A DNA stretch of 64,000 nucleotides from an uncultured Draconibacterium sp. (GTDB taxonomy: Bacteria; Bacteroidota; Bacteroidia; Bacteroidales; Prolixibacteraceae): positions 2,335,001 through 2,399,000 of the forward strand of contig NZ_OY776414.1 of assembly GCF_963675585.1 (NCBI RefSeq), in the 5' to 3' direction. Under the pieces are notes generated by a model. That model saw only the letters and a list, made by a program, of their open reading frames with translations. It did not search any database and was not told the origin of the DNA. Position numbers and translations under genes: made by a program. Position 1 is the stretch's first letter, and the number at the start of each line of letters is the position of its first letter. Positions 1 through 64,000 of this stretch are shown here, piece by piece.

Positions 1-210
1 ACAATGTCAACAACGGTTAGTTTCATTATTGGTTGATTTATTTATAACAAAACGGTATCTCAAACCAGTCTTGTATTGGTTCTTGTAACAATTACAATGC
101 TAATAAATTAAGTAGCAAAACAAAAATTAAAACAATCATAAAATTTCAATACCTAATTATTTTGATTCTCAGATAAAATCTTCCAATTTTACAGGCAACT
201 TAGACCAACT

Positions 211-420
211 ATGAACAGATATTATTTCATTCATATATTCCTGTTGCTGGTTTCCTGTGGAGAAAATCAATCAATATTAGAATCAACCACAAAACCAGGT
301 AAAAAGTCATGGAAAATAAATACCATGAAAGAGGATTCCATTAGCGACCAATCCGGATATTCACATAAAATTTCGTTTTTATTACCCGATTTGGATTTTC
401 TAAAGGCTGAATTAACATAG
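211..420 (+). CDS. Short lipoprotein-like peptide (69 aa), possibly a gene remnant
   Basis: I do not recognise a family. The first 16 residues form a short hydrophobic signal peptide ending in a lipobox-like LVSC followed by G, so the product would be a lipoprotein starting at Cys16. The remaining about 50 residues are polar, with no motif, and stop soon after a short hydrophobic stretch. The length is very small for a lipoprotein of this clade, so it may be the 5' remnant of a longer gene. The Gfo/Idh/MocA gene starts 51 bases downstream. The 210 bases before it hold nothing I can identify. Confidence 0.35.
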   Translation: MNRYYFIHIFLLLVSCGENQSILESTTKPGKKSWKINTMKEDSISDQSGYSHKISFLLPDLDFLKAELT

Positions 421-471
421 AAACAAAATTTCAAAACACTATACTTAAATCGATAACTAAATACCTTAAAA

Positions 472-1770
472 ATGAACAGGAGAAATTTCATTGGAAAAGC
501 TGCAGCCGGAGCAGCAGCAGTTACAGTAATTCCTCGCCATGTTATGGGTGGAAGCGGTTTTGTTGCCGCAAACGACAAAATCAACCTGGCTTACATTGGA
601 AACGGCAAACAAATTTACACCTTGCTGAATGGTATTAACAAATGCAAAGAAACGGTAGCAGTTGCAGCCTGCGATGTGTTCGAAAGCAAAATGAAAGCAT
701 TTGTTGAAGTAGCCAAAAAGAACAATGCCGACAATGGTAAAAATGCTGAGATAAAACAGTATCACTATTACCGGGAATTGCTTGAAAACAAGGACATTGA
801 TGCTGTGGTTGTTGCTACTCCCGACCACTGGCATGCACAAATTGTAGTTGATGCCGCCAAAGCAGGAAAAGACATTTACTGCGAAAAACCACTGGCTTTA
901 ACTGTTTCAGAAGGTCGCGCAATGGTAAATGCCACCCGCAAATACGATCGTGTTTTCCAAACAGGAAATATGCAACGCTCGTGGCGCGATTTCCGCCATG
1001 CCGTAGAACTGGTTCGTAACGGTTATATTGGCGAAATTAAAGAGATCAATGTTAGTATTGGTGAGCCGATTAAACAATGCAGTTTACCTGTGCAGGAAAC
1101 TCCGGCTGGTCTGGATTGGAACGAATGGATCGGGCCATCGTTGTACCGTGGTTATCACGAAGATTTATGCCCGGTTGACGCCAATAATTCACCGTGGGCA
1201 TGGTGGCGAGGATACCGCGATTTTGGTGGTGGTTTAATTACCGACTGGGGTGCACACATGTTCGACATTGCTCAATGGGCTTTGGATATGGATTGTTCGG
1301 CACCCGTTAACTTCCTTCCACCTGAAAAACCGGGACAAACTCATGGGCTTACAATGGTGTATAAAAATGGTATTCGTATGAACCACAAAATTTGGGGAGG
1401 CGAAGGCGACGAAAATGGTGTTCAGTTTATTGGAACCGAAGGACGAATTGAAGTAAGCCGCAGCTTCCTGCGAACTTTCCCAAATGAAAAACGGGCAACT
1501 CAGGAGATTAAAAAAACAGACAAACGGGTTTATTACAGCGATAACCATTACCAGGATTGGGTAGATGCAATGAAAAACCGTAACCGTCCAATTTCTGATG
1601 TTGCAATAGGACATAGCACATCGGCATTGTGCAACGTGGCTAACATTGCCTATGAACTGCAGCGCCCATTGCTTTGGGATGCTGAAAAAGAACAATTCAC
1701 CGGCGATGCCTGGGCAAATATGTTGCTTGACCGTCCTTACCGTGGAAAATGGGATTATAAAAACTTCTAA
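472..1770 (+). CDS. Gfo/Idh/MocA family oxidoreductase with Tat signal
   Basis: NAD(P)-dependent sugar oxidoreductase family. The N-terminus carries a twin-arginine signal (MNRRNFIGKAAAGAAA), so it should be exported folded with its cofactor to the periplasm. A slightly degenerate Rossmann glycine motif (YIGNGKQ) lies at residues 41-47, the family motif ATPDHWHA at 115-122 and the catalytic-lysine motif EKP at 138-140. The glycine-rich FGGG and WGAHMFDIAQWAL segment near 250-270 belongs to the substrate-binding C-terminal fold. The length of 432 aa is normal for the exported subgroup. Substrate is unknown; exported relatives act on glycosides, including 3-keto-glycoside formation. A hairpin terminator follows, so it is probably transcribed alone or with the short gene before it. 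A second paralogue is at 23971-25485. Confidence 0.93.
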   Translation: MNRRNFIGKAAAGAAAVTVIPRHVMGGSGFVAANDKINLAYIGNGKQIYTLLNGINKCKETVAVAACDVFESKMKAFVEVAKKNNADNGKNAEIKQYHYYRELLENKDIDAVVVATPDHWHAQIVVDAAKAGKDIYCEKPLALTVSEGRAMVNATRKYDRVFQTGNMQRSWRDFRHAVELVRNGYIGEIKEINVSIGEPIKQCSLPVQETPAGLDWNEWIGPSLYRGYHEDLCPVDANNSPWAWWRGYRDFGGGLITDWGAHMFDIAQWALDMDCSAPVNFLPPEKPGQTHGLTMVYKNGIRMNHKIWGGEGDENGVQFIGTEGRIEVSRSFLRTFPNEKRATQEIKKTDKRVYYSDNHYQDWVDAMKNRNRPISDVAIGHSTSALCNVANIAYELQRPLLWDAEKEQFTGDAWANMLLDRPYRGKWDYKNF

Positions 1771-1814
1771 TTCATAAAGCTGCGAATCAGCAAGCAGCAG
1801 CTCTGTTAAAAAAG

Positions 1815-1849
1815 AAGGATTCTGAATTAAAAAACAGAATCCTTTTTTT
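1815..1849 (+). terminator. Rho-independent terminator after the oxidoreductase gene
   Basis: Perfect 10-bp stem (AAGGATTCTG at 1815-1824, CAGAATCCTT at 1835-1844) with a 10-base A/T loop, followed by a T run to 1849. An A run precedes the stem, so it can also stop transcripts from the minus-strand gene that ends at 1868. Confidence 0.85.
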
Positions 1850-1867
1850 AGCCTATTATTTGGAAAA

Positions 1868-3145
1868 CTAACTATTCACTTTATTTTTGCCAACTTCCTC
1901 ACCAGCATATTCAACACCAACTTTGGAATCCCGTACCCCAGCAGTATCAAAATACTTTTGAAACAATGAAAAACGCTGAGATTTACTTTGAGTACGTTTA
2001 TCCCGCACAAATTGAAAATGTAGAGGAGAATGTTTTTCAAGCTCATTCAAATACTCTTTCTCGTACCACGTATGATTCAATCCCACCGATTCAATTATCA
2101 TAGTTTCAATGCTACGATTCATCAAATCTAAAAAGTCATCGTTTTGAGCACCTGAAAAGCAACGCATTTCTTCCAGTGCCACGCGCCCAAAATGAATTGT
2201 TTTATTTACGAATCCTCCTAAATCGGTTTCGGGCAAACAGGAAAACATGGTTTTGGTAAAAGCCAGCGAATCCTCTTTTACATCCTGAATATCATCGAGA
2301 AGTTGCAGATAAACGCCGTAACCAAATAACGCTTGTTCCTGCTGACGTGTTAGTTTTCCGGCAACCAGATAACCGTCAGCTAAAACCGAAGCACCCCCTT
2401 TTTCAAAACAAATACATTGTATTTCGTAATCCGAAAGTCCGGTTGAAGTGATCATTTTCAGACTATCGGTTTGCCCTTTCTGAATGGCATATAAACTTTC
2501 ATAAAGTTCAGGAAAATCGGGCCTCGGAAATTCCTGTTCAAACATTTCAACCAGTTTAAAAAGTTGCTCTTCCGTAAAGTTTTCAGGACTTACATCCACT
2601 GCATGCAAACGTTGGTTAAAGCGCTCCGAGAATTTTTTCTTTTCTTCGTTTGTAATATTCGGATCGTCCAAAAAATTATCGCTGTACGGATAGATCATCG
2701 AATACGCAAAAACCGAAGGCGTAATTTTTACCGGAACACCGGCCATTAATTGTACGCCGTTCATAATCCATACATTTCGCATTCCCTGGTAAATATTTTC
2801 AGGTTTTAGCTCGGGACCAAACTTACGTGCCTTGTAAAAAAAGTCTTTCGAAACGTCTTTAAATTCATCTGATAAAATGAGCGTAAGATGATCTTTTTCA
2901 AAATCAAAAACTGTTTCTAAAAAGGCCTTAAACATGGGGAAAAATGATTGCGCCGGATCGTTCCTGAACTTTTTCACTTTTTTTGAACTTTGGAGTCCTT
3001 TTATTTTTTTCTGAAAATGCTCGTAATTCTTTTCCCGTGAAAACTGCTCCGACTTTGTGTAAACTTTTGGGAAATTGGGTAAAGCATCGGGACTTTGCTC
3101 CCAAATTTGAATAAAATGTTGAATGTAATCCTGTACCGGTAGCAT
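1868..3145 (-). CDS. Class I isoprenoid-synthase-fold protein
   Basis: The 425-aa protein looks all-helical and carries two acidic motifs placed as in trans-prenyltransferases and class I terpene synthases: DNFLDD at 156-161 (aspartate-rich motif 1) and QLLDDIQDVKED at 281-292 (motif 2). Between them a KGGASVLAD segment (249-257) resembles the region preceding the second motif in the family. In that fold the acidic residues bind Mg2+ and diphosphate. No signal peptide or membrane segment is seen, so it is cytoplasmic. Motif 1 is DNxxDD rather than DDxxD, so the substrate and even the activity cannot be assigned. It is not next to other isoprenoid genes. I am fairly confident of the fold and unsure of the reaction. 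Confidence 0.7.
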   Translation of the reverse strand: MLPVQDYIQHFIQIWEQSPDALPNFPKVYTKSEQFSREKNYEHFQKKIKGLQSSKKVKKFRNDPAQSFFPMFKAFLETVFDFEKDHLTLILSDEFKDVSKDFFYKARKFGPELKPENIYQGMRNVWIMNGVQLMAGVPVKITPSVFAYSMIYPYSDNFLDDPNITNEEKKKFSERFNQRLHAVDVSPENFTEEQLFKLVEMFEQEFPRPDFPELYESLYAIQKGQTDSLKMITSTGLSDYEIQCICFEKGGASVLADGYLVAGKLTRQQEQALFGYGVYLQLLDDIQDVKEDSLAFTKTMFSCLPETDLGGFVNKTIHFGRVALEEMRCFSGAQNDDFLDLMNRSIETMIIESVGLNHTWYEKEYLNELEKHSPLHFQFVRDKRTQSKSQRFSLFQKYFDTAGVRDSKVGVEYAGEEVGKNKVNS

Positions 3146-3251
3146 AAATTTTGTTTTCCCCGAAAATAGAAGAAATCAGGATTTAATGCGGAATAAATTA
3201 GATGACTACAGGAAATTTTAGGGTTAATGGGGTTTTTAGGGGTATAAAAAA

Positions 3252-3317
3252 TGTCATTCCGAAAGAAACTTTGACCGAAATTCTTTTTGGAAAATTTCAA
3301 TCTCTTTCGAAATGACA
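3252..3317. repeat. Intergenic inverted repeat (REP-like hairpin)
   Basis: Two 15-base arms, at 3252-3266 (TGTCATTCCGAAAGA) and 3303-3317 (TCTTTCGAAATGACA), pair with one mismatch across a 36-base spacer. It fills the gap between yebC and the isoprenoid-synthase-like gene. Ends of the type TGTCATT/AATGACA are common in dispersed intergenic repeats of Bacteroidota. There is no T run, so it is not a classic terminator. Confidence 0.5.
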
Positions 3318-3329
3318 ATTATTATAATG

Positions 3330-4040
3330 TTAGGCAATGTTTGTATACACAGCCTGAACGTCTTCGTCCTCCTCCATTTTGTCCAACATTTTTTCAATGT
3401 CGTCCATTTGTTCTTCGGTAAATTCTACCGGCGTGGTCGGAATACGTTGAAGTTCTGCTTTGGTTACTTCAATATTAAGTCTTTCAAATTCATGCGCCAT
3501 ATCGCTAAAACTGGTGTATTCGCCATATGCATAATAGGTGCCTTCATTTTCTTCAATTTCTTCCAAACCTGCGTCGATCAATTCCAACTCAATGTCATCC
3601 ACGTCCATTCCTTCAGGCATCTCAAACTGAAAAACAGCTTTGCGTGAAAACATAAATTCCAACGAACCATTCGGAACCTGTCCGCCGCCTGCTTTGTTAA
3701 AGTAGCTTTTAACGTTGGCAACTGTACGTGTAGTATTGTCGGTTGCAGCTTCAACAAAAACCAAAACTCCGTGTGGCCCTTTGCCTTCGTAGGTAGTTTC
3801 AATAAAGTTGGCTGCATCTTTTCCCGAAGCACGTTTTATCGCCGCATCGATATTGGCTTTGGGCATATTTTGTGCCTTAGCATTTAAAATAGCCGTTCGC
3901 AGTGCAGGATTTAAATCAGCTTCAGGTCCGCCTTCTTTTGCTGCAATTGTTATCTTTTTCGAGAGTTTTGGAAATATTCTCGACATTTTATCCCAGCGTT
4001 TCTCTTTCGCTGCCCTGCGGTATTCAAATGCTCTTCCCAT
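3330..4040 (-). CDS. YebC/PmpR (TACO1) family protein
   Basis: The 236-aa protein starts with the family signature [20 protein letters not shown] and continues with [15 protein letters not shown] and [13 protein letters not shown], all typical of YebC/TACO1 domain 1; the acidic C-terminal domains are complete. The family was long called a transcription regulator; recent work ties YebC-like proteins to translation of difficult proline-rich stretches on the ribosome. Cytoplasmic, no membrane segments. The gene is probably monocistronic: a hairpin repeat lies downstream and a 166-base gap upstream. Confidence 0.95.
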
Positions 4041-4206
4041 GTTACTATTGTATTTTTGAAATCTGACGCGAAAATAAATACAGAAAACTTAAATACCAAA
4101 ACACAAATGCCAAATCACAAATAAATTATGTGCTACTGATGATTTTTTGCCGAAATGTACTGGTTTTTAGACCTTATGAGTTTAAAATAATTCTTATCAG
4201 ACCGAA

Positions 4207-4335
4207 TTATACCTTCACTTTTTTGGCTTTACAAACTTTTTCCTCCTTGTTTACTTTTGCACCGCACTTTTTACATTCGTACTTCGCATCTTTTTTATCC
4301 TCAAAGTCTGTTTTTTTGCAAGCTTTTTTACTCAT
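4207..4335 (-). CDS. Small zinc-ribbon-like protein (42 aa)
   Basis: An ATG overlaps the stop of the upstream kinase-RapZ gene by one base (TAATG at 4333-4337), which implies translational coupling. The product is short and extremely Lys-rich, with four cysteines: one near the N-terminus (KKACKK), a CKKC pair preceded by YE, and a single C in EEKVCKAK. The spacing (CxxC, then one Cys 10 residues later) is suggestive of a half zinc ribbon or a metal-binding knuckle. It reads through to TAA at 4207 without interruption. No function is known to me; coupling to the RapZ fusion is the only context clue. Confidence 0.65.
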   Translation of the reverse strand: MSKKACKKTDFEDKKDAKYECKKCGAKVNKEEKVCKAKKVKV

Positions 4336-5765
4336 TACCAGTTTTCTTGTTCCCGATGAATAAGAACAACGTTTACCGGATAATTGTTTTGCAAAAAGTC
4401 ACTAATCTTTTCGGCAGAATAAACCGAACGATGCTGCCCACCGGTACATCCAAAATTTATGGAAAGATGTGTAAAACCGCGCTCTAAATAAACTTTTACC
4501 GATTGCTCAACCAATACCTTTACCGAGTCGAGAAAGAGTCTGATCTCTGATTTTTGTTCCAAAAATTCCTGCACCGCCAAATCTTTCCCACTAAGTTTCT
4601 TATACTCTTCGTAACGTCCCGGATTATTAATGGCGCGGCAATCAAAAACATGTCCGCCACCGTTTCCTGACGGATCTTCAGGGATTCCCTTTTTGTATGA
4701 AAAGCTGATGATGCGAACCGTTAAATTCGACTTCACCCGACCTATTTCTTTGAGTACTTCGGAATGAGTAAGTTGTTTTAAAACCTTAACCAACTCGGGC
4801 ATTTTTACAGGCAAATTAAGATCGGTAAGTAGTACCTCCAGGTTTTTCAGGGCATAAGGAATACTTTTCAGAAAGTGCTCCTTTTTTTCGTAAAAGCCAC
4901 GAAATCCGTACGCCCCCATGGCCTGCATTATTCGGATGAGCACAAAACCTTTAAAATAGGCATCGAATTGCTCTTCGTCAACTTTCATTAACTTTTTGAG
5001 CTCAACAATGTAATAGTTGTACAATTGTTTTCGTACACTTTCCGGAATGTCGGCTTTGCCATCGTATAAAAGCGAGGCCAAATCGTATTGAAGTGCTCCG
5101 GAACGACCGCCCTGGTAATCTATAAAATAGACTTCATCGTTTTTCAACATTACGTTCCGCGACTGGAAATCGCGGTACAAAAAGTATTTCGAACTGGCAC
5201 TTAGCAAATAATTACTAAACAGCTGAAAGTCATCTTCAAGTGCTTGTTCATCAAAATGAATTTTAGCCAGCTTCAGAAAGTAATATTTGAAATAATTTAA
5301 ATCCCACATCATCGACTGTTTGTCGAAAGCTTCCCTCGGGTAACAAACCGAATAATCAATTTCCCTTCCGGCAATAATCTGAATGGTTGGCAATGCCTTT
5401 AATACCTGTTTGTATTTCGAAATTATATTCTCCGAGAAACCTTCATTTTCGCGGGTTTTACTCAAATATTCGAACAGTGTTGTATTGCCTAAATCTTCCT
5501 GCAGATATTTTTTAAGATCTGAGCTGACGGCGTAAATTTCGGGCACATTAATTCCTTTATGAAAGAAATGATTGGTGAACGACAAAAATGCTGTGTTCTC
5601 TTTTACATCGTTATTTAATGCGCCTATAACGCTTCTGTTTTCACTTATCAAGCGGCAATACTGGCGGTACGATCCCGACGGAGGAAGCAATTCAAAGGAT
5701 TGCACCTTTTCGTTAAAATGATTCTCAAAAAGCTGGACAATTTCGTTTTTTTCTGAAGTATTCAA
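4335..5765 (-). CDS. Sugar-kinase-like (APH) domain fused to RapZ C-terminal domain
   Basis: Residues 1-330 form an aminoglycoside-phosphotransferase-type kinase: catalytic loop YRDFQSRN (197-204) and metal-binding IDYQG (215-219). Residues 350-476 match the C-terminal domain of the RNase adapter RapZ, with HVFDCRAINNPG (372-383) and GCTGGQHRSV (439-448). In enterobacteria RapZ senses glucosamine-6-phosphate and guides RNase E to a small RNA; its own N-terminal ATPase domain is absent here and replaced by the kinase. Anomeric amino-sugar kinases such as AmgK are in the same kinase superfamily, so a role in amino-sugar or cell-wall sugar phosphorylation with sensing is plausible but inferred. 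The next gene, a 42-aa cysteine protein, is coupled through TAATG. Confidence 0.85.
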   Translation of the reverse strand: MNTSEKNEIVQLFENHFNEKVQSFELLPPSGSYRQYCRLISENRSVIGALNNDVKENTAFLSFTNHFFHKGINVPEIYAVSSDLKKYLQEDLGNTTLFEYLSKTRENEGFSENIISKYKQVLKALPTIQIIAGREIDYSVCYPREAFDKQSMMWDLNYFKYYFLKLAKIHFDEQALEDDFQLFSNYLLSASSKYFLYRDFQSRNVMLKNDEVYFIDYQGGRSGALQYDLASLLYDGKADIPESVRKQLYNYYIVELKKLMKVDEEQFDAYFKGFVLIRIMQAMGAYGFRGFYEKKEHFLKSIPYALKNLEVLLTDLNLPVKMPELVKVLKQLTHSEVLKEIGRVKSNLTVRIISFSYKKGIPEDPSGNGGGHVFDCRAINNPGRYEEYKKLSGKDLAVQEFLEQKSEIRLFLDSVKVLVEQSVKVYLERGFTHLSINFGCTGGQHRSVYSAEKISDFLQNNYPVNVVLIHREQENW

Positions 5766-5816
5766 ATGGCAAATATTTAATTATTAACTGTACTTTTATC
5801 GTCACAAAATGCAACA

Positions 5817-6539
5817 ATGTATAAAACCAAAATCAAAAGTATTTATTTTTTGAGATTAGTACGAAATTTATTGGTACTGTTTGGATTCTTTTTTCTAATC
5901 TGCGTTATTCTGGCTCTGACTTCGGCTCCGTTTTGGGGATATCACTGGTTGGGAACCAGTAAATCGGAATTAAAATGGCCCCCCAAAACGATTGTACTTT
6001 TGGGCGGCGGCGGAATGCCCAGCCAAAGTAATCTGATGCGAAGCTGGTACACCGAAAAAGCATCCAAATCGTTTCCTGAAGCCGATGTAATTATTGCCAT
6101 GCCGGGCGATCTGGAAGATTCGTTAAGCACACCCCAATTAATGAAAAGAGAATTAATTTTACGCGGAGTAGATTCTCTTAAAATAAATTTCGAAACGGAA
6201 GCCACAAACACACGGGCACAAGCTTTAAACTGCCAAAGAGTAATATTAATGCAAGATCCCATTCTGCTCGTCACGTCACCCGAACACATGCGGCGTTCGG
6301 TACTGTGTTTTCAAAAAGCCGGTTTCGAAAAAGTGAATGCACTGCCCGCATTCGAAAATGCTGCCGAAGCCGATTTTACATTCAAAGACGATGATTTGGG
6401 CGGAAATACAGTTCTGGTGCCGGATGTTGGTCAAAGTATCAATCTTCGTTATCAACTCTGGAATCATTTAAAATACGAGATTCTGATTGCTCGTGAAATG
6501 GTGGCAATAACTTATTACAAAATCAGAGGTTGGATTTAA
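5817..6539 (+). CDS. YdcF/ElyC/SanA family envelope protein (DUF218)
   Basis: The 240-aa protein has one N-terminal membrane helix (about residues 12-35), then a DUF218 domain beginning with TIVLLGGGG and containing the typical ETEATNTRAQA and LLVTSPEHMRRS motifs. The family sits in the cell envelope, and relatives affect peptidoglycan precursor metabolism or membrane barrier function; the reaction is not settled. The gene diverges from the kinase-RapZ gene with a 51-base gap and converges on the esterase gene with only 3 bases between stops. A TACTTTTA at 5791-5798 resembles a Bacteroidota -7 box but lacks a matching -33. Confidence 0.85.
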   Translation: MYKTKIKSIYFLRLVRNLLVLFGFFFLICVILALTSAPFWGYHWLGTSKSELKWPPKTIVLLGGGGMPSQSNLMRSWYTEKASKSFPEADVIIAMPGDLEDSLSTPQLMKRELILRGVDSLKINFETEATNTRAQALNCQRVILMQDPILLVTSPEHMRRSVLCFQKAGFEKVNALPAFENAAEADFTFKDDDLGGNTVLVPDVGQSINLRYQLWNHLKYEILIAREMVAITYYKIRGWI

Positions 6540-6542
6540 GGT

Positions 6543-7412
6543 TCAGTTTATTTGTTTACAGTATTTATTCGCCCAACTTTCGCCACGAAGCAAATTAAAT
6601 TCCTCAAGAAAACGCTCGGTCTCCATTAAGGTTTTTTTGAAATATTTTGGACTTTGGCTATAATTAAAGAAACCGTGTGTTTGATTTTTGTAACCTTTCA
6701 GCTCGCACTTGTTTCCTATCTGTTTCATTAAACATGTAAACCGCTCTACATTTTCGTAGGGCACCGTTACATCCTCTTTTCCGTGCATAATTAAATTGGG
6801 AGCCATACCGGCTACAATGTGGTGAACCGGCGAAATTTCAAATTCGCGCCCTTCCATCTTTTCACTTCCATATCCACGTTTCCCGGTATCAACCACCGGA
6901 TTAAAAAGTACCAACGCCAGTGGTTTTGTTGATACAGATAGATCGTCGTCAGCATCATTATAATTCTCAAAAAGTGCCGTACATGCCGCCAAATGCCCAC
7001 CAGCAGAACCTCCCGCAACAACAATTTTATCCGAATCTATTCCAAGTTCGCGACTATTGCTGCGCAAATACCGAATTGCTGACAAAGCATCTTTCACCGC
7101 TTCAAAAGGAGTAGTTCCCTGCCTGCTTTTTACACGGTAATCAGGACAAACTACGATCATTCCACGTGATGCAAGATATTCGGCTTGCAACTTAAAATGT
7201 TCCGGAGAACCACCAACCCAGCCACCACCAAAAAAGAAAACCAGGGCCGGCAAATTCATGGCTGATGATAAAACAGGTTTATAAAAAGTCATTTCAAGAG
7301 CATGTCCATCAATGGTCTTATAAACAAAATTTGTAGTGGTAAATTTGTTTGCCTGGCTAAAAACCTGAACTGCCGACAGAAATAGGAATAATAAAATAAG
7401 AATTTTCTTCAT
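6543..7412 (-). CDS. Exported alpha/beta-hydrolase (esterase/lipase type)
   Basis: A 19-residue signal peptide precedes an alpha/beta-hydrolase fold. The oxyanion-hole motif is FFFGGGWVGG, a variant of HGGGW, the nucleophile elbow is GGSAGG, the acid lies in MHGKEDVTVPYEN and the catalytic histidine in THGFFNY. This set matches the acetyl/feruloyl-esterase-like exported group often placed in carbohydrate loci, but it could equally be another small esterase. Its ATG begins directly after the stop of the upstream M28 peptidase gene, so the two form an operon. Confidence 0.85.
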   Translation of the reverse strand: MKKILILLFLFLSAVQVFSQANKFTTTNFVYKTIDGHALEMTFYKPVLSSAMNLPALVFFFGGGWVGGSPEHFKLQAEYLASRGMIVVCPDYRVKSRQGTTPFEAVKDALSAIRYLRSNSRELGIDSDKIVVAGGSAGGHLAACTALFENYNDADDDLSVSTKPLALVLFNPVVDTGKRGYGSEKMEGREFEISPVHHIVAGMAPNLIMHGKEDVTVPYENVERFTCLMKQIGNKCELKGYKNQTHGFFNYSQSPKYFKKTLMETERFLEEFNLLRGESWANKYCKQIN

Positions 7413-9179
7413 TTACAATTGAATAATTAGAACAGTAGGTTTATCATCGCGCAGCACATCAACCGTAATGGTTTCTCCAGCTTCAAGGGTTTTCAAGCGA
7501 CTCATGTATTCATATATATTACCTACTTTTTTTCCATCAATGGCGGTTATAATATCTCCTTTTAGCATTCCTCCGTTATAAGCAGGTTTCCCTTTGGTAA
7601 CGCCATCAATTCGCATTCCTCGTTTTTCCAATCCAGCAAAATCGGGCATAACACCCAACGTAACTTTAAAACGCCCGCCCCTGCTACGCTGAAATTTAGC
7701 ACCTGCTTCCTGGAACGTTAATGCACTGTCGCGATTGGCTACGTTTTCTACCAAAGCATAAGAATAGTCCATTACTTTTTTGGCTCCTTCAAAATTAATT
7801 AATTCGGTATCGTCTTGTGGCGTATGATAATCGGAATGAGCTCCGGTAGAAATAAAAAACACCGGTATATTTTGTAAATAAAATGAAGCATGATCGGAAG
7901 GGCCAACACCTTCGCCGGAAAACGCAAGTTGAAATCCGGGATTCAAATCGTTTAACAGTTGTTCTGTTTCTTTTGCTGTTTGAGTACCACCAATACTTAA
8001 GGCTTCGCTGGCCGAATCTAAACGGCCAACCATATCGAAGTTAAACATGGCAACCATTTTTTCACTGGCTACAGGAGCTTCGGCTGTAAATGCTTTCGAA
8101 CCAACCAATCCCATTTCTTCTGCTCCAAATGCAACAAAAATAAGGCTTCGTTTCGGATTTCCTTCTGCGGCAATTTTCTCGGCTAATTGTATTACTGCCG
8201 AAACACCCGAAGCATTATCATCGGCACCGTTGTGCACAGCAACGGTATCAACAGCACGCGAACCAGAACCGGGCCCGCCCATTCCAAGATGATCGTAATG
8301 ACCGCCTAAAACAAGATATTCATCTTTCAGATTTTCATCAGATCCCCGAATCATTGCAACCACATTTTGGGTGGTAGTTTCTTTTAAATTGACGTTTACC
8401 GTTACTTCTAACAGAGCATTCGTAACAAGGCTTATTCCCTCATTTTTTTCACTAATCTCATTTTCAATAGACTCAATGGTTTTTCCTGTTTCGGCCAAAA
8501 TTTCGTTGGCAACTTTACGTGTTATCTGTATTACCGGAATACTAAAACGACTGCTGTTCTTGTCAAAAAACAAGGAGGATAACTCATCGTTCTCACTAAA
8601 TTTTGGACCGGCCACCAAAATTAATCCGGCGGCATTTTTATCAGAAGCAGTTAGTCCTTTGGCACGTTCCGAAGAAAACTCAAGAAACGGACTTGTTGGA
8701 TTATCTAAATCAGGATCGCCCTGCAAAGCCATGATCCATTTCCCCTCAGCAGAGACATCTTTAAAATCGTTCCATTTTAACGAGTCGCGATCCACTTCTA
8801 TTCCGTAACCGGCAAAAACAACCTGTGCACTCACTCTGGTATTGGCAGAAAATGCGTAGGGTAAAAAATCGCTTTCGGGAGTAAATGACCGGTCTGCAAG
8901 TTTACAACTATTCCCCTCGCCCAGTTCTGCCGACGAAACCAAATTAAAAGATTGAAAGCCGTTGTTGTAGAGCAATTCCAATCCTGCAGCTTCAAATTTT
9001 GAACGTATAAATTCGGCAGCAAGCAAATCGCCGGGCTCACCGGGTTTGCGTCCCTTCAACGAATCAGACGCCAAATAGCTTATATTTTCTTTTATGTCAT
9101 CAATTGTAATTTCAGGATTAAACTTTGGTCCGCAAGAAGCAAGAATTGCTATCAGTATAACAAATACAGTAATCTTCAT
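7413..9179 (-). CDS. M28 family zinc aminopeptidase lipoprotein with PA and PDZ domains
   Basis: The signal peptide ends in the lipobox LASC, so the protein is probably membrane-anchored and periplasmic or surface-exposed. A PA-like insert spans roughly residues 90-240. The M28 core contains the zinc ligands in GGHYDHLG, NGADDNASG and FGAEEMGLVG, followed by NFDMVGR and a final histidine in HSDYHTPQDD. The last 90 residues are a PDZ domain with a GGMLKGDIITAIDG core. At 588 aa it matches the long Bacteroidota M28-PDZ form. It should remove N-terminal residues from peptides outside the cytoplasm. It leads the esterase gene. Confidence 0.93.
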   Translation of the reverse strand: MKITVFVILIAILASCGPKFNPEITIDDIKENISYLASDSLKGRKPGEPGDLLAAEFIRSKFEAAGLELLYNNGFQSFNLVSSAELGEGNSCKLADRSFTPESDFLPYAFSANTRVSAQVVFAGYGIEVDRDSLKWNDFKDVSAEGKWIMALQGDPDLDNPTSPFLEFSSERAKGLTASDKNAAGLILVAGPKFSENDELSSLFFDKNSSRFSIPVIQITRKVANEILAETGKTIESIENEISEKNEGISLVTNALLEVTVNVNLKETTTQNVVAMIRGSDENLKDEYLVLGGHYDHLGMGGPGSGSRAVDTVAVHNGADDNASGVSAVIQLAEKIAAEGNPKRSLIFVAFGAEEMGLVGSKAFTAEAPVASEKMVAMFNFDMVGRLDSASEALSIGGTQTAKETEQLLNDLNPGFQLAFSGEGVGPSDHASFYLQNIPVFFISTGAHSDYHTPQDDTELINFEGAKKVMDYSYALVENVANRDSALTFQEAGAKFQRSRGGRFKVTLGVMPDFAGLEKRGMRIDGVTKGKPAYNGGMLKGDIITAIDGKKVGNIYEYMSRLKTLEAGETITVDVLRDDKPTVLIIQL

Positions 9180-9357
9180 TGTTAAGGTTTTAAGTTTATA
9201 GTCGATACCAACATTCGAACTTTATTGGTTTTTATCAGATTTAATTTTCTGCAATTGCACAAAACAATTGACTAAATTTTAAGCCGTAATAATACACATT
9301 AATCACCATTAAAAAAAAGAGATGTGTATATTTACGACTTCGTAAAAATTAAATGAT

Positions 9358-11445
9358 TTGATTTCATTTGGAACAAAATATTGGTTTATACTGCTTGTTG
9401 TAATTCTGGTAATTGCAGCGGGAGTGGTTACATTGCTGTATTTCAGAAATAAAGCAAACAGGGAGCTGTCAAAAACACAAATTCGCATTTTAATGAGTTT
9501 GCGTTTTTTTTCTTTTTTCCTGATTGCCTTTTTGCTGCTTTCTCCCTTTTTAAGAAACTTAAAGAAAGTAGTACAAAATCCCATCATAATTACTGCCTGG
9601 GATAATTCATCGTCGCTAACATCGGTTGGCGATTCGCTACAAAAAGCCGCATTATTTGCTTCGGTTAAAGAAGAAATAAATGATCAACTGGGTTCCGACT
9701 TCGAAGTAATTGAATACACTTTCGGGGAAACAACCAAACGTGAAGGGCAACAGGACTTTACAGACAAAGAATCGAATTACAGCGAAATGATTTCATCGGT
9801 AATGGATATGCATTTCAACCAGAATATTGGTGCGCTGATTGTTGCCGGCGATGGAATTTACAACCAGGGAAAAAATCCGGTAAACTTGCTGAATGAACTT
9901 AGTTTTCCTATTTATTCCATTGGCTTTGGCGACACATCTGTTGTCTCTGACTCACGCATTCAAAGCATTCGGGTAAACCGCACCGCATTTTCGGGGAACA
10001 AATTTCCGGTTGAAATTGACATGCAGTTTTCAAAAGTAAAGGGAAAAAATCTGAAACTATCGATTATACAAAATGGTGCAGAATTGGCAAGTCAGGTTAT
10101 TACTCCACCCAACGATAACTATTTCCATTCGCAGGAATTTATTCTGGAAGCAGGCGATCCGGGATTAAAACACTACTCGGTAGTAATAGAGCCTGTTGAA
10201 AACGAACGCAACACAGAAAACAACAAGGCAGGATTTGTAATTAATGTACTGAAAAACAAACAGAAAATCCTTATTCTGTCCGACGGATCGCATCCCGACA
10301 TTGGAGCCATTAAAAATACGCTGGAGGAACAAAAAACATACGAAGTTTCGGTTTTTACGGAAGAACCTTACCCTTCAAATTTACAGGAATTTAACCTGGT
10401 AATTTTAAACCAGCTGCCCACATCGGGAAAATCTGCCGCAAGCATTATCGAAACTGCGCGAAAAAGTCGCTTGCCACTTCTTTTTATTGTTGGGAACAAA
10501 ACTTTTTTACCGCAATTGAATGTTTTAAACCAGGGCGTAAAAATAGAGGCACTTGCCGGTAGCGGAGAAGAAGCCCAATCCTCTATAAATCCGGCGTATG
10601 CCACCTTTAATCTTTCCGAAGATTTTATTGAAATATTACCCAAGTTTCCACCACTTCAGGTCCCCTTTGCCAATTACGAAATGGAAGCGGAATTTACACC
10701 TTTGTTCTACCAAAAATTGAAAGGGATTGAAACGGGGAAACCAATTATAGCAACCGGAAAATTAGAAGGTAGAAAAATAGCCTATATTTTTGGAGAAGGA
10801 ATTTGGCGCTGGCGTTTGTTCGACTATTACCAAAACCAAAGTCACGCCCGGTTTAACGAGTTGATAAATAAATTGATTCAGTATTTGGCACTTCGCGAAA
10901 ACGAAGACAATTTTATTGTTGAATTTAAACCTGTTTATACTGAAACGGAAGATATTATTTTAAATGCCGAAGTGTATAACGATGCTTTTGAGCGTATTTC
11001 GTCGGAAGAGGTGAACATTGAACTGAAAAATTCAAACGACGAGGATTTTAATTTTTCGTTTGATATTCAGGGACAAAATTATTTTTTAAATGCCGGGCAT
11101 TTGCCAATGGGTGATTATACTTTTTCGGCTGATGTTACCATCGGAACCGAAACATTTACCGAAAGCGGAAATTTTACCATTGTACCTGTTAATATTGAAA
11201 ACGTAATTACACGTGCCAACCATACCATGCTTTATCAGTTGGCCAAACAAAGCGGTGGCGAGCTGTATATGCCGGCTCAAACAACCGAACTGATTTCGGA
11301 GCTAAAAACAGGGAATAAACTAAAAGCCAGTACCTATTTTCAGGAAATGATAAATGAACTTTTAAACCTGCGATGGCTATTTTTTGTTCTATTATTGTTG
11401 CTTAGTATGGAATGGTTTTTGAGAAAATACTGGGGCATTTATTAA
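9358..11445 (+). CDS. Membrane protein with von Willebrand factor A-like domain
   Basis: The 695-aa protein has two N-terminal membrane helices (about residues 8-30 and 47-65) and one near the C-terminus (about 672-690); the large part between them is predicted periplasmic. Directly after helix 2 comes a VWA-like domain with a DxSxS metal-site motif (DNSSSL) and a later AGDGIYNQG. Further segments look like beta-sandwich domains. The architecture recalls Bat/VWA membrane proteins of Bacteroidota, whose role is not well defined. The start is TTG at 9358: an in-frame stop lies at 9343 and the nearby ATG at 9353 is in another frame and stops at once. It leads the DUF6340 genes. Confidence 0.8.
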   Translation: MISFGTKYWFILLVVILVIAAGVVTLLYFRNKANRELSKTQIRILMSLRFFSFFLIAFLLLSPFLRNLKKVVQNPIIITAWDNSSSLTSVGDSLQKAALFASVKEEINDQLGSDFEVIEYTFGETTKREGQQDFTDKESNYSEMISSVMDMHFNQNIGALIVAGDGIYNQGKNPVNLLNELSFPIYSIGFGDTSVVSDSRIQSIRVNRTAFSGNKFPVEIDMQFSKVKGKNLKLSIIQNGAELASQVITPPNDNYFHSQEFILEAGDPGLKHYSVVIEPVENERNTENNKAGFVINVLKNKQKILILSDGSHPDIGAIKNTLEEQKTYEVSVFTEEPYPSNLQEFNLVILNQLPTSGKSAASIIETARKSRLPLLFIVGNKTFLPQLNVLNQGVKIEALAGSGEEAQSSINPAYATFNLSEDFIEILPKFPPLQVPFANYEMEAEFTPLFYQKLKGIETGKPIIATGKLEGRKIAYIFGEGIWRWRLFDYYQNQSHARFNELINKLIQYLALRENEDNFIVEFKPVYTETEDIILNAEVYNDAFERISSEEVNIELKNSNDEDFNFSFDIQGQNYFLNAGHLPMGDYTFSADVTIGTETFTESGNFTIVPVNIENVITRANHTMLYQLAKQSGGELYMPAQTTELISELKTGNKLKASTYFQEMINELLNLRWLFFVLLLLLSMEWFLRKYWGIY

Positions 11446-11471
11446 TCTGATATTAGGAATTGATTCAAGAT

Positions 11472-12524
11472 ATGAGACAGCTTTTTACAAAAAATACATA
11501 CGCATTACTGCTGCTAATGTTTCTGGCCGTTTCATGTTCAACGACTAAAATAATAACTATTGAAATTCCGGAACCGGCACAAAAAGAATTGCCGGACCGT
11601 ATTCAAAGTTTGCTGTTAGTAAACCGTACCGTTGACGAAAACTATTCGGATTTGAAAGCAGATTCGCTTCAAAATATTTTTTACCGAAAACAGTTCACAC
11701 TTGATACGCTGATTTATGACCTCACTGCTGTTGATACAACGTTAAAAGCTTTAGGTGAACTTTTATTTGAATCGGGAAGATATGATTTTGTTATTCCCGA
11801 AAACCGTTTTTTAGACTTCGAAAAGAATACATTTTTCAGTCAGGAAATGCCGTGGCAACAGGTAAAAGACATTTGCGAAACCTACAATACCGATGCAGTA
11901 TTATCGCTCGATATGTTTAGTACACAAGTAATAACTAAGTACGACAAGGATACATATTTCGATCCCATTCAGGATGGATTTTTTACTGCATCAACCGCAA
12001 ACATGGCTATAATTTACAATGCTCTGTTTCGAATTTACGATCCGCTGGAAGAGAAAGTATTGGTTCGCGAATTTTTTAAAGATACTGTTCAATGGAGCGA
12101 TTACGGAGCTTCGGCAAACGATTTGTTTCGCCATTTTACACCGGTAAAAACTGCACTAACTGAAGCAGGAATTGCCATTGCGCTCGATTTTTCGGAAAAA
12201 ATTACAACTGTTTGGAGAGAGGAGCAACGAAGCTTTTATGTTAAAGGAGATGACAATTTAAAACACGCTGGCACATTTATTGATAACCAACAATGGATTC
12301 AGGCCATGGCCCTGTGGAAAGAAACAGCAGAAAATGCTAAATCGAAAGCGACTAAAAGCAAGGCACAACTAAATGTTGCTATTGCTTATGAGTTACAAGG
12401 CGATATTGAAAATGCGATTTCGTGGGCACTAGATTCGTACAATACAATGTACCGCCAGTTTACCTACCAGTATCTGGAATTGTTAAACAAAAGAAAAAAA
12501 GAACTTCAAAAACAAACTAAATGA
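11472..12524 (+). CDS. DUF6340 family lipoprotein, copy 1
   Basis: First of three tandem paralogues. I start it at the ATG at 11472 rather than the in-frame TTG at 11460, because the signal peptide then begins in the usual way and ends in the lipobox AVSC. The body contains the shared pattern seen in all three copies: an IxIxxPG/E segment after the lipobox, an NADLLLSLD-like strand (here TDAVLSLDMF), a segment ending in W before an RSF/YV motif, and C-terminal TPR-like helices (NVAIAYELQGDIENAISWALDSY). No enzymatic motif is seen. It is probably an envelope lipoprotein of unknown role. Confidence 0.85.
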   Translation: MRQLFTKNTYALLLLMFLAVSCSTTKIITIEIPEPAQKELPDRIQSLLLVNRTVDENYSDLKADSLQNIFYRKQFTLDTLIYDLTAVDTTLKALGELLFESGRYDFVIPENRFLDFEKNTFFSQEMPWQQVKDICETYNTDAVLSLDMFSTQVITKYDKDTYFDPIQDGFFTASTANMAIIYNALFRIYDPLEEKVLVREFFKDTVQWSDYGASANDLFRHFTPVKTALTEAGIAIALDFSEKITTVWREEQRSFYVKGDDNLKHAGTFIDNQQWIQAMALWKETAENAKSKATKSKAQLNVAIAYELQGDIENAISWALDSYNTMYRQFTYQYLELLNKRKKELQKQTK

Positions 12525-13543
12525 ACCGACTCATTTTTCTGGGTTTTATTCTTCTCCTTTTCAGCTCGTGTACCGTTTATAAAGAATATTCTATTGACAT
12601 TTATAAACCCGGCGAAATAGCAATACCTCCCGAAGCACAAAATATTGCAATTGTTTATCGTAATTTTAAATACCCCGGCGACACATTACAGCATTACTAC
12701 AAAGACGATCACCGGCTACGAAAAGCGCCAAAAGATCCGGAAAACCTCGACAGTATTTTGGTAAGTACCTGCATGAAAGAACTGGCCAAAAACTTTAAAA
12801 CACAAAACACATTTAACAACATCCATATTTTCCCTCAATTATTTGAACCGCATTCAGCCAAAAAACTACCTGCCTTAAATTACGATGTGGTAAATACACT
12901 CACCACCTCCAGCCAAACCGATTTATTAATATCGCTCGAAACTTTTTCGTATTTCTACTCTGAATACTCATCTACCGAAGAAATGCCAACCAAGTCGAAC
13001 GAAGTAATTACAGCCGCTGTTTGGGGCGTTTACAATCCTTATTCGCAGAAGCTCCTGGAACGCAAAACCATGATCGACACCATTTTTTGGAATGGTTACG
13101 ACAACCAGGGAAATTACCGACGAAACAGCAAATTGCCTCCACGTATTACGGCTTTAAAAATTGCCTCGCAAATGGCAGGAGAAAATTATTCTAAACGTTT
13201 TTTTGCATCGTGGCAAACGGTAAACCGCTCGTATTCAGTTCCACCTCTTCCCGATTTTTCGGCGGCTGATGAATACGTGCAAAAAGGAGAATGGGACAAT
13301 GCCATTTTATTGTGGAAAAGGTATGCAGCCGACGACAACGGACGAATGGCAATTAATGCGCGGTACAATCTTGCTTTGGGCTACGAGATGAAAGATGACA
13401 TTGATACAGCCTTAAAATGGATTGTAGCAGCTCAACAAATTGCAACCGATTACCGCAGCAAAGAAGATTTAAAAATGATACTTCAATACAGAAAAATACT
13501 AACTAAACGACAAACAGATATAGCCAGGCTAAAGCAACTGTAA
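12521..13543 (+). CDS. DUF6340 family lipoprotein, copy 2
   Basis: Overlaps copy 1 by four bases (ATGA), a sign of coupled translation. The signal peptide ends in LFSSC. The shared segments are IDIYKPGEIAIPPEAQNIAIV near the N-terminus, TDLLISLETF in the middle and the C-terminal TPR-like NARYNLALGYEMKDDIDTALKW. Length (340 aa) is close to copy 1. Function unknown; the tandem arrangement suggests paralogues that assemble together or have divided a task. Confidence 0.85.
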   Translation: MNRLIFLGFILLLFSSCTVYKEYSIDIYKPGEIAIPPEAQNIAIVYRNFKYPGDTLQHYYKDDHRLRKAPKDPENLDSILVSTCMKELAKNFKTQNTFNNIHIFPQLFEPHSAKKLPALNYDVVNTLTTSSQTDLLISLETFSYFYSEYSSTEEMPTKSNEVITAAVWGVYNPYSQKLLERKTMIDTIFWNGYDNQGNYRRNSKLPPRITALKIASQMAGENYSKRFFASWQTVNRSYSVPPLPDFSAADEYVQKGEWDNAILLWKRYAADDNGRMAINARYNLALGYEMKDDIDTALKWIVAAQQIATDYRSKEDLKMILQYRKILTKRQTDIARLKQL

Positions 13544-13544
13544 A

Positions 13545-14738
13545 ATGAAACCTTTCTACCAATTCCTCATTCTGTTTCTTGCACTTCTGGTAAATCAGGG
13601 ATGCAATACCCTTTACAATACAAAGGCGATTGACATAGAAATTGTTGTTCCCGGAAAAGTAAAAATACCGGGAAACTATAAAACGGTAGCCATTAAATAC
13701 AACAACAGCAACATTTCTCCAAATCCTTTTTTTCAAAGATCATCTTTTGTTGATTCAACAATCAACCGTAAAACAAACCTCGACAGTATTGCTTCAAAGG
13801 TTTATTTCTCTCAGTTTATTGAAGAAATGAAAAAACAAGACTTTTTTGATTCGATAACACTGTTGGAAGAACAAGATTATAGTTTGATTCAGGTTCGTGA
13901 TACGAACAATTACACGTTTGAAGAAAATGACGGCAAAATACTACTACAAGAAGACAACAGGAGTAAAATCAATGTCTCATTATTTTCACGACTCATTAAT
14001 CAATTTCCAAATACAAACAAATCGTATGAATCGGAAAAGTATTTAGATCCGCATTTCGGATTATACAACGCCAGCGAATTGCAAAATATAGCGGATAGTA
14101 CCAATGCAGATTTACTTTTATCCCTCGATTACTTTGCATCGCTCGACGGCATTTTTTACAACAAAGAAATTCATTTAGCCAGCGAAGTGGTAATGGTTCA
14201 GGCTTGTTGGAACTTTTACGATTTAAAAAAGATGGAGTTCATCAATATATACGAGAAACGAGATACAATTTTATGGGATCAGTTTGCAGAAAATGTAAGA
14301 GATGTTGAGGAAGCACTACCACCTCGGCACGATGCAGTTTTAAATGCCGCCGATATTGTAGGTGAAAGTTTTGCCCACATGTTAATTCCGCATTGGGAGC
14401 AGGTGCAAAGAATGTATTACAGCTCCGGGCATATTGAACTAAAAAAAACAGATCAGTTGATTGAGGAAGGCAAATGGTTGGAGGCAGCCGAAATCTGGAA
14501 AGCAAATGTAAACAATCCGAACAAGGCAATTGCTGCAAAAAGTAAATACAATATGGGTTTAGCCTGCGAAATGCAGGGGAATCCGGAAGCTGCGTTGGAA
14601 TGGATAGTTGAATCATTCTATGTTTTTGGGCAAAAAAACCAATTGCATTTTGACAATTGTATGGATTACATACACATTCTGGGTCAACGAAAACAGGATG
14701 TAAAAGTACTGGAAAAGCAATTTATAGATATAGAATAA
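13545..14738 (+). CDS. DUF6340 family lipoprotein, copy 3
   Basis: Starts two bases after the stop of copy 2. The signal peptide ends in the lipobox-like VNQGC. It is the longest copy (397 aa) because of an insert around residues 95-170, while the conserved blocks IDIEIVVPGKVKIPGNYKTV, NADLLLSLDYF and SKYNMGLACEMQGNPEAALEW align with the other two. It ends the four-gene plus-strand run that begins with the VWA-like membrane gene, so all four products may work at the same envelope site; that is inference. Confidence 0.85.
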   Translation: MKPFYQFLILFLALLVNQGCNTLYNTKAIDIEIVVPGKVKIPGNYKTVAIKYNNSNISPNPFFQRSSFVDSTINRKTNLDSIASKVYFSQFIEEMKKQDFFDSITLLEEQDYSLIQVRDTNNYTFEENDGKILLQEDNRSKINVSLFSRLINQFPNTNKSYESEKYLDPHFGLYNASELQNIADSTNADLLLSLDYFASLDGIFYNKEIHLASEVVMVQACWNFYDLKKMEFINIYEKRDTILWDQFAENVRDVEEALPPRHDAVLNAADIVGESFAHMLIPHWEQVQRMYYSSGHIELKKTDQLIEEGKWLEAAEIWKANVNNPNKAIAAKSKYNMGLACEMQGNPEAALEWIVESFYVFGQKNQLHFDNCMDYIHILGQRKQDVKVLEKQFIDIE

Positions 14739-14746
14739 AATGCATT

Positions 14747-14773
14747 AAAAAGGGGGAAACCAATGTTTCCCCC
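14747..14773 (-). terminator. Terminator of the cvfB-like gene
   Basis: A 9-bp perfect stem (GGGGGAAAC at 14752-14760 with GTTTCCCCC at 14765-14773) closes a 4-base loop. Read on the minus strand it is followed by a T5 run (14751-14747), so it ends transcripts of the S1 gene; on the plus strand it has no good T run. Confidence 0.7.
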
Positions 14774-14878
14774 ACTATTTAACCAAAAATCACAACATAA
14801 AAATATTGTCGTTTAAATTTAGAATTTTTAGCTCAACTATTCCAAATTTTATAACATGTTATTAAGTATATGTTCAAT

Positions 14879-15712
14879 TTATTGAATTAACTTTATCCCA
14901 TCCGAGTCGAATGAGATCAGCTGTTTTTTATACAATCCTCCAATCGCTTTTTTAAAGCTCTTTTTGCTTATACCAAACATTGCCTGAATCATTTCAGGAG
15001 AGGTTTTATCCGAAACGGCCATAAAACCACGGTTTTCCCTTAGTTCATTCAAAATTTTCTCCGAAATGGCATCTACTTTTTCGTAACCTGGCTTTTCGAG
15101 TAAAAGGTCTATTTTTTCGTCGTTTCGCACTTTGTTAATATACCCTTTGGTTCTTAAGCCAGTCTCCAATTGCTGAAAAACCTGGTTTTTATATAACATT
15201 CCCGAATGCTCAAGATTAACAATCGCTTTGTACCCCAAATCAGTCTCTTCCATTATAATTAAATCAACTTCCTGCCCCTTGGTATACTCCGGTGGTGTGT
15301 TGTCTAAAAATTTATTCAGCTTTGCCGAAGCAGCAATACGGTTCGAAAGTAAATCGAGGTAAATATAAACCCAATACGAATTCCCTTCCATCATTTTGCT
15401 GCGTTGCTCACGAAAAGGAACCAACAAATCTTTTGGCAATCCCCAATCCAGAAAAGCACCAAAACTACTGGTTGCTTTCACTGTTAAACAAGCAAAATCG
15501 CCAACCATCGCCAACGGCGTTTCAGTGGTTGCCACCAAACGGTCTTCCGAGTCGGTATATACAAATACTTCAGCTACTCCGGCTGCTTTTACTTCATCGG
15601 TAACAAATTTCCTGGGCATTAATATTTCGCCATGATCGCCTCCATCCAAATACACACCGTTATCGGTTTCACGGTTTATTATCAGCGTATTTATTTTTCC
15701 TATTTCCAACAT
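14879..15712 (-). CDS. CvfB-like S1-domain RNA-binding protein
   Basis: The protein is made of repeated S1-like modules, starting with MLEIGKINTLIINRETDNG, with HGEILMPRKF and FGAFLDWGLPKDLLVPFREQ in the first two, and ends in a winged-helix segment (KTSPEMIQAMFGISKKSFKKAIGGL is read in frame at the C-terminus). This is the CvfB/YitL layout. Family members bind RNA and influence virulence-factor expression in Firmicutes; in Bacteroidota the role is unknown. The ATG at 15712 is preferred over an in-frame TTG at 15718. A -7-like box lies 54 bases upstream and a terminator follows. Confidence 0.85.
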   Translation of the reverse strand: MLEIGKINTLIINRETDNGVYLDGGDHGEILMPRKFVTDEVKAAGVAEVFVYTDSEDRLVATTETPLAMVGDFACLTVKATSSFGAFLDWGLPKDLLVPFREQRSKMMEGNSYWVYIYLDLLSNRIAASAKLNKFLDNTPPEYTKGQEVDLIIMEETDLGYKAIVNLEHSGMLYKNQVFQQLETGLRTKGYINKVRNDEKIDLLLEKPGYEKVDAISEKILNELRENRGFMAVSDKTSPEMIQAMFGISKKSFKKAIGGLYKKQLISFDSDGIKLIQ

Positions 15713-15765
15713 AATCAATCAATTAATTAATAGTTTGCCTAATAAATTTTAGCGCAAACACATTG

Positions 15766-15773
15766 CAAAAGTA
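15766..15773 (-). promoter_or_regulatory. Possible -7 promoter element for the cvfB-like gene
   Basis: On the minus strand this is TACTTTTG, an exact TAnnTTTG match, 54 bases before the chosen ATG. No TTTG occurs at the expected 19-base distance, so only half of the Bacteroidota consensus is present. Confidence 0.4.
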
Positions 15774-15853
15774 GTTTTAATTTGTGGCTTTTTCGCGAGA
15801 TTTATCAAATGCGCGCCAATACTTTGATATTTTGAAGATTAAAGAAGCCTAAA

Positions 15854-17509
15854 TTAGTTCTGAAGAAGCTCCTGTGCAGCTAGGATTGCAGTATTTGTGA
15901 GTTTTTCTCCACCCACCATTTTCGCCAGTTCTTCCACCCGCTCATCCTTGTTAAGATGTTTAATTGAAGTAAAGGTTTTTCCTTCTTCCTCGTATTTATA
16001 CACCTGTAGATGAACATCTCCTTTTGCCGCTATCTGTGGTAAATGCGTAATGTTAATGATCTGGGTTGAAGCAGAAAAGGTTTTTATAATGTTCCCCATT
16101 TTAACGGCAATTTCACCCGAAACACCTGAATCAATTTCATCAAAAATTACAGTGGGCAGTGCTTTTGAACTACGTAGTAAATTTTTTATGGCCAACATTA
16201 AACGCGACATTTCTCCACCGGAAGCAATTTTCGAAATTTCATCGGGCGCCGAATCCTGATTTGCGCTGAAAAGAACCGAAACTGAATCTTTCCCATCAGA
16301 ACGAAAGTCTTCCAGAAATGAGTGCAAAATTTGCAACCTCGATTTGCTCATTCCCATGAGTTTTAAATCAGCTACCACAGATTTTTCAATAATTGGAAAC
16401 GCACTTTTTCTGACGGCTGATAATTCTTTTGCCACTTTCTCAAGTTCTGTTTTTTGACGTTTCAAATCGTCTTCCAGTCGTTTTATTTCGTTCTCGTAAC
16501 CAACCGCACGATTAATTTTTTCGTCAAACTCAGTGCGCAATTCTATTAATGCACTAACTGAGTCAACGTTGTGTTTTTGTTGCAAACTGTATATCAGATT
16601 CAGCCTGTCGTTCACTTCTTCAATACGCGAAGGATTAAATTCAATACGTTCGGCAAGCATTTCAGCTTCGTCAATAATGTCCTTTAATTCGAACAAGGTA
16701 CTTTGCAAACGTTCAGACAAAGCAGCTGCATCTGTGTCGAAGTCCGTAATTTTTTCGAGTGCCTTTTGGGCCTCTTTTACATTCTGAACTACTGAAATGG
16801 CATCGGTATCCAATAAGTGTCCAACTTCTGAGAAAGCTGTTTTAATATCTTCGGCATGACTCAATTTTTGCAGTTCTGACTCCAGGTCTGCCTGTTCATT
16901 TTCAACCAACCTTGCTTCTTCCAACTGGTTAAATTGAAACTGAAAATAATCCAAATCTGCTTTTGCCTTTTCTGCCTTTTCTTTCACATCGGCCAATTTT
17001 TTTTCCTGGTTTTTGTATTCCGAAAAACGTTTTTTATACTCGCTAAGAATTGTTTCAGAACCCGCTACCGAGTCAACAAGATTTAACTGAAATTTTTGGT
17101 TGCTCAATTCCAGGTTCTGATGCTGCGAATGAATATCAATTAACTTTAATCCCAGTTCCCGCAATACCTTTAGGTTAACGGGAGTATCGTTAATAAAGGC
17201 TCTTGATTTGCCGGCCGGAGTAATTTCTCTTCGTAAAATTGTTAAGGGATCGTAATCCAGGTCATTCTCTTCAAAAAATGCATTAAGCGAATAGTTTTCC
17301 ACCTTAAAATGGCCTTCCACAATACATTTCTCATCCTTGTTTTTTAAGACTGAAAGATCAGCCCGGTTACCTAAAATCAATCCCAATGCACCAAGAATAA
17401 TCGACTTTCCGGCACCTGTTTCACCCGTAACCGAATTCAGATTTTTATGAAAATCGACCTGAAGGGTTTGTATTAACGCGTAATTGGAAATAGATAATCT
17501 CGACAGCAT
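15854..17509 (-). CDS. recN: DNA repair protein RecN
   Basis: SMC-like ATPase of double-strand-break repair. Walker A GETGAGKS is at residues 29-36, the RecN-typical SRAFINDTPV and LIDIHSQHQN follow, a long coiled coil occupies the centre, and the C-terminal lobe has the signature ASGGEMSRLMLAIK, Walker B VIFDEIDSGVSG and the ITHLPQIAA motif. The 551-aa length is normal. It is the last gene of the bamD-rpoZ-coaBC-DUF4835-recN run, 127 bases after the DUF4835 gene. Confidence 0.97.
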   Translation of the reverse strand: MLSRLSISNYALIQTLQVDFHKNLNSVTGETGAGKSIILGALGLILGNRADLSVLKNKDEKCIVEGHFKVENYSLNAFFEENDLDYDPLTILRREITPAGKSRAFINDTPVNLKVLRELGLKLIDIHSQHQNLELSNQKFQLNLVDSVAGSETILSEYKKRFSEYKNQEKKLADVKEKAEKAKADLDYFQFQFNQLEEARLVENEQADLESELQKLSHAEDIKTAFSEVGHLLDTDAISVVQNVKEAQKALEKITDFDTDAAALSERLQSTLFELKDIIDEAEMLAERIEFNPSRIEEVNDRLNLIYSLQQKHNVDSVSALIELRTEFDEKINRAVGYENEIKRLEDDLKRQKTELEKVAKELSAVRKSAFPIIEKSVVADLKLMGMSKSRLQILHSFLEDFRSDGKDSVSVLFSANQDSAPDEISKIASGGEMSRLMLAIKNLLRSSKALPTVIFDEIDSGVSGEIAVKMGNIIKTFSASTQIINITHLPQIAAKGDVHLQVYKYEEEGKTFTSIKHLNKDERVEELAKMVGGEKLTNTAILAAQELLQN

Positions 17510-17636
17510 TCTGAATTATTGTTTTTAAGATGGTTTAAAAATACCAAAAAACTATCAACGCCAATCAAATATTTGGTGAATTACAAAAAAGAAATAAATG
17601 AGGTAAAAAAGAATAAATACAGCAGGTTTTAAATCG

Positions 17637-18545
17637 TCAGAAACCTTCGTTCTCTGCAATTTTTTCGTACTTGCTTCCGTTTGACGGATCCACTTCGTTT
17701 AAGATTGCCATCACCCGATTTCTTTCATCGGGGTACGATTTAGAGAAAACATTAACCAACTCGTCGGCTTTGGCATCAAAAAACATGGTTAAAATATAGG
17801 TGGACGGACGACGACGAAATACTTTCTGAATATCCTTTAAAGCATTGGCAATATTTGCCCTGCCCTCTTCCACACGTTCCGACATCATATCCAAACCCAT
17901 TCGGTGGTAATTGTACATACAAGTGCGGAACGATGCATACGATTTATTCATCACATTTTCAATAAGCCAGTAGCGGTTTCGTTCGCTTTCAAAAGCTTTC
18001 CAACCTCTTTGAACCGCATTTTGGGAGTTGTTTACAATGGCTTGTGCCTTCTGAAAATACTCAGTTCCTCCTTCTTCTGAAAAGGTATCGTAATCAAAAC
18101 CCAAAATAACATAGGCATAAAAAGCCATAATATTGGTCAGGTTATCACGATTAGAAGTCTCGTTGTACTCGAGCGGCTGAAACTCTACATATTTACAATG
18201 AAAGTCGTTGTCTTTTATATTTAATACTGTTGAAGTGTAGCTCGAATTAAATATAGGCCGGGTTAACTGCACCTGAATAGATCCCTTGAATTCATCTGCA
18301 GAAATCTGCTCATCCAAACGAATTAGAATGTTACAGCGTATTTTTTCATCGTAACTATACACATGCTCTGTCCATTTACGGTTATTCATAAATTCGTATA
18401 AATCAGACTGCATGGTACGAAATAAGTTCTGGTTCGCACCCTGAATACTGTGAGCAGAAACAGTAACATTACAACGCAATTCCTGAGCTTGAGATGCCCA
18501 AACAAATGCAATAACAATAAAAACAATTACGGCGAGTTTTTTCAT
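17637..18545 (-). CDS. DUF4835 family exported protein
   Basis: A Bacteroidota-specific family usually found, as here, between coaBC and recN. From the ATG at 18545 a clean signal peptide (MKKLAVIVFIVIAFVWASQA) precedes the mature start QELRCNV, which is typical for the family. A longer start at 18581 overlaps the coaBC stop as ATGA and would add 12 residues; it would favour coupling but puts a non-signal stretch before the signal peptide. The body has NRKWTEHVY, a beta-rich first half and a helical second half. Function is not established; its position with bamD suggests envelope biogenesis. Confidence 0.88.
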   Translation of the reverse strand: MKKLAVIVFIVIAFVWASQAQELRCNVTVSAHSIQGANQNLFRTMQSDLYEFMNNRKWTEHVYSYDEKIRCNILIRLDEQISADEFKGSIQVQLTRPIFNSSYTSTVLNIKDNDFHCKYVEFQPLEYNETSNRDNLTNIMAFYAYVILGFDYDTFSEEGGTEYFQKAQAIVNNSQNAVQRGWKAFESERNRYWLIENVMNKSYASFRTCMYNYHRMGLDMMSERVEEGRANIANALKDIQKVFRRRPSTYILTMFFDAKADELVNVFSKSYPDERNRVMAILNEVDPSNGSKYEKIAENEGF

Positions 18546-18577
18546 AATTCTATAAATGGCATTGTAAAAATAGCATT

Positions 18578-19783
18578 TCATTCCAAACCAACTTCAACTA
18601 TCTTTTCAACTATATCTTTGGCGACTTCCACCTTACTTTTTAACTCAAAAACCTTCTGATTATTGTTTCTGTCGACAATAGTTATTTTATTCGTATCAAC
18701 ACCAAAACCAGCACCTTTGTCGTTTAACGAATTTAATACGATAAAGTCGAGGTTCTTTTTAAGCAGTTTTTTTTGTGCATTGGCTACTTCGTCGTTTGTT
18801 TCCAGGGCAAAACCAACCAAAACTTGTTTTTTAGTTTTTACCCGCCCCAATTCAGCAGCAATGTCTTTTGTGGGTTCCAGTTCAATGTTCCAGTTTTCTT
18901 TTCCGCGTTTTGTTTTTTGGTCTTCCGTTTTTACAGGTGTAAAATCGGCAACGGCAGCGCACATCACTGCAGCATCACAATTTTTAAACGCCGAAATTGA
19001 AGCAGCATACATTTCCTGTGCCGACACAACTTTCACCACATTTATATTTCGATTATTGGTGGATACCGATACCGGTCCTGACACCAAAGTAACCTGTGCT
19101 CCCTGTTTTGCTAATTCTTCGGCAATGGCATATCCCATTTTCCCCGATGAGTGGTTACCAATAAAACGTACAGGATCAATTTTTTCGTAAGTGGGGCCGG
19201 CAGTTACAAGAACCGTTTTATTCAGAAGTTTTTTTTTTCTTGAAAGTTGTTCTACTACAATTTCAAGTATTTTTTCGGGTTCTTCCATCCGGCCTTTTCC
19301 GGAAAGTCCACTGGCCAGCTCACCTTCTCCGGGTTCAACAATACTATTTCCATACTCCTTTAGTATCGAAATATTACGTTGAGTAGATGGGTGGGCAAAC
19401 ATATCGAGGTCCATTGCAGGTGCTACCAAAACCGGACATTTTGCCGAAAGATAAGTTGTTACCAGCATATTGTCGGCAATGCCATTGGCCATTTTACCAA
19501 TTGTGGTTGCTGTTGCGGGTGCAATTAGCATAATATCGGCCCACAATCCCAAATCAACATGGCTGTTCCATGAGCCATCGTTGGCTCCAAAAAACTCGCT
19601 AACAACGGGTTTGTTCGAAAGTGCAGACAAGGTAACCGGAGTTATAAACTCTTTTCCGGCCGGTGTAATTACCACCTGAACCTCGGCACCTTCCTTTATT
19701 AAAAGCCGAAGAAGCATTGCTGCTTTATAAGCTGCAATACTTCCCGTTATTCCAAGTATAATATTTTTCCCCTCAAGCCTCAT
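18578..19783 (-). CDS. coaBC: Bifunctional phosphopantothenoylcysteine decarboxylase/synthase CoaBC
   Basis: Makes 4'-phosphopantetheine for coenzyme A. The N-terminal flavin-dependent CoaC domain begins with GKNIILGITGSIAAYKA, contains the active-site region NSHVDLGLWAD and the variant APAMDLDMF of the PxMNxxMW motif. The CoaB domain begins near residue 190 with VLVTAGPTYEKIDPVRFIGN and the SSGKMG nucleotide motif, and ends with NKITIVDRNN and conserved K residues. It is 401 aa, the usual length. It lies 17 bases after rpoZ and overlaps the upstream-most start of the DUF4835 gene. Confidence 0.97.
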   Translation of the reverse strand: MRLEGKNIILGITGSIAAYKAAMLLRLLIKEGAEVQVVITPAGKEFITPVTLSALSNKPVVSEFFGANDGSWNSHVDLGLWADIMLIAPATATTIGKMANGIADNMLVTTYLSAKCPVLVAPAMDLDMFAHPSTQRNISILKEYGNSIVEPGEGELASGLSGKGRMEEPEKILEIVVEQLSRKKKLLNKTVLVTAGPTYEKIDPVRFIGNHSSGKMGYAIAEELAKQGAQVTLVSGPVSVSTNNRNINVVKVVSAQEMYAASISAFKNCDAAVMCAAVADFTPVKTEDQKTKRGKENWNIELEPTKDIAAELGRVKTKKQVLVGFALETNDEVANAQKKLLKKNLDFIVLNSLNDKGAGFGVDTNKITIVDRNNNQKVFELKSKVEVAKDIVEKIVEVGLE

Positions 19784-19800
19784 AAGGCATGACTATTTTT

Positions 19801-20136
19801 TTAGATGCGTTGTTTGTTTTCGCGCGCAGGGTTACGGTGATAAATTTCACCTTCTTTTAATTCTTCAAACGCAATTAAAGTTGGTTTTGGCAGGCGCTCG
19901 TAGAATTTAGAGATTTCAATTTGCTCTCTGTTTTCAAAAATTTCTTCAAGGTTGTCGGTGTACGAAGCAAACTCTTGTAATTTCTGATTAAGCTCTTCTT
20001 TCAGTTCCGACGAAATCTGATTTGCTCTTTTTGCTAAAAGCATAACAGTTTCATAAATATTCCCGGTTTCCTGAGTCAACACTTCCAAGTCGCGAGAAAT
20101 AGTCGACGGAGCTGCTTTTGTTTTCTTGTAATCCAT
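19801..20136 (-). CDS. rpoZ: RNA polymerase omega subunit, Bacteroidota type
   Basis: The 111-aa protein has the omega core GNIYETVMLLAKRANQIS, the helix that contacts the beta-prime subunit, followed by the lineage-specific C-terminal tail (FYERLPKPTLIAFEELKEGEIYHR) seen in Bacteroidota omega proteins. It promotes RNA polymerase assembly. The gene sits 3 bases after bamD and 17 before coaBC, the conserved order in this phylum. Confidence 0.9.
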   Translation of the reverse strand: MDYKKTKAAPSTISRDLEVLTQETGNIYETVMLLAKRANQISSELKEELNQKLQEFASYTDNLEEIFENREQIEISKFYERLPKPTLIAFEELKEGEIYHRNPARENKQRI

Positions 20137-20139
20137 ATT

Positions 20140-20979
20140 CTAATTTATATTTGTTTCTTCTTGTTGCTCTTGTTCTGCTTGATAATGCAAAATTTCTGAG
20201 GCTTTTTCGTAATACTTTTCTATCTCTTTTTTGTATTTACTATCCGGGAATTCATCTATAAAAGAAAAATACTCGTCAAGTGCACTCGAATACCTGCCTT
20301 CCTGTTTTTGAAAAATGCTTCGCGTTGCCAACAGGTATTTCGATTTTAACAACATATATTTTAAATCTTCCCGATATTTACTGTCAGGATATTTTTCCAA
20401 ACTATTGGTTAAAGCAACTACCGCCGCTTTAAAATTTTCGAAATCGTAATACAATTTAGCACTTAAATACGATTTAAACACCAACTTATCTTCCATTTCA
20501 TCGATTAAACGATTGGCCTCGTCAACTCTTTCGCTATAAGGATACAGGTTAATGTACAATTGCATTGCATCAATGGCTTCCTGAGTTACCTGTTGGTCGA
20601 GACGAGGTTTTGGCGATAACAAGTACGAACAGTACCCAATCATAAACTGTGCTTCTTCGGTATATTCGCTTCGTGGAAATTCTTTTACCAGTGAACGGAA
20701 ATAATGACCTGCCATTAAATAATCTTTCTGACCGATCATACTTTTTGCATAGTAGTAATATATTTTGTCGGCACGTGTAGTACCTCTATATATATTTACC
20801 AACTCTTTAAAGAGCGTTCCCGAACGAACGTATTCTCCATCTTCGTAATACTCAACAGCTTTCTTGTATTTGAATTCGTAATCGGTACTTTTTACAATTT
20901 TGTTGTAGTCTCCACAAGAGCTCAACACAAGTAAAATCAAAACAAATCCAATCCCCAAAAATCTCATTTTCATAAACAT
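20140..20979 (-). CDS. bamD: Outer membrane assembly lipoprotein BamD
   Basis: Component of the BAM complex that inserts beta-barrels. A signal peptide ends in VLSSC, followed by TPR units rich in aromatic residues (YYEDGEYVRSGTLFKELVNIYRG, LMAGHYFRSLVKEFPRSEY, AALD-type repeats) as in BamD/YfiO. The 279-aa length fits. Three in-frame ATGs (20979, 20973, 20967) all keep the signal peptide; a -7-like box at 20984-20991 would put the transcript start near 20977, so one of the two later ATGs may be the real start. First gene of the conserved five-gene run. Confidence 0.92.
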   Translation of the reverse strand: MFMKMRFLGIGFVLILLVLSSCGDYNKIVKSTDYEFKYKKAVEYYEDGEYVRSGTLFKELVNIYRGTTRADKIYYYYAKSMIGQKDYLMAGHYFRSLVKEFPRSEYTEEAQFMIGYCSYLLSPKPRLDQQVTQEAIDAMQLYINLYPYSERVDEANRLIDEMEDKLVFKSYLSAKLYYDFENFKAAVVALTNSLEKYPDSKYREDLKYMLLKSKYLLATRSIFQKQEGRYSSALDEYFSFIDEFPDSKYKKEIEKYYEKASEILHYQAEQEQQEETNIN

Positions 20980-20983
20980 GGCG

Positions 20984-20991
20984 CAAAAATA
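20984..20991 (-). promoter_or_regulatory. Possible -7 promoter element for bamD
   Basis: On the minus strand the bases read TATTTTTG, an exact TAnnTTTG match. The -33 position has GTTT instead of TTTG. It lies so close to the first bamD ATG that the mRNA would be nearly leaderless or start at a downstream ATG. Confidence 0.4.
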
Positions 20992-21170
20992 TACTTTTTT
21001 TAGTTATCTGAAACTATATGAACATCAAAATTTAATAAGCGATGCCGAATTAACATTTACATCTATTGTATTCATTTTTAACTCCATAGAACTTCTTTCA
21101 ATTATTTATCGCTTGTGAATATACTATTGATTTGCAATGTTAAGTTAATCGCTTAGTATTATTTAACACA

Positions 21171-21201
21171 TTTGCTGAGATTTTAAAAAAGTTTACATTT
21201 G
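21171..21201 (+). promoter_or_regulatory. Bacteroidota consensus promoter of the alpha-oxoamine synthase gene
   Basis: TTTG at 21171-21174 and TACATTTG at 21194-21201 are separated by exactly 19 bases, the full TTTG-N19-TAnnTTTG pattern used by the main sigma factor in this phylum. Transcription should start near 21208, giving a leader of under 30 bases before the GTG start at 21235. Confidence 0.8.
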
Positions 21202-21234
21202 CAGCTGATTATTAAAACATAAAATCGAATAAAC

Positions 21235-22497
21235 GTGGATATATTTGCAAAATTCAGAGAAAACAAGGGCGATATCGGAAAATGGATGGATCAGATTCAT
21301 GGTTATTTTGCATTTCCAAAACTGGAAGGCGAAATTTCAGCTCGCATGAATTTCCGTGGCAAAGAAGTATTAACCTGGAGTTTAAACAACTATTTGGGTT
21401 TGGGTAACCATCCTGAAGTTAGAAAAGCAGATGCTGAAGCAGCTGAACAATACGGTATGGCTTATCCAATGGGAGCCCGTATGATGTCGGGGCAAACAGT
21501 TAAGCACGAGCAATTGGAACGCGAACTGGCCGCCTTCGAGAAGAAAGAAGATGCTTTCTTGTTGAATTACGGTTACCAGGGTATGGTTTCAATTATTGAT
21601 GCTATTGCAAGCCGCCGCGATGTGATTGTATACGATTCGGAAGCTCACGCTTGTATTATGGATGGAGTTTTCCTTCATAAAGCAAAAGGGGGAAAAAGTT
21701 TTGTTTATTCACACAACGACATGGACAAATGTCGCAAAATGTTAGGTTTTGCAACAAAACGTGCTGCCGAAACCGGTGGTGGTATCCTTGTTATTACAGA
21801 AGGTGTTTTCGGAATGACTGGCCAGGTTGGTAAACTTGACGAAATTGTTGCTCTGAAAAAAGATTTTGATTTCCGTTTGTTGGTTGACGATGCACATGGT
21901 TTTGGAACATTCGGTCCAACTGGTGCAGGTGCTGCCGAACATTTTGGAGTACAAGAGCAAGTTGATTTGTACTTTGGTACATTTGCAAAGGCGATGGCCG
22001 GAATTGGAGGTTTTGTTGCCTGCGACCGCGACATTTGCTACTACCTGCGTTACAACATGCGTTCTCAAACATTTGCTAAGTCGTTACCAATGGCAATGAC
22101 AATTGGTGCTTTAAAACGTTTAGACATGATTCGCACACAACCGGAATTGCGCGAAAGATTGTGGACAATTGTTAATGCACTGCAAAAAGGATTAAAAGAA
22201 GCAGGTTTCGATCTTGGAAAAACAAATACACAGGTAACTCCGGTTTACATGAAAGGTGGAGAAGCAGAAGCTACTCAAATGGTTTATGACCTTCGCGAAA
22301 ATTATGGTATTTTCTGTTCGATGGTTGTTTACCCTGTTATTCCAAAAGGTGAAATTCTTTTACGTTTAATTCCAACTGCAATGCACGAATTATCGGATGT
22401 TGAATACACATTAAAAGCATTCAAAGAAGTAAAAGTAAAACTGGAAGCCGGTAAATACAAAAGTGAAACACTTGCCAAAGTTGATGTTGATAAATAA
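21235..22497 (+). CDS. Alpha-oxoamine synthase family PLP enzyme
   Basis: Condenses an amino acid with an acyl-CoA with loss of CO2 or CoA; family members are glycine C-acetyltransferase, 8-amino-7-oxononanoate synthase and serine palmitoyltransferase. Motifs: NNYLGLGNHPEV, GARMMSGQT, the PLP-contact EGVFGMTG, VDDAHGFGTFG (Asp and His for the cofactor) and the PLP-lysine in YFGTFAKAMAG. The 420-aa length with this N-terminus (DIFAKFRENKGDIGKWMDQ) is a Bacteroidota subgroup. Bacteroidota make sphingolipids, so serine palmitoyltransferase is possible, but the sequence alone does not settle it against glycine acetyltransferase. The start is GTG at 21235, just after a consensus promoter. Confidence 0.85.
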   Translation: MDIFAKFRENKGDIGKWMDQIHGYFAFPKLEGEISARMNFRGKEVLTWSLNNYLGLGNHPEVRKADAEAAEQYGMAYPMGARMMSGQTVKHEQLERELAAFEKKEDAFLLNYGYQGMVSIIDAIASRRDVIVYDSEAHACIMDGVFLHKAKGGKSFVYSHNDMDKCRKMLGFATKRAAETGGGILVITEGVFGMTGQVGKLDEIVALKKDFDFRLLVDDAHGFGTFGPTGAGAAEHFGVQEQVDLYFGTFAKAMAGIGGFVACDRDICYYLRYNMRSQTFAKSLPMAMTIGALKRLDMIRTQPELRERLWTIVNALQKGLKEAGFDLGKTNTQVTPVYMKGGEAEATQMVYDLRENYGIFCSMVVYPVIPKGEILLRLIPTAMHELSDVEYTLKAFKEVKVKLEAGKYKSETLAKVDVDK

Positions 22498-22506
22498 TCA
22501 ATACAC

Positions 22507-22531
22507 TGACTAGTCCTAAATAAGCGTTACA
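22507..22531. repeat. IS terminal inverted repeat, orfB side (right end)
   Basis: TGACTAGTCCTAAATAAGCG followed by TTACA. It pairs with 23873-23897 at 20 of 25 positions; the last ten bases, AGCGTTACA included, match exactly. Confidence 0.9.
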
Positions 22532-22536
22532 GATTA

Positions 22537-23475
22537 TTAGACTAAGTTAATAGATTCACAACCCGTTTCAAAGCTAGCTTTGAAACGGGTTGTTTTTTTA
22601 TAGCTTTTTATTTTAACGGTATCTTGTTTGTGCATTTGCTCTGGTGTAAGCATTTCGCAAGACCAGTGAGGTCGTTTGGTATTATAAATTTCAATACTGT
22701 TTTTTACTAATTCTTTCATTACCGGTAGTTTCACCCGATAGTCTTCAAGCATAAATTCCTGTTTCAATATCCCATTAATACGTTCTGCAACGGCATTTGC
22801 GTACGGATCGTAAGATTCTGTCATACTACATTTTACCTTTCGTTCTGCAAGAACTTTCTGGTAGTCATCGCAACAATACTGAAGCCCCCGATCTGAGTGA
22901 TGTATCAAAGTGTTTGTCTTGTAAGTCCGGCCTTTTAGACCTTTTTTTAGTGCACGTATTGCTCCATCGGCGCTAAGAGAAACAGATACATCATGTCCGA
23001 CTATTTTTTTCGAATAGGCATCGGTTACCAGGGCCAGGTATTGTTGATTCTCTCGGTTTCCAATATAAGTAATATCAGCTACCCAAACCTGTTCCGGCTT
23101 TGACGGAACAAGTTCTGCTATCAGATTTTTGTGTTTATGAAAGCGGTGGTGTGAATCTGTCGTTTTCCGATAACTTCTTGCTGGTTTTATCAGCAGGTGA
23201 TTTGCTCTGAGAATCGAAAACAACCTATCTCTGCCTATTCCAATTTCATTTAGCCGATCCCGCAATAAATAGTAAAGCTTGCGTGTGCCAAGGCGTGGCA
23301 TCTCATTCCTTATTTCATGTACCATGGCAACAACTTGTATGGCTGTTGCCTGCTTGCGCTTTACCGATTGAATACTGCGATAATAAACCTGTCTGCTAAC
23401 CCCGAACAAGTCACAGGCAGAAACTATTGTTTCTTTTCCTTCTTGTCGGCTGAAGTCGACTGTTCGGGTGAGCAT
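22537..23475 (-). CDS. IS3-family transposase OrfB (DDE integrase domain)
   Basis: Catalytic half of the transposase. An N-terminal HTH_21-type region (CDLFGVSRQVYYR) precedes an rve integrase core with the DDE triad in WVADITYIG, HHSDRGLQY and NAVAERINGILKQE. The 312-aa length is complete. The frame is -1 relative to orfA and its first ATG lies just after the A7 site, so the active enzyme is probably the OrfAB fusion. The last codons overlap a perfect 36-bp palindrome. Confidence 0.95.
   Translation of the reverse strand: MLTRTVDFSRQEGKETIVSACDLFGVSRQVYYRSIQSVKRKQATAIQVVAMVHEIRNEMPRLGTRKLYYLLRDRLNEIGIGRDRLFSILRANHLLIKPARSYRKTTDSHHRFHKHKNLIAELVPSKPEQVWVADITYIGNRENQQYLALVTDAYSKKIVGHDVSVSLSADGAIRALKKGLKGRTYKTNTLIHHSDRGLQYCCDDYQKVLAERKVKCSMTESYDPYANAVAERINGILKQEFMLEDYRVKLPVMKELVKNSIEIYNTKRPHWSCEMLTPEQMHKQDTVKIKSYKKTTRFKASFETGCESINLV
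22558..22599 (+). terminator. Perfect 36-bp palindrome plus T run inside the IS end
   Basis: Bases 22558-22593 are a perfect palindrome centred on GCTAGC, followed by T7 on the plus strand. Read that way it is a strong terminator-like hairpin facing transcripts that enter the IS from the alpha-oxoamine synthase gene. On the minus strand the same bases encode the C-terminal residues FKASFETG of OrfB. Confidence 0.75.
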
Positions 23476-23858
23476 TTTTTTCGGATCGGGATGTTGAACT
23501 CTTTCTCGGCCAGATCAATCATCATGTCAAACAGAACTGCCTTGCGGTCAGCCCGGTCCACTTGATGCTCTAAAAAGGCTTTTTGTTTTTCCAGCAGTTT
23601 TACCCTGGCTTCAAGTTCAAGAATTTTTTGTTCCTGGCTCTTAGGCATATTCGATGGTGTTTGATTTTCCCAATCAAAGGTACCATATTTTCTGAGCCAT
23701 TTGAGAATGGTGCCATGCCCCTGAATACCATAGCGCTTCATCGCACTCGTTGGACTTAATTCGCCGTTCTCAATTTCTGCAACAACTCGCAATTTAAAGG
23801 ACATCGAATAGTCCTTTTGTGTGCGCTTAACATACTGTGAATGTTTTATTTCTGCCAT
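23424..23858 (-). CDS. IS3-family transposase OrfA
   Basis: The 144-aa protein has an N-terminal helix-turn-helix (FKLRVVAEIENGELSPTSAM, then KRYGIQGHGTILKWLRKYG) that binds the inverted repeats, and a leucine-zipper coiled coil (KILELEARVKLLEKQKAFLE) for multimerisation. Its C-terminus runs through the A7 site and ends 52 bases into the orfB overlap. Alone it acts as a regulator in related elements. Confidence 0.92.
   Translation of the reverse strand: MAEIKHSQYVKRTQKDYSMSFKLRVVAEIENGELSPTSAMKRYGIQGHGTILKWLRKYGTFDWENQTPSNMPKSQEQKILELEARVKLLEKQKAFLEHQVDRADRKAVLFDMMIDLAEKEFNIPIRKKCSPEQSTSADKKEKKQ
23475..23481 (-). other. Programmed -1 frameshift site (A AAA AAA)
   Basis: In the orfA frame the codons read CGA AAA AAA TGC, so the heptamer A AAA AAA is in the correct phase for tandem -1 slippage into the orfB frame. 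The shift gives ...RKKMLTRTV and joins both halves into one OrfAB protein. Confidence 0.8.
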
Positions 23859-23872
23859 ATCATTACTTTTTG

Positions 23873-23897
23873 TGTAACGCTATTTCAGGACGAGACA
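23873..23897. repeat. IS terminal inverted repeat, orfA side (left end)
   Basis: On the minus strand the first bases are TGTCTCGTCCTGAAATAGCG, then TTACA. It lies upstream of orfA and is followed on the plus strand by the CAC duplication. Confidence 0.9.
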
Positions 23898-23970
23898 CAC
23901 AATTATATAAAAAAGGGAGCCGACTGGTTCCCTTTTTTTTATGCGATTTTTTGAATTCGAACGGTATGAA

Positions 23971-25485
23971 TTAAACTTCATCCAATCCCCAACCAGCCCT
24001 GTATTCGCGTGTCAGGTATTTGTTTACTTCCGAAGTATTTGTAACCTGCCGTTTTACCGAATCGTATTTCAAATTTTTATTCGACCGGAGTGCTGCAGAG
24101 TACAAATTTACAGCTTCAGTAATTGGCCACGCTTCTCTGAAACTACCTGCTGTTTGCTTACCGGCTTTTACGGCATCAACAAAACGTTGCACACCAGATT
24201 CTCGTTCATAAGAAACATTTTTGTTTAGTTCTTCGGCTAACTTTAAATCTCCTGAAACAACATAAGGATCTTTCAGCATAAACGGCGACATAATTATTCC
24301 CTTGCTTCCAACAAACATCAATCCTTCCTGCGGTAATTCATGATCTTGCTGAATAAGTGCTTCAGGAACAGCTGGTCGTATTCCACCATCGTACCAGATT
24401 AAATCAACTGCCGGACGCCAGCTGTTTTTTGGATACTTAAACCTGCACGAACTGGCATATGGAAATGCATAATCGTTATTTAACCGGTAAGCAGTTGCTT
24501 TATCGGTTAAACCACAAACATGGCTTCGCTGAGGTTCAATAAAGTAAGGATTTTCCAATTCCAGACCTCTAAACACGGTCCACAAGCTGTAGTGTCCCAT
24601 GTCGGCCATTGCACCTCCTCCAAAGTCGTACCAACCTCGAAATACCATATTGGTGTAATTGGGATGATAAGGACGCGCAGCCTCAGGTCCCAGCCATAAA
24701 TCCCAATCGAAACCATTTGGCAATTTTGGTTGCTCTGCAGGCATCTCTGCATATTGTGGCCAAACCGGCCGGTTCGACCAGTTGTGTACTTCCTTCAACT
24801 CACCAATTACGCCACCTTTAATCCACGCCAAAACCTGCTCCATCGATCCATTGCTTTCCCAAGGAATTAAATGGCTTGTTACATCCGATTTTTTTGCCAT
24901 TTCAATCACCTTAAAACCTTCCTCCAAACGATTGGCAATTGGCTTGTGCATGGTAAGATGTATTCCTCTTTTTATGGCAGCTGTAGCCATTACACCATGC
25001 AAATGGTCGGTAGCCATAATTTTTACTGCATCAATATTTTTGTTTGTTTCAAACATTTCGCGAAAATCGGTATAGGCAGCACAACCTTTATAATTACCGT
25101 TTTTTGCTACTCTTGAATAATAAGATTCAACAATATCTTTCCCGTTATTCAGTCCCCCTGGAATTTTGCCATCACCTCCCGGATTCCAATTTTTATCATC
25201 AATACAATTTTGTAAGGAGTTTAATAGTCCTTTCGGGCTCCAGTCATAATATCCAACTGCTTCCCTTTGCGGATCACAAACGGCTACAATCTGAACTCCG
25301 GGATTTTTAATCAGATCGGGCAATTCGCGCAATCCTTGAGTCCCACATCCAATGTACGCCATATTGATTTTATCACTTGGGGCAATATTTTTACCACCAA
25401 GCACTGAAGAAGGTACAATGGTTAATCCAACTGCAGCAGTTGAAACACCACCAATAAATGTTCTACGATCAATTGTTGATTTCAT
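23971..25485 (-). CDS. Gfo/Idh/MocA family oxidoreductase with Tat signal (long form)
   Basis: The second exported oxidoreductase of the window (504 aa). The Tat signal is DRRTFIGGVSTAAVGLTIV, the Rossmann motif is MAYIGCGTQG, the family motif MATDHLHGVM takes the place of ATPDHWHA and MHKPIANR takes the place of EKP, keeping the lysine. The glycine-rich DFGGGAMADMGHYSLW belongs to the substrate domain. It shares direction with the DUF1080 lipoprotein and the CE15-like esterase upstream, which suggests a small carbohydrate-degradation unit. Exported relatives oxidise glycosides to 3-keto forms in partnership with DUF1080 proteins; the exact substrate cannot be told here. Confidence 0.92.
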   Translation of the reverse strand: MKSTIDRRTFIGGVSTAAVGLTIVPSSVLGGKNIAPSDKINMAYIGCGTQGLRELPDLIKNPGVQIVAVCDPQREAVGYYDWSPKGLLNSLQNCIDDKNWNPGGDGKIPGGLNNGKDIVESYYSRVAKNGNYKGCAAYTDFREMFETNKNIDAVKIMATDHLHGVMATAAIKRGIHLTMHKPIANRLEEGFKVIEMAKKSDVTSHLIPWESNGSMEQVLAWIKGGVIGELKEVHNWSNRPVWPQYAEMPAEQPKLPNGFDWDLWLGPEAARPYHPNYTNMVFRGWYDFGGGAMADMGHYSLWTVFRGLELENPYFIEPQRSHVCGLTDKATAYRLNNDYAFPYASSCRFKYPKNSWRPAVDLIWYDGGIRPAVPEALIQQDHELPQEGLMFVGSKGIIMSPFMLKDPYVVSGDLKLAEELNKNVSYERESGVQRFVDAVKAGKQTAGSFREAWPITEAVNLYSAALRSNKNLKYDSVKRQVTNTSEVNKYLTREYRAGWGLDEV

Positions 25486-25588
25486 AATTATAGGTTTAGT
25501 TTATAGCTTGCTTTAAAGTTAGGTTTTAGAAATTGAATAAAAAATAAAAAGTTGTGTCCGACAGCATGGCATTCTGAGCCAGAAAGAA

Positions 25589-26287
25589 TTATTGAACCGG
25601 CGTAGATTGAGAAATTGGAGTCAGATCTATTTTTCGAAATTCAACTTCTGAACCCTCTGCCTGAATGGCAATCCGGCCTTTTGTTGCACTACAATTGTAC
25701 CCGTAATTTACCAGGTCGTTGTTTACCCACACTTTTATGGTATCGGCAACACACTCCACCACCATATTATTCCATTCTCCAAGTGGTTTTTCCGAATCAT
25801 CGGTCAAATTTAAAATCCTGCGTTTTTTCCCTTCTGTAATTCCCCACTCCTCTTTTGGGCCACGTCTTTCTAACATGTTTGGCACTTCAATGTCTTCAAC
25901 AATGCACCAAAAGTCACCGGCGTCGGTATGCTGCATTTGAACCTCCATCGATTTCGGGAACATTTCGTATAATGCTCTTGGAGTGGTGGCATGAACAAGA
26001 ACACCACAATTTCCGGGCGTTCCGGCAAATCGGTATTCTACTTCAAGTCGGTAATTCTGAAAAACGGAATCGCTTATTAAGTGCCCGCGCGGATCGCCCA
26101 AACTTACAAGCAGCGAATCGCGAATTATAAATGATTTTGTTGTATCCGGATTTTCATCGGCTGCGGGAACATCGGCATACCAGCCTTCCAAATCGTGCCC
26201 ATTAAACAGATGCTGTGTAGTGGGTACTTTCGTGGTACAGGCTGCAATAAATACAAAAACAATTGGAATGAATACAGAAAATTTCAT
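25589..26287 (-). CDS. DUF1080 (3-keto-disaccharide hydrolase) lipoprotein
   Basis: The signal peptide ends in the lipobox FIAAC. The mature part is a concanavalin-like beta-sandwich of the DUF1080 family: it opens with LFNGHDLEGWYADV, continues with FQNYRLEVEYRF, GNCGVLVHA, the SMEVQMQHTDAGDFWCI strand and ends with VWVNNDLVNYG and GRIAIQAEGSEVEFRKI. Members cleave 3-keto-glycosides by a hydrolase/lyase route. It is 103 bases upstream of the oxidoreductase in the same direction, which fits a two-step pathway of oxidation at C3 and cleavage. Confidence 0.9.
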   Translation of the reverse strand: MKFSVFIPIVFVFIAACTTKVPTTQHLFNGHDLEGWYADVPAADENPDTTKSFIIRDSLLVSLGDPRGHLISDSVFQNYRLEVEYRFAGTPGNCGVLVHATTPRALYEMFPKSMEVQMQHTDAGDFWCIVEDIEVPNMLERRGPKEEWGITEGKKRRILNLTDDSEKPLGEWNNMVVECVADTIKVWVNNDLVNYGYNCSATKGRIAIQAEGSEVEFRKIDLTPISQSTPVQ

Positions 26288-26367
26288 AAGTCAAAAATTT
26301 ATATCTCATTAAAAATAAGCTATTTCATTTAAAACCTTATGAAAAAATTGATCTAAAAAAATGTAAT

Positions 26368-27639
26368 TTATTTTATAAACGTGTTGGCCCACTTTATGTA
26401 CTGTTCCCAGTCAAAATCGGTTACATCGTGTTTTCCTGTTCGAATATGGTACGCAACCGTATTTTGTATGGGTTGATTTACTTCAGGCATTTCGTTTTGT
26501 GTTATGCCTTTTTTACCGTATAATTTGTAAACAGGGCTGGCATACAAAGCAGCTAAAAATTCTCCCTTCGGATCGGCCCACTGATCTTCTTCGGCGCTTG
26601 CAACATAAACCGGACGTGGCGCAATTAAAGCGATCAACTCGTGCTGGTCGACCGGAAGTGCTTCCTCATTTTTACTGTAATTTTTAAAATTGGGGCAAAA
26701 CCAATATGGAAAACTCCTGTTTATTCGCCAAATGGTTTCGCCAACTCTTCTTTTAGAAAGTGCTGCACCACCGCAACCCGAATTATTTGAAATTACACCG
26801 GCAAAGCGTGTGTCGCTGGCACCAGCCCAGAGCGAAGTTTTACCTAAGCGGGAGTGTCCAAAAACAATAACTTTTGATGCATCCACCTGCTCGTCCATTT
26901 CAAAATAGTCCATTGCCCGACTTAAGCCCCATGCCCACGCAGCAATCGATCCCCATTCGTTATCGGCAGGTTGGTGTTGATCATCAACATAAAAAAAAGG
27001 TTGAATTCCATCGCTTAAATCATCTTTGTCGGGATCTACTTCGCCATAATAAATCACGGCCAAACCATATCCGGCATCAATCATTTTTTCAACCGGCCAC
27101 CTGTTGGCTCTGACACCGCGGGATTGTTCGGTAAGTTGATTATTAATAATTCCAAACGAAGGATAATCTGCCGCCCACGCTTCAGAAATAATGATATCGG
27201 CTTCGTTGGTAATCGTGTGGTTTCCATAAAAATTGTAGGCTAAAAACAAGGGAACTTTTTCCGTATTTTTAGGCAAGTACATTAAAATAGTAAAATCAAG
27301 CAAGTTGTTGTCTTTCCTGAATGACAGGTCGATTTGTTTTCGGATGGCCTTTCCATTTAAAGCATTGTTGCTTTGTTCAAGAACATCATACGAAGTTATT
27401 TTTAGCTCTCCGGGAACTTCGCCATACATATTCTGTGTGAAAAAATCGAGCAATTCAGGCCGCCGCTTTGTCTCCCACTTTTTTACACTTTTAACCTTTT
27501 TCCCGTTAAAGGTTTTTAAAGGATCGGGCAATTTAAAAACCGGAACTTTGTTTTCGTCGTAGTTGGGTGTGTATTGTGCAAATGCAAAATCCTGAAAAAG
27601 AAAAAGAAAAAAAATAAAAAGGAAATACCTGCTCATCAT
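26368..27639 (-). CDS. CE15-like glucuronoyl esterase / exported acyl esterase
   Basis: A signal peptide (about 21 residues) precedes an alpha/beta-hydrolase with the CE15-type nucleophile motif GHSRLGK (GCSRxGK in fungal enzymes), the NNSGCGGAALSKRRVGE segment that holds an oxyanion and acidic position, and the catalytic histidine in RTGKHDVTDFDW. Enzymes of this type cut ester bonds between glucuronoxylan and lignin, or other acyl esters. The 423-aa length is typical for the Bacteroidota form. It leads the DUF1080 and oxidoreductase genes. Confidence 0.85.
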   Translation of the reverse strand: MMSRYFLFIFFLFLFQDFAFAQYTPNYDENKVPVFKLPDPLKTFNGKKVKSVKKWETKRRPELLDFFTQNMYGEVPGELKITSYDVLEQSNNALNGKAIRKQIDLSFRKDNNLLDFTILMYLPKNTEKVPLFLAYNFYGNHTITNEADIIISEAWAADYPSFGIINNQLTEQSRGVRANRWPVEKMIDAGYGLAVIYYGEVDPDKDDLSDGIQPFFYVDDQHQPADNEWGSIAAWAWGLSRAMDYFEMDEQVDASKVIVFGHSRLGKTSLWAGASDTRFAGVISNNSGCGGAALSKRRVGETIWRINRSFPYWFCPNFKNYSKNEEALPVDQHELIALIAPRPVYVASAEEDQWADPKGEFLAALYASPVYKLYGKKGITQNEMPEVNQPIQNTVAYHIRTGKHDVTDFDWEQYIKWANTFIK

Positions 27640-27722
27640 ATCGAATTAGTTGGATTTGGACGTAAATATACCTTAAAATTAGTTTTCTAAAATTATATCG
27701 ACGTACAATTTCAGTTCCGCAA

Positions 27723-29042
27723 TTAATTTTTACGAAGCATTTTTCCTTCCTTTTTGTATTCCTTTTTTATTCCTCTTAACAAATCCTCTTCCGTTAAAAC
27801 TGAATTGTTTTTTTGTAAAGTTTGTAACCCGGCAAACTGAATGGCATTCACAATATTTGCACCTGAAAGTTCATAATTCTTCCCAATCTTATTGAAATCA
27901 ATCTCCGAGTTTTTTTGAATGGATTCCGGAATGTAATTTTCCCAAAGTTTTACTCTTTCTTTTACATCGGGTGCTTCAAATTCTACAAATGAATTAAATC
28001 TTCGGGTAAACGAAGAATCAATGTTTGTTTTCATATTTGAAGCTAAAATCACAAGTCCTTCGTGAGCTTCAATACGCTGCAACAGATACGACACTTCCTG
28101 GTTGGCATATTTATCGTGAGCATCGCGCACATTGGTGCGTTTACCAAAAATTGAATCGGCCTCATCAAAAAATAAGATCCAGTTTTTATGAGCCGCTTTA
28201 TCAAACAGCTTCGAAAGGTTTTTTTCCGTTTCTCCAATGTATTTCGATACCACCATCGACAAATCAACACGAAAAACATCGCGCTTGGTATATTTCCCCA
28301 ACAAGCACGCAGTCATTGTTTTTCCGGTTCCGGGAGGACCATAAAACAGAATACGGTATCCGGGTTTTATTTTACCTCTCAATTCCCAATTCTCCAGTAA
28401 TTGTTCGTTGTAATTTAACCAGGTTTCAATCTCACGAATACTTTCCAATGTATTTTCTGCCAAAACAAGATCTTTCCATTCCAAATCGGTTTTAATGAGC
28501 TGAGCAGGAAAATCGCTGCTCAATTTCGGTCGCGAAATTTTTTCGGATAAAAACAAATCAACAAATTCTTCATCCATGATTAGTCTACCACTCATTTTTG
28601 GTTCTCCGGCAGGAACTTGTTCGATAAACAACACATTTTTCCGGGCAAACAAATGCGACTCGTCAAAAAATGATGTCACCTGCATTCGTTTCTCAATATC
28701 TTTCCCGCCTAAAACATATAAAATGGTTTCGCCAGTGGGTAATATTCCCCTGTGGTTTTTTCCTTTAACGCCACCAAATTCAGGAAATTCGCCACCATTT
28801 GGAAGAAACTCTGCGATTAAAGCATTGAAAAAATCGGGCAAAACATGCGGCACCAAAGCGGTTAAAAGAATAACTATTTCGGACTGCGACAGACTGTAAT
28901 TTTTTATAAAGACTGAAAGTTCGGAATTGTCTAAAAAAGTAGCAGAGAACAAAGTATCAACGCGTGGAGCCGAATTTAGATCGGAAGCCAATTTGCTACG
29001 ATATATGTTATTTAAAAAATTGAATAATTTGGTTTTCCCCAT
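27723..29042 (-). CDS. eCIS-associated AAA+ ATPase
   Basis: Last gene of the contractile injection cluster. Residues 1-190 form an N-terminal domain without recognised motifs; the AAA+ module has Walker A GPPGTGKT (235-242), Walker B ILFFDEADSIFGKR, a sensor ASNMKTN and arginine-finger region SFTRRFNSFVEF. It corresponds to the Afp15/Pvc15-type ATPase found in almost every eCIS locus; in those systems it is needed for assembly or cargo loading. It follows the 143-aa gene by only 4 bases. Confidence 0.92.
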   Translation of the reverse strand: MGKTKLFNFLNNIYRSKLASDLNSAPRVDTLFSATFLDNSELSVFIKNYSLSQSEIVILLTALVPHVLPDFFNALIAEFLPNGGEFPEFGGVKGKNHRGILPTGETILYVLGGKDIEKRMQVTSFFDESHLFARKNVLFIEQVPAGEPKMSGRLIMDEEFVDLFLSEKISRPKLSSDFPAQLIKTDLEWKDLVLAENTLESIREIETWLNYNEQLLENWELRGKIKPGYRILFYGPPGTGKTMTACLLGKYTKRDVFRVDLSMVVSKYIGETEKNLSKLFDKAAHKNWILFFDEADSIFGKRTNVRDAHDKYANQEVSYLLQRIEAHEGLVILASNMKTNIDSSFTRRFNSFVEFEAPDVKERVKLWENYIPESIQKNSEIDFNKIGKNYELSGANIVNAIQFAGLQTLQKNNSVLTEEDLLRGIKKEYKKEGKMLRKN

Positions 29043-29046
29043 ACTT

Positions 29047-29478
29047 TTAATCTGCTATTTTTTCATTTAACCGATACATAAATGTATTTATCGAATCTTC
29101 AATTTTCTGAAAGGCAGACGGCAACTTTGTGTAAAATCCTGAAGACACTATATAGTCTTTACTTCGTCCATCCAAATTGGCTTGCCAAAAAAGCGAATTT
29201 GTTGACATGCGGGGAAGTGATTCCTCGGAGAGGGTAAAAAAATCATTTCTGATGATCTGCTGCAAATGCTCCATTCCCTCCTGTTTAATTTTTGTAAACT
29301 CATACCATTGAAACATGTGTAACTCATTTTTACCCATCATAAACATTTGACCGTCAGCAAAAATCAACCTTCCGCTGTTTACTTTTCCTAATCTTCCCAA
29401 ATTAAAAAGTTTTAGCATGGGTTTTTCATTTACCCGGGTTTCGGGCAAGCCGGTCTTGTTATTCAGTATTTCATTCAT
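29047..29478 (-). CDS. Uncharacterised 143-aa eCIS cluster protein
   Basis: No family recognised. No signal peptide or membrane helix. The N-terminal half has a beta-rich segment GRLIFADGQMFMMG and an aromatic FQWYEF; the second half (EHLQQIIRNDFFTLSEE, then DYIVSSGFYTKLPSAFQKIE) follows a pattern of helix, FFxL, polar strand, then a proline before a closing helix that reminds me of small protease-inhibitor folds such as emfourin, but this is only a resemblance. It lies 10 bases after the DUF4157/metalloprotease gene and 4 before the ATPase, so a role as chaperone, adaptor or inhibitor of the candidate cargo is conceivable. Confidence 0.75.
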   Translation of the reverse strand: MNEILNNKTGLPETRVNEKPMLKLFNLGRLGKVNSGRLIFADGQMFMMGKNELHMFQWYEFTKIKQEGMEHLQQIIRNDFFTLSEESLPRMSTNSLFWQANLDGRSKDYIVSSGFYTKLPSAFQKIEDSINTFMYRLNEKIAD

Positions 29479-29488
29479 AATTAATAAA

Positions 29489-31609
29489 TCAGATTAATTT
29501 CCAGTTTTTATTAGTAATATCTTTTAATGCCCAACCAAAAGGACCGTAATGTTGCCCCCGAACTTCGTTGCCCATCGACATCATACTGTCACTATTTTCT
29601 GATTGTACTCTTCCGGCTCCAATTTGTTCCGACATAGTACTATGATCTACAACAGTTCCTGCCGGAGTACCAGTTCCTCCGGGAGATAAATCATCGGTAA
29701 CATAATCATCAACAAGTCCAAAAACATGACCAAACTCGTGAGAAACCGTATTTTGCAGTTCACCGGTTCCTACAATTATTTGCACCCGTCTGAATGCTGC
29801 TGCATTATTTTCGTTATCATCATATTGTTCTGCCATTGTATCCGAACGATTCTCGGTGCTTACCCGGGTCTCAATATTTGGGAAATTTTTGGTACGCAGA
29901 TAATTCATAACTGAATTGATTCTACGATTAACCAGGCGCCGGTTGGCAGCTGTGCTACCTAAAATAGAAGCATGTCCAACAACCGTTACATTGCTGTTCG
30001 AGGTATCGTTATCTGACTCGCGAAATTGTCCGATAAAAGAATCAATTCTCGCTTTATCATTATCATCTAAAATCCATTCGTTATTTTCGAAGAACACAGA
30101 TGTGCGTAACATGGAGCGGTTAAAGTCGTTTGTAACACTCGGAGTATTTAATAAACTGTTGCTCGAAAGTGTCATTTCCGAATCGTAAGGATTTGTATTG
30201 GCGGTATTTCCAAACCGGTTTGAATCTACACTTGCTCCCGTGGTTAAACGTGCTGCGGTATTAATTGTTTCCAATCTTGCATCTCCAATCCGCTGAGCCG
30301 TGTCGGCAATAAGTGTTCTTACTTCACCGAATTCTGCCCGTTCAGGATTTTTAACCAGAGAAACCTGCAAATGATCATTTGCCGAATTATTTCTACCCGA
30401 GTAGCTCGCAGTTCCTTCATCCTGAACATCGATAGACACATGAACATTTGCCAAAATATCATCCCAACAAGGTTCATCAACCTGAAACTCGAGAAATGGC
30501 GAATCTTGCCACAAAGTTATGGTTTCACTTATTCTTTGTCTGAAATTTATTCGGGCAGTCTCCTTTTGTGTGTCGCTCCACGAATAATAGCTCGAAACCA
30601 AAGTATTGTTTAAGGTTTCGTCGTTTATATAGTTGAGTATGTTTGCCAATCCTGCCAAATCGGCTTCTCCTGAACTTACCAATCCTGAAGAGCCTAGTGT
30701 TAACCCGTTAACAAACCGCGTTTTTCCACGAACAGTAATTTGCAAAATTTGCGTTGCAGGATTGTAAGAAGCTTCAAATCCCCCCACGTTTGTGTCGGTT
30801 GGAGATACTGATTTTGGACCGTACATTCCATGATTGATAAAGGCCTCTTTTTGCCTTTCAGTTGATTCATCGCAAGTAACAGCCGCCTCTTCCGGAACAG
30901 GTGCTTCAGTGGCAGGCGCAGCTTCCGCAGTTTCCCGCTGAACTGTATTTTTTGAAACACTTGCTCCTTGTTGAATTGTATGTGTAAGTTCGTGGGCCAA
31001 AAGTGTTTTTCCACTAGTGGATTGAGGATCATATTTTCCCTCGTTAAAAAAGATGTTATTTCCAAAAGTAAAAGCCTGTGCTCCTAATTCTCTGTTCATT
31101 TGCACAGCTTGGTTATCGGTATGAATATTTACATTGCTAAAGTCGGCTCCAAAACCATTTTCCATTTGTGCCTGAACTCCGGATGCCAATACGTTTCCAT
31201 TTCCGACATTGCTTTTTAAAAGTTGCTCTGTGCTATTTTGCGACATAGCTGCAGAATTTTCAGCTTTGGGCTGAACCATTTCCTCCTCTTCCTCTTCCGG
31301 CTGTCGTTGCAGTTCTATTCTGGTCTGCACTTCTTCCTCTTCTTCGTTCTTTTGTACCAGCGGTGTTATGTCGCTGGCAATTGTTTTATTCTGAATTTCA
31401 GGAGCAGAAGCAGCAAAAAATGATTCCGGCTCAGATTGGCCATTCACGACAAGATCGGCCATCCGATCGGCTTCCTGCTCGTATATATCGCCCGGAACTC
31501 CTACTTTTAATTTTGCCTGTGGCGCAAAAAATCCTGTGTCATTCTGATTTGAGAAAAACGGTTTACTGCTTTTCCCTGAAACATCTGGTTTATTACTTTT
31601 TGTTTTCAT
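29489..31609 (-). CDS. eCIS DUF4157 protein with OmpA-like and C-terminal zincin domains (candidate cargo)
   Basis: A 706-aa multi-domain protein. Residues 31-54 hold the leader motif LKVGVPGDIYEQEADRMADL seen in eCIS DUF4157 proteins; 88-111 is a very acidic linker; 127-215 is the DUF4157 domain with its own HELTH (206-210). About residues 503-614 form an OmpA-like domain (VVGHASILGS, RRVQIIV). Directly after it comes HEFGHVFGLVDDY (624-636) and a SMMSMG (675-680) that resembles a metzincin Met-turn, so a second zinc protease site is likely. No signal peptide. DUF4157 proteins are common eCIS cargo or core components; carrying two HExxH motifs plus a peptidoglycan-binding-type domain makes effector function plausible but unproven. 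Confidence 0.85.
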   Translation of the reverse strand: MKTKSNKPDVSGKSSKPFFSNQNDTGFFAPQAKLKVGVPGDIYEQEADRMADLVVNGQSEPESFFAASAPEIQNKTIASDITPLVQKNEEEEEVQTRIELQRQPEEEEEEMVQPKAENSAAMSQNSTEQLLKSNVGNGNVLASGVQAQMENGFGADFSNVNIHTDNQAVQMNRELGAQAFTFGNNIFFNEGKYDPQSTSGKTLLAHELTHTIQQGASVSKNTVQRETAEAAPATEAPVPEEAAVTCDESTERQKEAFINHGMYGPKSVSPTDTNVGGFEASYNPATQILQITVRGKTRFVNGLTLGSSGLVSSGEADLAGLANILNYINDETLNNTLVSSYYSWSDTQKETARINFRQRISETITLWQDSPFLEFQVDEPCWDDILANVHVSIDVQDEGTASYSGRNNSANDHLQVSLVKNPERAEFGEVRTLIADTAQRIGDARLETINTAARLTTGASVDSNRFGNTANTNPYDSEMTLSSNSLLNTPSVTNDFNRSMLRTSVFFENNEWILDDNDKARIDSFIGQFRESDNDTSNSNVTVVGHASILGSTAANRRLVNRRINSVMNYLRTKNFPNIETRVSTENRSDTMAEQYDDNENNAAAFRRVQIIVGTGELQNTVSHEFGHVFGLVDDYVTDDLSPGGTGTPAGTVVDHSTMSEQIGAGRVQSENSDSMMSMGNEVRGQHYGPFGWALKDITNKNWKLI

Positions 31610-31613
31610 GCTT

Positions 31614-33140
31614 TTACCATTCTACAAACAATAATTCATCCTTCCATGGTAGTTTAATCAGCGAAAAATTCCACTGCAACTTTTCCATTAATACATCCTG
31701 AACCTTGTGTTCAACAATCAACTTATATCCTTTTTCCTTTTTAATCAACTTACCATCTCTCTGCACAAACATTTGACGTAATCCATCGGGGCCGGTATTT
31801 TTTAATTCGGGCCAACTCCGAATAACCTGATAAAGCAGATTTTCAATTTCTGTTTTAATCTCCTGATCAATAAAACTCTTGTTAGGGATGGAAGCATTCA
31901 ACTTGATTCCGCACAAAAATTTCTCAAGGATCAGGTCTCCTTCAAAAAAAAGCTCATTTCCGGTTGCCAGATAATGCAAGGTTTGCACCGCTTTGTATAT
32001 TATATCCGGCTTTAAACTCCCATTCTCTTCCAACCAGTTAAAGTGTTTAAAAAAGGCATTAAGAAATGGACAAAAAAGAACCAAACCCGCCTTTCGAACA
32101 ACAATATCACTCGTGATATTTTCAAAAAACGGTGGTTCTTTCTTTTTGTCAGAGTTAACAAATTCCTTTCTCGTGAAGGTTGACTTCAGTTTAGTATGAC
32201 TATTTGAAAACTCATTGGGCCTCCGTCCCGATTGAATAGTTTTTGATTGGACTAGTATAAATTCATCTATTTGTTCAATCTCTTTTTTGCTATATAAAAA
32301 GTAGTTTTGAAAGGTTTCTTTTGCAAAAAATTTACGGATTTGCGAAACAAATAGCTGAGCCGTTTTAGCTATCTCAGTTATTTTTTTTTTCTCAAAACTT
32401 CTATCAGAAATGTGCAATTCAACAAGTTCTGCTACACCTTGCTTTTTTAAGGTTCCAAACGAAAGGAGCAGTAAACGCTTCAAAAAAAAGATTTTAAAAG
32501 GAAAATCTGATTCTCTTAAAAAACGAAGCAACAAAGTTTTATTTGCTATTTGCACTTTATTTGTGGCAGAAACAAATTCCAAAATCTGCTCTTCTGAAAA
32601 CTGGAAAACAAAACGCTCAACAGCATCTTCATTTTGTTTCAAAACATTTCTAATTGCTTCAAAAAAACTCTCCTTTTTTAATATTGTAATCCACTGTTTT
32701 GGCTGACTTAACTCGTATATGTATTCTTGTTTTCCGAACCACGGTAAATACCCCTTCTCGATAAAAAATAAAAAAGTGTTTTGCAGGTTTGTTTCCGTAT
32801 CAACCACTTGTCTTGAAAAAATTACCTTCTGGGGATTATCAACCGATTCATTCACTTCTATTCTGCCGTTATCTAACTGATTCGCAATTGATTTTACTAC
32901 TTCAAATTTTGCTGCTGGTAAGTCCTCCATATTTTTTAACAGCACTTCAATATTCAACTCATCAAAACGTATAATTTCATTATTTGTGTCGTATTTTATA
33001 AAAAGTTCGTCAAGCAGCGGCAACAACTCCCCATTCAAATAGCTACTAATGTTATTTTTTACCCAGTATGCCTCCTTTTCACCGGGAGTAGTTACTTCCA
33101 GGAACACTTTTTCTATGATATGACTTTGTTCAGAATTCAT
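31614..33140 (-). CDS. eCIS tape-measure protein
   Basis: The N-terminus HIIEKVFLEVTTPGEKEAYW, NNISSYLNGELLPLLDELF and IRFDELNIEVL is the signature of the contractile-injection tape-measure family (Afp14/Pvc14 type). The C-terminus holds the other conserved block, LVLFCPFLNAFFKHFNWLE followed by AVQTLHYLATGNE. The middle is helical and Lys/Phe-rich. Such proteins set the length of the tube; 508 aa suggests a fairly short particle, although the scale is not certain for this family. It is 4 bases before the DUF4157 gene. Confidence 0.88.
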   Translation of the reverse strand: MNSEQSHIIEKVFLEVTTPGEKEAYWVKNNISSYLNGELLPLLDELFIKYDTNNEIIRFDELNIEVLLKNMEDLPAAKFEVVKSIANQLDNGRIEVNESVDNPQKVIFSRQVVDTETNLQNTFLFFIEKGYLPWFGKQEYIYELSQPKQWITILKKESFFEAIRNVLKQNEDAVERFVFQFSEEQILEFVSATNKVQIANKTLLLRFLRESDFPFKIFFLKRLLLLSFGTLKKQGVAELVELHISDRSFEKKKITEIAKTAQLFVSQIRKFFAKETFQNYFLYSKKEIEQIDEFILVQSKTIQSGRRPNEFSNSHTKLKSTFTRKEFVNSDKKKEPPFFENITSDIVVRKAGLVLFCPFLNAFFKHFNWLEENGSLKPDIIYKAVQTLHYLATGNELFFEGDLILEKFLCGIKLNASIPNKSFIDQEIKTEIENLLYQVIRSWPELKNTGPDGLRQMFVQRDGKLIKKEKGYKLIVEHKVQDVLMEKLQWNFSLIKLPWKDELLFVEW

Positions 33141-33314
33141 TCTAATTTAAGCACTTAATACTTGTTTTTTAACTCCGAATGCCCTATTTTTGATAGAGTA
33201 AGATTCAGAGATGAATTACTGGGTTTTTTGGCATAGAGATGAAAGTGCAAAGCGATAGCGGTCTTTAGAGTCTGTTAATGTTAGTACAAGATTTAAAGTG
33301 TTTTTCGCCCATTG

Positions 33315-33359
33315 GGATATCATTCGAAGTATACAATTAAACGACTGATATCCTTTTTT
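33315..33359 (+). other. Hairpin with T run in the largest gap inside the eCIS cluster
   Basis: The 8-bp arms GGATATCA (33315-33322) and TGATATCC (33346-33353) pair across a 23-base loop, and T6 follows on the plus strand. The eCIS genes are transcribed on the other strand, where the hairpin is preceded by A6 and has no T run. It lies within the 239-base gap between the 874-aa gene and the tape-measure gene, the only large gap in the cluster, and could act as an mRNA processing or stability element or end an antisense transcript. Confidence 0.35.
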
Positions 33360-33379
33360 ATTTATATACCCTCTCATCA

Positions 33380-36004
33380 TTATAAACTTATTGCATTTGC
33401 TCCCGAAGGTGCCCCAAAATAAATATCAGCAAAACTGTTGTACTTTTCAATCAACTCATCAAAATCATTGTTATATACCTGATTTGTAATGTATATCGAC
33501 AGTTTGCTTATTCCGGTTTCGCTGTGCAGGTATTTTCGTAAACTTACAAACAGAACCAAATCGTCGTGCGTGTTCTTTTTATTTGCCTTGTAATAATCCA
33601 ACATGGCCGAATTTACCCACTCACCGTTTACCCAATCGCCATCTAATTTAAATTGCAATTGTGTTTCAACTATCCCCTGGAATTCATTTTTGAGTTGCCG
33701 CACAGTAGTTGCAATCTCTGCAGGAAGCTGATTTACACTCGTTATCATTCGGGTAAGTTTTAAACGCTGAATTTCTGCATGATCAGGCAAACGTTCCTTT
33801 AAGAGATTCCATTTTTTCCATTTCTCATTGAATTTTCCATAATCGTCATCCTTATTCACGGGCGCAATTTTCTGTTGTAAAGCCTCATAAAATGCAGCTT
33901 GATATTTTTTCAAATCACGGCATCGCATTGCATCCGGCCTGAACACTTTATTGTTACGGAACATTCCTTTGTTGCTGAAGGTGTATGTTGGATTGGCATA
34001 ATTGAGTGTTATATCACGAACCCGCAAAACAAAACTGTCTTCTTTTGCATACGTAATAACAAAGCGTTTCTGACTTTCATTAAAATCGAATACCAGCCCT
34101 TTATCAAACCGAGAATTTAAGGCTTCTGTGATGGAATGAATACGACGTAAAAATATTTTGGAAAGAGGAATAACAATGTTTGTGGCACCGTTTATAAGAT
34201 TCTGACCATTTATTCGATATTCGACAACTTGCAATACATAATTTTTAGGCATTACTTTGTTTCTGCTTTGAGTACCTTTTGTGCTGCGCGCCAGGTTATT
34301 TAAATATTTTAGCGAACTAATCCACGGATAAGTGCACTCCATTAACGAACAACAATTCTGCGCAGTCGATTCATCGGCAACCCGGTACGGCAAATAAAAA
34401 TCGGCAACTACCTTGTTTTTGTTTGCTACCAAAACAAATGTACCTCCTTTGCACACTCCTCCCCTGTGTTCCAATTGCGGATGATTTTTTACAAAACCGG
34501 CAAAAGCATTTTCAGAATCATCGAGGGTTACAATCCGGCACACAAAATCCAACCCATAAGTTGCTATTTGAGAGTTAATCTGGTCGCGGCATTCCAATGC
34601 GTCGAGTTGTAAATGTCCTTCAATTCGGTAAAAGCCAAATGCATCAGTACTAAATTGAAGTGGTTTTCTTATTTCAGGAAAATTGGCAAGCAGATCAGTA
34701 GAATAACTGTAATGATAAGTTGATTTTAGATTATCCGTTTTTTCAAAACACCATAAACGAAGCAAATCCGTGCTGATTGAATAATAAAAAGGAATGGCCC
34801 TGGTGCCGAGATCTCCGTTTAATTGTGATGGTGTAATCCTTATGGCCTGAACACTTTCGGCCAGGTTAACCTGATAATTAGTTAACAACTGATTTCCCCT
34901 TGCCAGCAAACTTTCTACTTTGCTGCGATTCTTCTGTTCGATAGTAGACAAAGGAGATTTATACATCCTGTGTCTGTATTTCGGGAATGTACCCGTTTCG
35001 TTTAAGCGGCCAAGAAATAAATGTTTTGGAAATGAGTTTATGGATGGCGAACACTCCACATTTATTTGGTAAAGCAATTCTTTTATTTCATTGTAAGTTG
35101 CTATTAAATCGGCCAGAAAATCGTATCGGTATTGAAAATCGACCAGCAAATTTTTAGCATTTAAATTCAATTTTAATAGTTTGTTAATCTGCGCAGAAAC
35201 GGAGGTTTGCCCAAAAATTCCGTATAAAGTATTGTACCCTTCTTTAAGTTTTGTAAGCACCGTTTGCGACATGGCAGCTAAAAAACTTTGACGTAGGTTT
35301 GCCAGATTGTTTGTACTTAAAAGATTAACGCGGGGCAATTTTATTTCGGGCAGGTTAATGTATTTTTCATCAATATTGTGCCAAACAAAAACCGGATCGT
35401 TTTTTACAATTAACTCAGCTGTTTTTTCACTTATCAGTAAAATCCGCAATTTCTGAACCTCCTCAATTCCCTGGTTGTCACAATCGATGCTGGTGCACAA
35501 ATTTCCATCGTTGGCGTACGATTCCAGGTATAAAACAACAACTTTATCATCGAGTTTCAGATTATTCAGTTTCCCGGTACTGCCGGTACTTCCTGGCAAT
35601 ATTTCCCACATATCAACAAGGCCGTTTTGCTTTTTAAAGGGTTCATATTCGGCTTTGTCATCTAAAAATTTCTTGTAATGTGTATACACGGCAGGCATTT
35701 CCGGAAGTTCAGCAGTTATGGCATTGGCCTTCGTTTGTTTTAACTGAATCAAATCACCATCGGTAGTAATTCCAATCCCTTTTTCTATTTCAATGGCAGT
35801 ATCCTTTTCAAGTCCAATACCTTTCATTTTGATTACCCGTGCAGAAAAACCGCAGACAATTCCTACGCCTTGTAAAAATACTTTTGCCAGCCTGCTCTGA
35901 TCATCCAAATATGTTACAAGTTCGTTGAGCTGATTATGGGTAAGTACCTGATTAGAGACAAAAGTATGATACCCGGTTGTTATTTTAGATAATTTCGATG
36001 CCAT
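33380..36004 (-). CDS. Uncharacterised 874-aa eCIS structural protein
   Basis: Large protein with no signal peptide and no membrane segment. The N-terminus GYHTFVSNQVLTHNQLNELV, YLDDQSRLAKVFLQGVGIVCGF recurs in my recollection in Bacteroidota injection-system loci, but I know no function. The rest mixes beta-rich segments and a helical coiled region near residues 230-330. Its place between the second baseplate-J-like gene and the tape measure is where other eCIS carry tail-fibre or baseplate-periphery genes, so a fibre or host-attachment role is possible. No classical fibre repeats or collagen-like runs are visible. Confidence 0.8.
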   Translation of the reverse strand: MASKLSKITTGYHTFVSNQVLTHNQLNELVTYLDDQSRLAKVFLQGVGIVCGFSARVIKMKGIGLEKDTAIEIEKGIGITTDGDLIQLKQTKANAITAELPEMPAVYTHYKKFLDDKAEYEPFKKQNGLVDMWEILPGSTGSTGKLNNLKLDDKVVVLYLESYANDGNLCTSIDCDNQGIEEVQKLRILLISEKTAELIVKNDPVFVWHNIDEKYINLPEIKLPRVNLLSTNNLANLRQSFLAAMSQTVLTKLKEGYNTLYGIFGQTSVSAQINKLLKLNLNAKNLLVDFQYRYDFLADLIATYNEIKELLYQINVECSPSINSFPKHLFLGRLNETGTFPKYRHRMYKSPLSTIEQKNRSKVESLLARGNQLLTNYQVNLAESVQAIRITPSQLNGDLGTRAIPFYYSISTDLLRLWCFEKTDNLKSTYHYSYSTDLLANFPEIRKPLQFSTDAFGFYRIEGHLQLDALECRDQINSQIATYGLDFVCRIVTLDDSENAFAGFVKNHPQLEHRGGVCKGGTFVLVANKNKVVADFYLPYRVADESTAQNCCSLMECTYPWISSLKYLNNLARSTKGTQSRNKVMPKNYVLQVVEYRINGQNLINGATNIVIPLSKIFLRRIHSITEALNSRFDKGLVFDFNESQKRFVITYAKEDSFVLRVRDITLNYANPTYTFSNKGMFRNNKVFRPDAMRCRDLKKYQAAFYEALQQKIAPVNKDDDYGKFNEKWKKWNLLKERLPDHAEIQRLKLTRMITSVNQLPAEIATTVRQLKNEFQGIVETQLQFKLDGDWVNGEWVNSAMLDYYKANKKNTHDDLVLFVSLRKYLHSETGISKLSIYITNQVYNNDFDELIEKYNSFADIYFGAPSGANAISL

Positions 36005-36014
36005 CGCTTTTCAT

Positions 36015-38777
36015 TTAAAGGTTTCCAATATTTGTACGGCCTAAAACAATTTTCCCTTCCAGCAAATCATCTTCATCTTCGCAATCAATAAGTCTGCCGG
36101 TAGGGTATATAGTATTCAGTTCACTACTAATTTTTATCAGTTTTGTTAAAGTGTCTTCATCTTGTTCTTGCCCCGAATTCGTTTTTGCCAGTAAAAATTC
36201 GCGGTAAACGTTTTCAAAAAGAATCATTTCATTCTGATCGTCAGGAACTTTATTTCCCCGATCGCCAATCCAGCAAATGCGGGCAAGTACATGGGCGGGC
36301 AACTCTTTGCGAATCAGATCTTCCATAAATTTTCTGAAATCCATATTTCGGAATCGATACGTCCAACCCGGTAAAACCACCGTAACCCGATAAGAATACG
36401 GATCAATGGGTTCGCAACTTTCACAACCATCGGTACAAACTGGCATAAATTGTTCCTGCAATCCCTTGTTACTTCTTACGTCGGGTCGCAATAAAATATG
36501 CTCAACTACAAACATTCCTTCCTCGGCAAAATCTGTTGTAAAAAAGTGAATCATTTCCAGAATGGCTGTCAGTAATTCGTCGGATGTAGTGTAGTATAAA
36601 AACTGGCGGGCAATAATTCGGTCGGTACTTTTTGGATCGGCGTTGCGATTAATAATATCAACCGAATATTTTCCTGCAGGCGAAATCTGAATTTCAAAAT
36701 TACCAACTTCACTTTCGTCACTTACACCTGCTGCAAATGCGTTAATCACCTCTTCCGGTTGCGTTTCAACTATCTTAACAATAGCCTGGTAAAGTTCTTC
36801 TTCAGCAAATCGGGGTGCAGTATAATCTTCTGTCGACGACAAAAAATAAATGCCTTCGCGGTTTTTTATGTGCCAGCGATATACTTTTTTACCGTCAGAA
36901 TCAATCAAATCATATACCTCGATAAAAGAAAAAGCCAGGTTCCGGCGCGAGAAATTTTTAATGCCGCTTAAACGTGCAATTCGTTTTTGTACACCTGCAA
37001 CATTTTCAGTATCCCATAAATCTTCAGGATTCTGTTTCCAATAATTAAAAGCACTTCCACGCCAATTGCTTATCCCTTTGTTTCGCACACTTCCATCATC
37101 ATTTACCAACTCGCCATATTCCTCCAGAAATAACTCTTTGGCATGTATAACCGCCTGATCGGCATAAGTTCCATAAAGTTGTTTCATTAAAAATGAGTAC
37201 TCGCCAAATTTCTCAGAAAAACGCGCCATCAAATGATCTAAAAGCTGATTCCTTCTCTCCACATTAGTATCCAGGTCTGCTAGTAATAGCTTTGTTAATT
37301 CAGCATCGTCGGTGCTTGGGTAATCACTCACCAATTCGTCAAAATCCGCAATGTCTTTAACGGCCTGTACAAAATAGGTTTCAGCCTGTTTATTGTCGAC
37401 CGAAAGCAACTCTTTCACCTTGTTCAGGTGGGCAAAGTATGCGGCAAAAATCTGATCGAAGAACAACAAATAAGCTTTTAATTGTTTGGCCAAAGCTTTT
37501 CGTTGAACAGTCGCATGCGATGGTAATCCCAGCTCACCAATTCCATAGGTTTCAGGAAAATCATTTTGAATGGTAGTTGTTTCGCCGGTAGTTAAGTAAC
37601 TTCCTTTTGGAACATTAATTTCCATTCCAACTTTAGCCAAAGCCTGATATTCCTTTTCAGCGGCTTCGAGCTCTTCCATGTATTCCTTAACTTTTTTGCT
37701 GTTTACATTAAGCGGTAAAACTCCTTTGAAATAACTAAAAGCACACAACTGACTCCGCACCGGTTTTTTACCCTTGTCGATGCAAATTAACCAGCTATCG
37801 TTTTCATTTTCAGGATCGAGAACATTGTTTACCGACATTTCTTTGATGACTTTTACACCATCAATTTTCATGATTATCTGCATCAAATCAGACAAACGTA
37901 CTTCAGTTCTTAACTCAGCTTGCTCCAGTTCCTGCGGATCGATAAAACCGTTTTTAAGTGTTGGGCCATCAAATATCTGATCGGACGAATACCCTTTTTC
38001 AAACATTTGCTGAAGGGAATAAAAGCCCAAACCGGGAGAAAAATAATGATCAATGGCGCGAAGCACTTTTGCATGAACCAACTCTTCATCGCATTCGGGA
38101 ATTAGTTCAATACTTGCACAAACTTCAATGGGATGAGTTTCAACTTCTTTTATCTCAATTAAGTCTTCGCAAAGGTTTCTGTTGCGATGATACAATTCAA
38201 ACAAAAGAGTTTTAATGCGCTCTATTTCAGCTTTTTTATCTGCCTCCTTTGGAAATTCAGAATCGTTGGGCTCCTCAAAATCAACAATTAATTGATACAG
38301 TCCATTTAGATCAAAAGAAGATTTCTGATTGCTGTCGATCGTCTTAAAATCTTTGGGATTATAGGATAACAAATCATTTTTACAATCCACATAAACCGTC
38401 TTCTCAAACTTTTGAAGCCAACAATTTTTTACGCCGTCAATATCGATAAAAAGTTTACGGTAATCATTTTCTGTAACCGGTTTCGAAGGTAAAATCTGTA
38501 GCGCATTAAAAAACTGATCTTCAATTGATTTTTTATGATCAGCCGAAGCCAGAATGTTTTCAACGGGCATTGAAATGCGAGCACCAAGATCTGTAATGGC
38601 ATAACACAACATTTCGAGAATGGTGATTCCCGGATCGTGCGAATTGTAATCGGTCCAGATATTACCAGCCAGCTTCTCAATGTATGCTAGTCCTTTTTCT
38701 TTCAAAAAAGTATAATCCAGATCGTTACCGGCTGCAACATCTTTTGGTATGGTTATGTATTTATTTATTTCTGACAT
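36015..38777 (-). CDS. eCIS baseplate protein, Afp12/J-like (second)
   Basis: A 920-aa protein whose N-terminus contains the baseplate-wedge signature WTDYNSHDPGITILEMLCYA, typical of the Afp12/Pvc12 and gpJ-like group. The C-terminal part has a CTDGCESCEP cysteine cluster and the conserved PYSYRVTVVLPGWTYRFRN block, then EDLIRKELPAHVLARICWI, as in related baseplate proteins. It overlaps the upstream baseplate gene by 13 bases and ends 10 bases before the 874-aa gene. It should form part of the wedge that connects hub, sheath and fibres. Confidence 0.88.
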   Translation of the reverse strand: MSEINKYITIPKDVAAGNDLDYTFLKEKGLAYIEKLAGNIWTDYNSHDPGITILEMLCYAITDLGARISMPVENILASADHKKSIEDQFFNALQILPSKPVTENDYRKLFIDIDGVKNCWLQKFEKTVYVDCKNDLLSYNPKDFKTIDSNQKSSFDLNGLYQLIVDFEEPNDSEFPKEADKKAEIERIKTLLFELYHRNRNLCEDLIEIKEVETHPIEVCASIELIPECDEELVHAKVLRAIDHYFSPGLGFYSLQQMFEKGYSSDQIFDGPTLKNGFIDPQELEQAELRTEVRLSDLMQIIMKIDGVKVIKEMSVNNVLDPENENDSWLICIDKGKKPVRSQLCAFSYFKGVLPLNVNSKKVKEYMEELEAAEKEYQALAKVGMEINVPKGSYLTTGETTTIQNDFPETYGIGELGLPSHATVQRKALAKQLKAYLLFFDQIFAAYFAHLNKVKELLSVDNKQAETYFVQAVKDIADFDELVSDYPSTDDAELTKLLLADLDTNVERRNQLLDHLMARFSEKFGEYSFLMKQLYGTYADQAVIHAKELFLEEYGELVNDDGSVRNKGISNWRGSAFNYWKQNPEDLWDTENVAGVQKRIARLSGIKNFSRRNLAFSFIEVYDLIDSDGKKVYRWHIKNREGIYFLSSTEDYTAPRFAEEELYQAIVKIVETQPEEVINAFAAGVSDESEVGNFEIQISPAGKYSVDIINRNADPKSTDRIIARQFLYYTTSDELLTAILEMIHFFTTDFAEEGMFVVEHILLRPDVRSNKGLQEQFMPVCTDGCESCEPIDPYSYRVTVVLPGWTYRFRNMDFRKFMEDLIRKELPAHVLARICWIGDRGNKVPDDQNEMILFENVYREFLLAKTNSGQEQDEDTLTKLIKISSELNTIYPTGRLIDCEDEDDLLEGKIVLGRTNIGNL

Positions 38778-41700
38778 GTTTCTTCAGCTTCAGTATCCAT
38801 ATCTAAACAATTGTTTTGCGCATCGTTAACAGCATGTTCCTTCGACGAAACAAGTATCGCTTCGGGTTTAGTCGGTACAGCAACTTGTACTTCCGTTTCC
38901 TCTCCGCTCTCAGCATTTTTCTGATACATTTTTACATCGCTAACAAAATCGACGTAAGCCAACTGTTCGGCATAATTTATTAGTACACTTTTATGCAGCG
39001 AAATACCAAACTTGATACTCGACGTCCGGTCGAAAGCCCAGGGAGAAAGAAGTCGGGTAAGGTCTTGTTTTAAAACCGACTTATAATGGGCCTCATCAAA
39101 ACCTTTCCGAAATTTTGCTTTCAAATTGATTCGCAATTCTTCGTATTGCGGATTAACCACAATGGTTTGTACTAATTTTGAATTGCGCTTTTGAAGGAAA
39201 TCCTCAATGTTGTTTAAAGTGGCTTTGCGCACCCGGGGCTGATAAATGTCGAACACATTTTTATTTACAATGTCAGGAATAACAACTATAACGACCTTTC
39301 CGGGCGAAAGATATTTTGTTAGCCGTTTTTCGTTAACCACCTTCGAACAACTGTGGCTCAAACATTTTACTTTATGAATTTCGGGAAAATTCTGCAACAC
39401 CAAACGTTCATAATCCCACACAGTAATTGCGCGGTTTTTATGTCGAAGCCTTTCGCTGACTCTTCTGTAATACGCAGCATCAAGTTCCTCAGGACTTCCG
39501 CCAAACGAATTGTAGGGTTGAGAAACCTGTTTCACCTGTGCGGTCCGGTTTAACATTTTTGAAATGGTATTACTCTCCAATCCAGTAGTTAAATATTGCT
39601 GACTGTTCGATTCCCTACTCAACTCTGCAACAACCGCCTGTGCATGCACTCCAATACACTTCGATACGGCATCGAACGATTTATACATTTTGGCTTGTAA
39701 CCAAAAATAACCGGCCGGTAGCAGCGTATTGTTCGAAGTGGCTTCTTTGGGAATGGTAAATTTTAAAATTCCCGACTTGAGTAAATTGTCGGTATCATTC
39801 TGCACAATTGCAGTTGAATTTAAGGTCATCCATTCGTTGGCACAAAGCACACTCCATTCTATTTTCTGGTTTGCAGAAAAGGAAGCAACATCCGGATTTT
39901 CGCTTCCTTCCAATACCTGGAACAAAAGTGAGATCATCTGCTGAGCTTGCGCGTTTTCAAGTCCAATGTACAGTTCTCCACCCTTGCAATATTCCGGAAC
40001 CAAATTCAGTTCAATATCAGCATCATCTTTTAAGGCTGCATTTTCTTTTTTCAAATGCAGACATTCTTCGCTTTGCCCAAAGGGGTGTTCGTGGAAAAGC
40101 TGAAAATCTTTTGATATATAAGCATTGGCGGCCATTTCAATACTCGCTGTCGCCCGGTAATTTAAACTTATTGTTTCGGCTAAAGGAGTATAAGGCTCAT
40201 TTGGAAGAATCGCATTTTCATTCTGACTGCTAAGCGCCAAGGCATAAAGTTGCGGAAACATTTTGTGTAAAAATGATTGATTCAAAGACAAACGAATGGA
40301 ACTGATCTCCTCATCAAAAAGGTCTTCTGATATTTTAAATTCAGCATAACATTTTTCTGAATTTCGGGAGAACAACTGAACGACTTCATCAGTTAAAATT
40401 TCCCAGTTCCCTTTGATATCAGACTCAATTTCAGCGGTAAACGACGCTTCATTTTTAACAATCAGATTTGAGTTAGCTGAGTTGTTAATGCCACTTACGT
40501 AATTTTTAGGTGTTAATTCATTTAGGAAAGATTTACGATAAGCGAAGTACCAATCCTTCAGATTATCCGGCACATTTTTCCAGTCAATCCGGATCGATAT
40601 TTCCTTCCATTTTTTTTTGAATACTTCCGGATACGCAATGTAAAACTTCGATTTTTCTGCCGGTTGGTTGCCGAATGGGGAAAATGTTTTTGTTGCATTT
40701 AAAACACTGTTGTCATTTTGTAATTGAAGCTGTTTTGCATTTTTCACATTTACAGACAGGTCAATTTTAACAATATTCTGCGCCAACATATTCCTGTAAA
40801 GTTCGTGCCCTTTGCTGTTTCCTGTTTTGAGTAGAATTCTGCAAACCGGATGTTTTGTGGTAAAGTTTTCTTCGTGAACTTTTTGCTTGTATCCCACTAA
40901 GGCTTTTTCGGATGTTGGAATCTGGAATGCTATTTTTAACTCTTTTAACCCGACCGATAATCCGGAAGGGAAATCGGAGCTATTGCTTACCGAAAATGGC
41001 CCCAGCCACGCCTTTTCTCCCGAACAGTAAATCTCAATATTCTCGTGTAAATCATCAAAAGAAATGGCCTGCTCCAGTTTATTGGCAAAACCAATTTTTA
41101 ACTGAACGGTACGTTCTCCTTCCGCCAATTCCAATATTTCTCCGGCAACTGCAAATCCAACTTTTGCGTCAGCCAGCTCCGGATATTGTTTTCCTTTGTT
41201 TTTTTCGTCTGATTCATAATATCCAAATGGCCACCATTTAATTTCGCCATCGGGGAAACCGGCACCTTTACCATCATACGAATTGGCAACTTCAGCAGCT
41301 TTCAATTTTGCATTATCATGGTCGTTATACACACTTTTTAACTGCCCGACTTTGGTTTGATTTGCCACTATTTCATCGGTAGTTTTGTATACCACCTTTT
41401 TCCCGTCGGCATCTTTGCCGCCATCTAATTGGGTTTCTTTTGCAATTTTTTCTGAAACCGCATTTTTTGCAAGTTCAAACAAAACGTGAACTTTATCGGG
41501 CTGTGCCGCCTGTTTTTCCATTTTCAGAACAGAGCCGTAATAAAAATCCAGATGTCTTTTTGTAAGCCCGTTAAATCTGCTTTTTGACAGTTCGAGCAAT
41601 TGTACGAAAGCCACAAACAAAGCCAGGTGTGGTGTTATTTTAGTGCCTGCCTCCAGTTCTTTTAAGAAATTTTCAATCTCTGTTTTCGACTTAAAAAAGT

Positions 41701-41902
41701 CCTGCCAGTTTCCGTCAGGAACCAAATCATTTTCAGTACTGAAATAATTCACATGCGAAGCAAAATTATAGGCAAATTCCATCCAGTTTTCCAAAGTAAA
41801 ATCATTCAACTTTACGTTGTCCGGATTTAAGGCATCAATGTACCGTTGGCCCTGTTCCGTCCCTTCGCGAGTTAATAATATGTCTTTTCCACAATTGCCC
41901 AT
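38765..41902 (-). CDS. eCIS baseplate protein J-like (first, Afp11 type)
   Basis: At 1045 aa the largest gene of the cluster. The baseplate-J features are in the C-terminal third: SFGGSPEELDAAYYRRVSER, RLRHKNRAITVWDYERLVLQ, FPEIHKVKCLSH, then a GKVVIVVIPD strand and PWAFDRTSSIKFG. The long N-terminal region begins with NWMEFAYNFASHVNYF. Together with the second J-like gene it is predicted to build the baseplate wedge. No signal peptide. The length agrees with Afp11/Pvc11-type proteins of Bacteroidota. Confidence 0.87.
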   Translation of the reverse strand: MGNCGKDILLTREGTEQGQRYIDALNPDNVKLNDFTLENWMEFAYNFASHVNYFSTENDLVPDGNWQDFFKSKTEIENFLKELEAGTKITPHLALFVAFVQLLELSKSRFNGLTKRHLDFYYGSVLKMEKQAAQPDKVHVLFELAKNAVSEKIAKETQLDGGKDADGKKVVYKTTDEIVANQTKVGQLKSVYNDHDNAKLKAAEVANSYDGKGAGFPDGEIKWWPFGYYESDEKNKGKQYPELADAKVGFAVAGEILELAEGERTVQLKIGFANKLEQAISFDDLHENIEIYCSGEKAWLGPFSVSNSSDFPSGLSVGLKELKIAFQIPTSEKALVGYKQKVHEENFTTKHPVCRILLKTGNSKGHELYRNMLAQNIVKIDLSVNVKNAKQLQLQNDNSVLNATKTFSPFGNQPAEKSKFYIAYPEVFKKKWKEISIRIDWKNVPDNLKDWYFAYRKSFLNELTPKNYVSGINNSANSNLIVKNEASFTAEIESDIKGNWEILTDEVVQLFSRNSEKCYAEFKISEDLFDEEISSIRLSLNQSFLHKMFPQLYALALSSQNENAILPNEPYTPLAETISLNYRATASIEMAANAYISKDFQLFHEHPFGQSEECLHLKKENAALKDDADIELNLVPEYCKGGELYIGLENAQAQQMISLLFQVLEGSENPDVASFSANQKIEWSVLCANEWMTLNSTAIVQNDTDNLLKSGILKFTIPKEATSNNTLLPAGYFWLQAKMYKSFDAVSKCIGVHAQAVVAELSRESNSQQYLTTGLESNTISKMLNRTAQVKQVSQPYNSFGGSPEELDAAYYRRVSERLRHKNRAITVWDYERLVLQNFPEIHKVKCLSHSCSKVVNEKRLTKYLSPGKVVIVVIPDIVNKNVFDIYQPRVRKATLNNIEDFLQKRNSKLVQTIVVNPQYEELRINLKAKFRKGFDEAHYKSVLKQDLTRLLSPWAFDRTSSIKFGISLHKSVLINYAEQLAYVDFVSDVKMYQKNAESGEETEVQVAVPTKPEAILVSSKEHAVNDAQNNCLDMDTEAEETCQK

Positions 41903-41913
41903 ACATTCATGTT

Positions 41914-42336
41914 CTATAATTCGGTTCCTTCCTGTTTATAAAATGGGAATACCATGTTCTTTCTCGAATTTGTGTTTCGAACGACATAATCAATTGATAT
42001 CAAGAGTTCGCCATTTCGTTCATCCCCTTGTTTGATATTTATTTTATTTACATCAATTCGCGGCTCATGATAAAGGATGGCAGTTTTCATCAGATCGATA
42101 ACATACGTTTTCAGGGTTAGATTTAAAGGCTTAAACAATAGTTCATCGAGGTTGCATCCGAAATCTGGAACCATTATTCGTTCGCCCAATCGTGTACTAA
42201 GCAATATTTCAAGACTGCTTTTTATATCTTCCTCGTCTTGCAGCATTACTACTGTTTTTGTCTCCTTCTTAAATTCGGGAGGGAAACTCCAACCTGTTCC
42301 TAAAAATGAGTTATAAGTATCCATTTTATCCTCCAA
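41914..42336 (-). CDS. eCIS baseplate wedge protein, gp25/GPW family
   Basis: A 140-aa gp25-like protein (Afp9/Pvc9 type): FLGTGWSFPPEF, then the EDIKSSLEILLSTRLGERIM segment with the conserved E/R of the gp25 sheath-initiator fold, PDFGCNLDELLFKPLN and a final VVRNTNSRKNMVFPFY strand. In phage T4 gp25 starts sheath polymerisation at the baseplate. It overlaps the PAAR gene by 11 bases. Confidence 0.93.
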   Translation of the reverse strand: MEDKMDTYNSFLGTGWSFPPEFKKETKTVVMLQDEEDIKSSLEILLSTRLGERIMVPDFGCNLDELLFKPLNLTLKTYVIDLMKTAILYHEPRIDVNKINIKQGDERNGELLISIDYVVRNTNSRKNMVFPFYKQEGTEL

Positions 42337-42619
42337 TATTTACCGTTGCACACCCTGCAACAATTACTCCTCCGTGTGCCGTAGAATCACCCATGCGCGC
42401 GGCCGGTTTACCTCCAACAAATACGGTTGATGATCCTTGTATTATAGTATCGGGTGGCCCGGCACACACTGCCATATCGCCAAGAACCGCCGCAGGCAAA
42501 CCACCAATATTAACGGTAGAACATCCGGGGCCAATTATTGTACCTCCAACATGAGGAGAGCCATTTGGATTTGGCATCGGACAAGTGTGCATATCGTTTA
42601 TTCTTGCTGCTAGTGGCAT
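42326..42619 (-). CDS. PAAR-domain spike tip protein
   Basis: A 97-aa PAAR protein that caps the spike with a zinc-bound cone. The repeats are INDMHTCP, GPGCSTVNIGGLPAA, GDMAVCAGPPDTIIQGS, VFVGGKPAARMGDSTAHGG, and GCATVNIGG; His and Cys residues in the first, second, fourth and fifth units are positioned to hold zinc. There is no extension on either side, so it is a plain tip, not a fused effector. It follows the spike gene by one base and overlaps the gp25 gene. Confidence 0.95.
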   Translation of the reverse strand: MPLAARINDMHTCPMPNPNGSPHVGGTIIGPGCSTVNIGGLPAAVLGDMAVCAGPPDTIIQGSSTVFVGGKPAARMGDSTAHGGVIVAGCATVNIGG

Positions 42620-42620
42620 T

Positions 42621-44324
42621 TTAGTTAATGTTTACAAGTGATCCTTTAATTTCTGTTATTCCGCCGGCTTCTGCTTTTAAATTTGCGCTAGCGCTTATCT
42701 CCACATTTGTTCCTTCAAATGTTATGTCGCCCGATGTTTTAATGGAAATATCATTTACACTTTCCAAAGCAATTCCATCGGAATTTAGCGTGACTACATT
42801 CGAATTTTCATCTTCAATAGTAACAACTCCTTCATCGTCGTTCAGTGTTATTTTATTTCCGTTCGGAGTTTCAATTGTTATTGATTTTTTTTCGTCGTCG
42901 AATAAAAACTTTAATTGTTCGCGGCTTACAAAACCTTTTTCATGATTGTCATCAGAAGCTACAATTGGAGCAGGTTTTGCACTGCTGTTCAGCATTCCGA
43001 GCACAATTGGGTTATTGGGATTATCGTTTAAAAATCCGACAATTACTTCATCGCCAATTTCCGGCCTGAAAAAAGAACCGCGGTTGTTGCCGGCATCCAA
43101 CGTTGCCACGCGAGCCCAAATACCTTCGGCATTGGAATTAATTATGGGCATACGAACCATAATTCGTTCTTCACTTTTTGGATCGCCTTCCAACTGGGTG
43201 ACTTTGGCAATTTGTAAGCCGTTAACTGCGGCCAGTAACCCTGATGCCGGTAAAGGATTTATGTCAACCGTTTCGCTAAACCATTTTGGATTAATGCCAA
43301 ACTGAGCATCGCAAGTCCAGTCACCATCGGCTATATTATGCCGAATTGCCGAGACATAAACTTTGCCGTTAAATCGATTTCCTACCCCCGACAAACCAAG
43401 TGTTGTATTTGGTTTTACATCGTGCACTCCCTGAAACTTAACTCTTCCACGTGTCTTTGAAAGCTGATTGAATAAACTTTTTGCATTGGCCCAAATCTGC
43501 AAACCGGCATCAGAAATCGCGCTCCCCTCTTTTAATTCCAATTTCTCAACACCGATAACCGATGCCAAATCTGCAGTAGTAATATTCCCGTTTGAAACCA
43601 CTTCAGGAATATTTGCTTCTATCTCTAAAACCTCCTGACTGGCAGCATCCCAGCCGTAAGAACTCACATTTCGAACCTGATTTCGGGCATCAATTTCAGC
43701 GTCTAAATCATATATGGATTCGCCATAAACAAGTGTGTGCTTTTCATTTTGGCTGTAACTTGGTGCCAAAACCGATATTTTACCATCGTCAACCACACAA
43801 ATTTTTCCGTTTGCCTGCGATCGTGCAATACAAAAATCCCAGTCGCTAACATTGTACTGCACCATTTCTGCATGTTCTTCACCCGTTGTTTCAATCTCCT
43901 TTTCAAGTCCATATTCCGAAATTATCTCTTCCAGAATATCACTATCCGTTGAATCTTTGAAATATTTATTTTTCCTTCCTACTGTAAGTTTTATAGCCAA
44001 ATCCCGGCATTCAACAACTAAAACAGAACCGCTTGATCTGATTTTCAAACTGTGACGAATTACAACTCCTTTAAAAATGGTTTCGTTATTCGAATCGTAT
44101 CCTGCCTTTATTTCGATTTCATTACCGGGAATAAAAGTTGCTTCGTTGCTATGTTCAAAATCTCCTGTGGAAGGTTCACCATCGAGTATTGTGATTTTAG
44201 CCCAGGGAATTCTGTTCATTTCCTTTTCAACAGCAATACTTAATACCTGGATTGTTGAGTTTAATTCTTCACCATTCACCAGCACATTAAAAGTGACTAA
44301 ACTATCTGAACGTTCTGTTGTCAT
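42621..44324 (-). CDS. VgrG-like (gp27/gp5) spike protein
   Basis: A 567-aa spike protein (Afp8/Pvc8 type). The N-terminal 360 residues match the gp27-like hub; an OB-fold follows with ERIMVRMPIINSNAEGIWARV, FFRPEIGDEVIVGFLND and NNPIVLGML; the C-terminus is a beta-helical needle made of short repeats (ITIETPNGNKITLNDDEGVV and later). Together with the PAAR tip it forms the piercing point at the end of the tube. No C-terminal effector extension is present. Confidence 0.94.
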   Translation of the reverse strand: MTTERSDSLVTFNVLVNGEELNSTIQVLSIAVEKEMNRIPWAKITILDGEPSTGDFEHSNEATFIPGNEIEIKAGYDSNNETIFKGVVIRHSLKIRSSGSVLVVECRDLAIKLTVGRKNKYFKDSTDSDILEEIISEYGLEKEIETTGEEHAEMVQYNVSDWDFCIARSQANGKICVVDDGKISVLAPSYSQNEKHTLVYGESIYDLDAEIDARNQVRNVSSYGWDAASQEVLEIEANIPEVVSNGNITTADLASVIGVEKLELKEGSAISDAGLQIWANAKSLFNQLSKTRGRVKFQGVHDVKPNTTLGLSGVGNRFNGKVYVSAIRHNIADGDWTCDAQFGINPKWFSETVDINPLPASGLLAAVNGLQIAKVTQLEGDPKSEERIMVRMPIINSNAEGIWARVATLDAGNNRGSFFRPEIGDEVIVGFLNDNPNNPIVLGMLNSSAKPAPIVASDDNHEKGFVSREQLKFLFDDEKKSITIETPNGNKITLNDDEGVVTIEDENSNVVTLNSDGIALESVNDISIKTSGDITFEGTNVEISASANLKAEAGGITEIKGSLVNIN

Positions 44325-44346
44325 AAATTTTCTTTCGGGTGTATAT

Positions 44347-45060
44347 TTATATTTTTGTTAGTGGCGGGAAGAAAATTTCCTGTCCCACTCTTAATTTTCT
44401 GAAATTGCTTAACCTATTTACTTTGGCTATTTCGAGGTAATATTTTGAATCACCGTAAATACGATGCGTCATTAAAGGCAGAGTATCGCCTTCGTTTACA
44501 ATTCGTACATGTGTTAAATCAGGCGATGAATTATTCTCCATTGCCACCCTCAAATTATCTTCAATAAATCCTTTAAATTTTGCTGTAGCACTTGCACGCA
44601 AAGGAGTTCCATCAGGTTTAAACAACTTAAATGTCAGGTTTAATTCGGTTAATACACCTTTAAACAAAAGTGCACCCCACGAAAGCACCAGGTAATTCGG
44701 GCGGTGCTCATCGCCATTGTAATCAAAAACTACACGTTTAAATTGGTCAACATCGTCGGCAATTCCAACGCCCTCATCACTAGACAAAGTATTGTCTTCT
44801 TCTCCCGGTCCACCGTAGTTTATCAGAACTCCTGTTCTATCGAAAATAAATTCCAATTCTAAATCCTCGGGAGGAGTACGATTGTACCGGGGCGAAGCAG
44901 CACTTGTACCCGCAGCCTGCCGCTGGTTCTGCTCCACCTTGTACTTTAAATTGTACTTTTCGGGATTGAGCAGCGAGCGAAACTCACCATTTGCAACTTC
45001 CGTACGAAATATTGGGTCGGAATATGCTTTTATATGAAGTTTTATCAATTCGCCGGGCAT
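44347..45060 (-). CDS. eCIS LysM-domain baseplate hub protein
   Basis: A 237-aa protein of the Afp7/Pvc7 kind. The N-terminal part, with FRSLLNPEKYNLKYKVEQ, DLELEFIFDRTGV and PNYLVLSWGALLFKGVLTEL, resembles the tube-like hub fold of gp53/gp54-type proteins. The C-terminal 50 residues are a LysM-like motif: VNEGDTLPLMTHRIYGDSKYY, then NLSNFRKLRVGQEIFFPPL in degenerate form. It likely joins the tube to the spike. The ATG starts 1 base after the small DUF5908 gene ends. Confidence 0.9.
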   Translation of the reverse strand: MPGELIKLHIKAYSDPIFRTEVANGEFRSLLNPEKYNLKYKVEQNQRQAAGTSAASPRYNRTPPEDLELEFIFDRTGVLINYGGPGEEDNTLSSDEGVGIADDVDQFKRVVFDYNGDEHRPNYLVLSWGALLFKGVLTELNLTFKLFKPDGTPLRASATAKFKGFIEDNLRVAMENNSSPDLTHVRIVNEGDTLPLMTHRIYGDSKYYLEIAKVNRLSNFRKLRVGQEIFFPPLTKI

Positions 45061-45061
45061 A

Positions 45062-45223
45062 TTATCTTTCCTCCTTTTTTGATAAAATTTCCATTATCTG
45101 TTCCACACAGGCTTCAATAATTTCTTCCTTATCTGTTGTACCTCCTGAAGTTTGCGGCGATGAAGCAGTTCCATCGTCACCCACTTTGATTTTTATGTGT
45201 AGTTCCTTTATTTCGATGGGCAT
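45062..45223 (-). CDS. DUF5908 small eCIS protein (53 aa)
   Basis: A short gene between the second tube gene and the LysM gene: start ATG at 45223, stop TAA at 45062. The product begins with MPIEIKELHIKIKV, the family's N-terminal strand, contains a Gly/Ser/Thr-rich middle and ends in an amphipathic helix (EEIIEACVEQIMEILSKKEE). DUF5908 genes sit at just this position in other injection loci. A role as a baseplate or tube-assembly accessory is inferred. Confidence 0.85.
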   Translation of the reverse strand: MPIEIKELHIKIKVGDDGTASSPQTSGGTTDKEEIIEACVEQIMEILSKKEER

Positions 45224-45227
45224 AATG

Positions 45228-45659
45228 CTACATTACATTAAAATAATTGTAAGTAAGTTCCAGCGTTTCAATAACCAGCTTATTTTCTTCTGCATGAAAA
45301 TCGCTAACGCTCCATTTTGCAGGATAGGCATGAACAACGTTCCAGCTCATCAGGGGTTCGTGTTTTTCGTTTAATAATTTTACGATTAAATCAGTAGGTT
45401 GAAAATCGAAATTTTCCAGGGCATTTTTACACCAGTCAATAATTTCGGAATCAACCAACAAACCTCGTTTTAATACCAAATTCGGGTATTTTGTACGAAC
45501 CGGAACTTTGTGTTTAAAGCGATTTTCTCCCCCCTCAGCAATCTGTTCCGTTTCAATATCAACAGTTAATCCCGAAACCGATTGAAATTGATATTCGCCG
45601 GAAAAACGGGCAAATTCAACTTTAAAATGAAAACCGAGGGGAGGATAGTAATCAGCCAT
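45228..45659 (-). CDS. eCIS inner tube protein (second tube paralogue)
   Basis: A 143-aa gp19/Hcp-like tube protein (Afp5/Pvc5 type): YYPPLGFHFKVEFARFSG, SVSGLTVDIETEQIAEGGEN, VPVRTKYPNLVLKRGLLVDS, DWCKNALENFDFQPTDLIV, SWNVVHAYPAKWSVSDFHAE. It aligns with the tube gene upstream over its whole length and probably forms the tube ring next to the baseplate, where Afp5-like proteins adapt between tube and spike. It starts 2 bases after the first tube gene. Confidence 0.92.
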   Translation of the reverse strand: MADYYPPLGFHFKVEFARFSGEYQFQSVSGLTVDIETEQIAEGGENRFKHKVPVRTKYPNLVLKRGLLVDSEIIDWCKNALENFDFQPTDLIVKLLNEKHEPLMSWNVVHAYPAKWSVSDFHAEENKLVIETLELTYNYFNVM

Positions 45660-45661
45660 AA

Positions 45662-46096
45662 TTATTCATTTTGAATGGACAAACCTTCGTGAACCAACTC
45701 CATGGTTTCAATGGCTACTTCGTTTCCATCGGCTTTTAAGTCGGTTGATTGAATTTTTGTGGGCCAGGCATTTTTAACTTTCCAAACTACCACCGGCGAA
45801 TGTTCCTCGTTGAGCAAACTAATGGTAATGTCGCGCCGTTCGATGGTATTTAGTTTTACGGTGTTCCACCACGCGAAATACTCGTTATCGCTGGCAAAAG
45901 TTCCTCGTTTAAGGGTAATATTGCTGTATTTCTGCATGCCGGGCATTTTGGTTTTGAAATATTCGGGGCTTGCGCCGTGACGATATTCCACCACTTCGGT
46001 TTCAACATCTAATCCTGAAACCTCTGTGAATCCTATTTTTGTTCCACCCCATTCTACCTGAAAGTGAAATTTTACAATTGGATATTCTGTTGCCAT
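45662..46096 (-). CDS. eCIS main inner tube protein
   Basis: A 144-aa tube protein (Afp1/Pvc1 type) with the motifs YPIVKFHFQVEWGGTKIGF, EVSGLDVETEVVEYRHGAS, KMPGMQKYSNITLKRGTFA, FAWWNTVKLNTIERRDITIS and WKVKNAWPTKIQSTDLKADG. It follows the sheath gene by 25 bases. As the tube is built from hundreds of copies, this gene should be one of the most highly expressed of the cluster. Confidence 0.94.
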   Translation of the reverse strand: MATEYPIVKFHFQVEWGGTKIGFTEVSGLDVETEVVEYRHGASPEYFKTKMPGMQKYSNITLKRGTFASDNEYFAWWNTVKLNTIERRDITISLLNEEHSPVVVWKVKNAWPTKIQSTDLKADGNEVAIETMELVHEGLSIQNE

Positions 46097-46121
46097 GATT
46101 TCTTCTTTTAAATTTTAATGA

Positions 46122-47546
46122 TTAAGATTCCTGCATTTTATGAGAGAATTTCAGTATGATAAACTCTGCCGGACGAACGGCGGCCATACCAATTTCGATA
46201 TTCATTCTTCCATCCAGAATATCCTGGGCTGTCATTGTTTGCCCCAGTCCAACCCGAACAAAAAATGCCTCCTCCGGTTTTGCACCGGCCAAAGCGCCTG
46301 CACGCCATTGAAGGGTTAAAAAGTTCTCGATCATTGCTCTCACTTTTACCCAGGTATTGGCATCGTTTGGTTCAAATACAAACTGAGAAGTGGCTTTTTT
46401 AACCGATTCTTCCACCATATTAAAAAAGCGCCTAACCGGAATGTATTTCCATTCGTTGTCGTTTCCGGCCAGTGTACGCGCTCCCCAAACAAGAGTTCCT
46501 TTTCCGGCGAAAGTGCGAATTACATTTATCGATTTACCGGAAGCATCCATATTCAAACCATCCTGCTCAAGGTTGGTTACCTTTTTATTCGGTCCAACAA
46601 TGTTGGTTACTCCCACATTTGCCGGAGCTTTCCATACGCCTCTGTTTTTGTCAACTCTTGCATAAATACCCGCAATTGCTCCCGATGGAGGTAGCGTTAC
46701 TCTTAGTTTATTCAGCTCGATTTTTATTTGGTTGTAAAGCCCTGTATTGGCAATTACACTCGAATCGTTTACAAACAATGTATCAAATGCTCCGGTTACG
46801 GTAGCTGCCGGAGGTGTAGTTTCTGAATGGGCAATTGCTACTTGAGATTCGTTATATGCATAAGGTAAACTGGTTTTTAACCACGGATAATATGCTGCCC
46901 CGTATTTTAAAAAATCGGTACCCAAACTTATGCCGGTTCGTAAAGTAGAAGCAAAGGTAGAAGCCTCGTTATAGGTGTCGATTATTGCAAACCGATCTTG
47001 CAAAGCCTCGCATTGCATAAGGGCTTCCTCGGCCAGTCCGTAAAAATTTGTTGAAGAAGCAATACTTGTTGCATCCGGAAAAACAATTAAAGTTGGTTCA
47101 TCTTCCTTAGCCACTTCTGCCAAACCGCCATTTGCTCCGAGATCGGTTTTACTTACTGTGCCTGAATAATTTCCAACCGAAATAATATAACAGGGGCCAC
47201 CTCCGTTTGCAAAATACATTTGCAGCGAGTAGTACATTTTAAATGGAGATAGTGTAGCCGGTTCCGGCACCTGAATGGTACGTGTCAGATTTCCTGACGA
47301 ATCGTACACATCGTCAATGTTCACCACGATGTTTTCTTCCTTATCAGCTCCTCCAAAATAGAATTCGTATTCAAGCAAAGAAACAATGCGTGTAGGAACT
47401 TTCAGCAAATCATCATCTACAATCTTTTTTGCTTTTTCAGTGTAGCCAATAAAGGCAGGAATGGCGGTCTCAACCTGAGCGACCGAAGGCGGAAAAACCG
47501 AAATCTCTTCGATGTAAACGCCTGGTGTTTTGTACGGTGTTGCCAT
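46122..47546 (-). CDS. eCIS contractile sheath protein
   Basis: A 474-aa sheath protein. The N-terminal handshake segment is YKTPGVYIEEISVFPPSVAQ, followed by VETAIPAFIGYTEKA; the C-terminal conserved domain has VWGARTLAGNDNEWKYIPVR, RFFNMVEESVKKATSQFVFE and NIEIGMAAVRPAEFIILKFS. This is the only sheath gene in the cluster; the Photorhabdus and Serratia systems carry three paralogues, so this locus is a one-sheath form. It is preceded by the 291-aa unknown gene. Confidence 0.96.
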   Translation of the reverse strand: MATPYKTPGVYIEEISVFPPSVAQVETAIPAFIGYTEKAKKIVDDDLLKVPTRIVSLLEYEFYFGGADKEENIVVNIDDVYDSSGNLTRTIQVPEPATLSPFKMYYSLQMYFANGGGPCYIISVGNYSGTVSKTDLGANGGLAEVAKEDEPTLIVFPDATSIASSTNFYGLAEEALMQCEALQDRFAIIDTYNEASTFASTLRTGISLGTDFLKYGAAYYPWLKTSLPYAYNESQVAIAHSETTPPAATVTGAFDTLFVNDSSVIANTGLYNQIKIELNKLRVTLPPSGAIAGIYARVDKNRGVWKAPANVGVTNIVGPNKKVTNLEQDGLNMDASGKSINVIRTFAGKGTLVWGARTLAGNDNEWKYIPVRRFFNMVEESVKKATSQFVFEPNDANTWVKVRAMIENFLTLQWRAGALAGAKPEEAFFVRVGLGQTMTAQDILDGRMNIEIGMAAVRPAEFIILKFSHKMQES

Positions 47547-47564
47547 AATAATTAAGTTTTAATG

Positions 47565-48440
47565 TTACATGTATATTTCTGAGTATATTTTATTGTTGGA
47601 ACTGTCGGGCTTAACCAATTTTGCATCGGGGTTGGGAAGCTCAACTTCTCCATGTTGTATCGAAACAAATCCGGAAGCAGTAAGTGGCTGTTTTTGCCTG
47701 GTAATCAACTGTGTGGAACTACCACTCTCTTTTTTCACATCATCTGAACCATCAACCTGTTGATCTTCGGTAAAAAAATACCTCCAAAATGTTTTTCTGT
47801 TTTCAAAAATAATTTCGAATACAGGAAATGGATTTCGGATATTTCCCTGGTTGTTGGTAATGTTTAACGACGCACTATTTCCTTTCATCGCAACTTTTAC
47901 AATTCCAAACAGGTTCTGTTTTTCATGAATATCCAGCTCATTGAGCAAATTAGAAGTGCTTATAGTTTCAAGTGCATAGTTGTCGGAAACCGGACTGTTG
48001 TTTCCACTTTTTTTTATGAGTGGAAAACTGCCAGGTTCCGTATTTAATCGTTTGTTTGAAAAGAAAAAAAGCTTATTTGCATAATCAAGTTTCAAATTGG
48101 AAAAATTAAAGAATGTGTGGTTTTTAAGTTTCAACAAAAAAGATAATTCCAGATCATCGGAAAGAGGAAGAAAAGGGTGACTATTATTTGAATCTGAAAT
48201 TTTCGCCCATACTATAAAACCTGAATTGGTTAATTTAAATACCAATTGATGCCCCATAATCGTTTGACGACTTTTTGTTGATGGAAGGACTGTGAAAAGA
48301 TTTGAAACATCATAGCAAATAAGCTGTTTTTCTTTTTCCGCTTCAGACATACTTAAATACTCCTGAGTACCTTTATTTAAATAATACAGATGAAAAATAT
48401 TCACCTGGAACAGCGGTTTATATGTGTTCGAAAATGTCAT
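47565..48440 (-). CDS. Uncharacterised 291-aa eCIS protein
   Basis: I recognise no family. It is encoded between the DUF4255 gene, which it overlaps by four bases (ATGA), and the sheath gene. The protein looks beta-rich and Asn/Ser-rich, with no signal peptide or membrane helix; near the C-terminus there is a charged, probably disordered stretch (QVDGSDDVKKESGSS) and the short tail ELPNPDAKLVKPDSSNN. Position next to the cap gene suggests a cap-adaptor or sheath-accessory role, as cap adaptors are known from the Algoriphagus injection system, but this is inferred from gene order alone. Confidence 0.75.
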   Translation of the reverse strand: MTFSNTYKPLFQVNIFHLYYLNKGTQEYLSMSEAEKEKQLICYDVSNLFTVLPSTKSRQTIMGHQLVFKLTNSGFIVWAKISDSNNSHPFLPLSDDLELSFLLKLKNHTFFNFSNLKLDYANKLFFFSNKRLNTEPGSFPLIKKSGNNSPVSDNYALETISTSNLLNELDIHEKQNLFGIVKVAMKGNSASLNITNNQGNIRNPFPVFEIIFENRKTFWRYFFTEDQQVDGSDDVKKESGSSTQLITRQKQPLTASGFVSIQHGEVELPNPDAKLVKPDSSNNKIYSEIYM

Positions 48441-49033
48441 TTTACAATGTGATTCAGGGTTCCGTTAATTTCTGTAATAAGTTCTGACGAAGCCAATTTC
48501 TTCTCACTTTCAATCTGAATGAGTTGAGCTTTATAAACTGCCGATGGCAACTGTCGGCCTCCCAGAATTCCCCAGATATGGTTTAAAACTTCAAATCCGG
48601 GAGTGTACAACTCGACTATGAATTTAAAATTATCCAGTACATCGAGGGATTTATTTGAACGTTTAAAAACTGTGTTTGCCGCTGTAAATACTCTCTTTCC
48701 CTGGAAAAATTCGATGGTTTTTGAAAGGCTTATTAATGAATTGTCGTACGAGTCGCAATAAGCGCTAACCAGAAAAAACACATTTAAATTAACCGGAGGG
48801 TTTCGGTATTCAGCCTTGTTGTTCACCACTTTTACTGCTGAAACATTTTTAAGTGTTTTTTCTTCCTCAATACTTAGCAAAGTAACTATTACTTTCCCTT
48901 CCAGGTCTGAGGCATGGTCGCTTCCCGATTCAAGCATGGCAACGTTGTCGAGTACAACAATTTTTCCTAAACCGGCATCGTCTAAATATTTATCAAGTTG
49001 TTCTTTTAGAATTTGTAAGGTTTCGTAAATCAT
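48437..49033 (-). CDS. DUF4255 eCIS tube/sheath terminator (Afp16/Pvc16 type)
   Basis: First gene of the cluster. The 198-aa protein begins MIYETLQILKEQLDKYLDD, carries GKVIVTLLSIEEEKTLKN, NPPVNLNVFFLVSAYCDSYD and LYTPGFEVLNHIWGILGGRQ, all matching the DUF4255 signature. Family members cap the distal end of the tube and sheath and stop their growth. It is 303 bases from dacB, so the operon promoter should be just upstream. Confidence 0.93.
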   Translation of the reverse strand: MIYETLQILKEQLDKYLDDAGLGKIVVLDNVAMLESGSDHASDLEGKVIVTLLSIEEEKTLKNVSAVKVVNNKAEYRNPPVNLNVFFLVSAYCDSYDNSLISLSKTIEFFQGKRVFTAANTVFKRSNKSLDVLDNFKFIVELYTPGFEVLNHIWGILGGRQLPSAVYKAQLIQIESEKKLASSELITEINGTLNHIVK

Positions 49034-49336
49034 TATTTACTTATTAGGGTTTCGTAAAACCAATTACTACACATAATCTCTCCATCTTAAATAGAGGATT
49101 CCTATACAATTCTAATGAAACAGGGCTTTGGCGTCTTATCTTCTGTATTAAACGAGCTTTATCAAGGCTCACTTTGATTTAACAGTGTAGACAAGTTACG
49201 ACAATAAAAAACACAAGTCAATACCGGAATATTATTTAGATAAGCAACAATATGTTAAAACAAATGAGAATCAACTTTTTAGACAACAATCAATTTCTTT
49301 TTGCAGAAGGATTCTAAATAAGTCTCAAAACAAAAA
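49034..49336. other. Intergenic region upstream of the eCIS operon
   Basis: These 303 bases are downstream of dacB and upstream of the eCIS operon. I find no complete TTTG-N19-TAnnTTTG promoter on the minus strand, no coding frame of interest and no strong terminator. A weak GAGC-type hairpin lies near 49154-49170. The eCIS promoter should be here, perhaps of an alternative sigma-factor type. Confidence 0.5.
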
Positions 49337-50761
49337 TCACAGCGTTTTCAATTTGGTCAGCAATTGTTGTATTTCATCAATTAATGCTGAATGAGATCCC
49401 GAAAAGTGGTTAAACATAAATGAAAAAACGAGTGTTTTTCCTTTCTCGGTTTTCAGGTAACCTGAATAACAACGCACTCGTGGCATGGAACCACTTTTAG
49501 CCAGAAGTGTTTCACCGGGGAAAAGATTCTGACTAAAACGATTAAGAGTACCTTCACCGGCGGTTGGAAGCGTATTTACAAAGGCTTCATTATTGGACAT
49601 GAACTTTAACAGTTGTGTAAAAAATGCCGGAGAAACGGCATTAAAATGCGACAATCCACTTCCGTCCTCCATAAAAAGATATTCAATAGAAATACCTTTC
49701 GAATCCCAGAACTCTTTAATAAGTTGGATGGCCTCCTCTCTATTTCCAGTTCCCATTTTTTCAACAGCTATTTGATTTAAAAAATGTTCGGCAAACAAAT
49801 TAACACTTTCGTGGTTGAGCACTTCTCCAATTTCAGCAAGTGTGGGCGATTCCTGAATATATATTGTTTTAAGGTCCTTTTTATTCACCGAATCAAAACT
49901 AATATTGCCCATCACAAATATTCCTTCATCGTTTAAAGCTTTCAAAAATTCCTGTGCCAGAATTTCCTCCGGTTGATGAATGGCTGCTTTTATGGTAAAG
50001 GCTATTCTGTCGCGGGGAATTGTTCCACGTATTATCCTGGTTTTATCAAACGGACTGCCAAATACGTAGGCATTATCAACATTGTTATCTGCCGATACCA
50101 CTTCATTTTTAATTTGTAAACCCTCAAGTTTCGGATATGTGGCAATTACTTTTGTGGGTTTCCCAACTTTCTTGGGCGAGCTAAACGTTATCCTGAACAT
50201 ATTGTCGTTAACAGTAAAAGCATTTGCTCCGGCCCCGTAGTAGTTTCCAATATCGCCCCATATCCAGGTATCCGGAACTCTCTCCGAATTAAATATACTT
50301 CCATCTAATATCAGATCACCAGTTATTTTTTGAATACCCTGCGCTCTTATTTTTTTTGCCCAGTTTTTTAAAAAGTCAATGTAGTAATCCTGAAAATATT
50401 CAGATCCAAGCGCCGGATCGGCACCTCCAACTAAAACCAAATCTCCTTCCAAATCACCATTTTTGAGGATTTTCCCCCGATAGTTTATTTGTGTTTTAAA
50501 GCGGTAGTCGGCTCCCAGAAGTTCAAAGGCACTGGCCGAAGTCACCAATTTCATAGTTGATGCCGGAATCAATACTTTGTCTGCATTCAAATTATACAAC
50601 TCGTCTCCCGAATCTAAATCAACCACATGCATGCCAACGGAAGCATTTTTATAATAAGGCTTTTGCAACAAGTTTTGAACAGCCGCCTCGAACCGGATTT
50701 GCGATGTAACAGCAAAGCTTAAAACACTAAAAAACAGGATGAAGAAAAAACGTGAAATCAT
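49337..50761 (-). CDS. dacB: D-alanyl-D-alanine carboxypeptidase/endopeptidase (PBP4, S13)
   Basis: Cuts peptide cross-links and terminal D-alanine in peptidoglycan. I place the start at the ATG at 50761, where the signal peptide MISRFFFILFFSVLSFAVTS begins; a longer frame goes up to 50836 but adds a charged, non-signal stretch. The active-site motif STMK is at residues 68-71, SHFN follows GSGL as the SxN-type motif and KSG stands in for KTG in LLAKSGSM. The length (474 aa) fits PBP4. It diverges from crcB. Confidence 0.92.
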   Translation of the reverse strand: MISRFFFILFFSVLSFAVTSQIRFEAAVQNLLQKPYYKNASVGMHVVDLDSGDELYNLNADKVLIPASTMKLVTSASAFELLGADYRFKTQINYRGKILKNGDLEGDLVLVGGADPALGSEYFQDYYIDFLKNWAKKIRAQGIQKITGDLILDGSIFNSERVPDTWIWGDIGNYYGAGANAFTVNDNMFRITFSSPKKVGKPTKVIATYPKLEGLQIKNEVVSADNNVDNAYVFGSPFDKTRIIRGTIPRDRIAFTIKAAIHQPEEILAQEFLKALNDEGIFVMGNISFDSVNKKDLKTIYIQESPTLAEIGEVLNHESVNLFAEHFLNQIAVEKMGTGNREEAIQLIKEFWDSKGISIEYLFMEDGSGLSHFNAVSPAFFTQLLKFMSNNEAFVNTLPTAGEGTLNRFSQNLFPGETLLAKSGSMPRVRCYSGYLKTEKGKTLVFSFMFNHFSGSHSALIDEIQQLLTKLKTL

Positions 50762-50868
50762 TTTTATTACTTTTGATGCTTTAAAAATAACAGATTGTTT
50801 GGCTTTGAATTCAAATTTGGTGTATAATAATCTCAATACTCATTTCTAACAATCTCAAATAGTAAAGA

Positions 50869-51252
50869 ATGCTACGAACAATTTTTATTGTAGGTGCCGG
50901 TGGATTTATTGGAAGTGTAATGCGCTATCTTGTTCAGATTTTTGTTGAAAAAGGTATGTCAACCACTTTCCCCTGGGGAACATTTATTGCCAATATGGCC
51001 GGTAGTTTTATAATCGGGATTGTTTTTGCGCTGGCTCAAAAAGGAAATCTTCTGAGTTCGGAATGGCGTATGTTTTTAGCAGTTGGTGTATGTGGCGGGT
51101 TTACTACTTTTTCGTCGTTTGCCTACAACAATTTAACCATGTTAAAAGAACAGTCGTACGGACAATTTATTTTTAATGTAGGAGGCAGTTTGTTTTTTGG
51201 ATTACTTGCCGTTTATCTGGGAATGATTTTGGTTCGGGCAATTCTTCATTAA
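50869..51252 (+). CDS. crcB: Fluoride channel CrcB/Fluc
   Basis: Passive fluoride exporter. The 127-aa protein has four membrane helices and the family motifs GGFIGSVMRY, GTFIANMAGSFIIG, and GVCGGFTTFSSF, which includes the Phe-box Phe residues and the TFSSF sodium-site turn. Functions as an antiparallel dimer in the inner membrane. No fluoride-riboswitch consensus is seen in the 107 bases before it. The DUF190 gene follows 221 bases downstream, a common pairing. Confidence 0.95.
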   Translation: MLRTIFIVGAGGFIGSVMRYLVQIFVEKGMSTTFPWGTFIANMAGSFIIGIVFALAQKGNLLSSEWRMFLAVGVCGGFTTFSSFAYNNLTMLKEQSYGQFIFNVGGSLFFGLLAVYLGMILVRAILH

Positions 51253-51330
51253 TCACTGCAAGTATCTTAAACGTTCCATTCACCCCTCCTATCTTCATCA
51301 TTAACTTTCCTCAATCCACTTGTAAGTTAT

Positions 51331-51357
51331 ACCGGTGCTCACCGGTTTTGCCGCTTT
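51331..51357 (+). terminator. Weak hairpin after crcB
   Basis: ACCGGT (51331-51336), GCTC loop, ACCGGT (51341-51346), then a T-containing tail (TTTGCCGCTTTT). The stem is only 6 bp and the tail is broken, so termination here would be inefficient. Confidence 0.3.
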
Positions 51358-51473
51358 TAATCATCGAAAAAAAATAAGTAATTGCTTTCTGCATTCCTTG
51401 CTGCATTTTTGAAACAAAACATCATCTATTTTCGTGTAACCCATTGAAGCTATAAACCATAAAATTCAATGCC

Positions 51474-51842
51474 ATGAAAACTTCAGAAAAAAACGGTATC
51501 CTTAAAATTTACTTGGGAGAGGGAGATAAAATAAATGGTCGCCTTTTGTTTGAAGAAATTGTTTTTGAAGCCAGAAATGAAGGTATGGCAGGAGCAACAG
51601 TTTATAAAGGACTCATGTCGTTTGGAGCCAGCCATTCTATTCACACCATGAAAATTTTTGCACTATCGAGCGACCTGCCAATCATTATTGAAATTATCGA
51701 CTCTATTGAAAAACTTGACGAGTTTATACCCAAAATCAATAAACTAATGGATAAAAGTCAAAAGGGCGGATTAATTACTTTTCAGGAGTTAAGCGTGGTG
51801 CGCTACGAGAAGGGAAATAAATACCGCGAAACCTATACCTAA
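51474..51842 (+). CDS. DUF190 family protein
   Basis: A 122-aa ferredoxin-fold protein resembling PII signalling proteins. Characteristic pieces are GILKIYLGEGDKINGRLLFE, ARNEGMAGATVYKGLMSFGA and LPIIIEIIDSIEKLDEFIPK. DUF190 genes are frequently next to crcB, so it may sense fluoride or a nucleotide and modulate the channel, but no direct function is known. It is transcribed in the same direction as crcB. Confidence 0.9.
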   Translation: MKTSEKNGILKIYLGEGDKINGRLLFEEIVFEARNEGMAGATVYKGLMSFGASHSIHTMKIFALSSDLPIIIEIIDSIEKLDEFIPKINKLMDKSQKGGLITFQELSVVRYEKGNKYRETYT

Positions 51843-52159
51843 AACCTGTATTTTAAGCCGCAATTTTATTTAATCTGAATCAAAATAAAAGCGAACATAA
51901 TTTCAGCAAGCACCTTTCAATCCATGAAGATCAACAGGTTATCGCCTAAAGCCAATTAAAAGACCTCAAAGTACTTTATTTCAATAGTTTAACTTAACGT
52001 TAATAAAGTTTTTCCTGCTCTCAATAAGCGTTTTTACGGAAAGAAATGAGCTAATATTTTATATTTTCACGCCGCGTTAAAACAGAATAACAAGTTGCAG
52101 TTGTACACGCGACCAATGTGGTCTGTTTCAACAAAGAAAATCAATATAATTATTAGAAT
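51843..52159. other. Intergenic region before the NifU-like gene
   Basis: These 317 bases contain no coding frame and no RNA gene I can recognise. An A/T-rich TATATTTTC near 52058-52066 resembles a -7 box without a -33 partner; the promoter of the two-gene NifU-like/GGGtGRT operon probably lies here. Confidence 0.45.
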
Positions 52160-52852
52160 ATGAGTTTTACACACGAAGTTGAAGGTATGATTTGCGTTGC
52201 TCAGGGAGCAAATCATGGCCCGGCTCCAATTCCTGAAGAAGGACGTTGGGTAAAAGCCAAACAAGTTTCAGACATTTCGGGTTTAACCCACGGTGTTGGT
52301 TGGTGTGCTCCACAACAAGGTGCATGTAAACTAACCTTAAATGTAAAAGAAGGTATTATTGAAGAAGCTCTGATTGAAACAATCGGTTGTACCGGTATGA
52401 CTCACTCAGCTGCAATGGCTTCAGAAATTCTTCCCGGAAAAACCATTCTGGAAGCATTGAATACCGACCTTGTTTGTGATGCAATCAATACGGCAATGCG
52501 CGAACTTTTCTTACAAATTGTATACGGTCGTACACAAAGTGCTTTCTCGGAAGGCGGTCTTCCAATTGGTGCTGGACTTGAAGATTTAGGAAAAGGTCTT
52601 CGTGGTGTAACCGGTACATTGTACGGAACTACAGCTAAAGGACCACGTTACCTTGAAATGGCTGAAGGTTATATTACCAAAATTGGTTTAGATGCCGATA
52701 ACGAAATCATAGGTTATGAATTTGTTAGTCTTGGTCGTATGATGGATATGATTAAAGCCGGTACTGATGCCAACGAAGCTTTAGTAAAAGCATCAGGTAA
52801 ATATGGACGTATCGATGATGCAGTTAAAGTTATTGACCCACGTAAAGAATAG
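52160..52852 (+). CDS. NifU/IscU-like iron-sulfur scaffold protein partner of GGGtGRT
   Basis: A 230-aa protein with an IscU-like core: GWCAPQQGACKLTLNVKEGI, IETIGCTGMTHSAAMASEIL. The cysteines in GWCAP, ACK and IGCTG are the likely cluster ligands, as in NifU N-terminal domains. The rest (YGTTAKGPRYLEMAEGYITK and beyond) is specific to the form that is always found next to GGGtGRT proteins. It is followed after 12 bases by the GGGtGRT gene. The codon use (many CGT, GGT) points to high expression. Pathway unknown. Confidence 0.88.
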   Translation: MSFTHEVEGMICVAQGANHGPAPIPEEGRWVKAKQVSDISGLTHGVGWCAPQQGACKLTLNVKEGIIEEALIETIGCTGMTHSAAMASEILPGKTILEALNTDLVCDAINTAMRELFLQIVYGRTQSAFSEGGLPIGAGLEDLGKGLRGVTGTLYGTTAKGPRYLEMAEGYITKIGLDADNEIIGYEFVSLGRMMDMIKAGTDANEALVKASGKYGRIDDAVKVIDPRKE

Positions 52853-52864
52853 GAGAAAAAAATT

Positions 52865-53857
52865 ATGCCATTATTTGAAAGTTACGACAGAAGAATCAAA
52901 CAAATTGATACATTCTTAAACGCAAACGGCATTTCTTCTATCGAAGAGGCCAAAAAAATATGCGACGAAAAAGGTGTTGATGTATACGAAATTGTAAAAG
53001 GTATTCAACCTATTGCATTCGAAAACGCCATGTGGTCGTACATTGTAGGTGCTGCAGTTGCCATTAAACGTGGACAAACATCTGCTGCAGATATTGCTGC
53101 TACTTTAGGTGAAGGTTTACAGTCGTTCTGTATTCCCGGATCGGTTGCCGACGATAGAAAAGTAGGAATCGGTCATGGTAACCTTGCTGCAATGTTACTT
53201 CGCGACGAAACCAAATGTTTTGCATTCTTAGCAGGACACGAATCGTTCGCTGCCGCTGAAGGTGCTATCGGTATTGCAAAATCGGCAAACCGTGTTCGTA
53301 AAGAGCCTTTACGTGTAATCCTTAACGGATTAGGAAAAGACGCTGCAAAAATTATCGCACGTATTAATGGTTTTACCTACGTTCAAACTGATTTCGATTT
53401 TGCTACCGGCGAATTGATAGAAGTACAACGTAAAGCATACTCTGCCGGTGATCGTGCAAAAGTAAATTGCTACGGTGCCAACGATGTACGCGAAGGTGTT
53501 GCTATTCTTCACAGCGAAGGTGTTGATGTATCAATTACAGGTAACTCAACTAACCCAACACGTTTCCAGCACCCTGTTGCAGGTACATACAAAAAAGAAT
53601 GTATCGAACAAGGTAAAAAATACTTCTCTGTTGCTTCTGGTGGTGGTACTGGTCGTACTCTTCACCCAGACAACATGGCTGCCGGTCCTGCTTCTTATGG
53701 TATGACTGACACCATGGGACGTATGCACTCTGATGCACAGTTCGCAGGTTCTTCTTCAGTTCCGGCTCACGTTGAGATGATGGGATTGATCGGAATGGGT
53801 AACAACCCAATGGTTGGAGCTTCTGTTGCTGTTGCAGTAGCAATTTCGCAAGCTTAA
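52865..53857 (+). CDS. GGGtGRT protein
   Basis: A 330-aa protein named for its motif, here ASGGGTGRTLHPDNMA near residue 258. Other recurring pieces are GEGLQSFCIPGSVADDRKVG, GHGNLAAMLLRDE, HESFAAAEGAIG and the C-terminal MHSDAQFAGSSSVPAHVEMM, then GNNPMVGASVAVAVAISQA. It is probably cytoplasmic and, because of the obligate NifU-like neighbour, may receive or carry an iron-sulfur cluster; no reaction is known. Codon use is strongly biased, pointing to high expression. Its 3' end has been copied several times downstream. Confidence 0.92.
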   Translation: MPLFESYDRRIKQIDTFLNANGISSIEEAKKICDEKGVDVYEIVKGIQPIAFENAMWSYIVGAAVAIKRGQTSAADIAATLGEGLQSFCIPGSVADDRKVGIGHGNLAAMLLRDETKCFAFLAGHESFAAAEGAIGIAKSANRVRKEPLRVILNGLGKDAAKIIARINGFTYVQTDFDFATGELIEVQRKAYSAGDRAKVNCYGANDVREGVAILHSEGVDVSITGNSTNPTRFQHPVAGTYKKECIEQGKKYFSVASGGGTGRTLHPDNMAAGPASYGMTDTMGRMHSDAQFAGSSSVPAHVEMMGLIGMGNNPMVGASVAVAVAISQA

Positions 53858-54095
53858 TTTCAGATTTAAACCAAATCGAAATAATTCAGGCTCTGCTGGT
53901 TTTCCGGCAGGGCCTTTTTATTTATAGAAAAATTTTATTGTGAAGATGGCATTGAATTTCTACCCTGCCCAAGTGCCTCTCGTACTCCCTTTCCCCTCAT
54001 GAGGGGAAATGTCGACAGACAAAGGGGTAGAGAATAAAATTCAACTCCGAAAAATATACCAATCTGTATGACCGACCTGATTTTACAATTTGGGG
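53812..54095. repeat. 284-bp direct repeat, first copy (gene end, terminator and spacer)
   Basis: Comprises the last about 43 bases of the GGGtGRT gene, the terminator, and a spacer with a CCCCTCATGAGGGG palindrome. It matches 54397-54680 with five mismatches and no gaps (offset 585). Confidence 0.9.
53889..53919 (+). terminator. Terminator of the GGGtGRT operon
   Basis: An 11-bp stem with two G-U pairs (GGCTCTGCTGG at 53889-53899 and CCGGCAGGGCC at 53904-53914) around a T4 loop, followed by T5. This hairpin is copied downstream at 54474-54503. Confidence 0.85.
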
Positions 54096-54242
54096 ACGTA
54101 TGCACTCTGATGCTCAATTTGCTGGTTCTTCTTCAGTTCCGGCTCACGTTGAGATGATGGGATTGATCGGAATGGGTAACAACGGATTACTAACATTGGG
54201 GTTGGTGCTTCTGTTGCTCTTGCAGTAGCAATTTCGCAAGCT
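54093..54242 (+). pseudogene. GGGtGRT 3'-end fragment, copy 2 (diverged)
   Basis: Begins inside the MGRMHSDAQFAGSS region and follows the parent gene to the residues GMGNN, then an 11-base insertion shifts the frame and a stop comes at 54226-54228; homology continues to the parent stop. In DAQFA the codons are GAT GCT CAA TTT GCT here against GAT GCA CAG TTC GCA in the parent, four synonymous changes in a row. It has its own, different terminator downstream. Confidence 0.85.
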
Positions 54243-54277
54243 AAATTTTTGATTAATATAAAATCAAGAAAGTTCAA

Positions 54278-54310
54278 GTCCTGTTAGATTAATTTCTGGC
54301 AGGGCTTTTT
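54278..54310 (+). terminator. Diverged terminator of copy 2
   Basis: GTCCTGTTAG (54278-54287) pairs with CTGGCAGGGC (54296-54305) using G-U pairs around an 8-base loop, followed by T5. Sequence differs from the parent terminator, but the stem is kept. Confidence 0.7.
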
Positions 54311-54340
54311 ATTTCATTCTGGTTGTAACATTAACGCTTA

Positions 54341-54442
54341 TCACGTTGAATTGATGGAATTGATCGCAATGGGTAACAACGGATTACTACCATTGGGGTT
54401 GGAGCTTCTGTTGCTGTTGCAGTAGCAATTTCGCAAGCTTAA
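54341..54442 (+). pseudogene. GGGtGRT 3'-end fragment, copy 3
   Basis: The shortest fragment: starts at the HVE codons (TCACGTTGAATTGATGG), carries the same 11-base insertion as copies 2 and 4, then runs into the 284-bp repeat. Changes such as GGA to GAA and GGA to GCA are non-synonymous. Confidence 0.85.
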
Positions 54443-54680
54443 TTTCAGATTTAAACCAAATCGAAATAATTCAGGCTCTGCTGGTTTTCCGGCAGGGCCT
54501 TTTGTTTTATAGAAAAATTTTATTGTGAAGATGGAATTGAATTTCTACCCTGCCCAAGTGCCTCTCGTGCTCCCTTTCCCCTCATGAGGGGAAATGTCGA
54601 CAGACAAAGGGGTAAAGAATAAAATTCAACTCCGAAAAATATACCAATCTGTATGACCGACCTGATTTTACAATTTGGGG
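54397..54680. repeat. 284-bp direct repeat, second copy
   Basis: Duplicates 53812-54095 with only five base differences, including the terminator and the palindromic spacer. The high identity against the more diverged coding fragments shows a recent duplication or gene conversion. Confidence 0.9.
54474..54503 (+). terminator. Copied GGGtGRT terminator
   Basis: Same 11-bp stem and T4 loop as at 53889-53914, with T4 following. Confidence 0.75.
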
Positions 54681-54829
54681 CGTATGCACTCTGATGCACA
54701 GTTCGCAGGTTCTTCTTCAGTTCCGGCTCACGTTGAGTTGATGGAATTGATCGGAATGGGTAACAACGGATTACTAACATTGGGGTTGGTGCTTCTGTTT
54801 CTGTTGCAGTAACAATTTCGCAAGCTTAA
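54681..54829 (+). pseudogene. GGGtGRT 3'-end fragment, copy 4
   Basis: Matches the parent from RMHSDAQFAGSS with parental codons in DAQFA, then has ATG to TTG and GGA to GAA changes (M to L, G to E), the shared 11-base insertion, and a stop at the same point as the other fragments. It ends in GCTTAA like the parent gene. Confidence 0.85.
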
Positions 54830-54866
54830 AAAGAGTGGCTTTGCAACTTCTACAATAAACACAAAG

Positions 54867-54909
54867 GCACAAAGACACGAAGTTAATTTCGTTGGCTTTG
54901 TGCTTTTTT
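54867..54909 (+). terminator. Hairpin terminator 1 after the repeat array
   Basis: GCACAAAG (54867-54874) pairs with CTTTGTGC (54896-54903); an inner ACGAA/TTCGT stem extends it, and T6 follows at 54904-54909. Confidence 0.7.
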
Positions 54910-54931
54910 GTTATGAAAAAGTTAGATTTAA

Positions 54932-54978
54932 AGGCACAAAGTTTAGGAGAAATCTCTAGCTTTGTGCCTATCTTTTTT
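54932..54978 (+). terminator. Hairpin terminator 2 after the repeat array
   Basis: AGGCACAAAG (54932-54941) pairs with CTTTGTGCCT (54960-54969), with an inner GAGA/TCTC pairing, and a T6 run at 54973-54978. It shares the GCACAAAG core with the hairpin just before it and lies directly upstream of the next gene. Confidence 0.65.
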
Positions 54979-54992
54979 AACCATATGTGCAA

Positions 54993-55454
54993 ATGACGAC
55001 AAATACAACAAAAGAATTTATCATTGAAGAAGCGCTAAAGCATTTCGATGAAGGTTACGCCTGCTCGCAATCGGTTTTACTTGCTTTTGCCGATCATTTC
55101 AAACTTGATAAGACCACCGCAAAACGCATTTCGGCAACTTTTGGAGGAGGTATGGGCCGTTTGCGCGAAACCTGCGGAGCCGTAACAGGTGGTTTTATGG
55201 TATTGGGACTGGCTTTTGGAAATGAAGAACCCAATGACATGGACACCAAGTTAAACAGTTATAAAAAGGTACGCGAATTAAATAAACTGGTAACCGATGT
55301 TCACGGCACATCCAACTGTCGCCAGCTTTTAATAAAACATGCATCCGAGCAAGAGGTAAAAGACCGTAAACACCACAAAATAATTTGCCGTCAGGTGGTT
55401 GGAGATGCAACAGGACTGGTGTACGACATTTTAAAACACGATCAGAAAATTTGA
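54993..55454 (+). CDS. C_GCAxxG_C_C family protein
   Basis: A 153-aa family member with the defining cysteine pattern: YACSQSVL, FGGGMGRLRETCGAVTGGFM, SNCRQLL and HKIICRQVV. The cysteines suggest metal or redox-cofactor binding, but the role is not known. The GTG at 54987 is in frame two codons upstream; the ATG at 54993 is preferred. It stands alone between a hairpin terminator and the enolase gene. Confidence 0.88.
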   Translation: MTTNTTKEFIIEEALKHFDEGYACSQSVLLAFADHFKLDKTTAKRISATFGGGMGRLRETCGAVTGGFMVLGLAFGNEEPNDMDTKLNSYKKVRELNKLVTDVHGTSNCRQLLIKHASEQEVKDRKHHKIICRQVVGDATGLVYDILKHDQKI

Positions 55455-55716
55455 TACGAGTGCTTCTAAATTTCTTTTTCAGAATTTAAAAATTTGAAGT
55501 GCAAATTTTGCATCCAAGCGAATAAGTACCTGAATATCAACAGCAAGTATCATTGCATACCTCCTTATAAATTACTAACTTCCCAATAATATTTATCTGC
55601 CGCCAAAATAAGAGTTAAAAATCCATTAATCTTCCACGATTAATGAAACAATTTAGCAGCTGTGGCGTTTACATTTCTGAAATTAAAACGCAGATAAGTA
55701 AGTTTAACAAATATAA

Positions 55717-57027
<1,311 letters not shown>

Positions 57028-57089
57028 GGTTTTGCAGTTGTTTATTGCAATATTTCGGAAGTTAGAAACTTCCGATCCCATAAAATAGT

Positions 57090-57122
57090 AAAACCGTCTT
57101 TCGAAAGTGAGACGGTTTTTTT
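57090..57122 (+). terminator. Terminator of eno
   Basis: AAAACCGTCT (57090-57099) pairs with AGACGGTTTT (57110-57119) around a 10-base loop, followed by a T run to 57122. It is symmetrical enough to stop the convergent minus-strand gene too. Confidence 0.85.
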
Positions 57123-57143
57123 CCAAAATATATTTCGGAACTT

Positions 57144-59114
57144 TTATTCAAGAATAGGATATGCTGTTTCAGGCTTTAAAGAGGTAAAGTCTTTGAAAAG
57201 TTTGATATCCTTAAAAACGAGTTTAAATCCGAAACGGGGCTCGCCAACAACTCTGTTGGTGTAATAAGCAAATTGTAAATGCATTGCCGGAAATATTAAA
57301 CTTTCGTTTTTGGTGCTTAAATTAATACCCACTTTCGAAAAATAATCCCACTTATCGCTAAAATTGTCTGCCCTGTTCATCCACCCAATATTTATAAACG
57401 GATCGAAGGAGAAACGAAATCCCCAAAACTGATATCGGGTATAAAACACCGGATGGTAATTTAGAACAAAATTAGCATCACCATAAAACACATCTTGTGT
57501 CAACATCAGCAAATAATCGGAATACAATGCAGGAATGAGGTAACGCGGATTGTTTACAGCATTAAAAGACAAATCAAAAATGTTTCTCAGTTCCAGATTA
57601 TTCAACTTCAACAGTGGACTTAAATAACTAAACCGGAGTGCTGTAACTACGTCTTCAAAGTTCTTATTAAAACGATACGCTCCAACATTTATTCCTGCCG
57701 AGAAAATACCCGCGTTCTGAAAATATTTTGAATAATTGATTCTTGAGCCAATATAAGGCCGGTTCAAATAAGAGGTATGCTGCCAACCACCGGTAAAATT
57801 CAAATTAAATCCGATTGGAACATCCTCAATATTTCCAAACTGAATAAGTTTGCTTGTTTTTATATACGACACTTGCTGCAAAGAAACCGCCCCGAGGTAC
57901 AAAACCTTGTCATGAAAAGGATAGTTGTATTCAAATACATCCGATGGGCGTTTGGTATATTTTTCGTTATAAAAACGCCCTGCAACATTCAAAAACGGAT
58001 GGGTTAAATCGCGTTCGTACAAAAAGGAATACCCCAACCAAATATCAATTGTATTTAGGCTGTATTTCTCTTTGTTCCTGTAAATTGAATCGGGCATATT
58101 TGGTCTTTCTGAAATTTTTTCAGTCAGACTTTCGAAAATGGCTTCTCCCCCAAATTTTGTGTTTGTGGTTACAAAAGGTTTTGCATATTCAATCCGAAAT
58201 AAATCCTGATCGAGGCCATTATTGTATTTAATTTTGCCATTCACAAAACTCCCCAAAATATTGTTTATGCCATAATACATTCCGTATCCAAATTTCTCAT
58301 CGGCACTGCCATCGAACTCAAAAACGGCACCCAAATTATGGCCCAATCCCAGAAAGTTACGCGTGTATGGTTCCACTTCAAAAGCATTGTAATCGTTTAT
58401 ATCGCCACTTACACCAATGGGGTATTTATCCTTTACCCAAACCAGTACCTCAACAGAATCGGTGGAATTTTCGACAGGAACAATCTGAATACGGGCATCT
58501 TCGATATACGATAGCTGACGTAACAACCTTTCGTTATCGGAAAATATACGTGGGTCGACTCTATCGTTTCCTTTAAATTTTAAATTATTCCGTATGATTT
58601 GTTCGTTCGTGGGACTATAGGTTTTATTCAAGAACCGACCAACACCTGAAACATCCACATTGGTGGTGTCAAAAATATTTCCATCAAGCACAGGCACTCC
58701 TTCAATATGGATTTCTTTGATAATCCTGTTTTTGAAAAAGGTATAGTAATTGTCGGAGGGATTAAAATCTTCGGGCAGAGTTTCCTGTTTGCTTCGAATT
58801 TGTCCCATTAATAAGTTGCCGTATTTGTTGTGCAAACGAATAACCGATTCCCGTTTTTCAGGTTTGCGTTCGTAATACGATGGTTTGCGGACTAAAAAAT
58901 TCTTGATTAGCTCGTACTCGGTTTCCGAATCGAGCACAATTACAGAATCCTGGATGCCATAATAAATTGTATCGTTTAACAGCAACATCTGGTCGAATTC
59001 AATATAAACCGTATCCCGATTTTGCCCGCCGGCAATGGAAACCGCGAACAGTAAAAATACCATCAGTGGTATTCGACAGAAAATCGTGTTTTGTAAAAGT
59101 TTATTAGGAATCAA
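57144..59114 (-). CDS. Omp85/BamA-like outer membrane protein with POTRA domain
   Basis: A 656-aa exported protein with a signal peptide (cleaved near residue 30). Residues 130-230 look like a POTRA domain (IKEIHIEGVPVLDGNIFDTT, LRQLSYIEDARIQIVPVENS); the following 400 residues are an aromatic-rich beta-barrel typical of surface-antigen/Omp85 proteins, ending in a final strand with FKLVFKDIKLF. It may insert or export proteins or lipids across the outer membrane. The last residues FTSLKPETAYPILE continue past the last strand, which is unusual for Omp85 proteins that normally end in an aromatic residue. Confidence 0.75.
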   Translation of the reverse strand: MIPNKLLQNTIFCRIPLMVFLLFAVSIAGGQNRDTVYIEFDQMLLLNDTIYYGIQDSVIVLDSETEYELIKNFLVRKPSYYERKPEKRESVIRLHNKYGNLLMGQIRSKQETLPEDFNPSDNYYTFFKNRIIKEIHIEGVPVLDGNIFDTTNVDVSGVGRFLNKTYSPTNEQIIRNNLKFKGNDRVDPRIFSDNERLLRQLSYIEDARIQIVPVENSTDSVEVLVWVKDKYPIGVSGDINDYNAFEVEPYTRNFLGLGHNLGAVFEFDGSADEKFGYGMYYGINNILGSFVNGKIKYNNGLDQDLFRIEYAKPFVTTNTKFGGEAIFESLTEKISERPNMPDSIYRNKEKYSLNTIDIWLGYSFLYERDLTHPFLNVAGRFYNEKYTKRPSDVFEYNYPFHDKVLYLGAVSLQQVSYIKTSKLIQFGNIEDVPIGFNLNFTGGWQHTSYLNRPYIGSRINYSKYFQNAGIFSAGINVGAYRFNKNFEDVVTALRFSYLSPLLKLNNLELRNIFDLSFNAVNNPRYLIPALYSDYLLMLTQDVFYGDANFVLNYHPVFYTRYQFWGFRFSFDPFINIGWMNRADNFSDKWDYFSKVGINLSTKNESLIFPAMHLQFAYYTNRVVGEPRFGFKLVFKDIKLFKDFTSLKPETAYPILE

Positions 59115-59356
59115 CTTTATAATTGTATGATTATGTATAAAGAATCAAAGATAAAACAGTCTTCCTAAGAACAGAGAAAAAGTGGTCTCAAATTTACAGT
59201 TTCGTTTATTCAAACTCCATATTTTCTGACTATGTAAAAGTGCAATGAATTTTTATCGTTCGAACTTACTCAAAGACATAATTCGATTAAATACTTTGCT
59301 TCCATATTCAACCACGAATAAAGTACTTGCTGCTGGGAAAATACCATCAGGTAAGT

Positions 59357-60508
59357 TTAAGATGCTTCGGTAAAATTAAAATAAACTCCCTGCGAATCGC
59401 GCCCCAAGCCAAAATCAATACACACATTCATGCGGGGTTGCAATTCGAGGCGGTAACCAATTCCTCCATTTGGAACCCATTTAGTAAGACTAACTACATC
59501 AGAAGCAATACTTCCAGTACCAAGCCACATTACCATTCCGTTTTTACTTAAAGCACCTGTTTTTTTTCTGAATGTGTACCGCCATTCACCCAATAAAAAA
59601 GCAGTGGTATTATCGCGGTACTGCCCCAGCAAATAACCCCGCAGGTTTTTCCCTCCCGAAAAATCGGACAGTTCAGTAATAGGTACATCACCGTACGTGG
59701 TGCGCGAATAAAAGCGGAAAGCCAGCACGTTACCCGGCCGGATGATTGTGTTGTAATATCGGGCATCGAATTCATATACCTGAAAATCATATTTACTGCC
59801 TATACAGTTGTCGTAAAACAAGGCCGACAAATTTAAATACATACCTTCCCAGGCATTCACAACCATGTCGCGGGTATCGTATGCGAATTGTCCTCCCATA
59901 CCATTTAAAAAATAACGATCGGCAAACTGCGCCCGATATGGATCGTTCTCAACCGGCAAAGCAAAGTTTTTTGTAGTCACATAAGCGGGGCTGAACCTCA
60001 AGCCCACATAAAATGAAGGTTTTAGTTTGTAGATAAAATCAATTTCTACATTCGAATTGGTTTCGTGATACAAAGTGGTGGTATCCGATTTTTGGGTAGC
60101 ATCAATCTGCTCAAAGCCTTTGCCGTAATAATTATTATCCTTATCCCGAATGCTGAGATTCATATTAAACCGGAATTTATCTTCCAGCCAAAAGGTCTTT
60201 AAAAAAGTACTGATCCCAAAATTGCCTTTTGAGCTGTAAAAAATAGTAGCCGGTAAAGTAGAGCGTTGCGAAACTGTATCGTTTTTATTTACACGGAAAG
60301 AATACAGCATTCCTCCGGAAATTAGCAATCCCGCATCGGCAGTGTATGCAGGTGCTACAATTGGCGATAGCCACGGACGACCTTCATTAAACGCCTGTTT
60401 TTTCAATGAGTCGTTTTTTGCCATCAGCCCTTTTAGTTTTCCCTGAGCAAAACCTTCAATCAATGAAAAAAGAAGAGCAAACAATAACAAAAATATCTTT
60501 CTCTCCAT
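59357..60508 (-). CDS. BamA/TamA-type beta-barrel outer membrane protein
   Basis: A 383-aa protein with a signal peptide (to about residue 21) and no POTRA domain; it consists of the C-terminal Omp85 barrel only. The barrel's L6-loop motif is LRGYLLGQYRD, of the (V/I)RG(F/Y) type, and the last strand MNVCIDFGLGRDSQGVYFNF ends in an aromatic pattern. Barrel-only Omp85 proteins are common in Bacteroidota. It lies upstream of the POTRA-containing gene with 242 non-coding bases between them, so the pair may function together. Confidence 0.85.
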   Translation of the reverse strand: MERKIFLLLFALLFSLIEGFAQGKLKGLMAKNDSLKKQAFNEGRPWLSPIVAPAYTADAGLLISGGMLYSFRVNKNDTVSQRSTLPATIFYSSKGNFGISTFLKTFWLEDKFRFNMNLSIRDKDNNYYGKGFEQIDATQKSDTTTLYHETNSNVEIDFIYKLKPSFYVGLRFSPAYVTTKNFALPVENDPYRAQFADRYFLNGMGGQFAYDTRDMVVNAWEGMYLNLSALFYDNCIGSKYDFQVYEFDARYYNTIIRPGNVLAFRFYSRTTYGDVPITELSDFSGGKNLRGYLLGQYRDNTTAFLLGEWRYTFRKKTGALSKNGMVMWLGTGSIASDVVSLTKWVPNGGIGYRLELQPRMNVCIDFGLGRDSQGVYFNFTEAS

Positions 60509-60689
60509 TAACCTTATTGTTTTTTAAAGTTTACTATCAAATATATAACTAAACAATATAAAGAATCACAGGAGTTTATCCAAAGGAATTTCCGCTATGT
60601 TGTTTTTTAATAAAGATTCATGCCCTGCTCCGTGAAGTCATATAAAACTTTTTATCACTCATTACTGTATAAAAAGAAAAAAACAAGCT

Positions 60690-62822
60690 TTGAAACTCAA
60701 AAAAGAATTAGGATTATTTGATGTATTCGCGATTAGCACCGGAGCAATGTTTAGCTCGGGATTCTTTCTTTTGCCCGGCCTGGCGTCGCAACATTCGGGA
60801 CCATCCGTAATTTTGGCTTATTTCCTTGCCGGAGTTTTAATAATGCCTGCCATGTTTAGCATTGCCGAAATTTCGACAGCATTGCCCCGGGCCGGTGGTA
60901 CCTATTTTTTTCTCGACCGCAGTTTGGGACCGATGATGGGAACCATTGGCGGCATTGGTAAATATTTCGCTCTCTCACTTAAAACAGCATTTGCATTGGT
61001 TGGAATAGGAGCTTATACATCCATTTTCTGGGATATCCCAATAAAAGAAACAGCTATAATTTTTGCATTGGTATTTGCTTTGATAAATATTTTTGGAGCA
61101 CGCAAATCGTCGGGTATTCAAAAAATATTTGTAATTATTTTACTGATTATCACAGGATTATTTATATCCGATGGGTTTGGCAACTTGTTTCTTGGAAATC
61201 AGACATCTTTAAGCTTTCAGAAAAAAGAATTTGCTCCCTTTTTTGCAGGAGGATTCAATGGCCTTATGTTTACTACAGGTTTTGTTTTTGTTTCATATCT
61301 GGGACTAACCCAAATAGCAAGTGTTGCCGAAGAAATTAAAAATCCGGAAAGAAACATTCCGCTGGGCATGGCATTGTCCTTGATCGTAATAATGTTAATT
61401 TATGTATTGGGTGTATTTGTTATGGTAGCCGTTATCGGAACAGAATCTATTGCCTCCGACCTTTCTCCAGTTGCAACGGCAGCAACATATTTATTCACAT
61501 GGCTTCCGGCCAAAGCCGGACTTTATATGATTGTTGTTGCGGCAATTTTTGCTTTCGCTTCAACCGGTAATGCCGGAATGTTATCAACATCGCGTTACCC
61601 TTTGGCAATGGGCAGAGATAAATTGTTTTCTCATAAGTTTACATCAATAAGCCGGTTCGGAACTCCGGTTCCAGCCATCCTACTTACGGCAGGCATTATC
61701 ATTGTGTTTATCCTTGTGCTGTCTGAAGAAGGCATTGTAAAATTGGCAAGCACCTTTCAGCTCTTTATTTTTATGATAATTAACTTCTCGGTAATTGTGT
61801 TCCGGAACAGCAAAATAGCATCTTATGATCCTGGATATTATTCACCGTTATATCCTTATATGCAGATTTTTGGGATACTCTCTTCTATTGCGCTAATATT
61901 TTATATGGGATGGGCGCCGGTTTTGTTTACCTTATGTACCATACTTTTTGCTTTCCTATGGTACCGATTTTTTGTTCGCTCAAAAGTGAAACGCGAAGGA
62001 GCCATTTTTCATTGGTTTGCCTTACTTGGAAAATACCAACACGACGAACTTGAAAGCGAATTTATGACAATTATTAGGGAAAAAGGATTACGGCAGGAAG
62101 ATCCGTTTAACCAAACTATCGTTCGTGCCCAAATTAATTTTGTTAACGAAACGATTTCCTATCGCGAAATAATTCATCAAGTTGCCGTAATTCTTTCCAA
62201 CGAACTTAATATCGAAAGCAAAGTTATTGAAACGGAATTCATGAAAACCGGTCCAATTGACCTTTCGCTTGCAGTACCCGAAGTATCGTTACATTATGCA
62301 AAATTTCAGAATATCGACCAACCAAAACTTCATATTGTACTTTCAGAAAATGGGATAAACAAAATATCTGAGAAATTTGATTCCGGATTTGAGAACAGGG
62401 TAAATGTCTTCTTTTTTATGGTAAACGCAGAAGAAAAACCAAAACAGCAGCTTCGTATGCTATCCGGCATTTTGGATATTGCAGAACGCGATCATTTTAT
62501 TAAAGATATTCTATTATTGAAAGAGGAACGAAAAATTATAGAATACCTACTTCTTAACAAACAATACATTACTTTTGGCTTATTAAGGAACACAAATTCT
62601 GAAATCTTCATTAATAAAAGATTGATGGATATTATTCTGCCCCCCGATGTGTTGGTTGTTTTTATTGAACGTGGCACCAGTACTTTTGCACCAAAAGGGA
62701 AAACCATTTTAAAAGAAAACGACATCCTGACAATTATAGGCGAAACTGCATCGGTTAAAGCACTTTATGATCGATTTATTTTTGAGGATGACCAGTCATC
62801 AGAAACATACTCAGCAGGCTAA
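60690..62822 (+). CDS. APC-type permease with EIIA-like and TrkA-C C-terminal regions
   Basis: Residues 1-430 form an APC-superfamily amino-acid/cation permease with about 12 helices, beginning LGLFDVFAISTGAMFSSGFF and containing the GNAGMLSTSRYPLAMGRDK loop. The cytoplasmic tail has a PTS EIIA(2)-like region (IIHQVAVILSNELNI to KLHIVLSENGI, with His in VSLHYAKF at the place of the phospho-histidine) and a final TrkA-C/RCK_C domain (LPPDVLVVFIERG, PKGKTILKENDILTIIGE). The start codon is TTG at 60690. The layout suggests nucleotide- or ion-gated transport. It converges on the cation/proton antiporter gene with 42 bases between stops. Confidence 0.85.
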   Translation: MKLKKELGLFDVFAISTGAMFSSGFFLLPGLASQHSGPSVILAYFLAGVLIMPAMFSIAEISTALPRAGGTYFFLDRSLGPMMGTIGGIGKYFALSLKTAFALVGIGAYTSIFWDIPIKETAIIFALVFALINIFGARKSSGIQKIFVIILLIITGLFISDGFGNLFLGNQTSLSFQKKEFAPFFAGGFNGLMFTTGFVFVSYLGLTQIASVAEEIKNPERNIPLGMALSLIVIMLIYVLGVFVMVAVIGTESIASDLSPVATAATYLFTWLPAKAGLYMIVVAAIFAFASTGNAGMLSTSRYPLAMGRDKLFSHKFTSISRFGTPVPAILLTAGIIIVFILVLSEEGIVKLASTFQLFIFMIINFSVIVFRNSKIASYDPGYYSPLYPYMQIFGILSSIALIFYMGWAPVLFTLCTILFAFLWYRFFVRSKVKREGAIFHWFALLGKYQHDELESEFMTIIREKGLRQEDPFNQTIVRAQINFVNETISYREIIHQVAVILSNELNIESKVIETEFMKTGPIDLSLAVPEVSLHYAKFQNIDQPKLHIVLSENGINKISEKFDSGFENRVNVFFFMVNAEEKPKQQLRMLSGILDIAERDHFIKDILLLKEERKIIEYLLLNKQYITFGLLRNTNSEIFINKRLMDIILPPDVLVVFIERGTSTFAPKGKTILKENDILTIIGETASVKALYDRFIFEDDQSSETYSAG

Positions 62823-62864
62823 TTCCTGATTCATCAACTTTACTCTCAATGATGCTTTTTTAGC

Positions 62865-64000
62865 TTAATCCAGGTTAATCTCTTCTATCTCCACTACTTC
62901 TGCTTTACTCGTTTGTTCACTACTATCTCCGCGCACATTGTCGTTCTTATTTCCCTTGCTCATAGCAATTAATGCCAATGCCATAATAACACTGGTTGCA
63001 ATTATTACCACAAACAGTACTCCCCTTTCGAAACTTTCTGTCTTTAGGGACTCGGGAATGGCAAAGAACAAAAGAACCGTTATTAATCCTTTGGGAGCAA
63101 TAAATGTTTGCGGCATAGTGTCTTTTCCTTCCACGACAAAAAACAATCCGAAACGTAATACATAAGTCACAATCAAAAAGATCATACTTACCAACCATAC
63201 TTTCCAACTCAGCAATGACATTAAAGGCAATGTCATCCCGAAAACCACAAAAAAGAAGGTTCGAACCAGAAAAGATGTTTCGGCGGTGATCATTTTAAAC
63301 TGCAGGTACACTTTATCGATACTGGCATCGATAAGCCATTCTTCCAGTTTCCCGAATAGCAGCACCTTATGGTTTCGCAGCAACAAACCAAACATTAAAA
63401 TTATTATAAGCGACGAAAGATGAAACAACTTGCCAATGTCGTAAAGTAAGACCAACACAGCTAAAAAGAGAAAAAACTTGGCTTCTCCTTTTATGTTCTG
63501 AATAATGTATAAAAGCCCGTAGCTAAGTACCAGTGATATTATCAGGGTGATCATTATATTTCCACCTATGGTAAAACTTAATTGTCGCATTCCCTCAGTA
63601 TCAAGATTTTCAACAATCGTATAAAAAATCATAATCCCAAGAATATCGGAAAAAGTGCTTTCATAAATCATAAATTCCCTTTTGTAAGGAGTGAGGTTGC
63701 CAACGCTTGGAATGATAATGGCGCTGCTCATTATCGAAAGCGGAAGTGCATAAACCAAAGCAGGTAAAAATTCGATATCGGGCAGAAAAAACTGGATTAC
63801 GATAGAAATAGCAACCGAAGTTAGCCCAAGCGAAAAAAAAGCAATTACAAACGATTTCCAGATGATGGGCCACTTCTCCTTCTTTAATTCCAGATCGAGA
63901 GCAGCCTCCAATACTATCATTATTAAACCAACAATTCCGAGCACTTCAAGTGAGTTGTAATAGTTGGGCTCCATATCCAGCCGCACAAGTACCTCCTGAA
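62865..64000 (-). CDS. Cation/proton antiporter (CPA1/NhaP type), 5' end beyond the window
   Basis: The reading frame is open to the window edge, and the first visible part (QEVLVRLDMEPNYY, then LEVLGIVGLIMIVLEAALDL) already corresponds to helix 3 or so of the family, so the N-terminus is missing. About ten helices are visible, with a conserved ESTFSDILGIMIFY segment equivalent to the ND/E-type ion site and an APKGLITVLLFF motif near the C-terminus. The C-terminal tail is acidic and hydrophilic. It likely exchanges Na+ or K+ for H+ across the inner membrane. Confidence 0.88.
   Translation of the reverse strand, partial: QEVLVRLDMEPNYYNSLEVLGIVGLIMIVLEAALDLELKKEKWPIIWKSFVIAFFSLGLTSVAISIVIQFFLPDIEFLPALVYALPLSIMSSAIIIPSVGNLTPYKREFMIYESTFSDILGIMIFYTIVENLDTEGMRQLSFTIGGNIMITLIISLVLSYGLLYIIQNIKGEAKFFLFLAVLVLLYDIGKLFHLSSLIIILMFGLLLRNHKVLLFGKLEEWLIDASIDKVYLQFKMITAETSFLVRTFFFVVFGMTLPLMSLLSWKVWLVSMIFLIVTYVLRFGLFFVVEGKDTMPQTFIAPKGLITVLLFFAIPESLKTESFERGVLFVVIIATSVIMALALIAMSKGNKNDNVRGDSSEQTSKAEVVEIEEINLD

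Follow-up and report, generated by a model that had tools for sequence, protein, structure and literature searches.

Gene content and identity of the locus

The window, that is, the whole 64-kb stretch of DNA analyzed, contains a cluster of 17 open reading frames (ORFs) at positions 27723-49033, all on the minus strand. The cluster is interrupted by a single intergenic gap longer than 200 bases (239 bases, 33141-33379), and its remaining 15 gene junctions range from -13 to +25 bases. Pfam matches to the cluster proteins were counted when they scored above the curated cut-off. The genes are as follows:

27723..29042, minus strand: AAA+ ATPase, Alg15-like by position, 439 aa (PF00004, E 3.4e-27)
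29047..29478, minus strand: orphan gene u143 between cargo and ATPase, 143 aa (no family above its cut-off)
29489..31609, minus strand: candidate cargo, 706 aa (eCIS_core (DUF4157) at 141-216, PF13699, E 7.7e-32; OmpA-like at 506-598, PF00691, E 1.3e-7)
31614..33140, minus strand: tape measure protein, 508 aa (CIS_TMP, PF19268, E 2.9e-97)
33380..36004, minus strand: compact tail fibre, Alg19 homologue, 874 aa (PDB 9wt0, E 5.2e-97, best stretch 1-497)
36015..38777, minus strand: baseplate wedge Alg12, the fibre holder in AlgoCIS, 920 aa (PDB 7aeb, Algo12, E 3.4e-268)
38765..41902, minus strand: baseplate wedge Alg11 with spike-cage region, 1045 aa (PDB 7aeb, E 2.5e-245)
41914..42336, minus strand: gp25-like sheath initiator, 140 aa (PF04965, E 1.8e-25)
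42326..42619, minus strand: PAAR tip, 97 aa (PF05488, E 1.6e-26)
42621..44324, minus strand: VgrG-like spike, Alg8-like, 567 aa (PF04717, E 8.5e-20; TIGR01646, E 1e-77)
44347..45060, minus strand: hub with LysM-like end, Alg7-like, 237 aa (CIS_tube, PF19266, E 4e-51; LysM match weak)
45062..45223, minus strand: plug, Alg6-like by family and place, 53 aa (DUF5908, PF19265, E 2e-20)
45228..45659, minus strand: second gp19-like tube protein, presumably the tube initiator by position, 143 aa (PF06841, E 1.6e-44)
45662..46096, minus strand: inner tube, 144 aa (PF06841, E 2.2e-52)
46122..47546, minus strand: single sheath, Alg2-like short form, 474 aa (Pfam; PDB 7adz, E 4.3e-177; All3325, E 4.5e-161)
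47565..48440, minus strand: cap adaptor Alg16B, 291 aa (phmmer to the PDB 7adz cap adaptor, E 9.3e-37, residues 2-290)
48437..49033, minus strand: cap/terminator, Alg16A-like, Pvc16_N, 198 aa (PF14065, E 9e-35)

The Pfam families matched include Pvc16_N, sheath, two gp19-like tubes, DUF5908, CIS_tube, Phage_base_V, PAAR and gp25, as well as CIS_TMP, eCIS_core, OmpA and AAA. The first-pass annotation had described 17 minus-strand genes with one gap above 200 bases, which the ORF list and the junction measurements bear out. Its DUF4255 terminator, sheath, two tubes, DUF5908 protein, VgrG-like spike, PAAR protein, gp25, tape measure, DUF4157 protein and AAA+ ATPase all have Pfam matches above cut-off, the sheath, tube and Pvc16_N matches among them. 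The hub it named is likewise found as CIS_tube (PF19266), with the LysM-like end as a weak match. Concerning its two J-like baseplate proteins, the 1045-aa protein lies barely above the Baseplate_J cut-off (21.9 bits vs 21.1), and the 920-aa protein has no Pfam match but corresponds to Alg12 from end to end. Three genes had been left without a recognized family. This still holds for the 143-aa protein, but the 291-aa and 874-aa proteins have relatives with solved structures.

Judged from its sequence, the cluster is a complete, compact, one-sheath contractile injection system of the AlgoCIS type (clade Ib). That it is a defective prophage tail or tailocin misread as an eCIS is barely credible. 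The parts could be regarded as tail-like only, but CIS_TMP, DUF5908, eCIS_core and the cap adaptor are parts of extracellular contractile injection systems (eCIS). Furthermore, the Pfam scan found neither phage capsid nor terminase among 13 flanking ORFs of the window, and the fibre-alignment search returned no fibre relative in viral contigs.

Comparison with known injection systems

AlgoCIS of Algoriphagus machipongonensis represents eCIS clade Ib (PMC8894135, PMC13314943). It shares with the present locus the single sheath, the cap and cap adaptor, the plug, the LysM hub, the PAAR spike, Alg11 with its cage region, Alg12, an Alg19-type fibre and a DUF4157 protein as candidate cargo. A single sheath gene was found in the whole 6.03-Mb genome. 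The first-pass annotation contrasted this with the three sheaths of PVC and Afp, but one sheath is already the known condition in AlgoCIS, as described in the structural account of that particle (PMC8894135). The plug is assigned by the PF19265 family match and by its place between the tube and hub genes, without an alignment to Alg6 itself; the plug role of Alg6 is taken from the AlgoCIS account (PMC8894135). The cap adaptor Alg16B is present, as are the Alg19-type fibre shoulder and its carrier Alg12, which would attach to each other. The Ig-rich fibre tip of clade Ib is absent here. This absence is treated as a variant because fibre length varies among alleles inside the host genus. The two systems also differ in the length of the sheath (474 aa here vs 692 aa in AlgoCIS), in the number of DUF4157 cargo proteins (one vs two) and in the fibre (874 aa with a basic tip vs 1443 aa with PKD/Ig repeats). 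The predicted RNA gene behind the fibre is recorded for this locus, the AlgoCIS locus being outside this part of the comparison.

The Anabaena CIS is anchored to thylakoids. This system (All3314-All3326, PDB 7b5h/7b5i) resembles the locus in its sheath of similar length (474 aa here vs 484 aa), its Alg11/Alg12-like baseplate and the related N-terminus of its fibre/crown protein, but the similarity of baseplate and fibre is lower, and All3314 is 1476 aa long. The Photorhabdus PVC and Serratia Afp share the core architecture, with Pvc and Afp chains matching the sheath and baseplate. Several sheath genes are present there, and Pvc2-4 and Afp2-4 all match the single sheath here.

Baseplate and tail fibre

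The Alg11 alignment spans residues 82-489 and 516-1049 of Alg11 and thereby includes most of the spike-cage region, domain IV, which the AlgoCIS account places at 278-643 (PMC8894135). In AlgoCIS, a C268-C1000 bond of Alg11 is needed for firing. Both cysteines are missing here: a K stands at the position of C268, C1000 falls opposite a gap, and no shared Cys is found nearby in 12 aligned relatives (L034 being partial only). This disulfide is an AlgoCIS trait and is not known as a trait of the clade. The second wedge aligns over residues 1-920 with Algo12 1-933, and its C-terminal tail is conserved.

The first-pass annotation saw no obvious separate fibre gene and therefore considered the attachment of the particle unclear. 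The first statement does not hold, since the 874-aa protein is a tail fibre homologous to Alg19, and attachment is therefore not unclear in the sense meant there. Its residues 1-497 match Alg19 1-490, and no Alg19 match extends past residue ~545. The protein consists of a baseplate-binding shoulder (~1-500) and a conserved basic tip (~546-874, pI 9.3). These alignments predict a compact fibre that carries a conserved basic domain in place of the PKD/Ig-repeat tip. The genome-contig scan showed this compact form at full length in 13 of 13 loci (871-892 aa), and the tip has a pI of 8.4-9.8 in 41 of 42 fibres. The locus L042 combines an acidic tip and an absent promoter match with a retained RNA, and G315 carries a short fibre plus a second shoulder match within a 1439-aa frame. 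The long-fibre eCIS alleles of the host genus have the same gene order and mostly the same flanking genes, but their fibres measure 1406-1422 aa, have acidic ends and are followed by no spacer (12 read); the RNA was not found in them. The ends of the long fibres have a pI of 4.3-6.3 (12 of 23 read).

AlphaFold modelled both the whole fibre and the tip too poorly for use (mean pLDDT of 58 and 57, respectively), and a Foldseek search returned nothing at E <= 0.001. The CIS13 family gives no useful match to the fibre (13 bits vs a cut-off of 370). A diversity-generating retroelement at the fibre gene was rejected, as the fibre 3' end matches only its own locus genome-wide. The fibre question for the clade can be settled by sequence.

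A particle anchored in the cell, like the related T6SSiv or the thylakoid-anchored tCIS, would make the 874-aa protein an anchor or 'crown' like All3314. All3314 is indeed the second-best fibre match (E 1.3e-28), and the sheath and baseplate match the Anabaena system too. This arrangement is nevertheless quite improbable: the fibre is much more similar to Alg19 (E 5e-97), which belongs to the released AlgoCIS, Alg11 and Alg12 are likewise closer, and Pfam names no anchor among the 17 cluster proteins.

Candidate cargo and its neighbour

In addition to its eCIS_core and OmpA-like domains, the candidate cargo carries a metzincin-like motif, HEFGHVFGLVDD, from residue 624, accompanied by sub-threshold reprolysin/M6 matches. 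The OmpA-like domain is a possible peptidoglycan binder: the Asp of the GHTD motif of such domains is Ser in the alignment, while the Arg is kept. Homologues of the adjacent u143 were found in two of 60 other genomes searched, both next to the same cargo C-terminus. The reading of u143 as a cargo immunity gene is weakened because G301 has a full-length cargo match (49%) but no u143.

A predicted RNA gene in the gap

The injection system is of a known type; what is new is the predicted RNA gene in the single gap of the cluster. The first-pass annotation missed this gene, the feature that sets the locus apart. Its parts are as follows:

33162..33192, plus strand: predicted RNA promoter, Bacteroidota-type, TTG-N20-TATTTTTG (18 of 19 aligned RNA loci)
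33200..33363, plus strand: predicted structured RNA gene, ~164 nt (promoter, covarying structure, terminator)
33202-33217, plus strand: hairpin H1 of the RNA, with a GAGA (GNRA) loop
33220-33311, plus strand: P2, the long imperfect stem of the RNA
33314..33363, plus strand: predicted intrinsic terminator of the RNA gene (covarying stem 33314-33354 plus T-run to 33363)

Taken together, the promoter, the covarying structure and the terminator, which ends 16 bases short of the fibre gene, predict an RNA gene of its own in the gap that follows the fibre gene, encoded on the strand opposite to it. TAnnTTT with TTG 19-20 bases upstream occurs in 18 of 19 aligned RNA loci, as against 0.49 in mononucleotide shuffles. 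A simple scan had detected neither a terminator nor a sigma-70 promoter on the plus strand, its loop limit being 3-8 and the promoter being of another type. Across 24 aligned RNAs, 98.6% of the pair cells are standard (slid controls, 30-49%), and 17 cells are double-changed, compared to a shuffled mean of 4.3, with none of 500 shuffles as high. Out of five covariation measures, one, 'further pair types', is not above the shuffles. Unguided RNAalifold recovered the identical 23 pairs. Folding of the RNA from the window itself is mildly better than that of shuffles (z -1.41; 14 of 200 equally good).

The element might instead function at the DNA level or within the mRNA of the operon, for example as a spacer, a processing hairpin or a fibre-swap recombination site. 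This possibility is improbable. The terminator hairpin is an inverted repeat on the other strand too, and eCIS alleles appear to be exchanged at a shared chromosomal site, but the plus strand is indicated by the promoter and the T-run as well as by the GNRA loop and the G-U pairs. The RNA strand folds lower than the opposite strand in 36 of 38 loci, and standard pairs number 435/437 on the RNA strand vs 392/437 on the other. Moreover, the genome holds one copy, and the element was not found in long-fibre loci, where a swap site would also be expected.

A coding sequence was ruled out, since a loop of 17 vs 18 bases between relatives shifts the frame (by eye). A repeated or mobile element was ruled out by the single genomic copy and the lack of any 22-mer in viral contigs. 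A search of Rfam 15 (4227 models) gave nothing near the gathering score in the window gap or in 12 more distant loci.

Distribution of the RNA and linkage to fibre type

Among 37 genomes of the host genus, the R1 model matches with 122-148 bits in all nine that have a full-length short-fibre match. The 23 genomes with a shoulder-only fibre match yield one weak R1 match (G321), and the five without a fibre match yield none. The G321 match (30.6 bits) was not counted, as it aligns essentially the terminator hairpin only, nor was a 29.7-bit match in G474 counted as RNA, eCIS being absent nearby. In a later-fetched set, R1 matches of 82-178 bits are found in 7/7 testable loci, five of them new: the RNA stretches of L149 and L151 are identical to those of L040 and L042 and were hence counted once. 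L155, whose stretch stops before the fibre end, is outside this count, and L145-L147 (fragments or weak) are outside the RNA counts. Seven further R1 matches of 15-28 bits in this set represent those same hairpins on the complementary strand.

In the wider set, 17 of 19 loci carry YACTGRR on the RNA strand (1.6 expected; coding strand 0), and the count becomes 18/19 with L127, whose copy lies 14 bases beyond the range. GATTCAGAGATGAATTACTGGG hardly varies among the RNAs of Marinilabiliales and Flavobacteriales. Overall, a similar RNA lies behind 42 of the 43 basic-tip fibres examined, which range from Prolixibacteraceae to Flavobacteriaceae and green sulfur bacteria, a count that combines 19 genomes (exact 22-mer), 18/19 loci (motif and folding) and 5/5 new loci (R1 model), the one miss being L142; L032, L033 and L034 were taken as G300, G318 and G320, their RNA stretches being identical. 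These loci are related by descent, so the counts are non-independent. The R1 model gives no match in two more distant Flavobacteriaceae loci or in the green sulfur loci. For the most distant 18 RNA loci, it is place, motif and the reading of single folds, not the R1 model, that suggest homology. The covariation term is unfavourable in two green sulfur subsets (+0.96; +1.48 with 0 double changes) and favourable in another (-1.75, 10/45 pairs).

Sheath and fibre types occur in separate combinations. G328 has a long sheath, a short fibre and the RNA, and G297 and G329 have a short sheath, a long fibre and no RNA. The RNA therefore follows fibre type, not sheath type.

Possible role of the RNA

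The reading to which we give a modest preference is an AlgoCIS-type particle with a compact basic-tip fibre and an opposite-strand RNA gene whose partner would be the fibre tip. The tip is proposed as partner because no other observed feature of the eCIS proteins distinguishes RNA-bearing loci from those that lack the RNA. Homology suggests that six Alg11/Alg12 wedges would carry trimeric Alg19-like fibres on the C-terminal tail of Alg12. Binding of a fibre to its target would open the Alg11 cage and expand the iris, thereby triggering the single sheath, and the tube would deliver the DUF4157-tagged cargo. The RNA would serve to fold or stabilize the basic fibre tip, or it would be carried on the completed fibre as a ribonucleoprotein.

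The main rival to this fibre-tip partnership is a regulator. The RNA would tune production of the tape measure, cargo and ATPase encoded downstream, whether through antisense pairing, through transcriptional collision or in trans, and the unrelated basic tip would bind an anionic target surface. Such a role is possible but doubtful. It agrees with the position of the RNA inside the operon in opposite orientation, with a sequence complementary to the operon mRNA at the fibre-TMP spacer and with its own predicted promoter and terminator. However, an RNA that acted purely by cis-antisense pairing would not require a conserved motif, whereas GATTCAGAGATGAATTACTGGG hardly varies and YACTGRR is found as far away as the green sulfur bacteria; the RNA 5' end is structured rather than an open seed, and the RNA is tied to one fibre type and not to the operon. 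Binding to an anionic surface might be an alternative for the basic tip.

A stronger form of the fibre-tip partnership, which we put forward only tentatively, is that the fibre works as a ribonucleoprotein, in which a dedicated RNA, transcribed independently, would bind the basic tip and either travel with the released particle or be needed for building it. If true, the injection machine would include a structural or guide RNA and would have been retained across lineages as far apart as Prolixibacteraceae, Flavobacteriaceae and green sulfur bacteria. To our knowledge, contractile injection systems have been described as all-protein machines. A large eCIS survey left such genes aside, stating that 'noncoding RNA genes were ignored' (PMC8213781). 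An RNA gene kept beside one fibre class over such divergence would represent a new component or control layer of eCIS. The comparison also adds green sulfur bacteria to the carriers of these injection systems.

Gene Content and Kinship with AlgoCIS

The 17 minus-strand reading frames placed at 27723-49033 by the first-pass annotation are confirmed, and the core parts of an extracellular contractile injection system (eCIS) claimed for them were recovered by Pfam. The junctions between the reading frames measure 4, 10, 4, 239, 10, -13, 11, -11, 1, 22, 1, 4, 2, 25, 18 and -4 bases; a single gap therefore exceeds 200 bases, as had been proposed. The genome (6.03 Mb, 4 contigs) encodes one sheath, in agreement with the one sheath gene reported earlier, and one eCIS_core protein. 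The features discussed are as follows.

22537-23858, near the locus: transposase pair (rve integrase core and a sub-threshold HTH_Tnp_1 match)
27723-49033, minus strand: the 17-gene eCIS locus
29047-29478, minus strand: 143-aa gene between the cargo and ATPase genes
33141-33379: gap between the fibre and tape measure (CIS_TMP) genes
33200-33363, plus strand: predicted structured RNA gene
38765-41902, minus strand: Alg11 homologue
46122-47546, minus strand: sheath gene

The genes flanking the locus are ordinary, with an S13 peptidase on one side and a glucuronyl-esterase-like (GCE) gene and a 3-keto-disaccharide hydrolase-like gene (3keto) on the other. Ten further flanking reading frames, the transposase pair among them, contain no phage structural genes.

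Its proteins place the locus in the AlgoCIS clade as a new member. Among solved structures, AlgoCIS is closest to the sheath, Alg11-like and Alg12-like proteins (E = 4e-177, 2.5e-245 and 3.4e-268, respectively). The 291-aa protein, previously considered to lack a recognised family, is the cap adaptor Alg16B (E = 9e-37), and both family and position make the 53-aa DUF5908 protein the counterpart of the plug Alg6. PMC8894135 describes AlgoCIS with a cap adaptor, a plug, a cage and one sheath protein, so the one-sheath state was already known. The AlgoCIS firing disulfide joins C268 and C1000 of Alg11 (PMC13314943), and the Alg11 homologue lacks both cysteines; consequently, at least that firing detail must differ. 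The homologue has other cysteines (C4, C639, C847, C1032 and C1043), which are conserved in those relatives that reach them. In L034 (4054-7249), which comes from a metagenome-assembled genome, the Alg11 gene is broken across reading frames, either through mutation or through an error of assembly.

The Tail Fibre

The first-pass annotation recognised no separate fibre gene, a view that has to be abandoned: the 874-aa protein is an Alg19-type fibre, matching PDB chain 9wt0_a with E = 5e-97 (best stretch 1-497). This chain has 1443 residues, the stated length of Alg19. Further weak matches cover fibre residues 500-527 (to 770-797) and 530-545 (to 885-900). According to PMC13314943, Alg19 is the AlgoCIS tail fibre, binds cells and has its shoulder seated on the C-terminal loop of Alg12. 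The C-terminal tail of Alg12 is conserved in the homologue studied here. Given this tail and the Alg19 match, a fibre is present and is probably mounted as in AlgoCIS.

The distal part is different. Whereas the Alg19 tip contains repeats, the tip of this compact fibre has no Alg19-like repeats and consists instead of a conserved, basic stretch of 330 residues. Its identity to Flavobacteriaceae homologues is 83% at residues 551-600 and 54-71% per block beyond; the shoulder (1-500) reaches 27-52% per block and thus lies below the tip. The tip pI is at least 8.4 in 41 of 42 short fibres, and the ends of the 12 long fibres read have pI values of 4.3-6.3.

Relatives and Allele Exchange

Full-length compact fibres were found by contig scan in 13 loci, including Draconibacterium orientale (68% identity) and Aequorivita species of the Flavobacteriaceae (47-48%). 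The order of structural genes is kept in the 12 longer loci. By tblastn, PAAR was not found in L034, and in L036 and L044 neither a cargo nor an ATPase gene was found after the tape measure gene. An Alg19-type fibre occurs in 32 of 37 genomes of the host genus, the host's own included; D. orientale (G300; Marinilabiliales, Prolixibacteraceae) is grouped in this genus. The short fibre is matched over its length in nine genomes (across two contigs in G315), the match is confined to the shoulder in 23, and five have no match. Among the 23 shoulder-only frames, 18 measure 1413-1456 aa; the others have 1357 (G326), 1251 (G321), 1044 (G310), 1037 (G308) and 521 aa (G305). Besides its short fibre, G315 has another match to the shoulder (contig C225, 4238-5686), which lies in a frame of 1439 aa, and may perhaps possess a second, long-fibre eCIS.

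At least one flank of the locus (S13, or opposite it GCE or 3keto) recurs in 16 of the 20 other loci of the genus for which longer stretches were read, and both recur in 12; G320, G176, G328 and G315 have neither, owing to a different neighbourhood or a contig end. The GCE tree, which has 14 rows and no more than three well-supported branches, mixes short- and long-fibre genomes, with five changes of fibre type, and 500 of 500 shuffles are as low. In contrast, the Alg12 tree (19 rows) comes close to separating the fibre types, with two changes and 0 of 500 shuffles as low. Taken together, the two trees suggest an exchange of eCIS alleles within the genus at one shared chromosomal site (L076-L109, flanks S13 and GCE).

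Two sheath forms exist in the genus, with and without an insert near residues 240-270 (L049-L109), and the tube proteins fall into two identity classes (81-95% and 56-62%). Both are combined independently of fibre type. A long fibre accompanies a short sheath in G297 and G329, and a short fibre a long sheath in G328.

The Predicted RNA Gene

The gap between the fibre and tape measure genes is not empty: it harbours a non-coding element that is conserved. The host genome has a single copy of the 22-base core of this element (up to 3 mismatches; control 0), and the core is present in 30 of 110 loci examined, from 19 genomes, all 30 being short-fibre loci. In the plus-strand reading, which runs opposite to the operon, the element comprises a GAGA-loop hairpin, an ACTGGG that opens a long imperfect stem, and a final stem with a T-run. 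Pairing is found in 99.5% of cells for 19 RNAs and 98.6% for 24 (slid controls 31-50% and 30-49%). Double-changed cells number 16 and 17, compared with 4.3 in shuffles, while further pair types do not exceed shuffles in either set. Unguided RNAalifold returns the same 23 pairs. Because G-U pairs distinguish the strands (paired cells: 435 of 437 for the plus strand, 392 of 437 for the minus), the plus strand is the RNA strand. It folds lower in 36 of 38 loci, the exceptions being L042 and G307, in which the 230-base stretch folded contains little or none of the element.

In 18 of 19 cases, the RNA is preceded at a distance of 6-9 bases by a Bacteroidota-type promoter, made up of TAnnTTT and a TTG placed 19-20 bases upstream of it (shuffles 0.49). 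Ten of these have the full TAnnTTTG (shuffles 0.36), and the -7 consensus agrees with that reported in PMC9723704. A strict terminator test is passed by 31 of 38 loci, the stem picked in L042 and L138 not being the element's. The misses are L033, L034 and G307, where the element is farther from the stop codon, and L127, L134, L136 and L142. From these signals, we infer that the element is transcribed. Rfam gave no match to it.

In Cochleicola, repeats (CACTGAGCCTGTCGAAGTG) separate fibre and RNA (L042, about 12680-13090; L151). The L042 fibre tip is acidic and the promoter match absent, and this RNA locus is possibly a decaying case.

Linkage of the RNA to Fibre Type

A covariance model detects the RNA in all nine short-fibre genomes of the genus (122-148 bits). 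The other 28 yield one weak match, in G321 (30.6 bits), where little more than the terminator hairpin is aligned. Across 395 genomes of the phylum, under stricter filters, only the host's own RNA and one weak unrelated place were returned. This weak match, in a green sulfur genome (TGAATTACTGGGCTGAG, L124 9027-9185, minus strand) with no eCIS near, was judged to be chance.

Searching with the tip alone gave 22 of 395 genomes: the host's own, one weak match, two of family f124 (G350, G616) and 18 of family f136. The last of these families represents green sulfur bacteria, since the bacteriochlorophyll A protein is present in all 10 of its genomes tested, of which nine belong to the 18. Family f124 is taken to be Flavobacteriaceae because its members L149 and L151 have the same RNA stretches as Aequorivita aquimaris and Cochleicola. 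The model found no RNA at the loci recovered with the tip (E up to 10). Nevertheless, a similar anatomy lies behind these distant fibres on the opposite strand: over the range scanned, the first hairpin is followed by YACTGRR in 17 of 19 loci (18 if L127 is counted; expected 1.6) and in none on the coding strand, and CIS_TMP is the next gene in 7 of 7 tested. In the green sulfur loci (L128-L144), the fibre is compact with a basic tip and is followed by a structured RNA-like element and, where tested, by CIS_TMP; none of the papers searched pairs 'Chlorobium' with 'contractile injection system'.

A search of 397 genomes of the G350 family gave nine loci, one of which (L127) was already in the set. 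The model finds the RNA, opposite in strand to the fibre, in 7 of 7 (82-178 bits), a count that leaves out L155 and L127 and in which two RNAs repeat known ones and five are new. As the loci are related, the RNA and fibre counts are not independent. At the level of sequence, four things are shown: the injection system, its fibre, the RNA element and the link between this element and the fibre. No RNA gene in a contractile-injection locus was found in a literature set consisting mostly of titles and abstract beginnings, preprints and most subscription papers being outside its scope.

Possible Role of the RNA

The best explanation includes a partnership in which the RNA would act with the basic fibre tip. 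This is suggested by three observations: the RNA goes with the type of fibre rather than that of the sheath, the tip combines a basic character with unusual conservation, and the 5' domain of the RNA is structured and nearly invariant, which points to a protein partner more than to trans-acting base pairing. The antisense location, however, would also be suitable for a regulatory RNA. Within the best explanation, the partnership with the tip has roughly an even chance of being correct, and it is rather unlikely that the RNA is part of the finished particle or needed to build it.

Cargo and the 143-aa Gene

In the 706-aa cargo candidate, eCIS_core and an OmpA-like domain are accompanied by a HEFGHVFGLVDD motif towards the C-terminus (from residue 624); the metzincin matches of this protein are sub-threshold only. 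The part following eCIS_core varies among relatives: it ends in a calpain family domain in D. orientale (L032), in OmpA and M35 in L035, and in a metzincin-like end related to that of the window in L034. In G328 and G315 (L073 6849-8225; L075 2129-3505), only residues 246-705 are matched, without the eCIS_core part. Among 61 genomes searched (own included), homologues of the 143-aa gene occur only in these two, where they adjoin the same cargo C-terminus; the G315 copy contains an internal stop codon.
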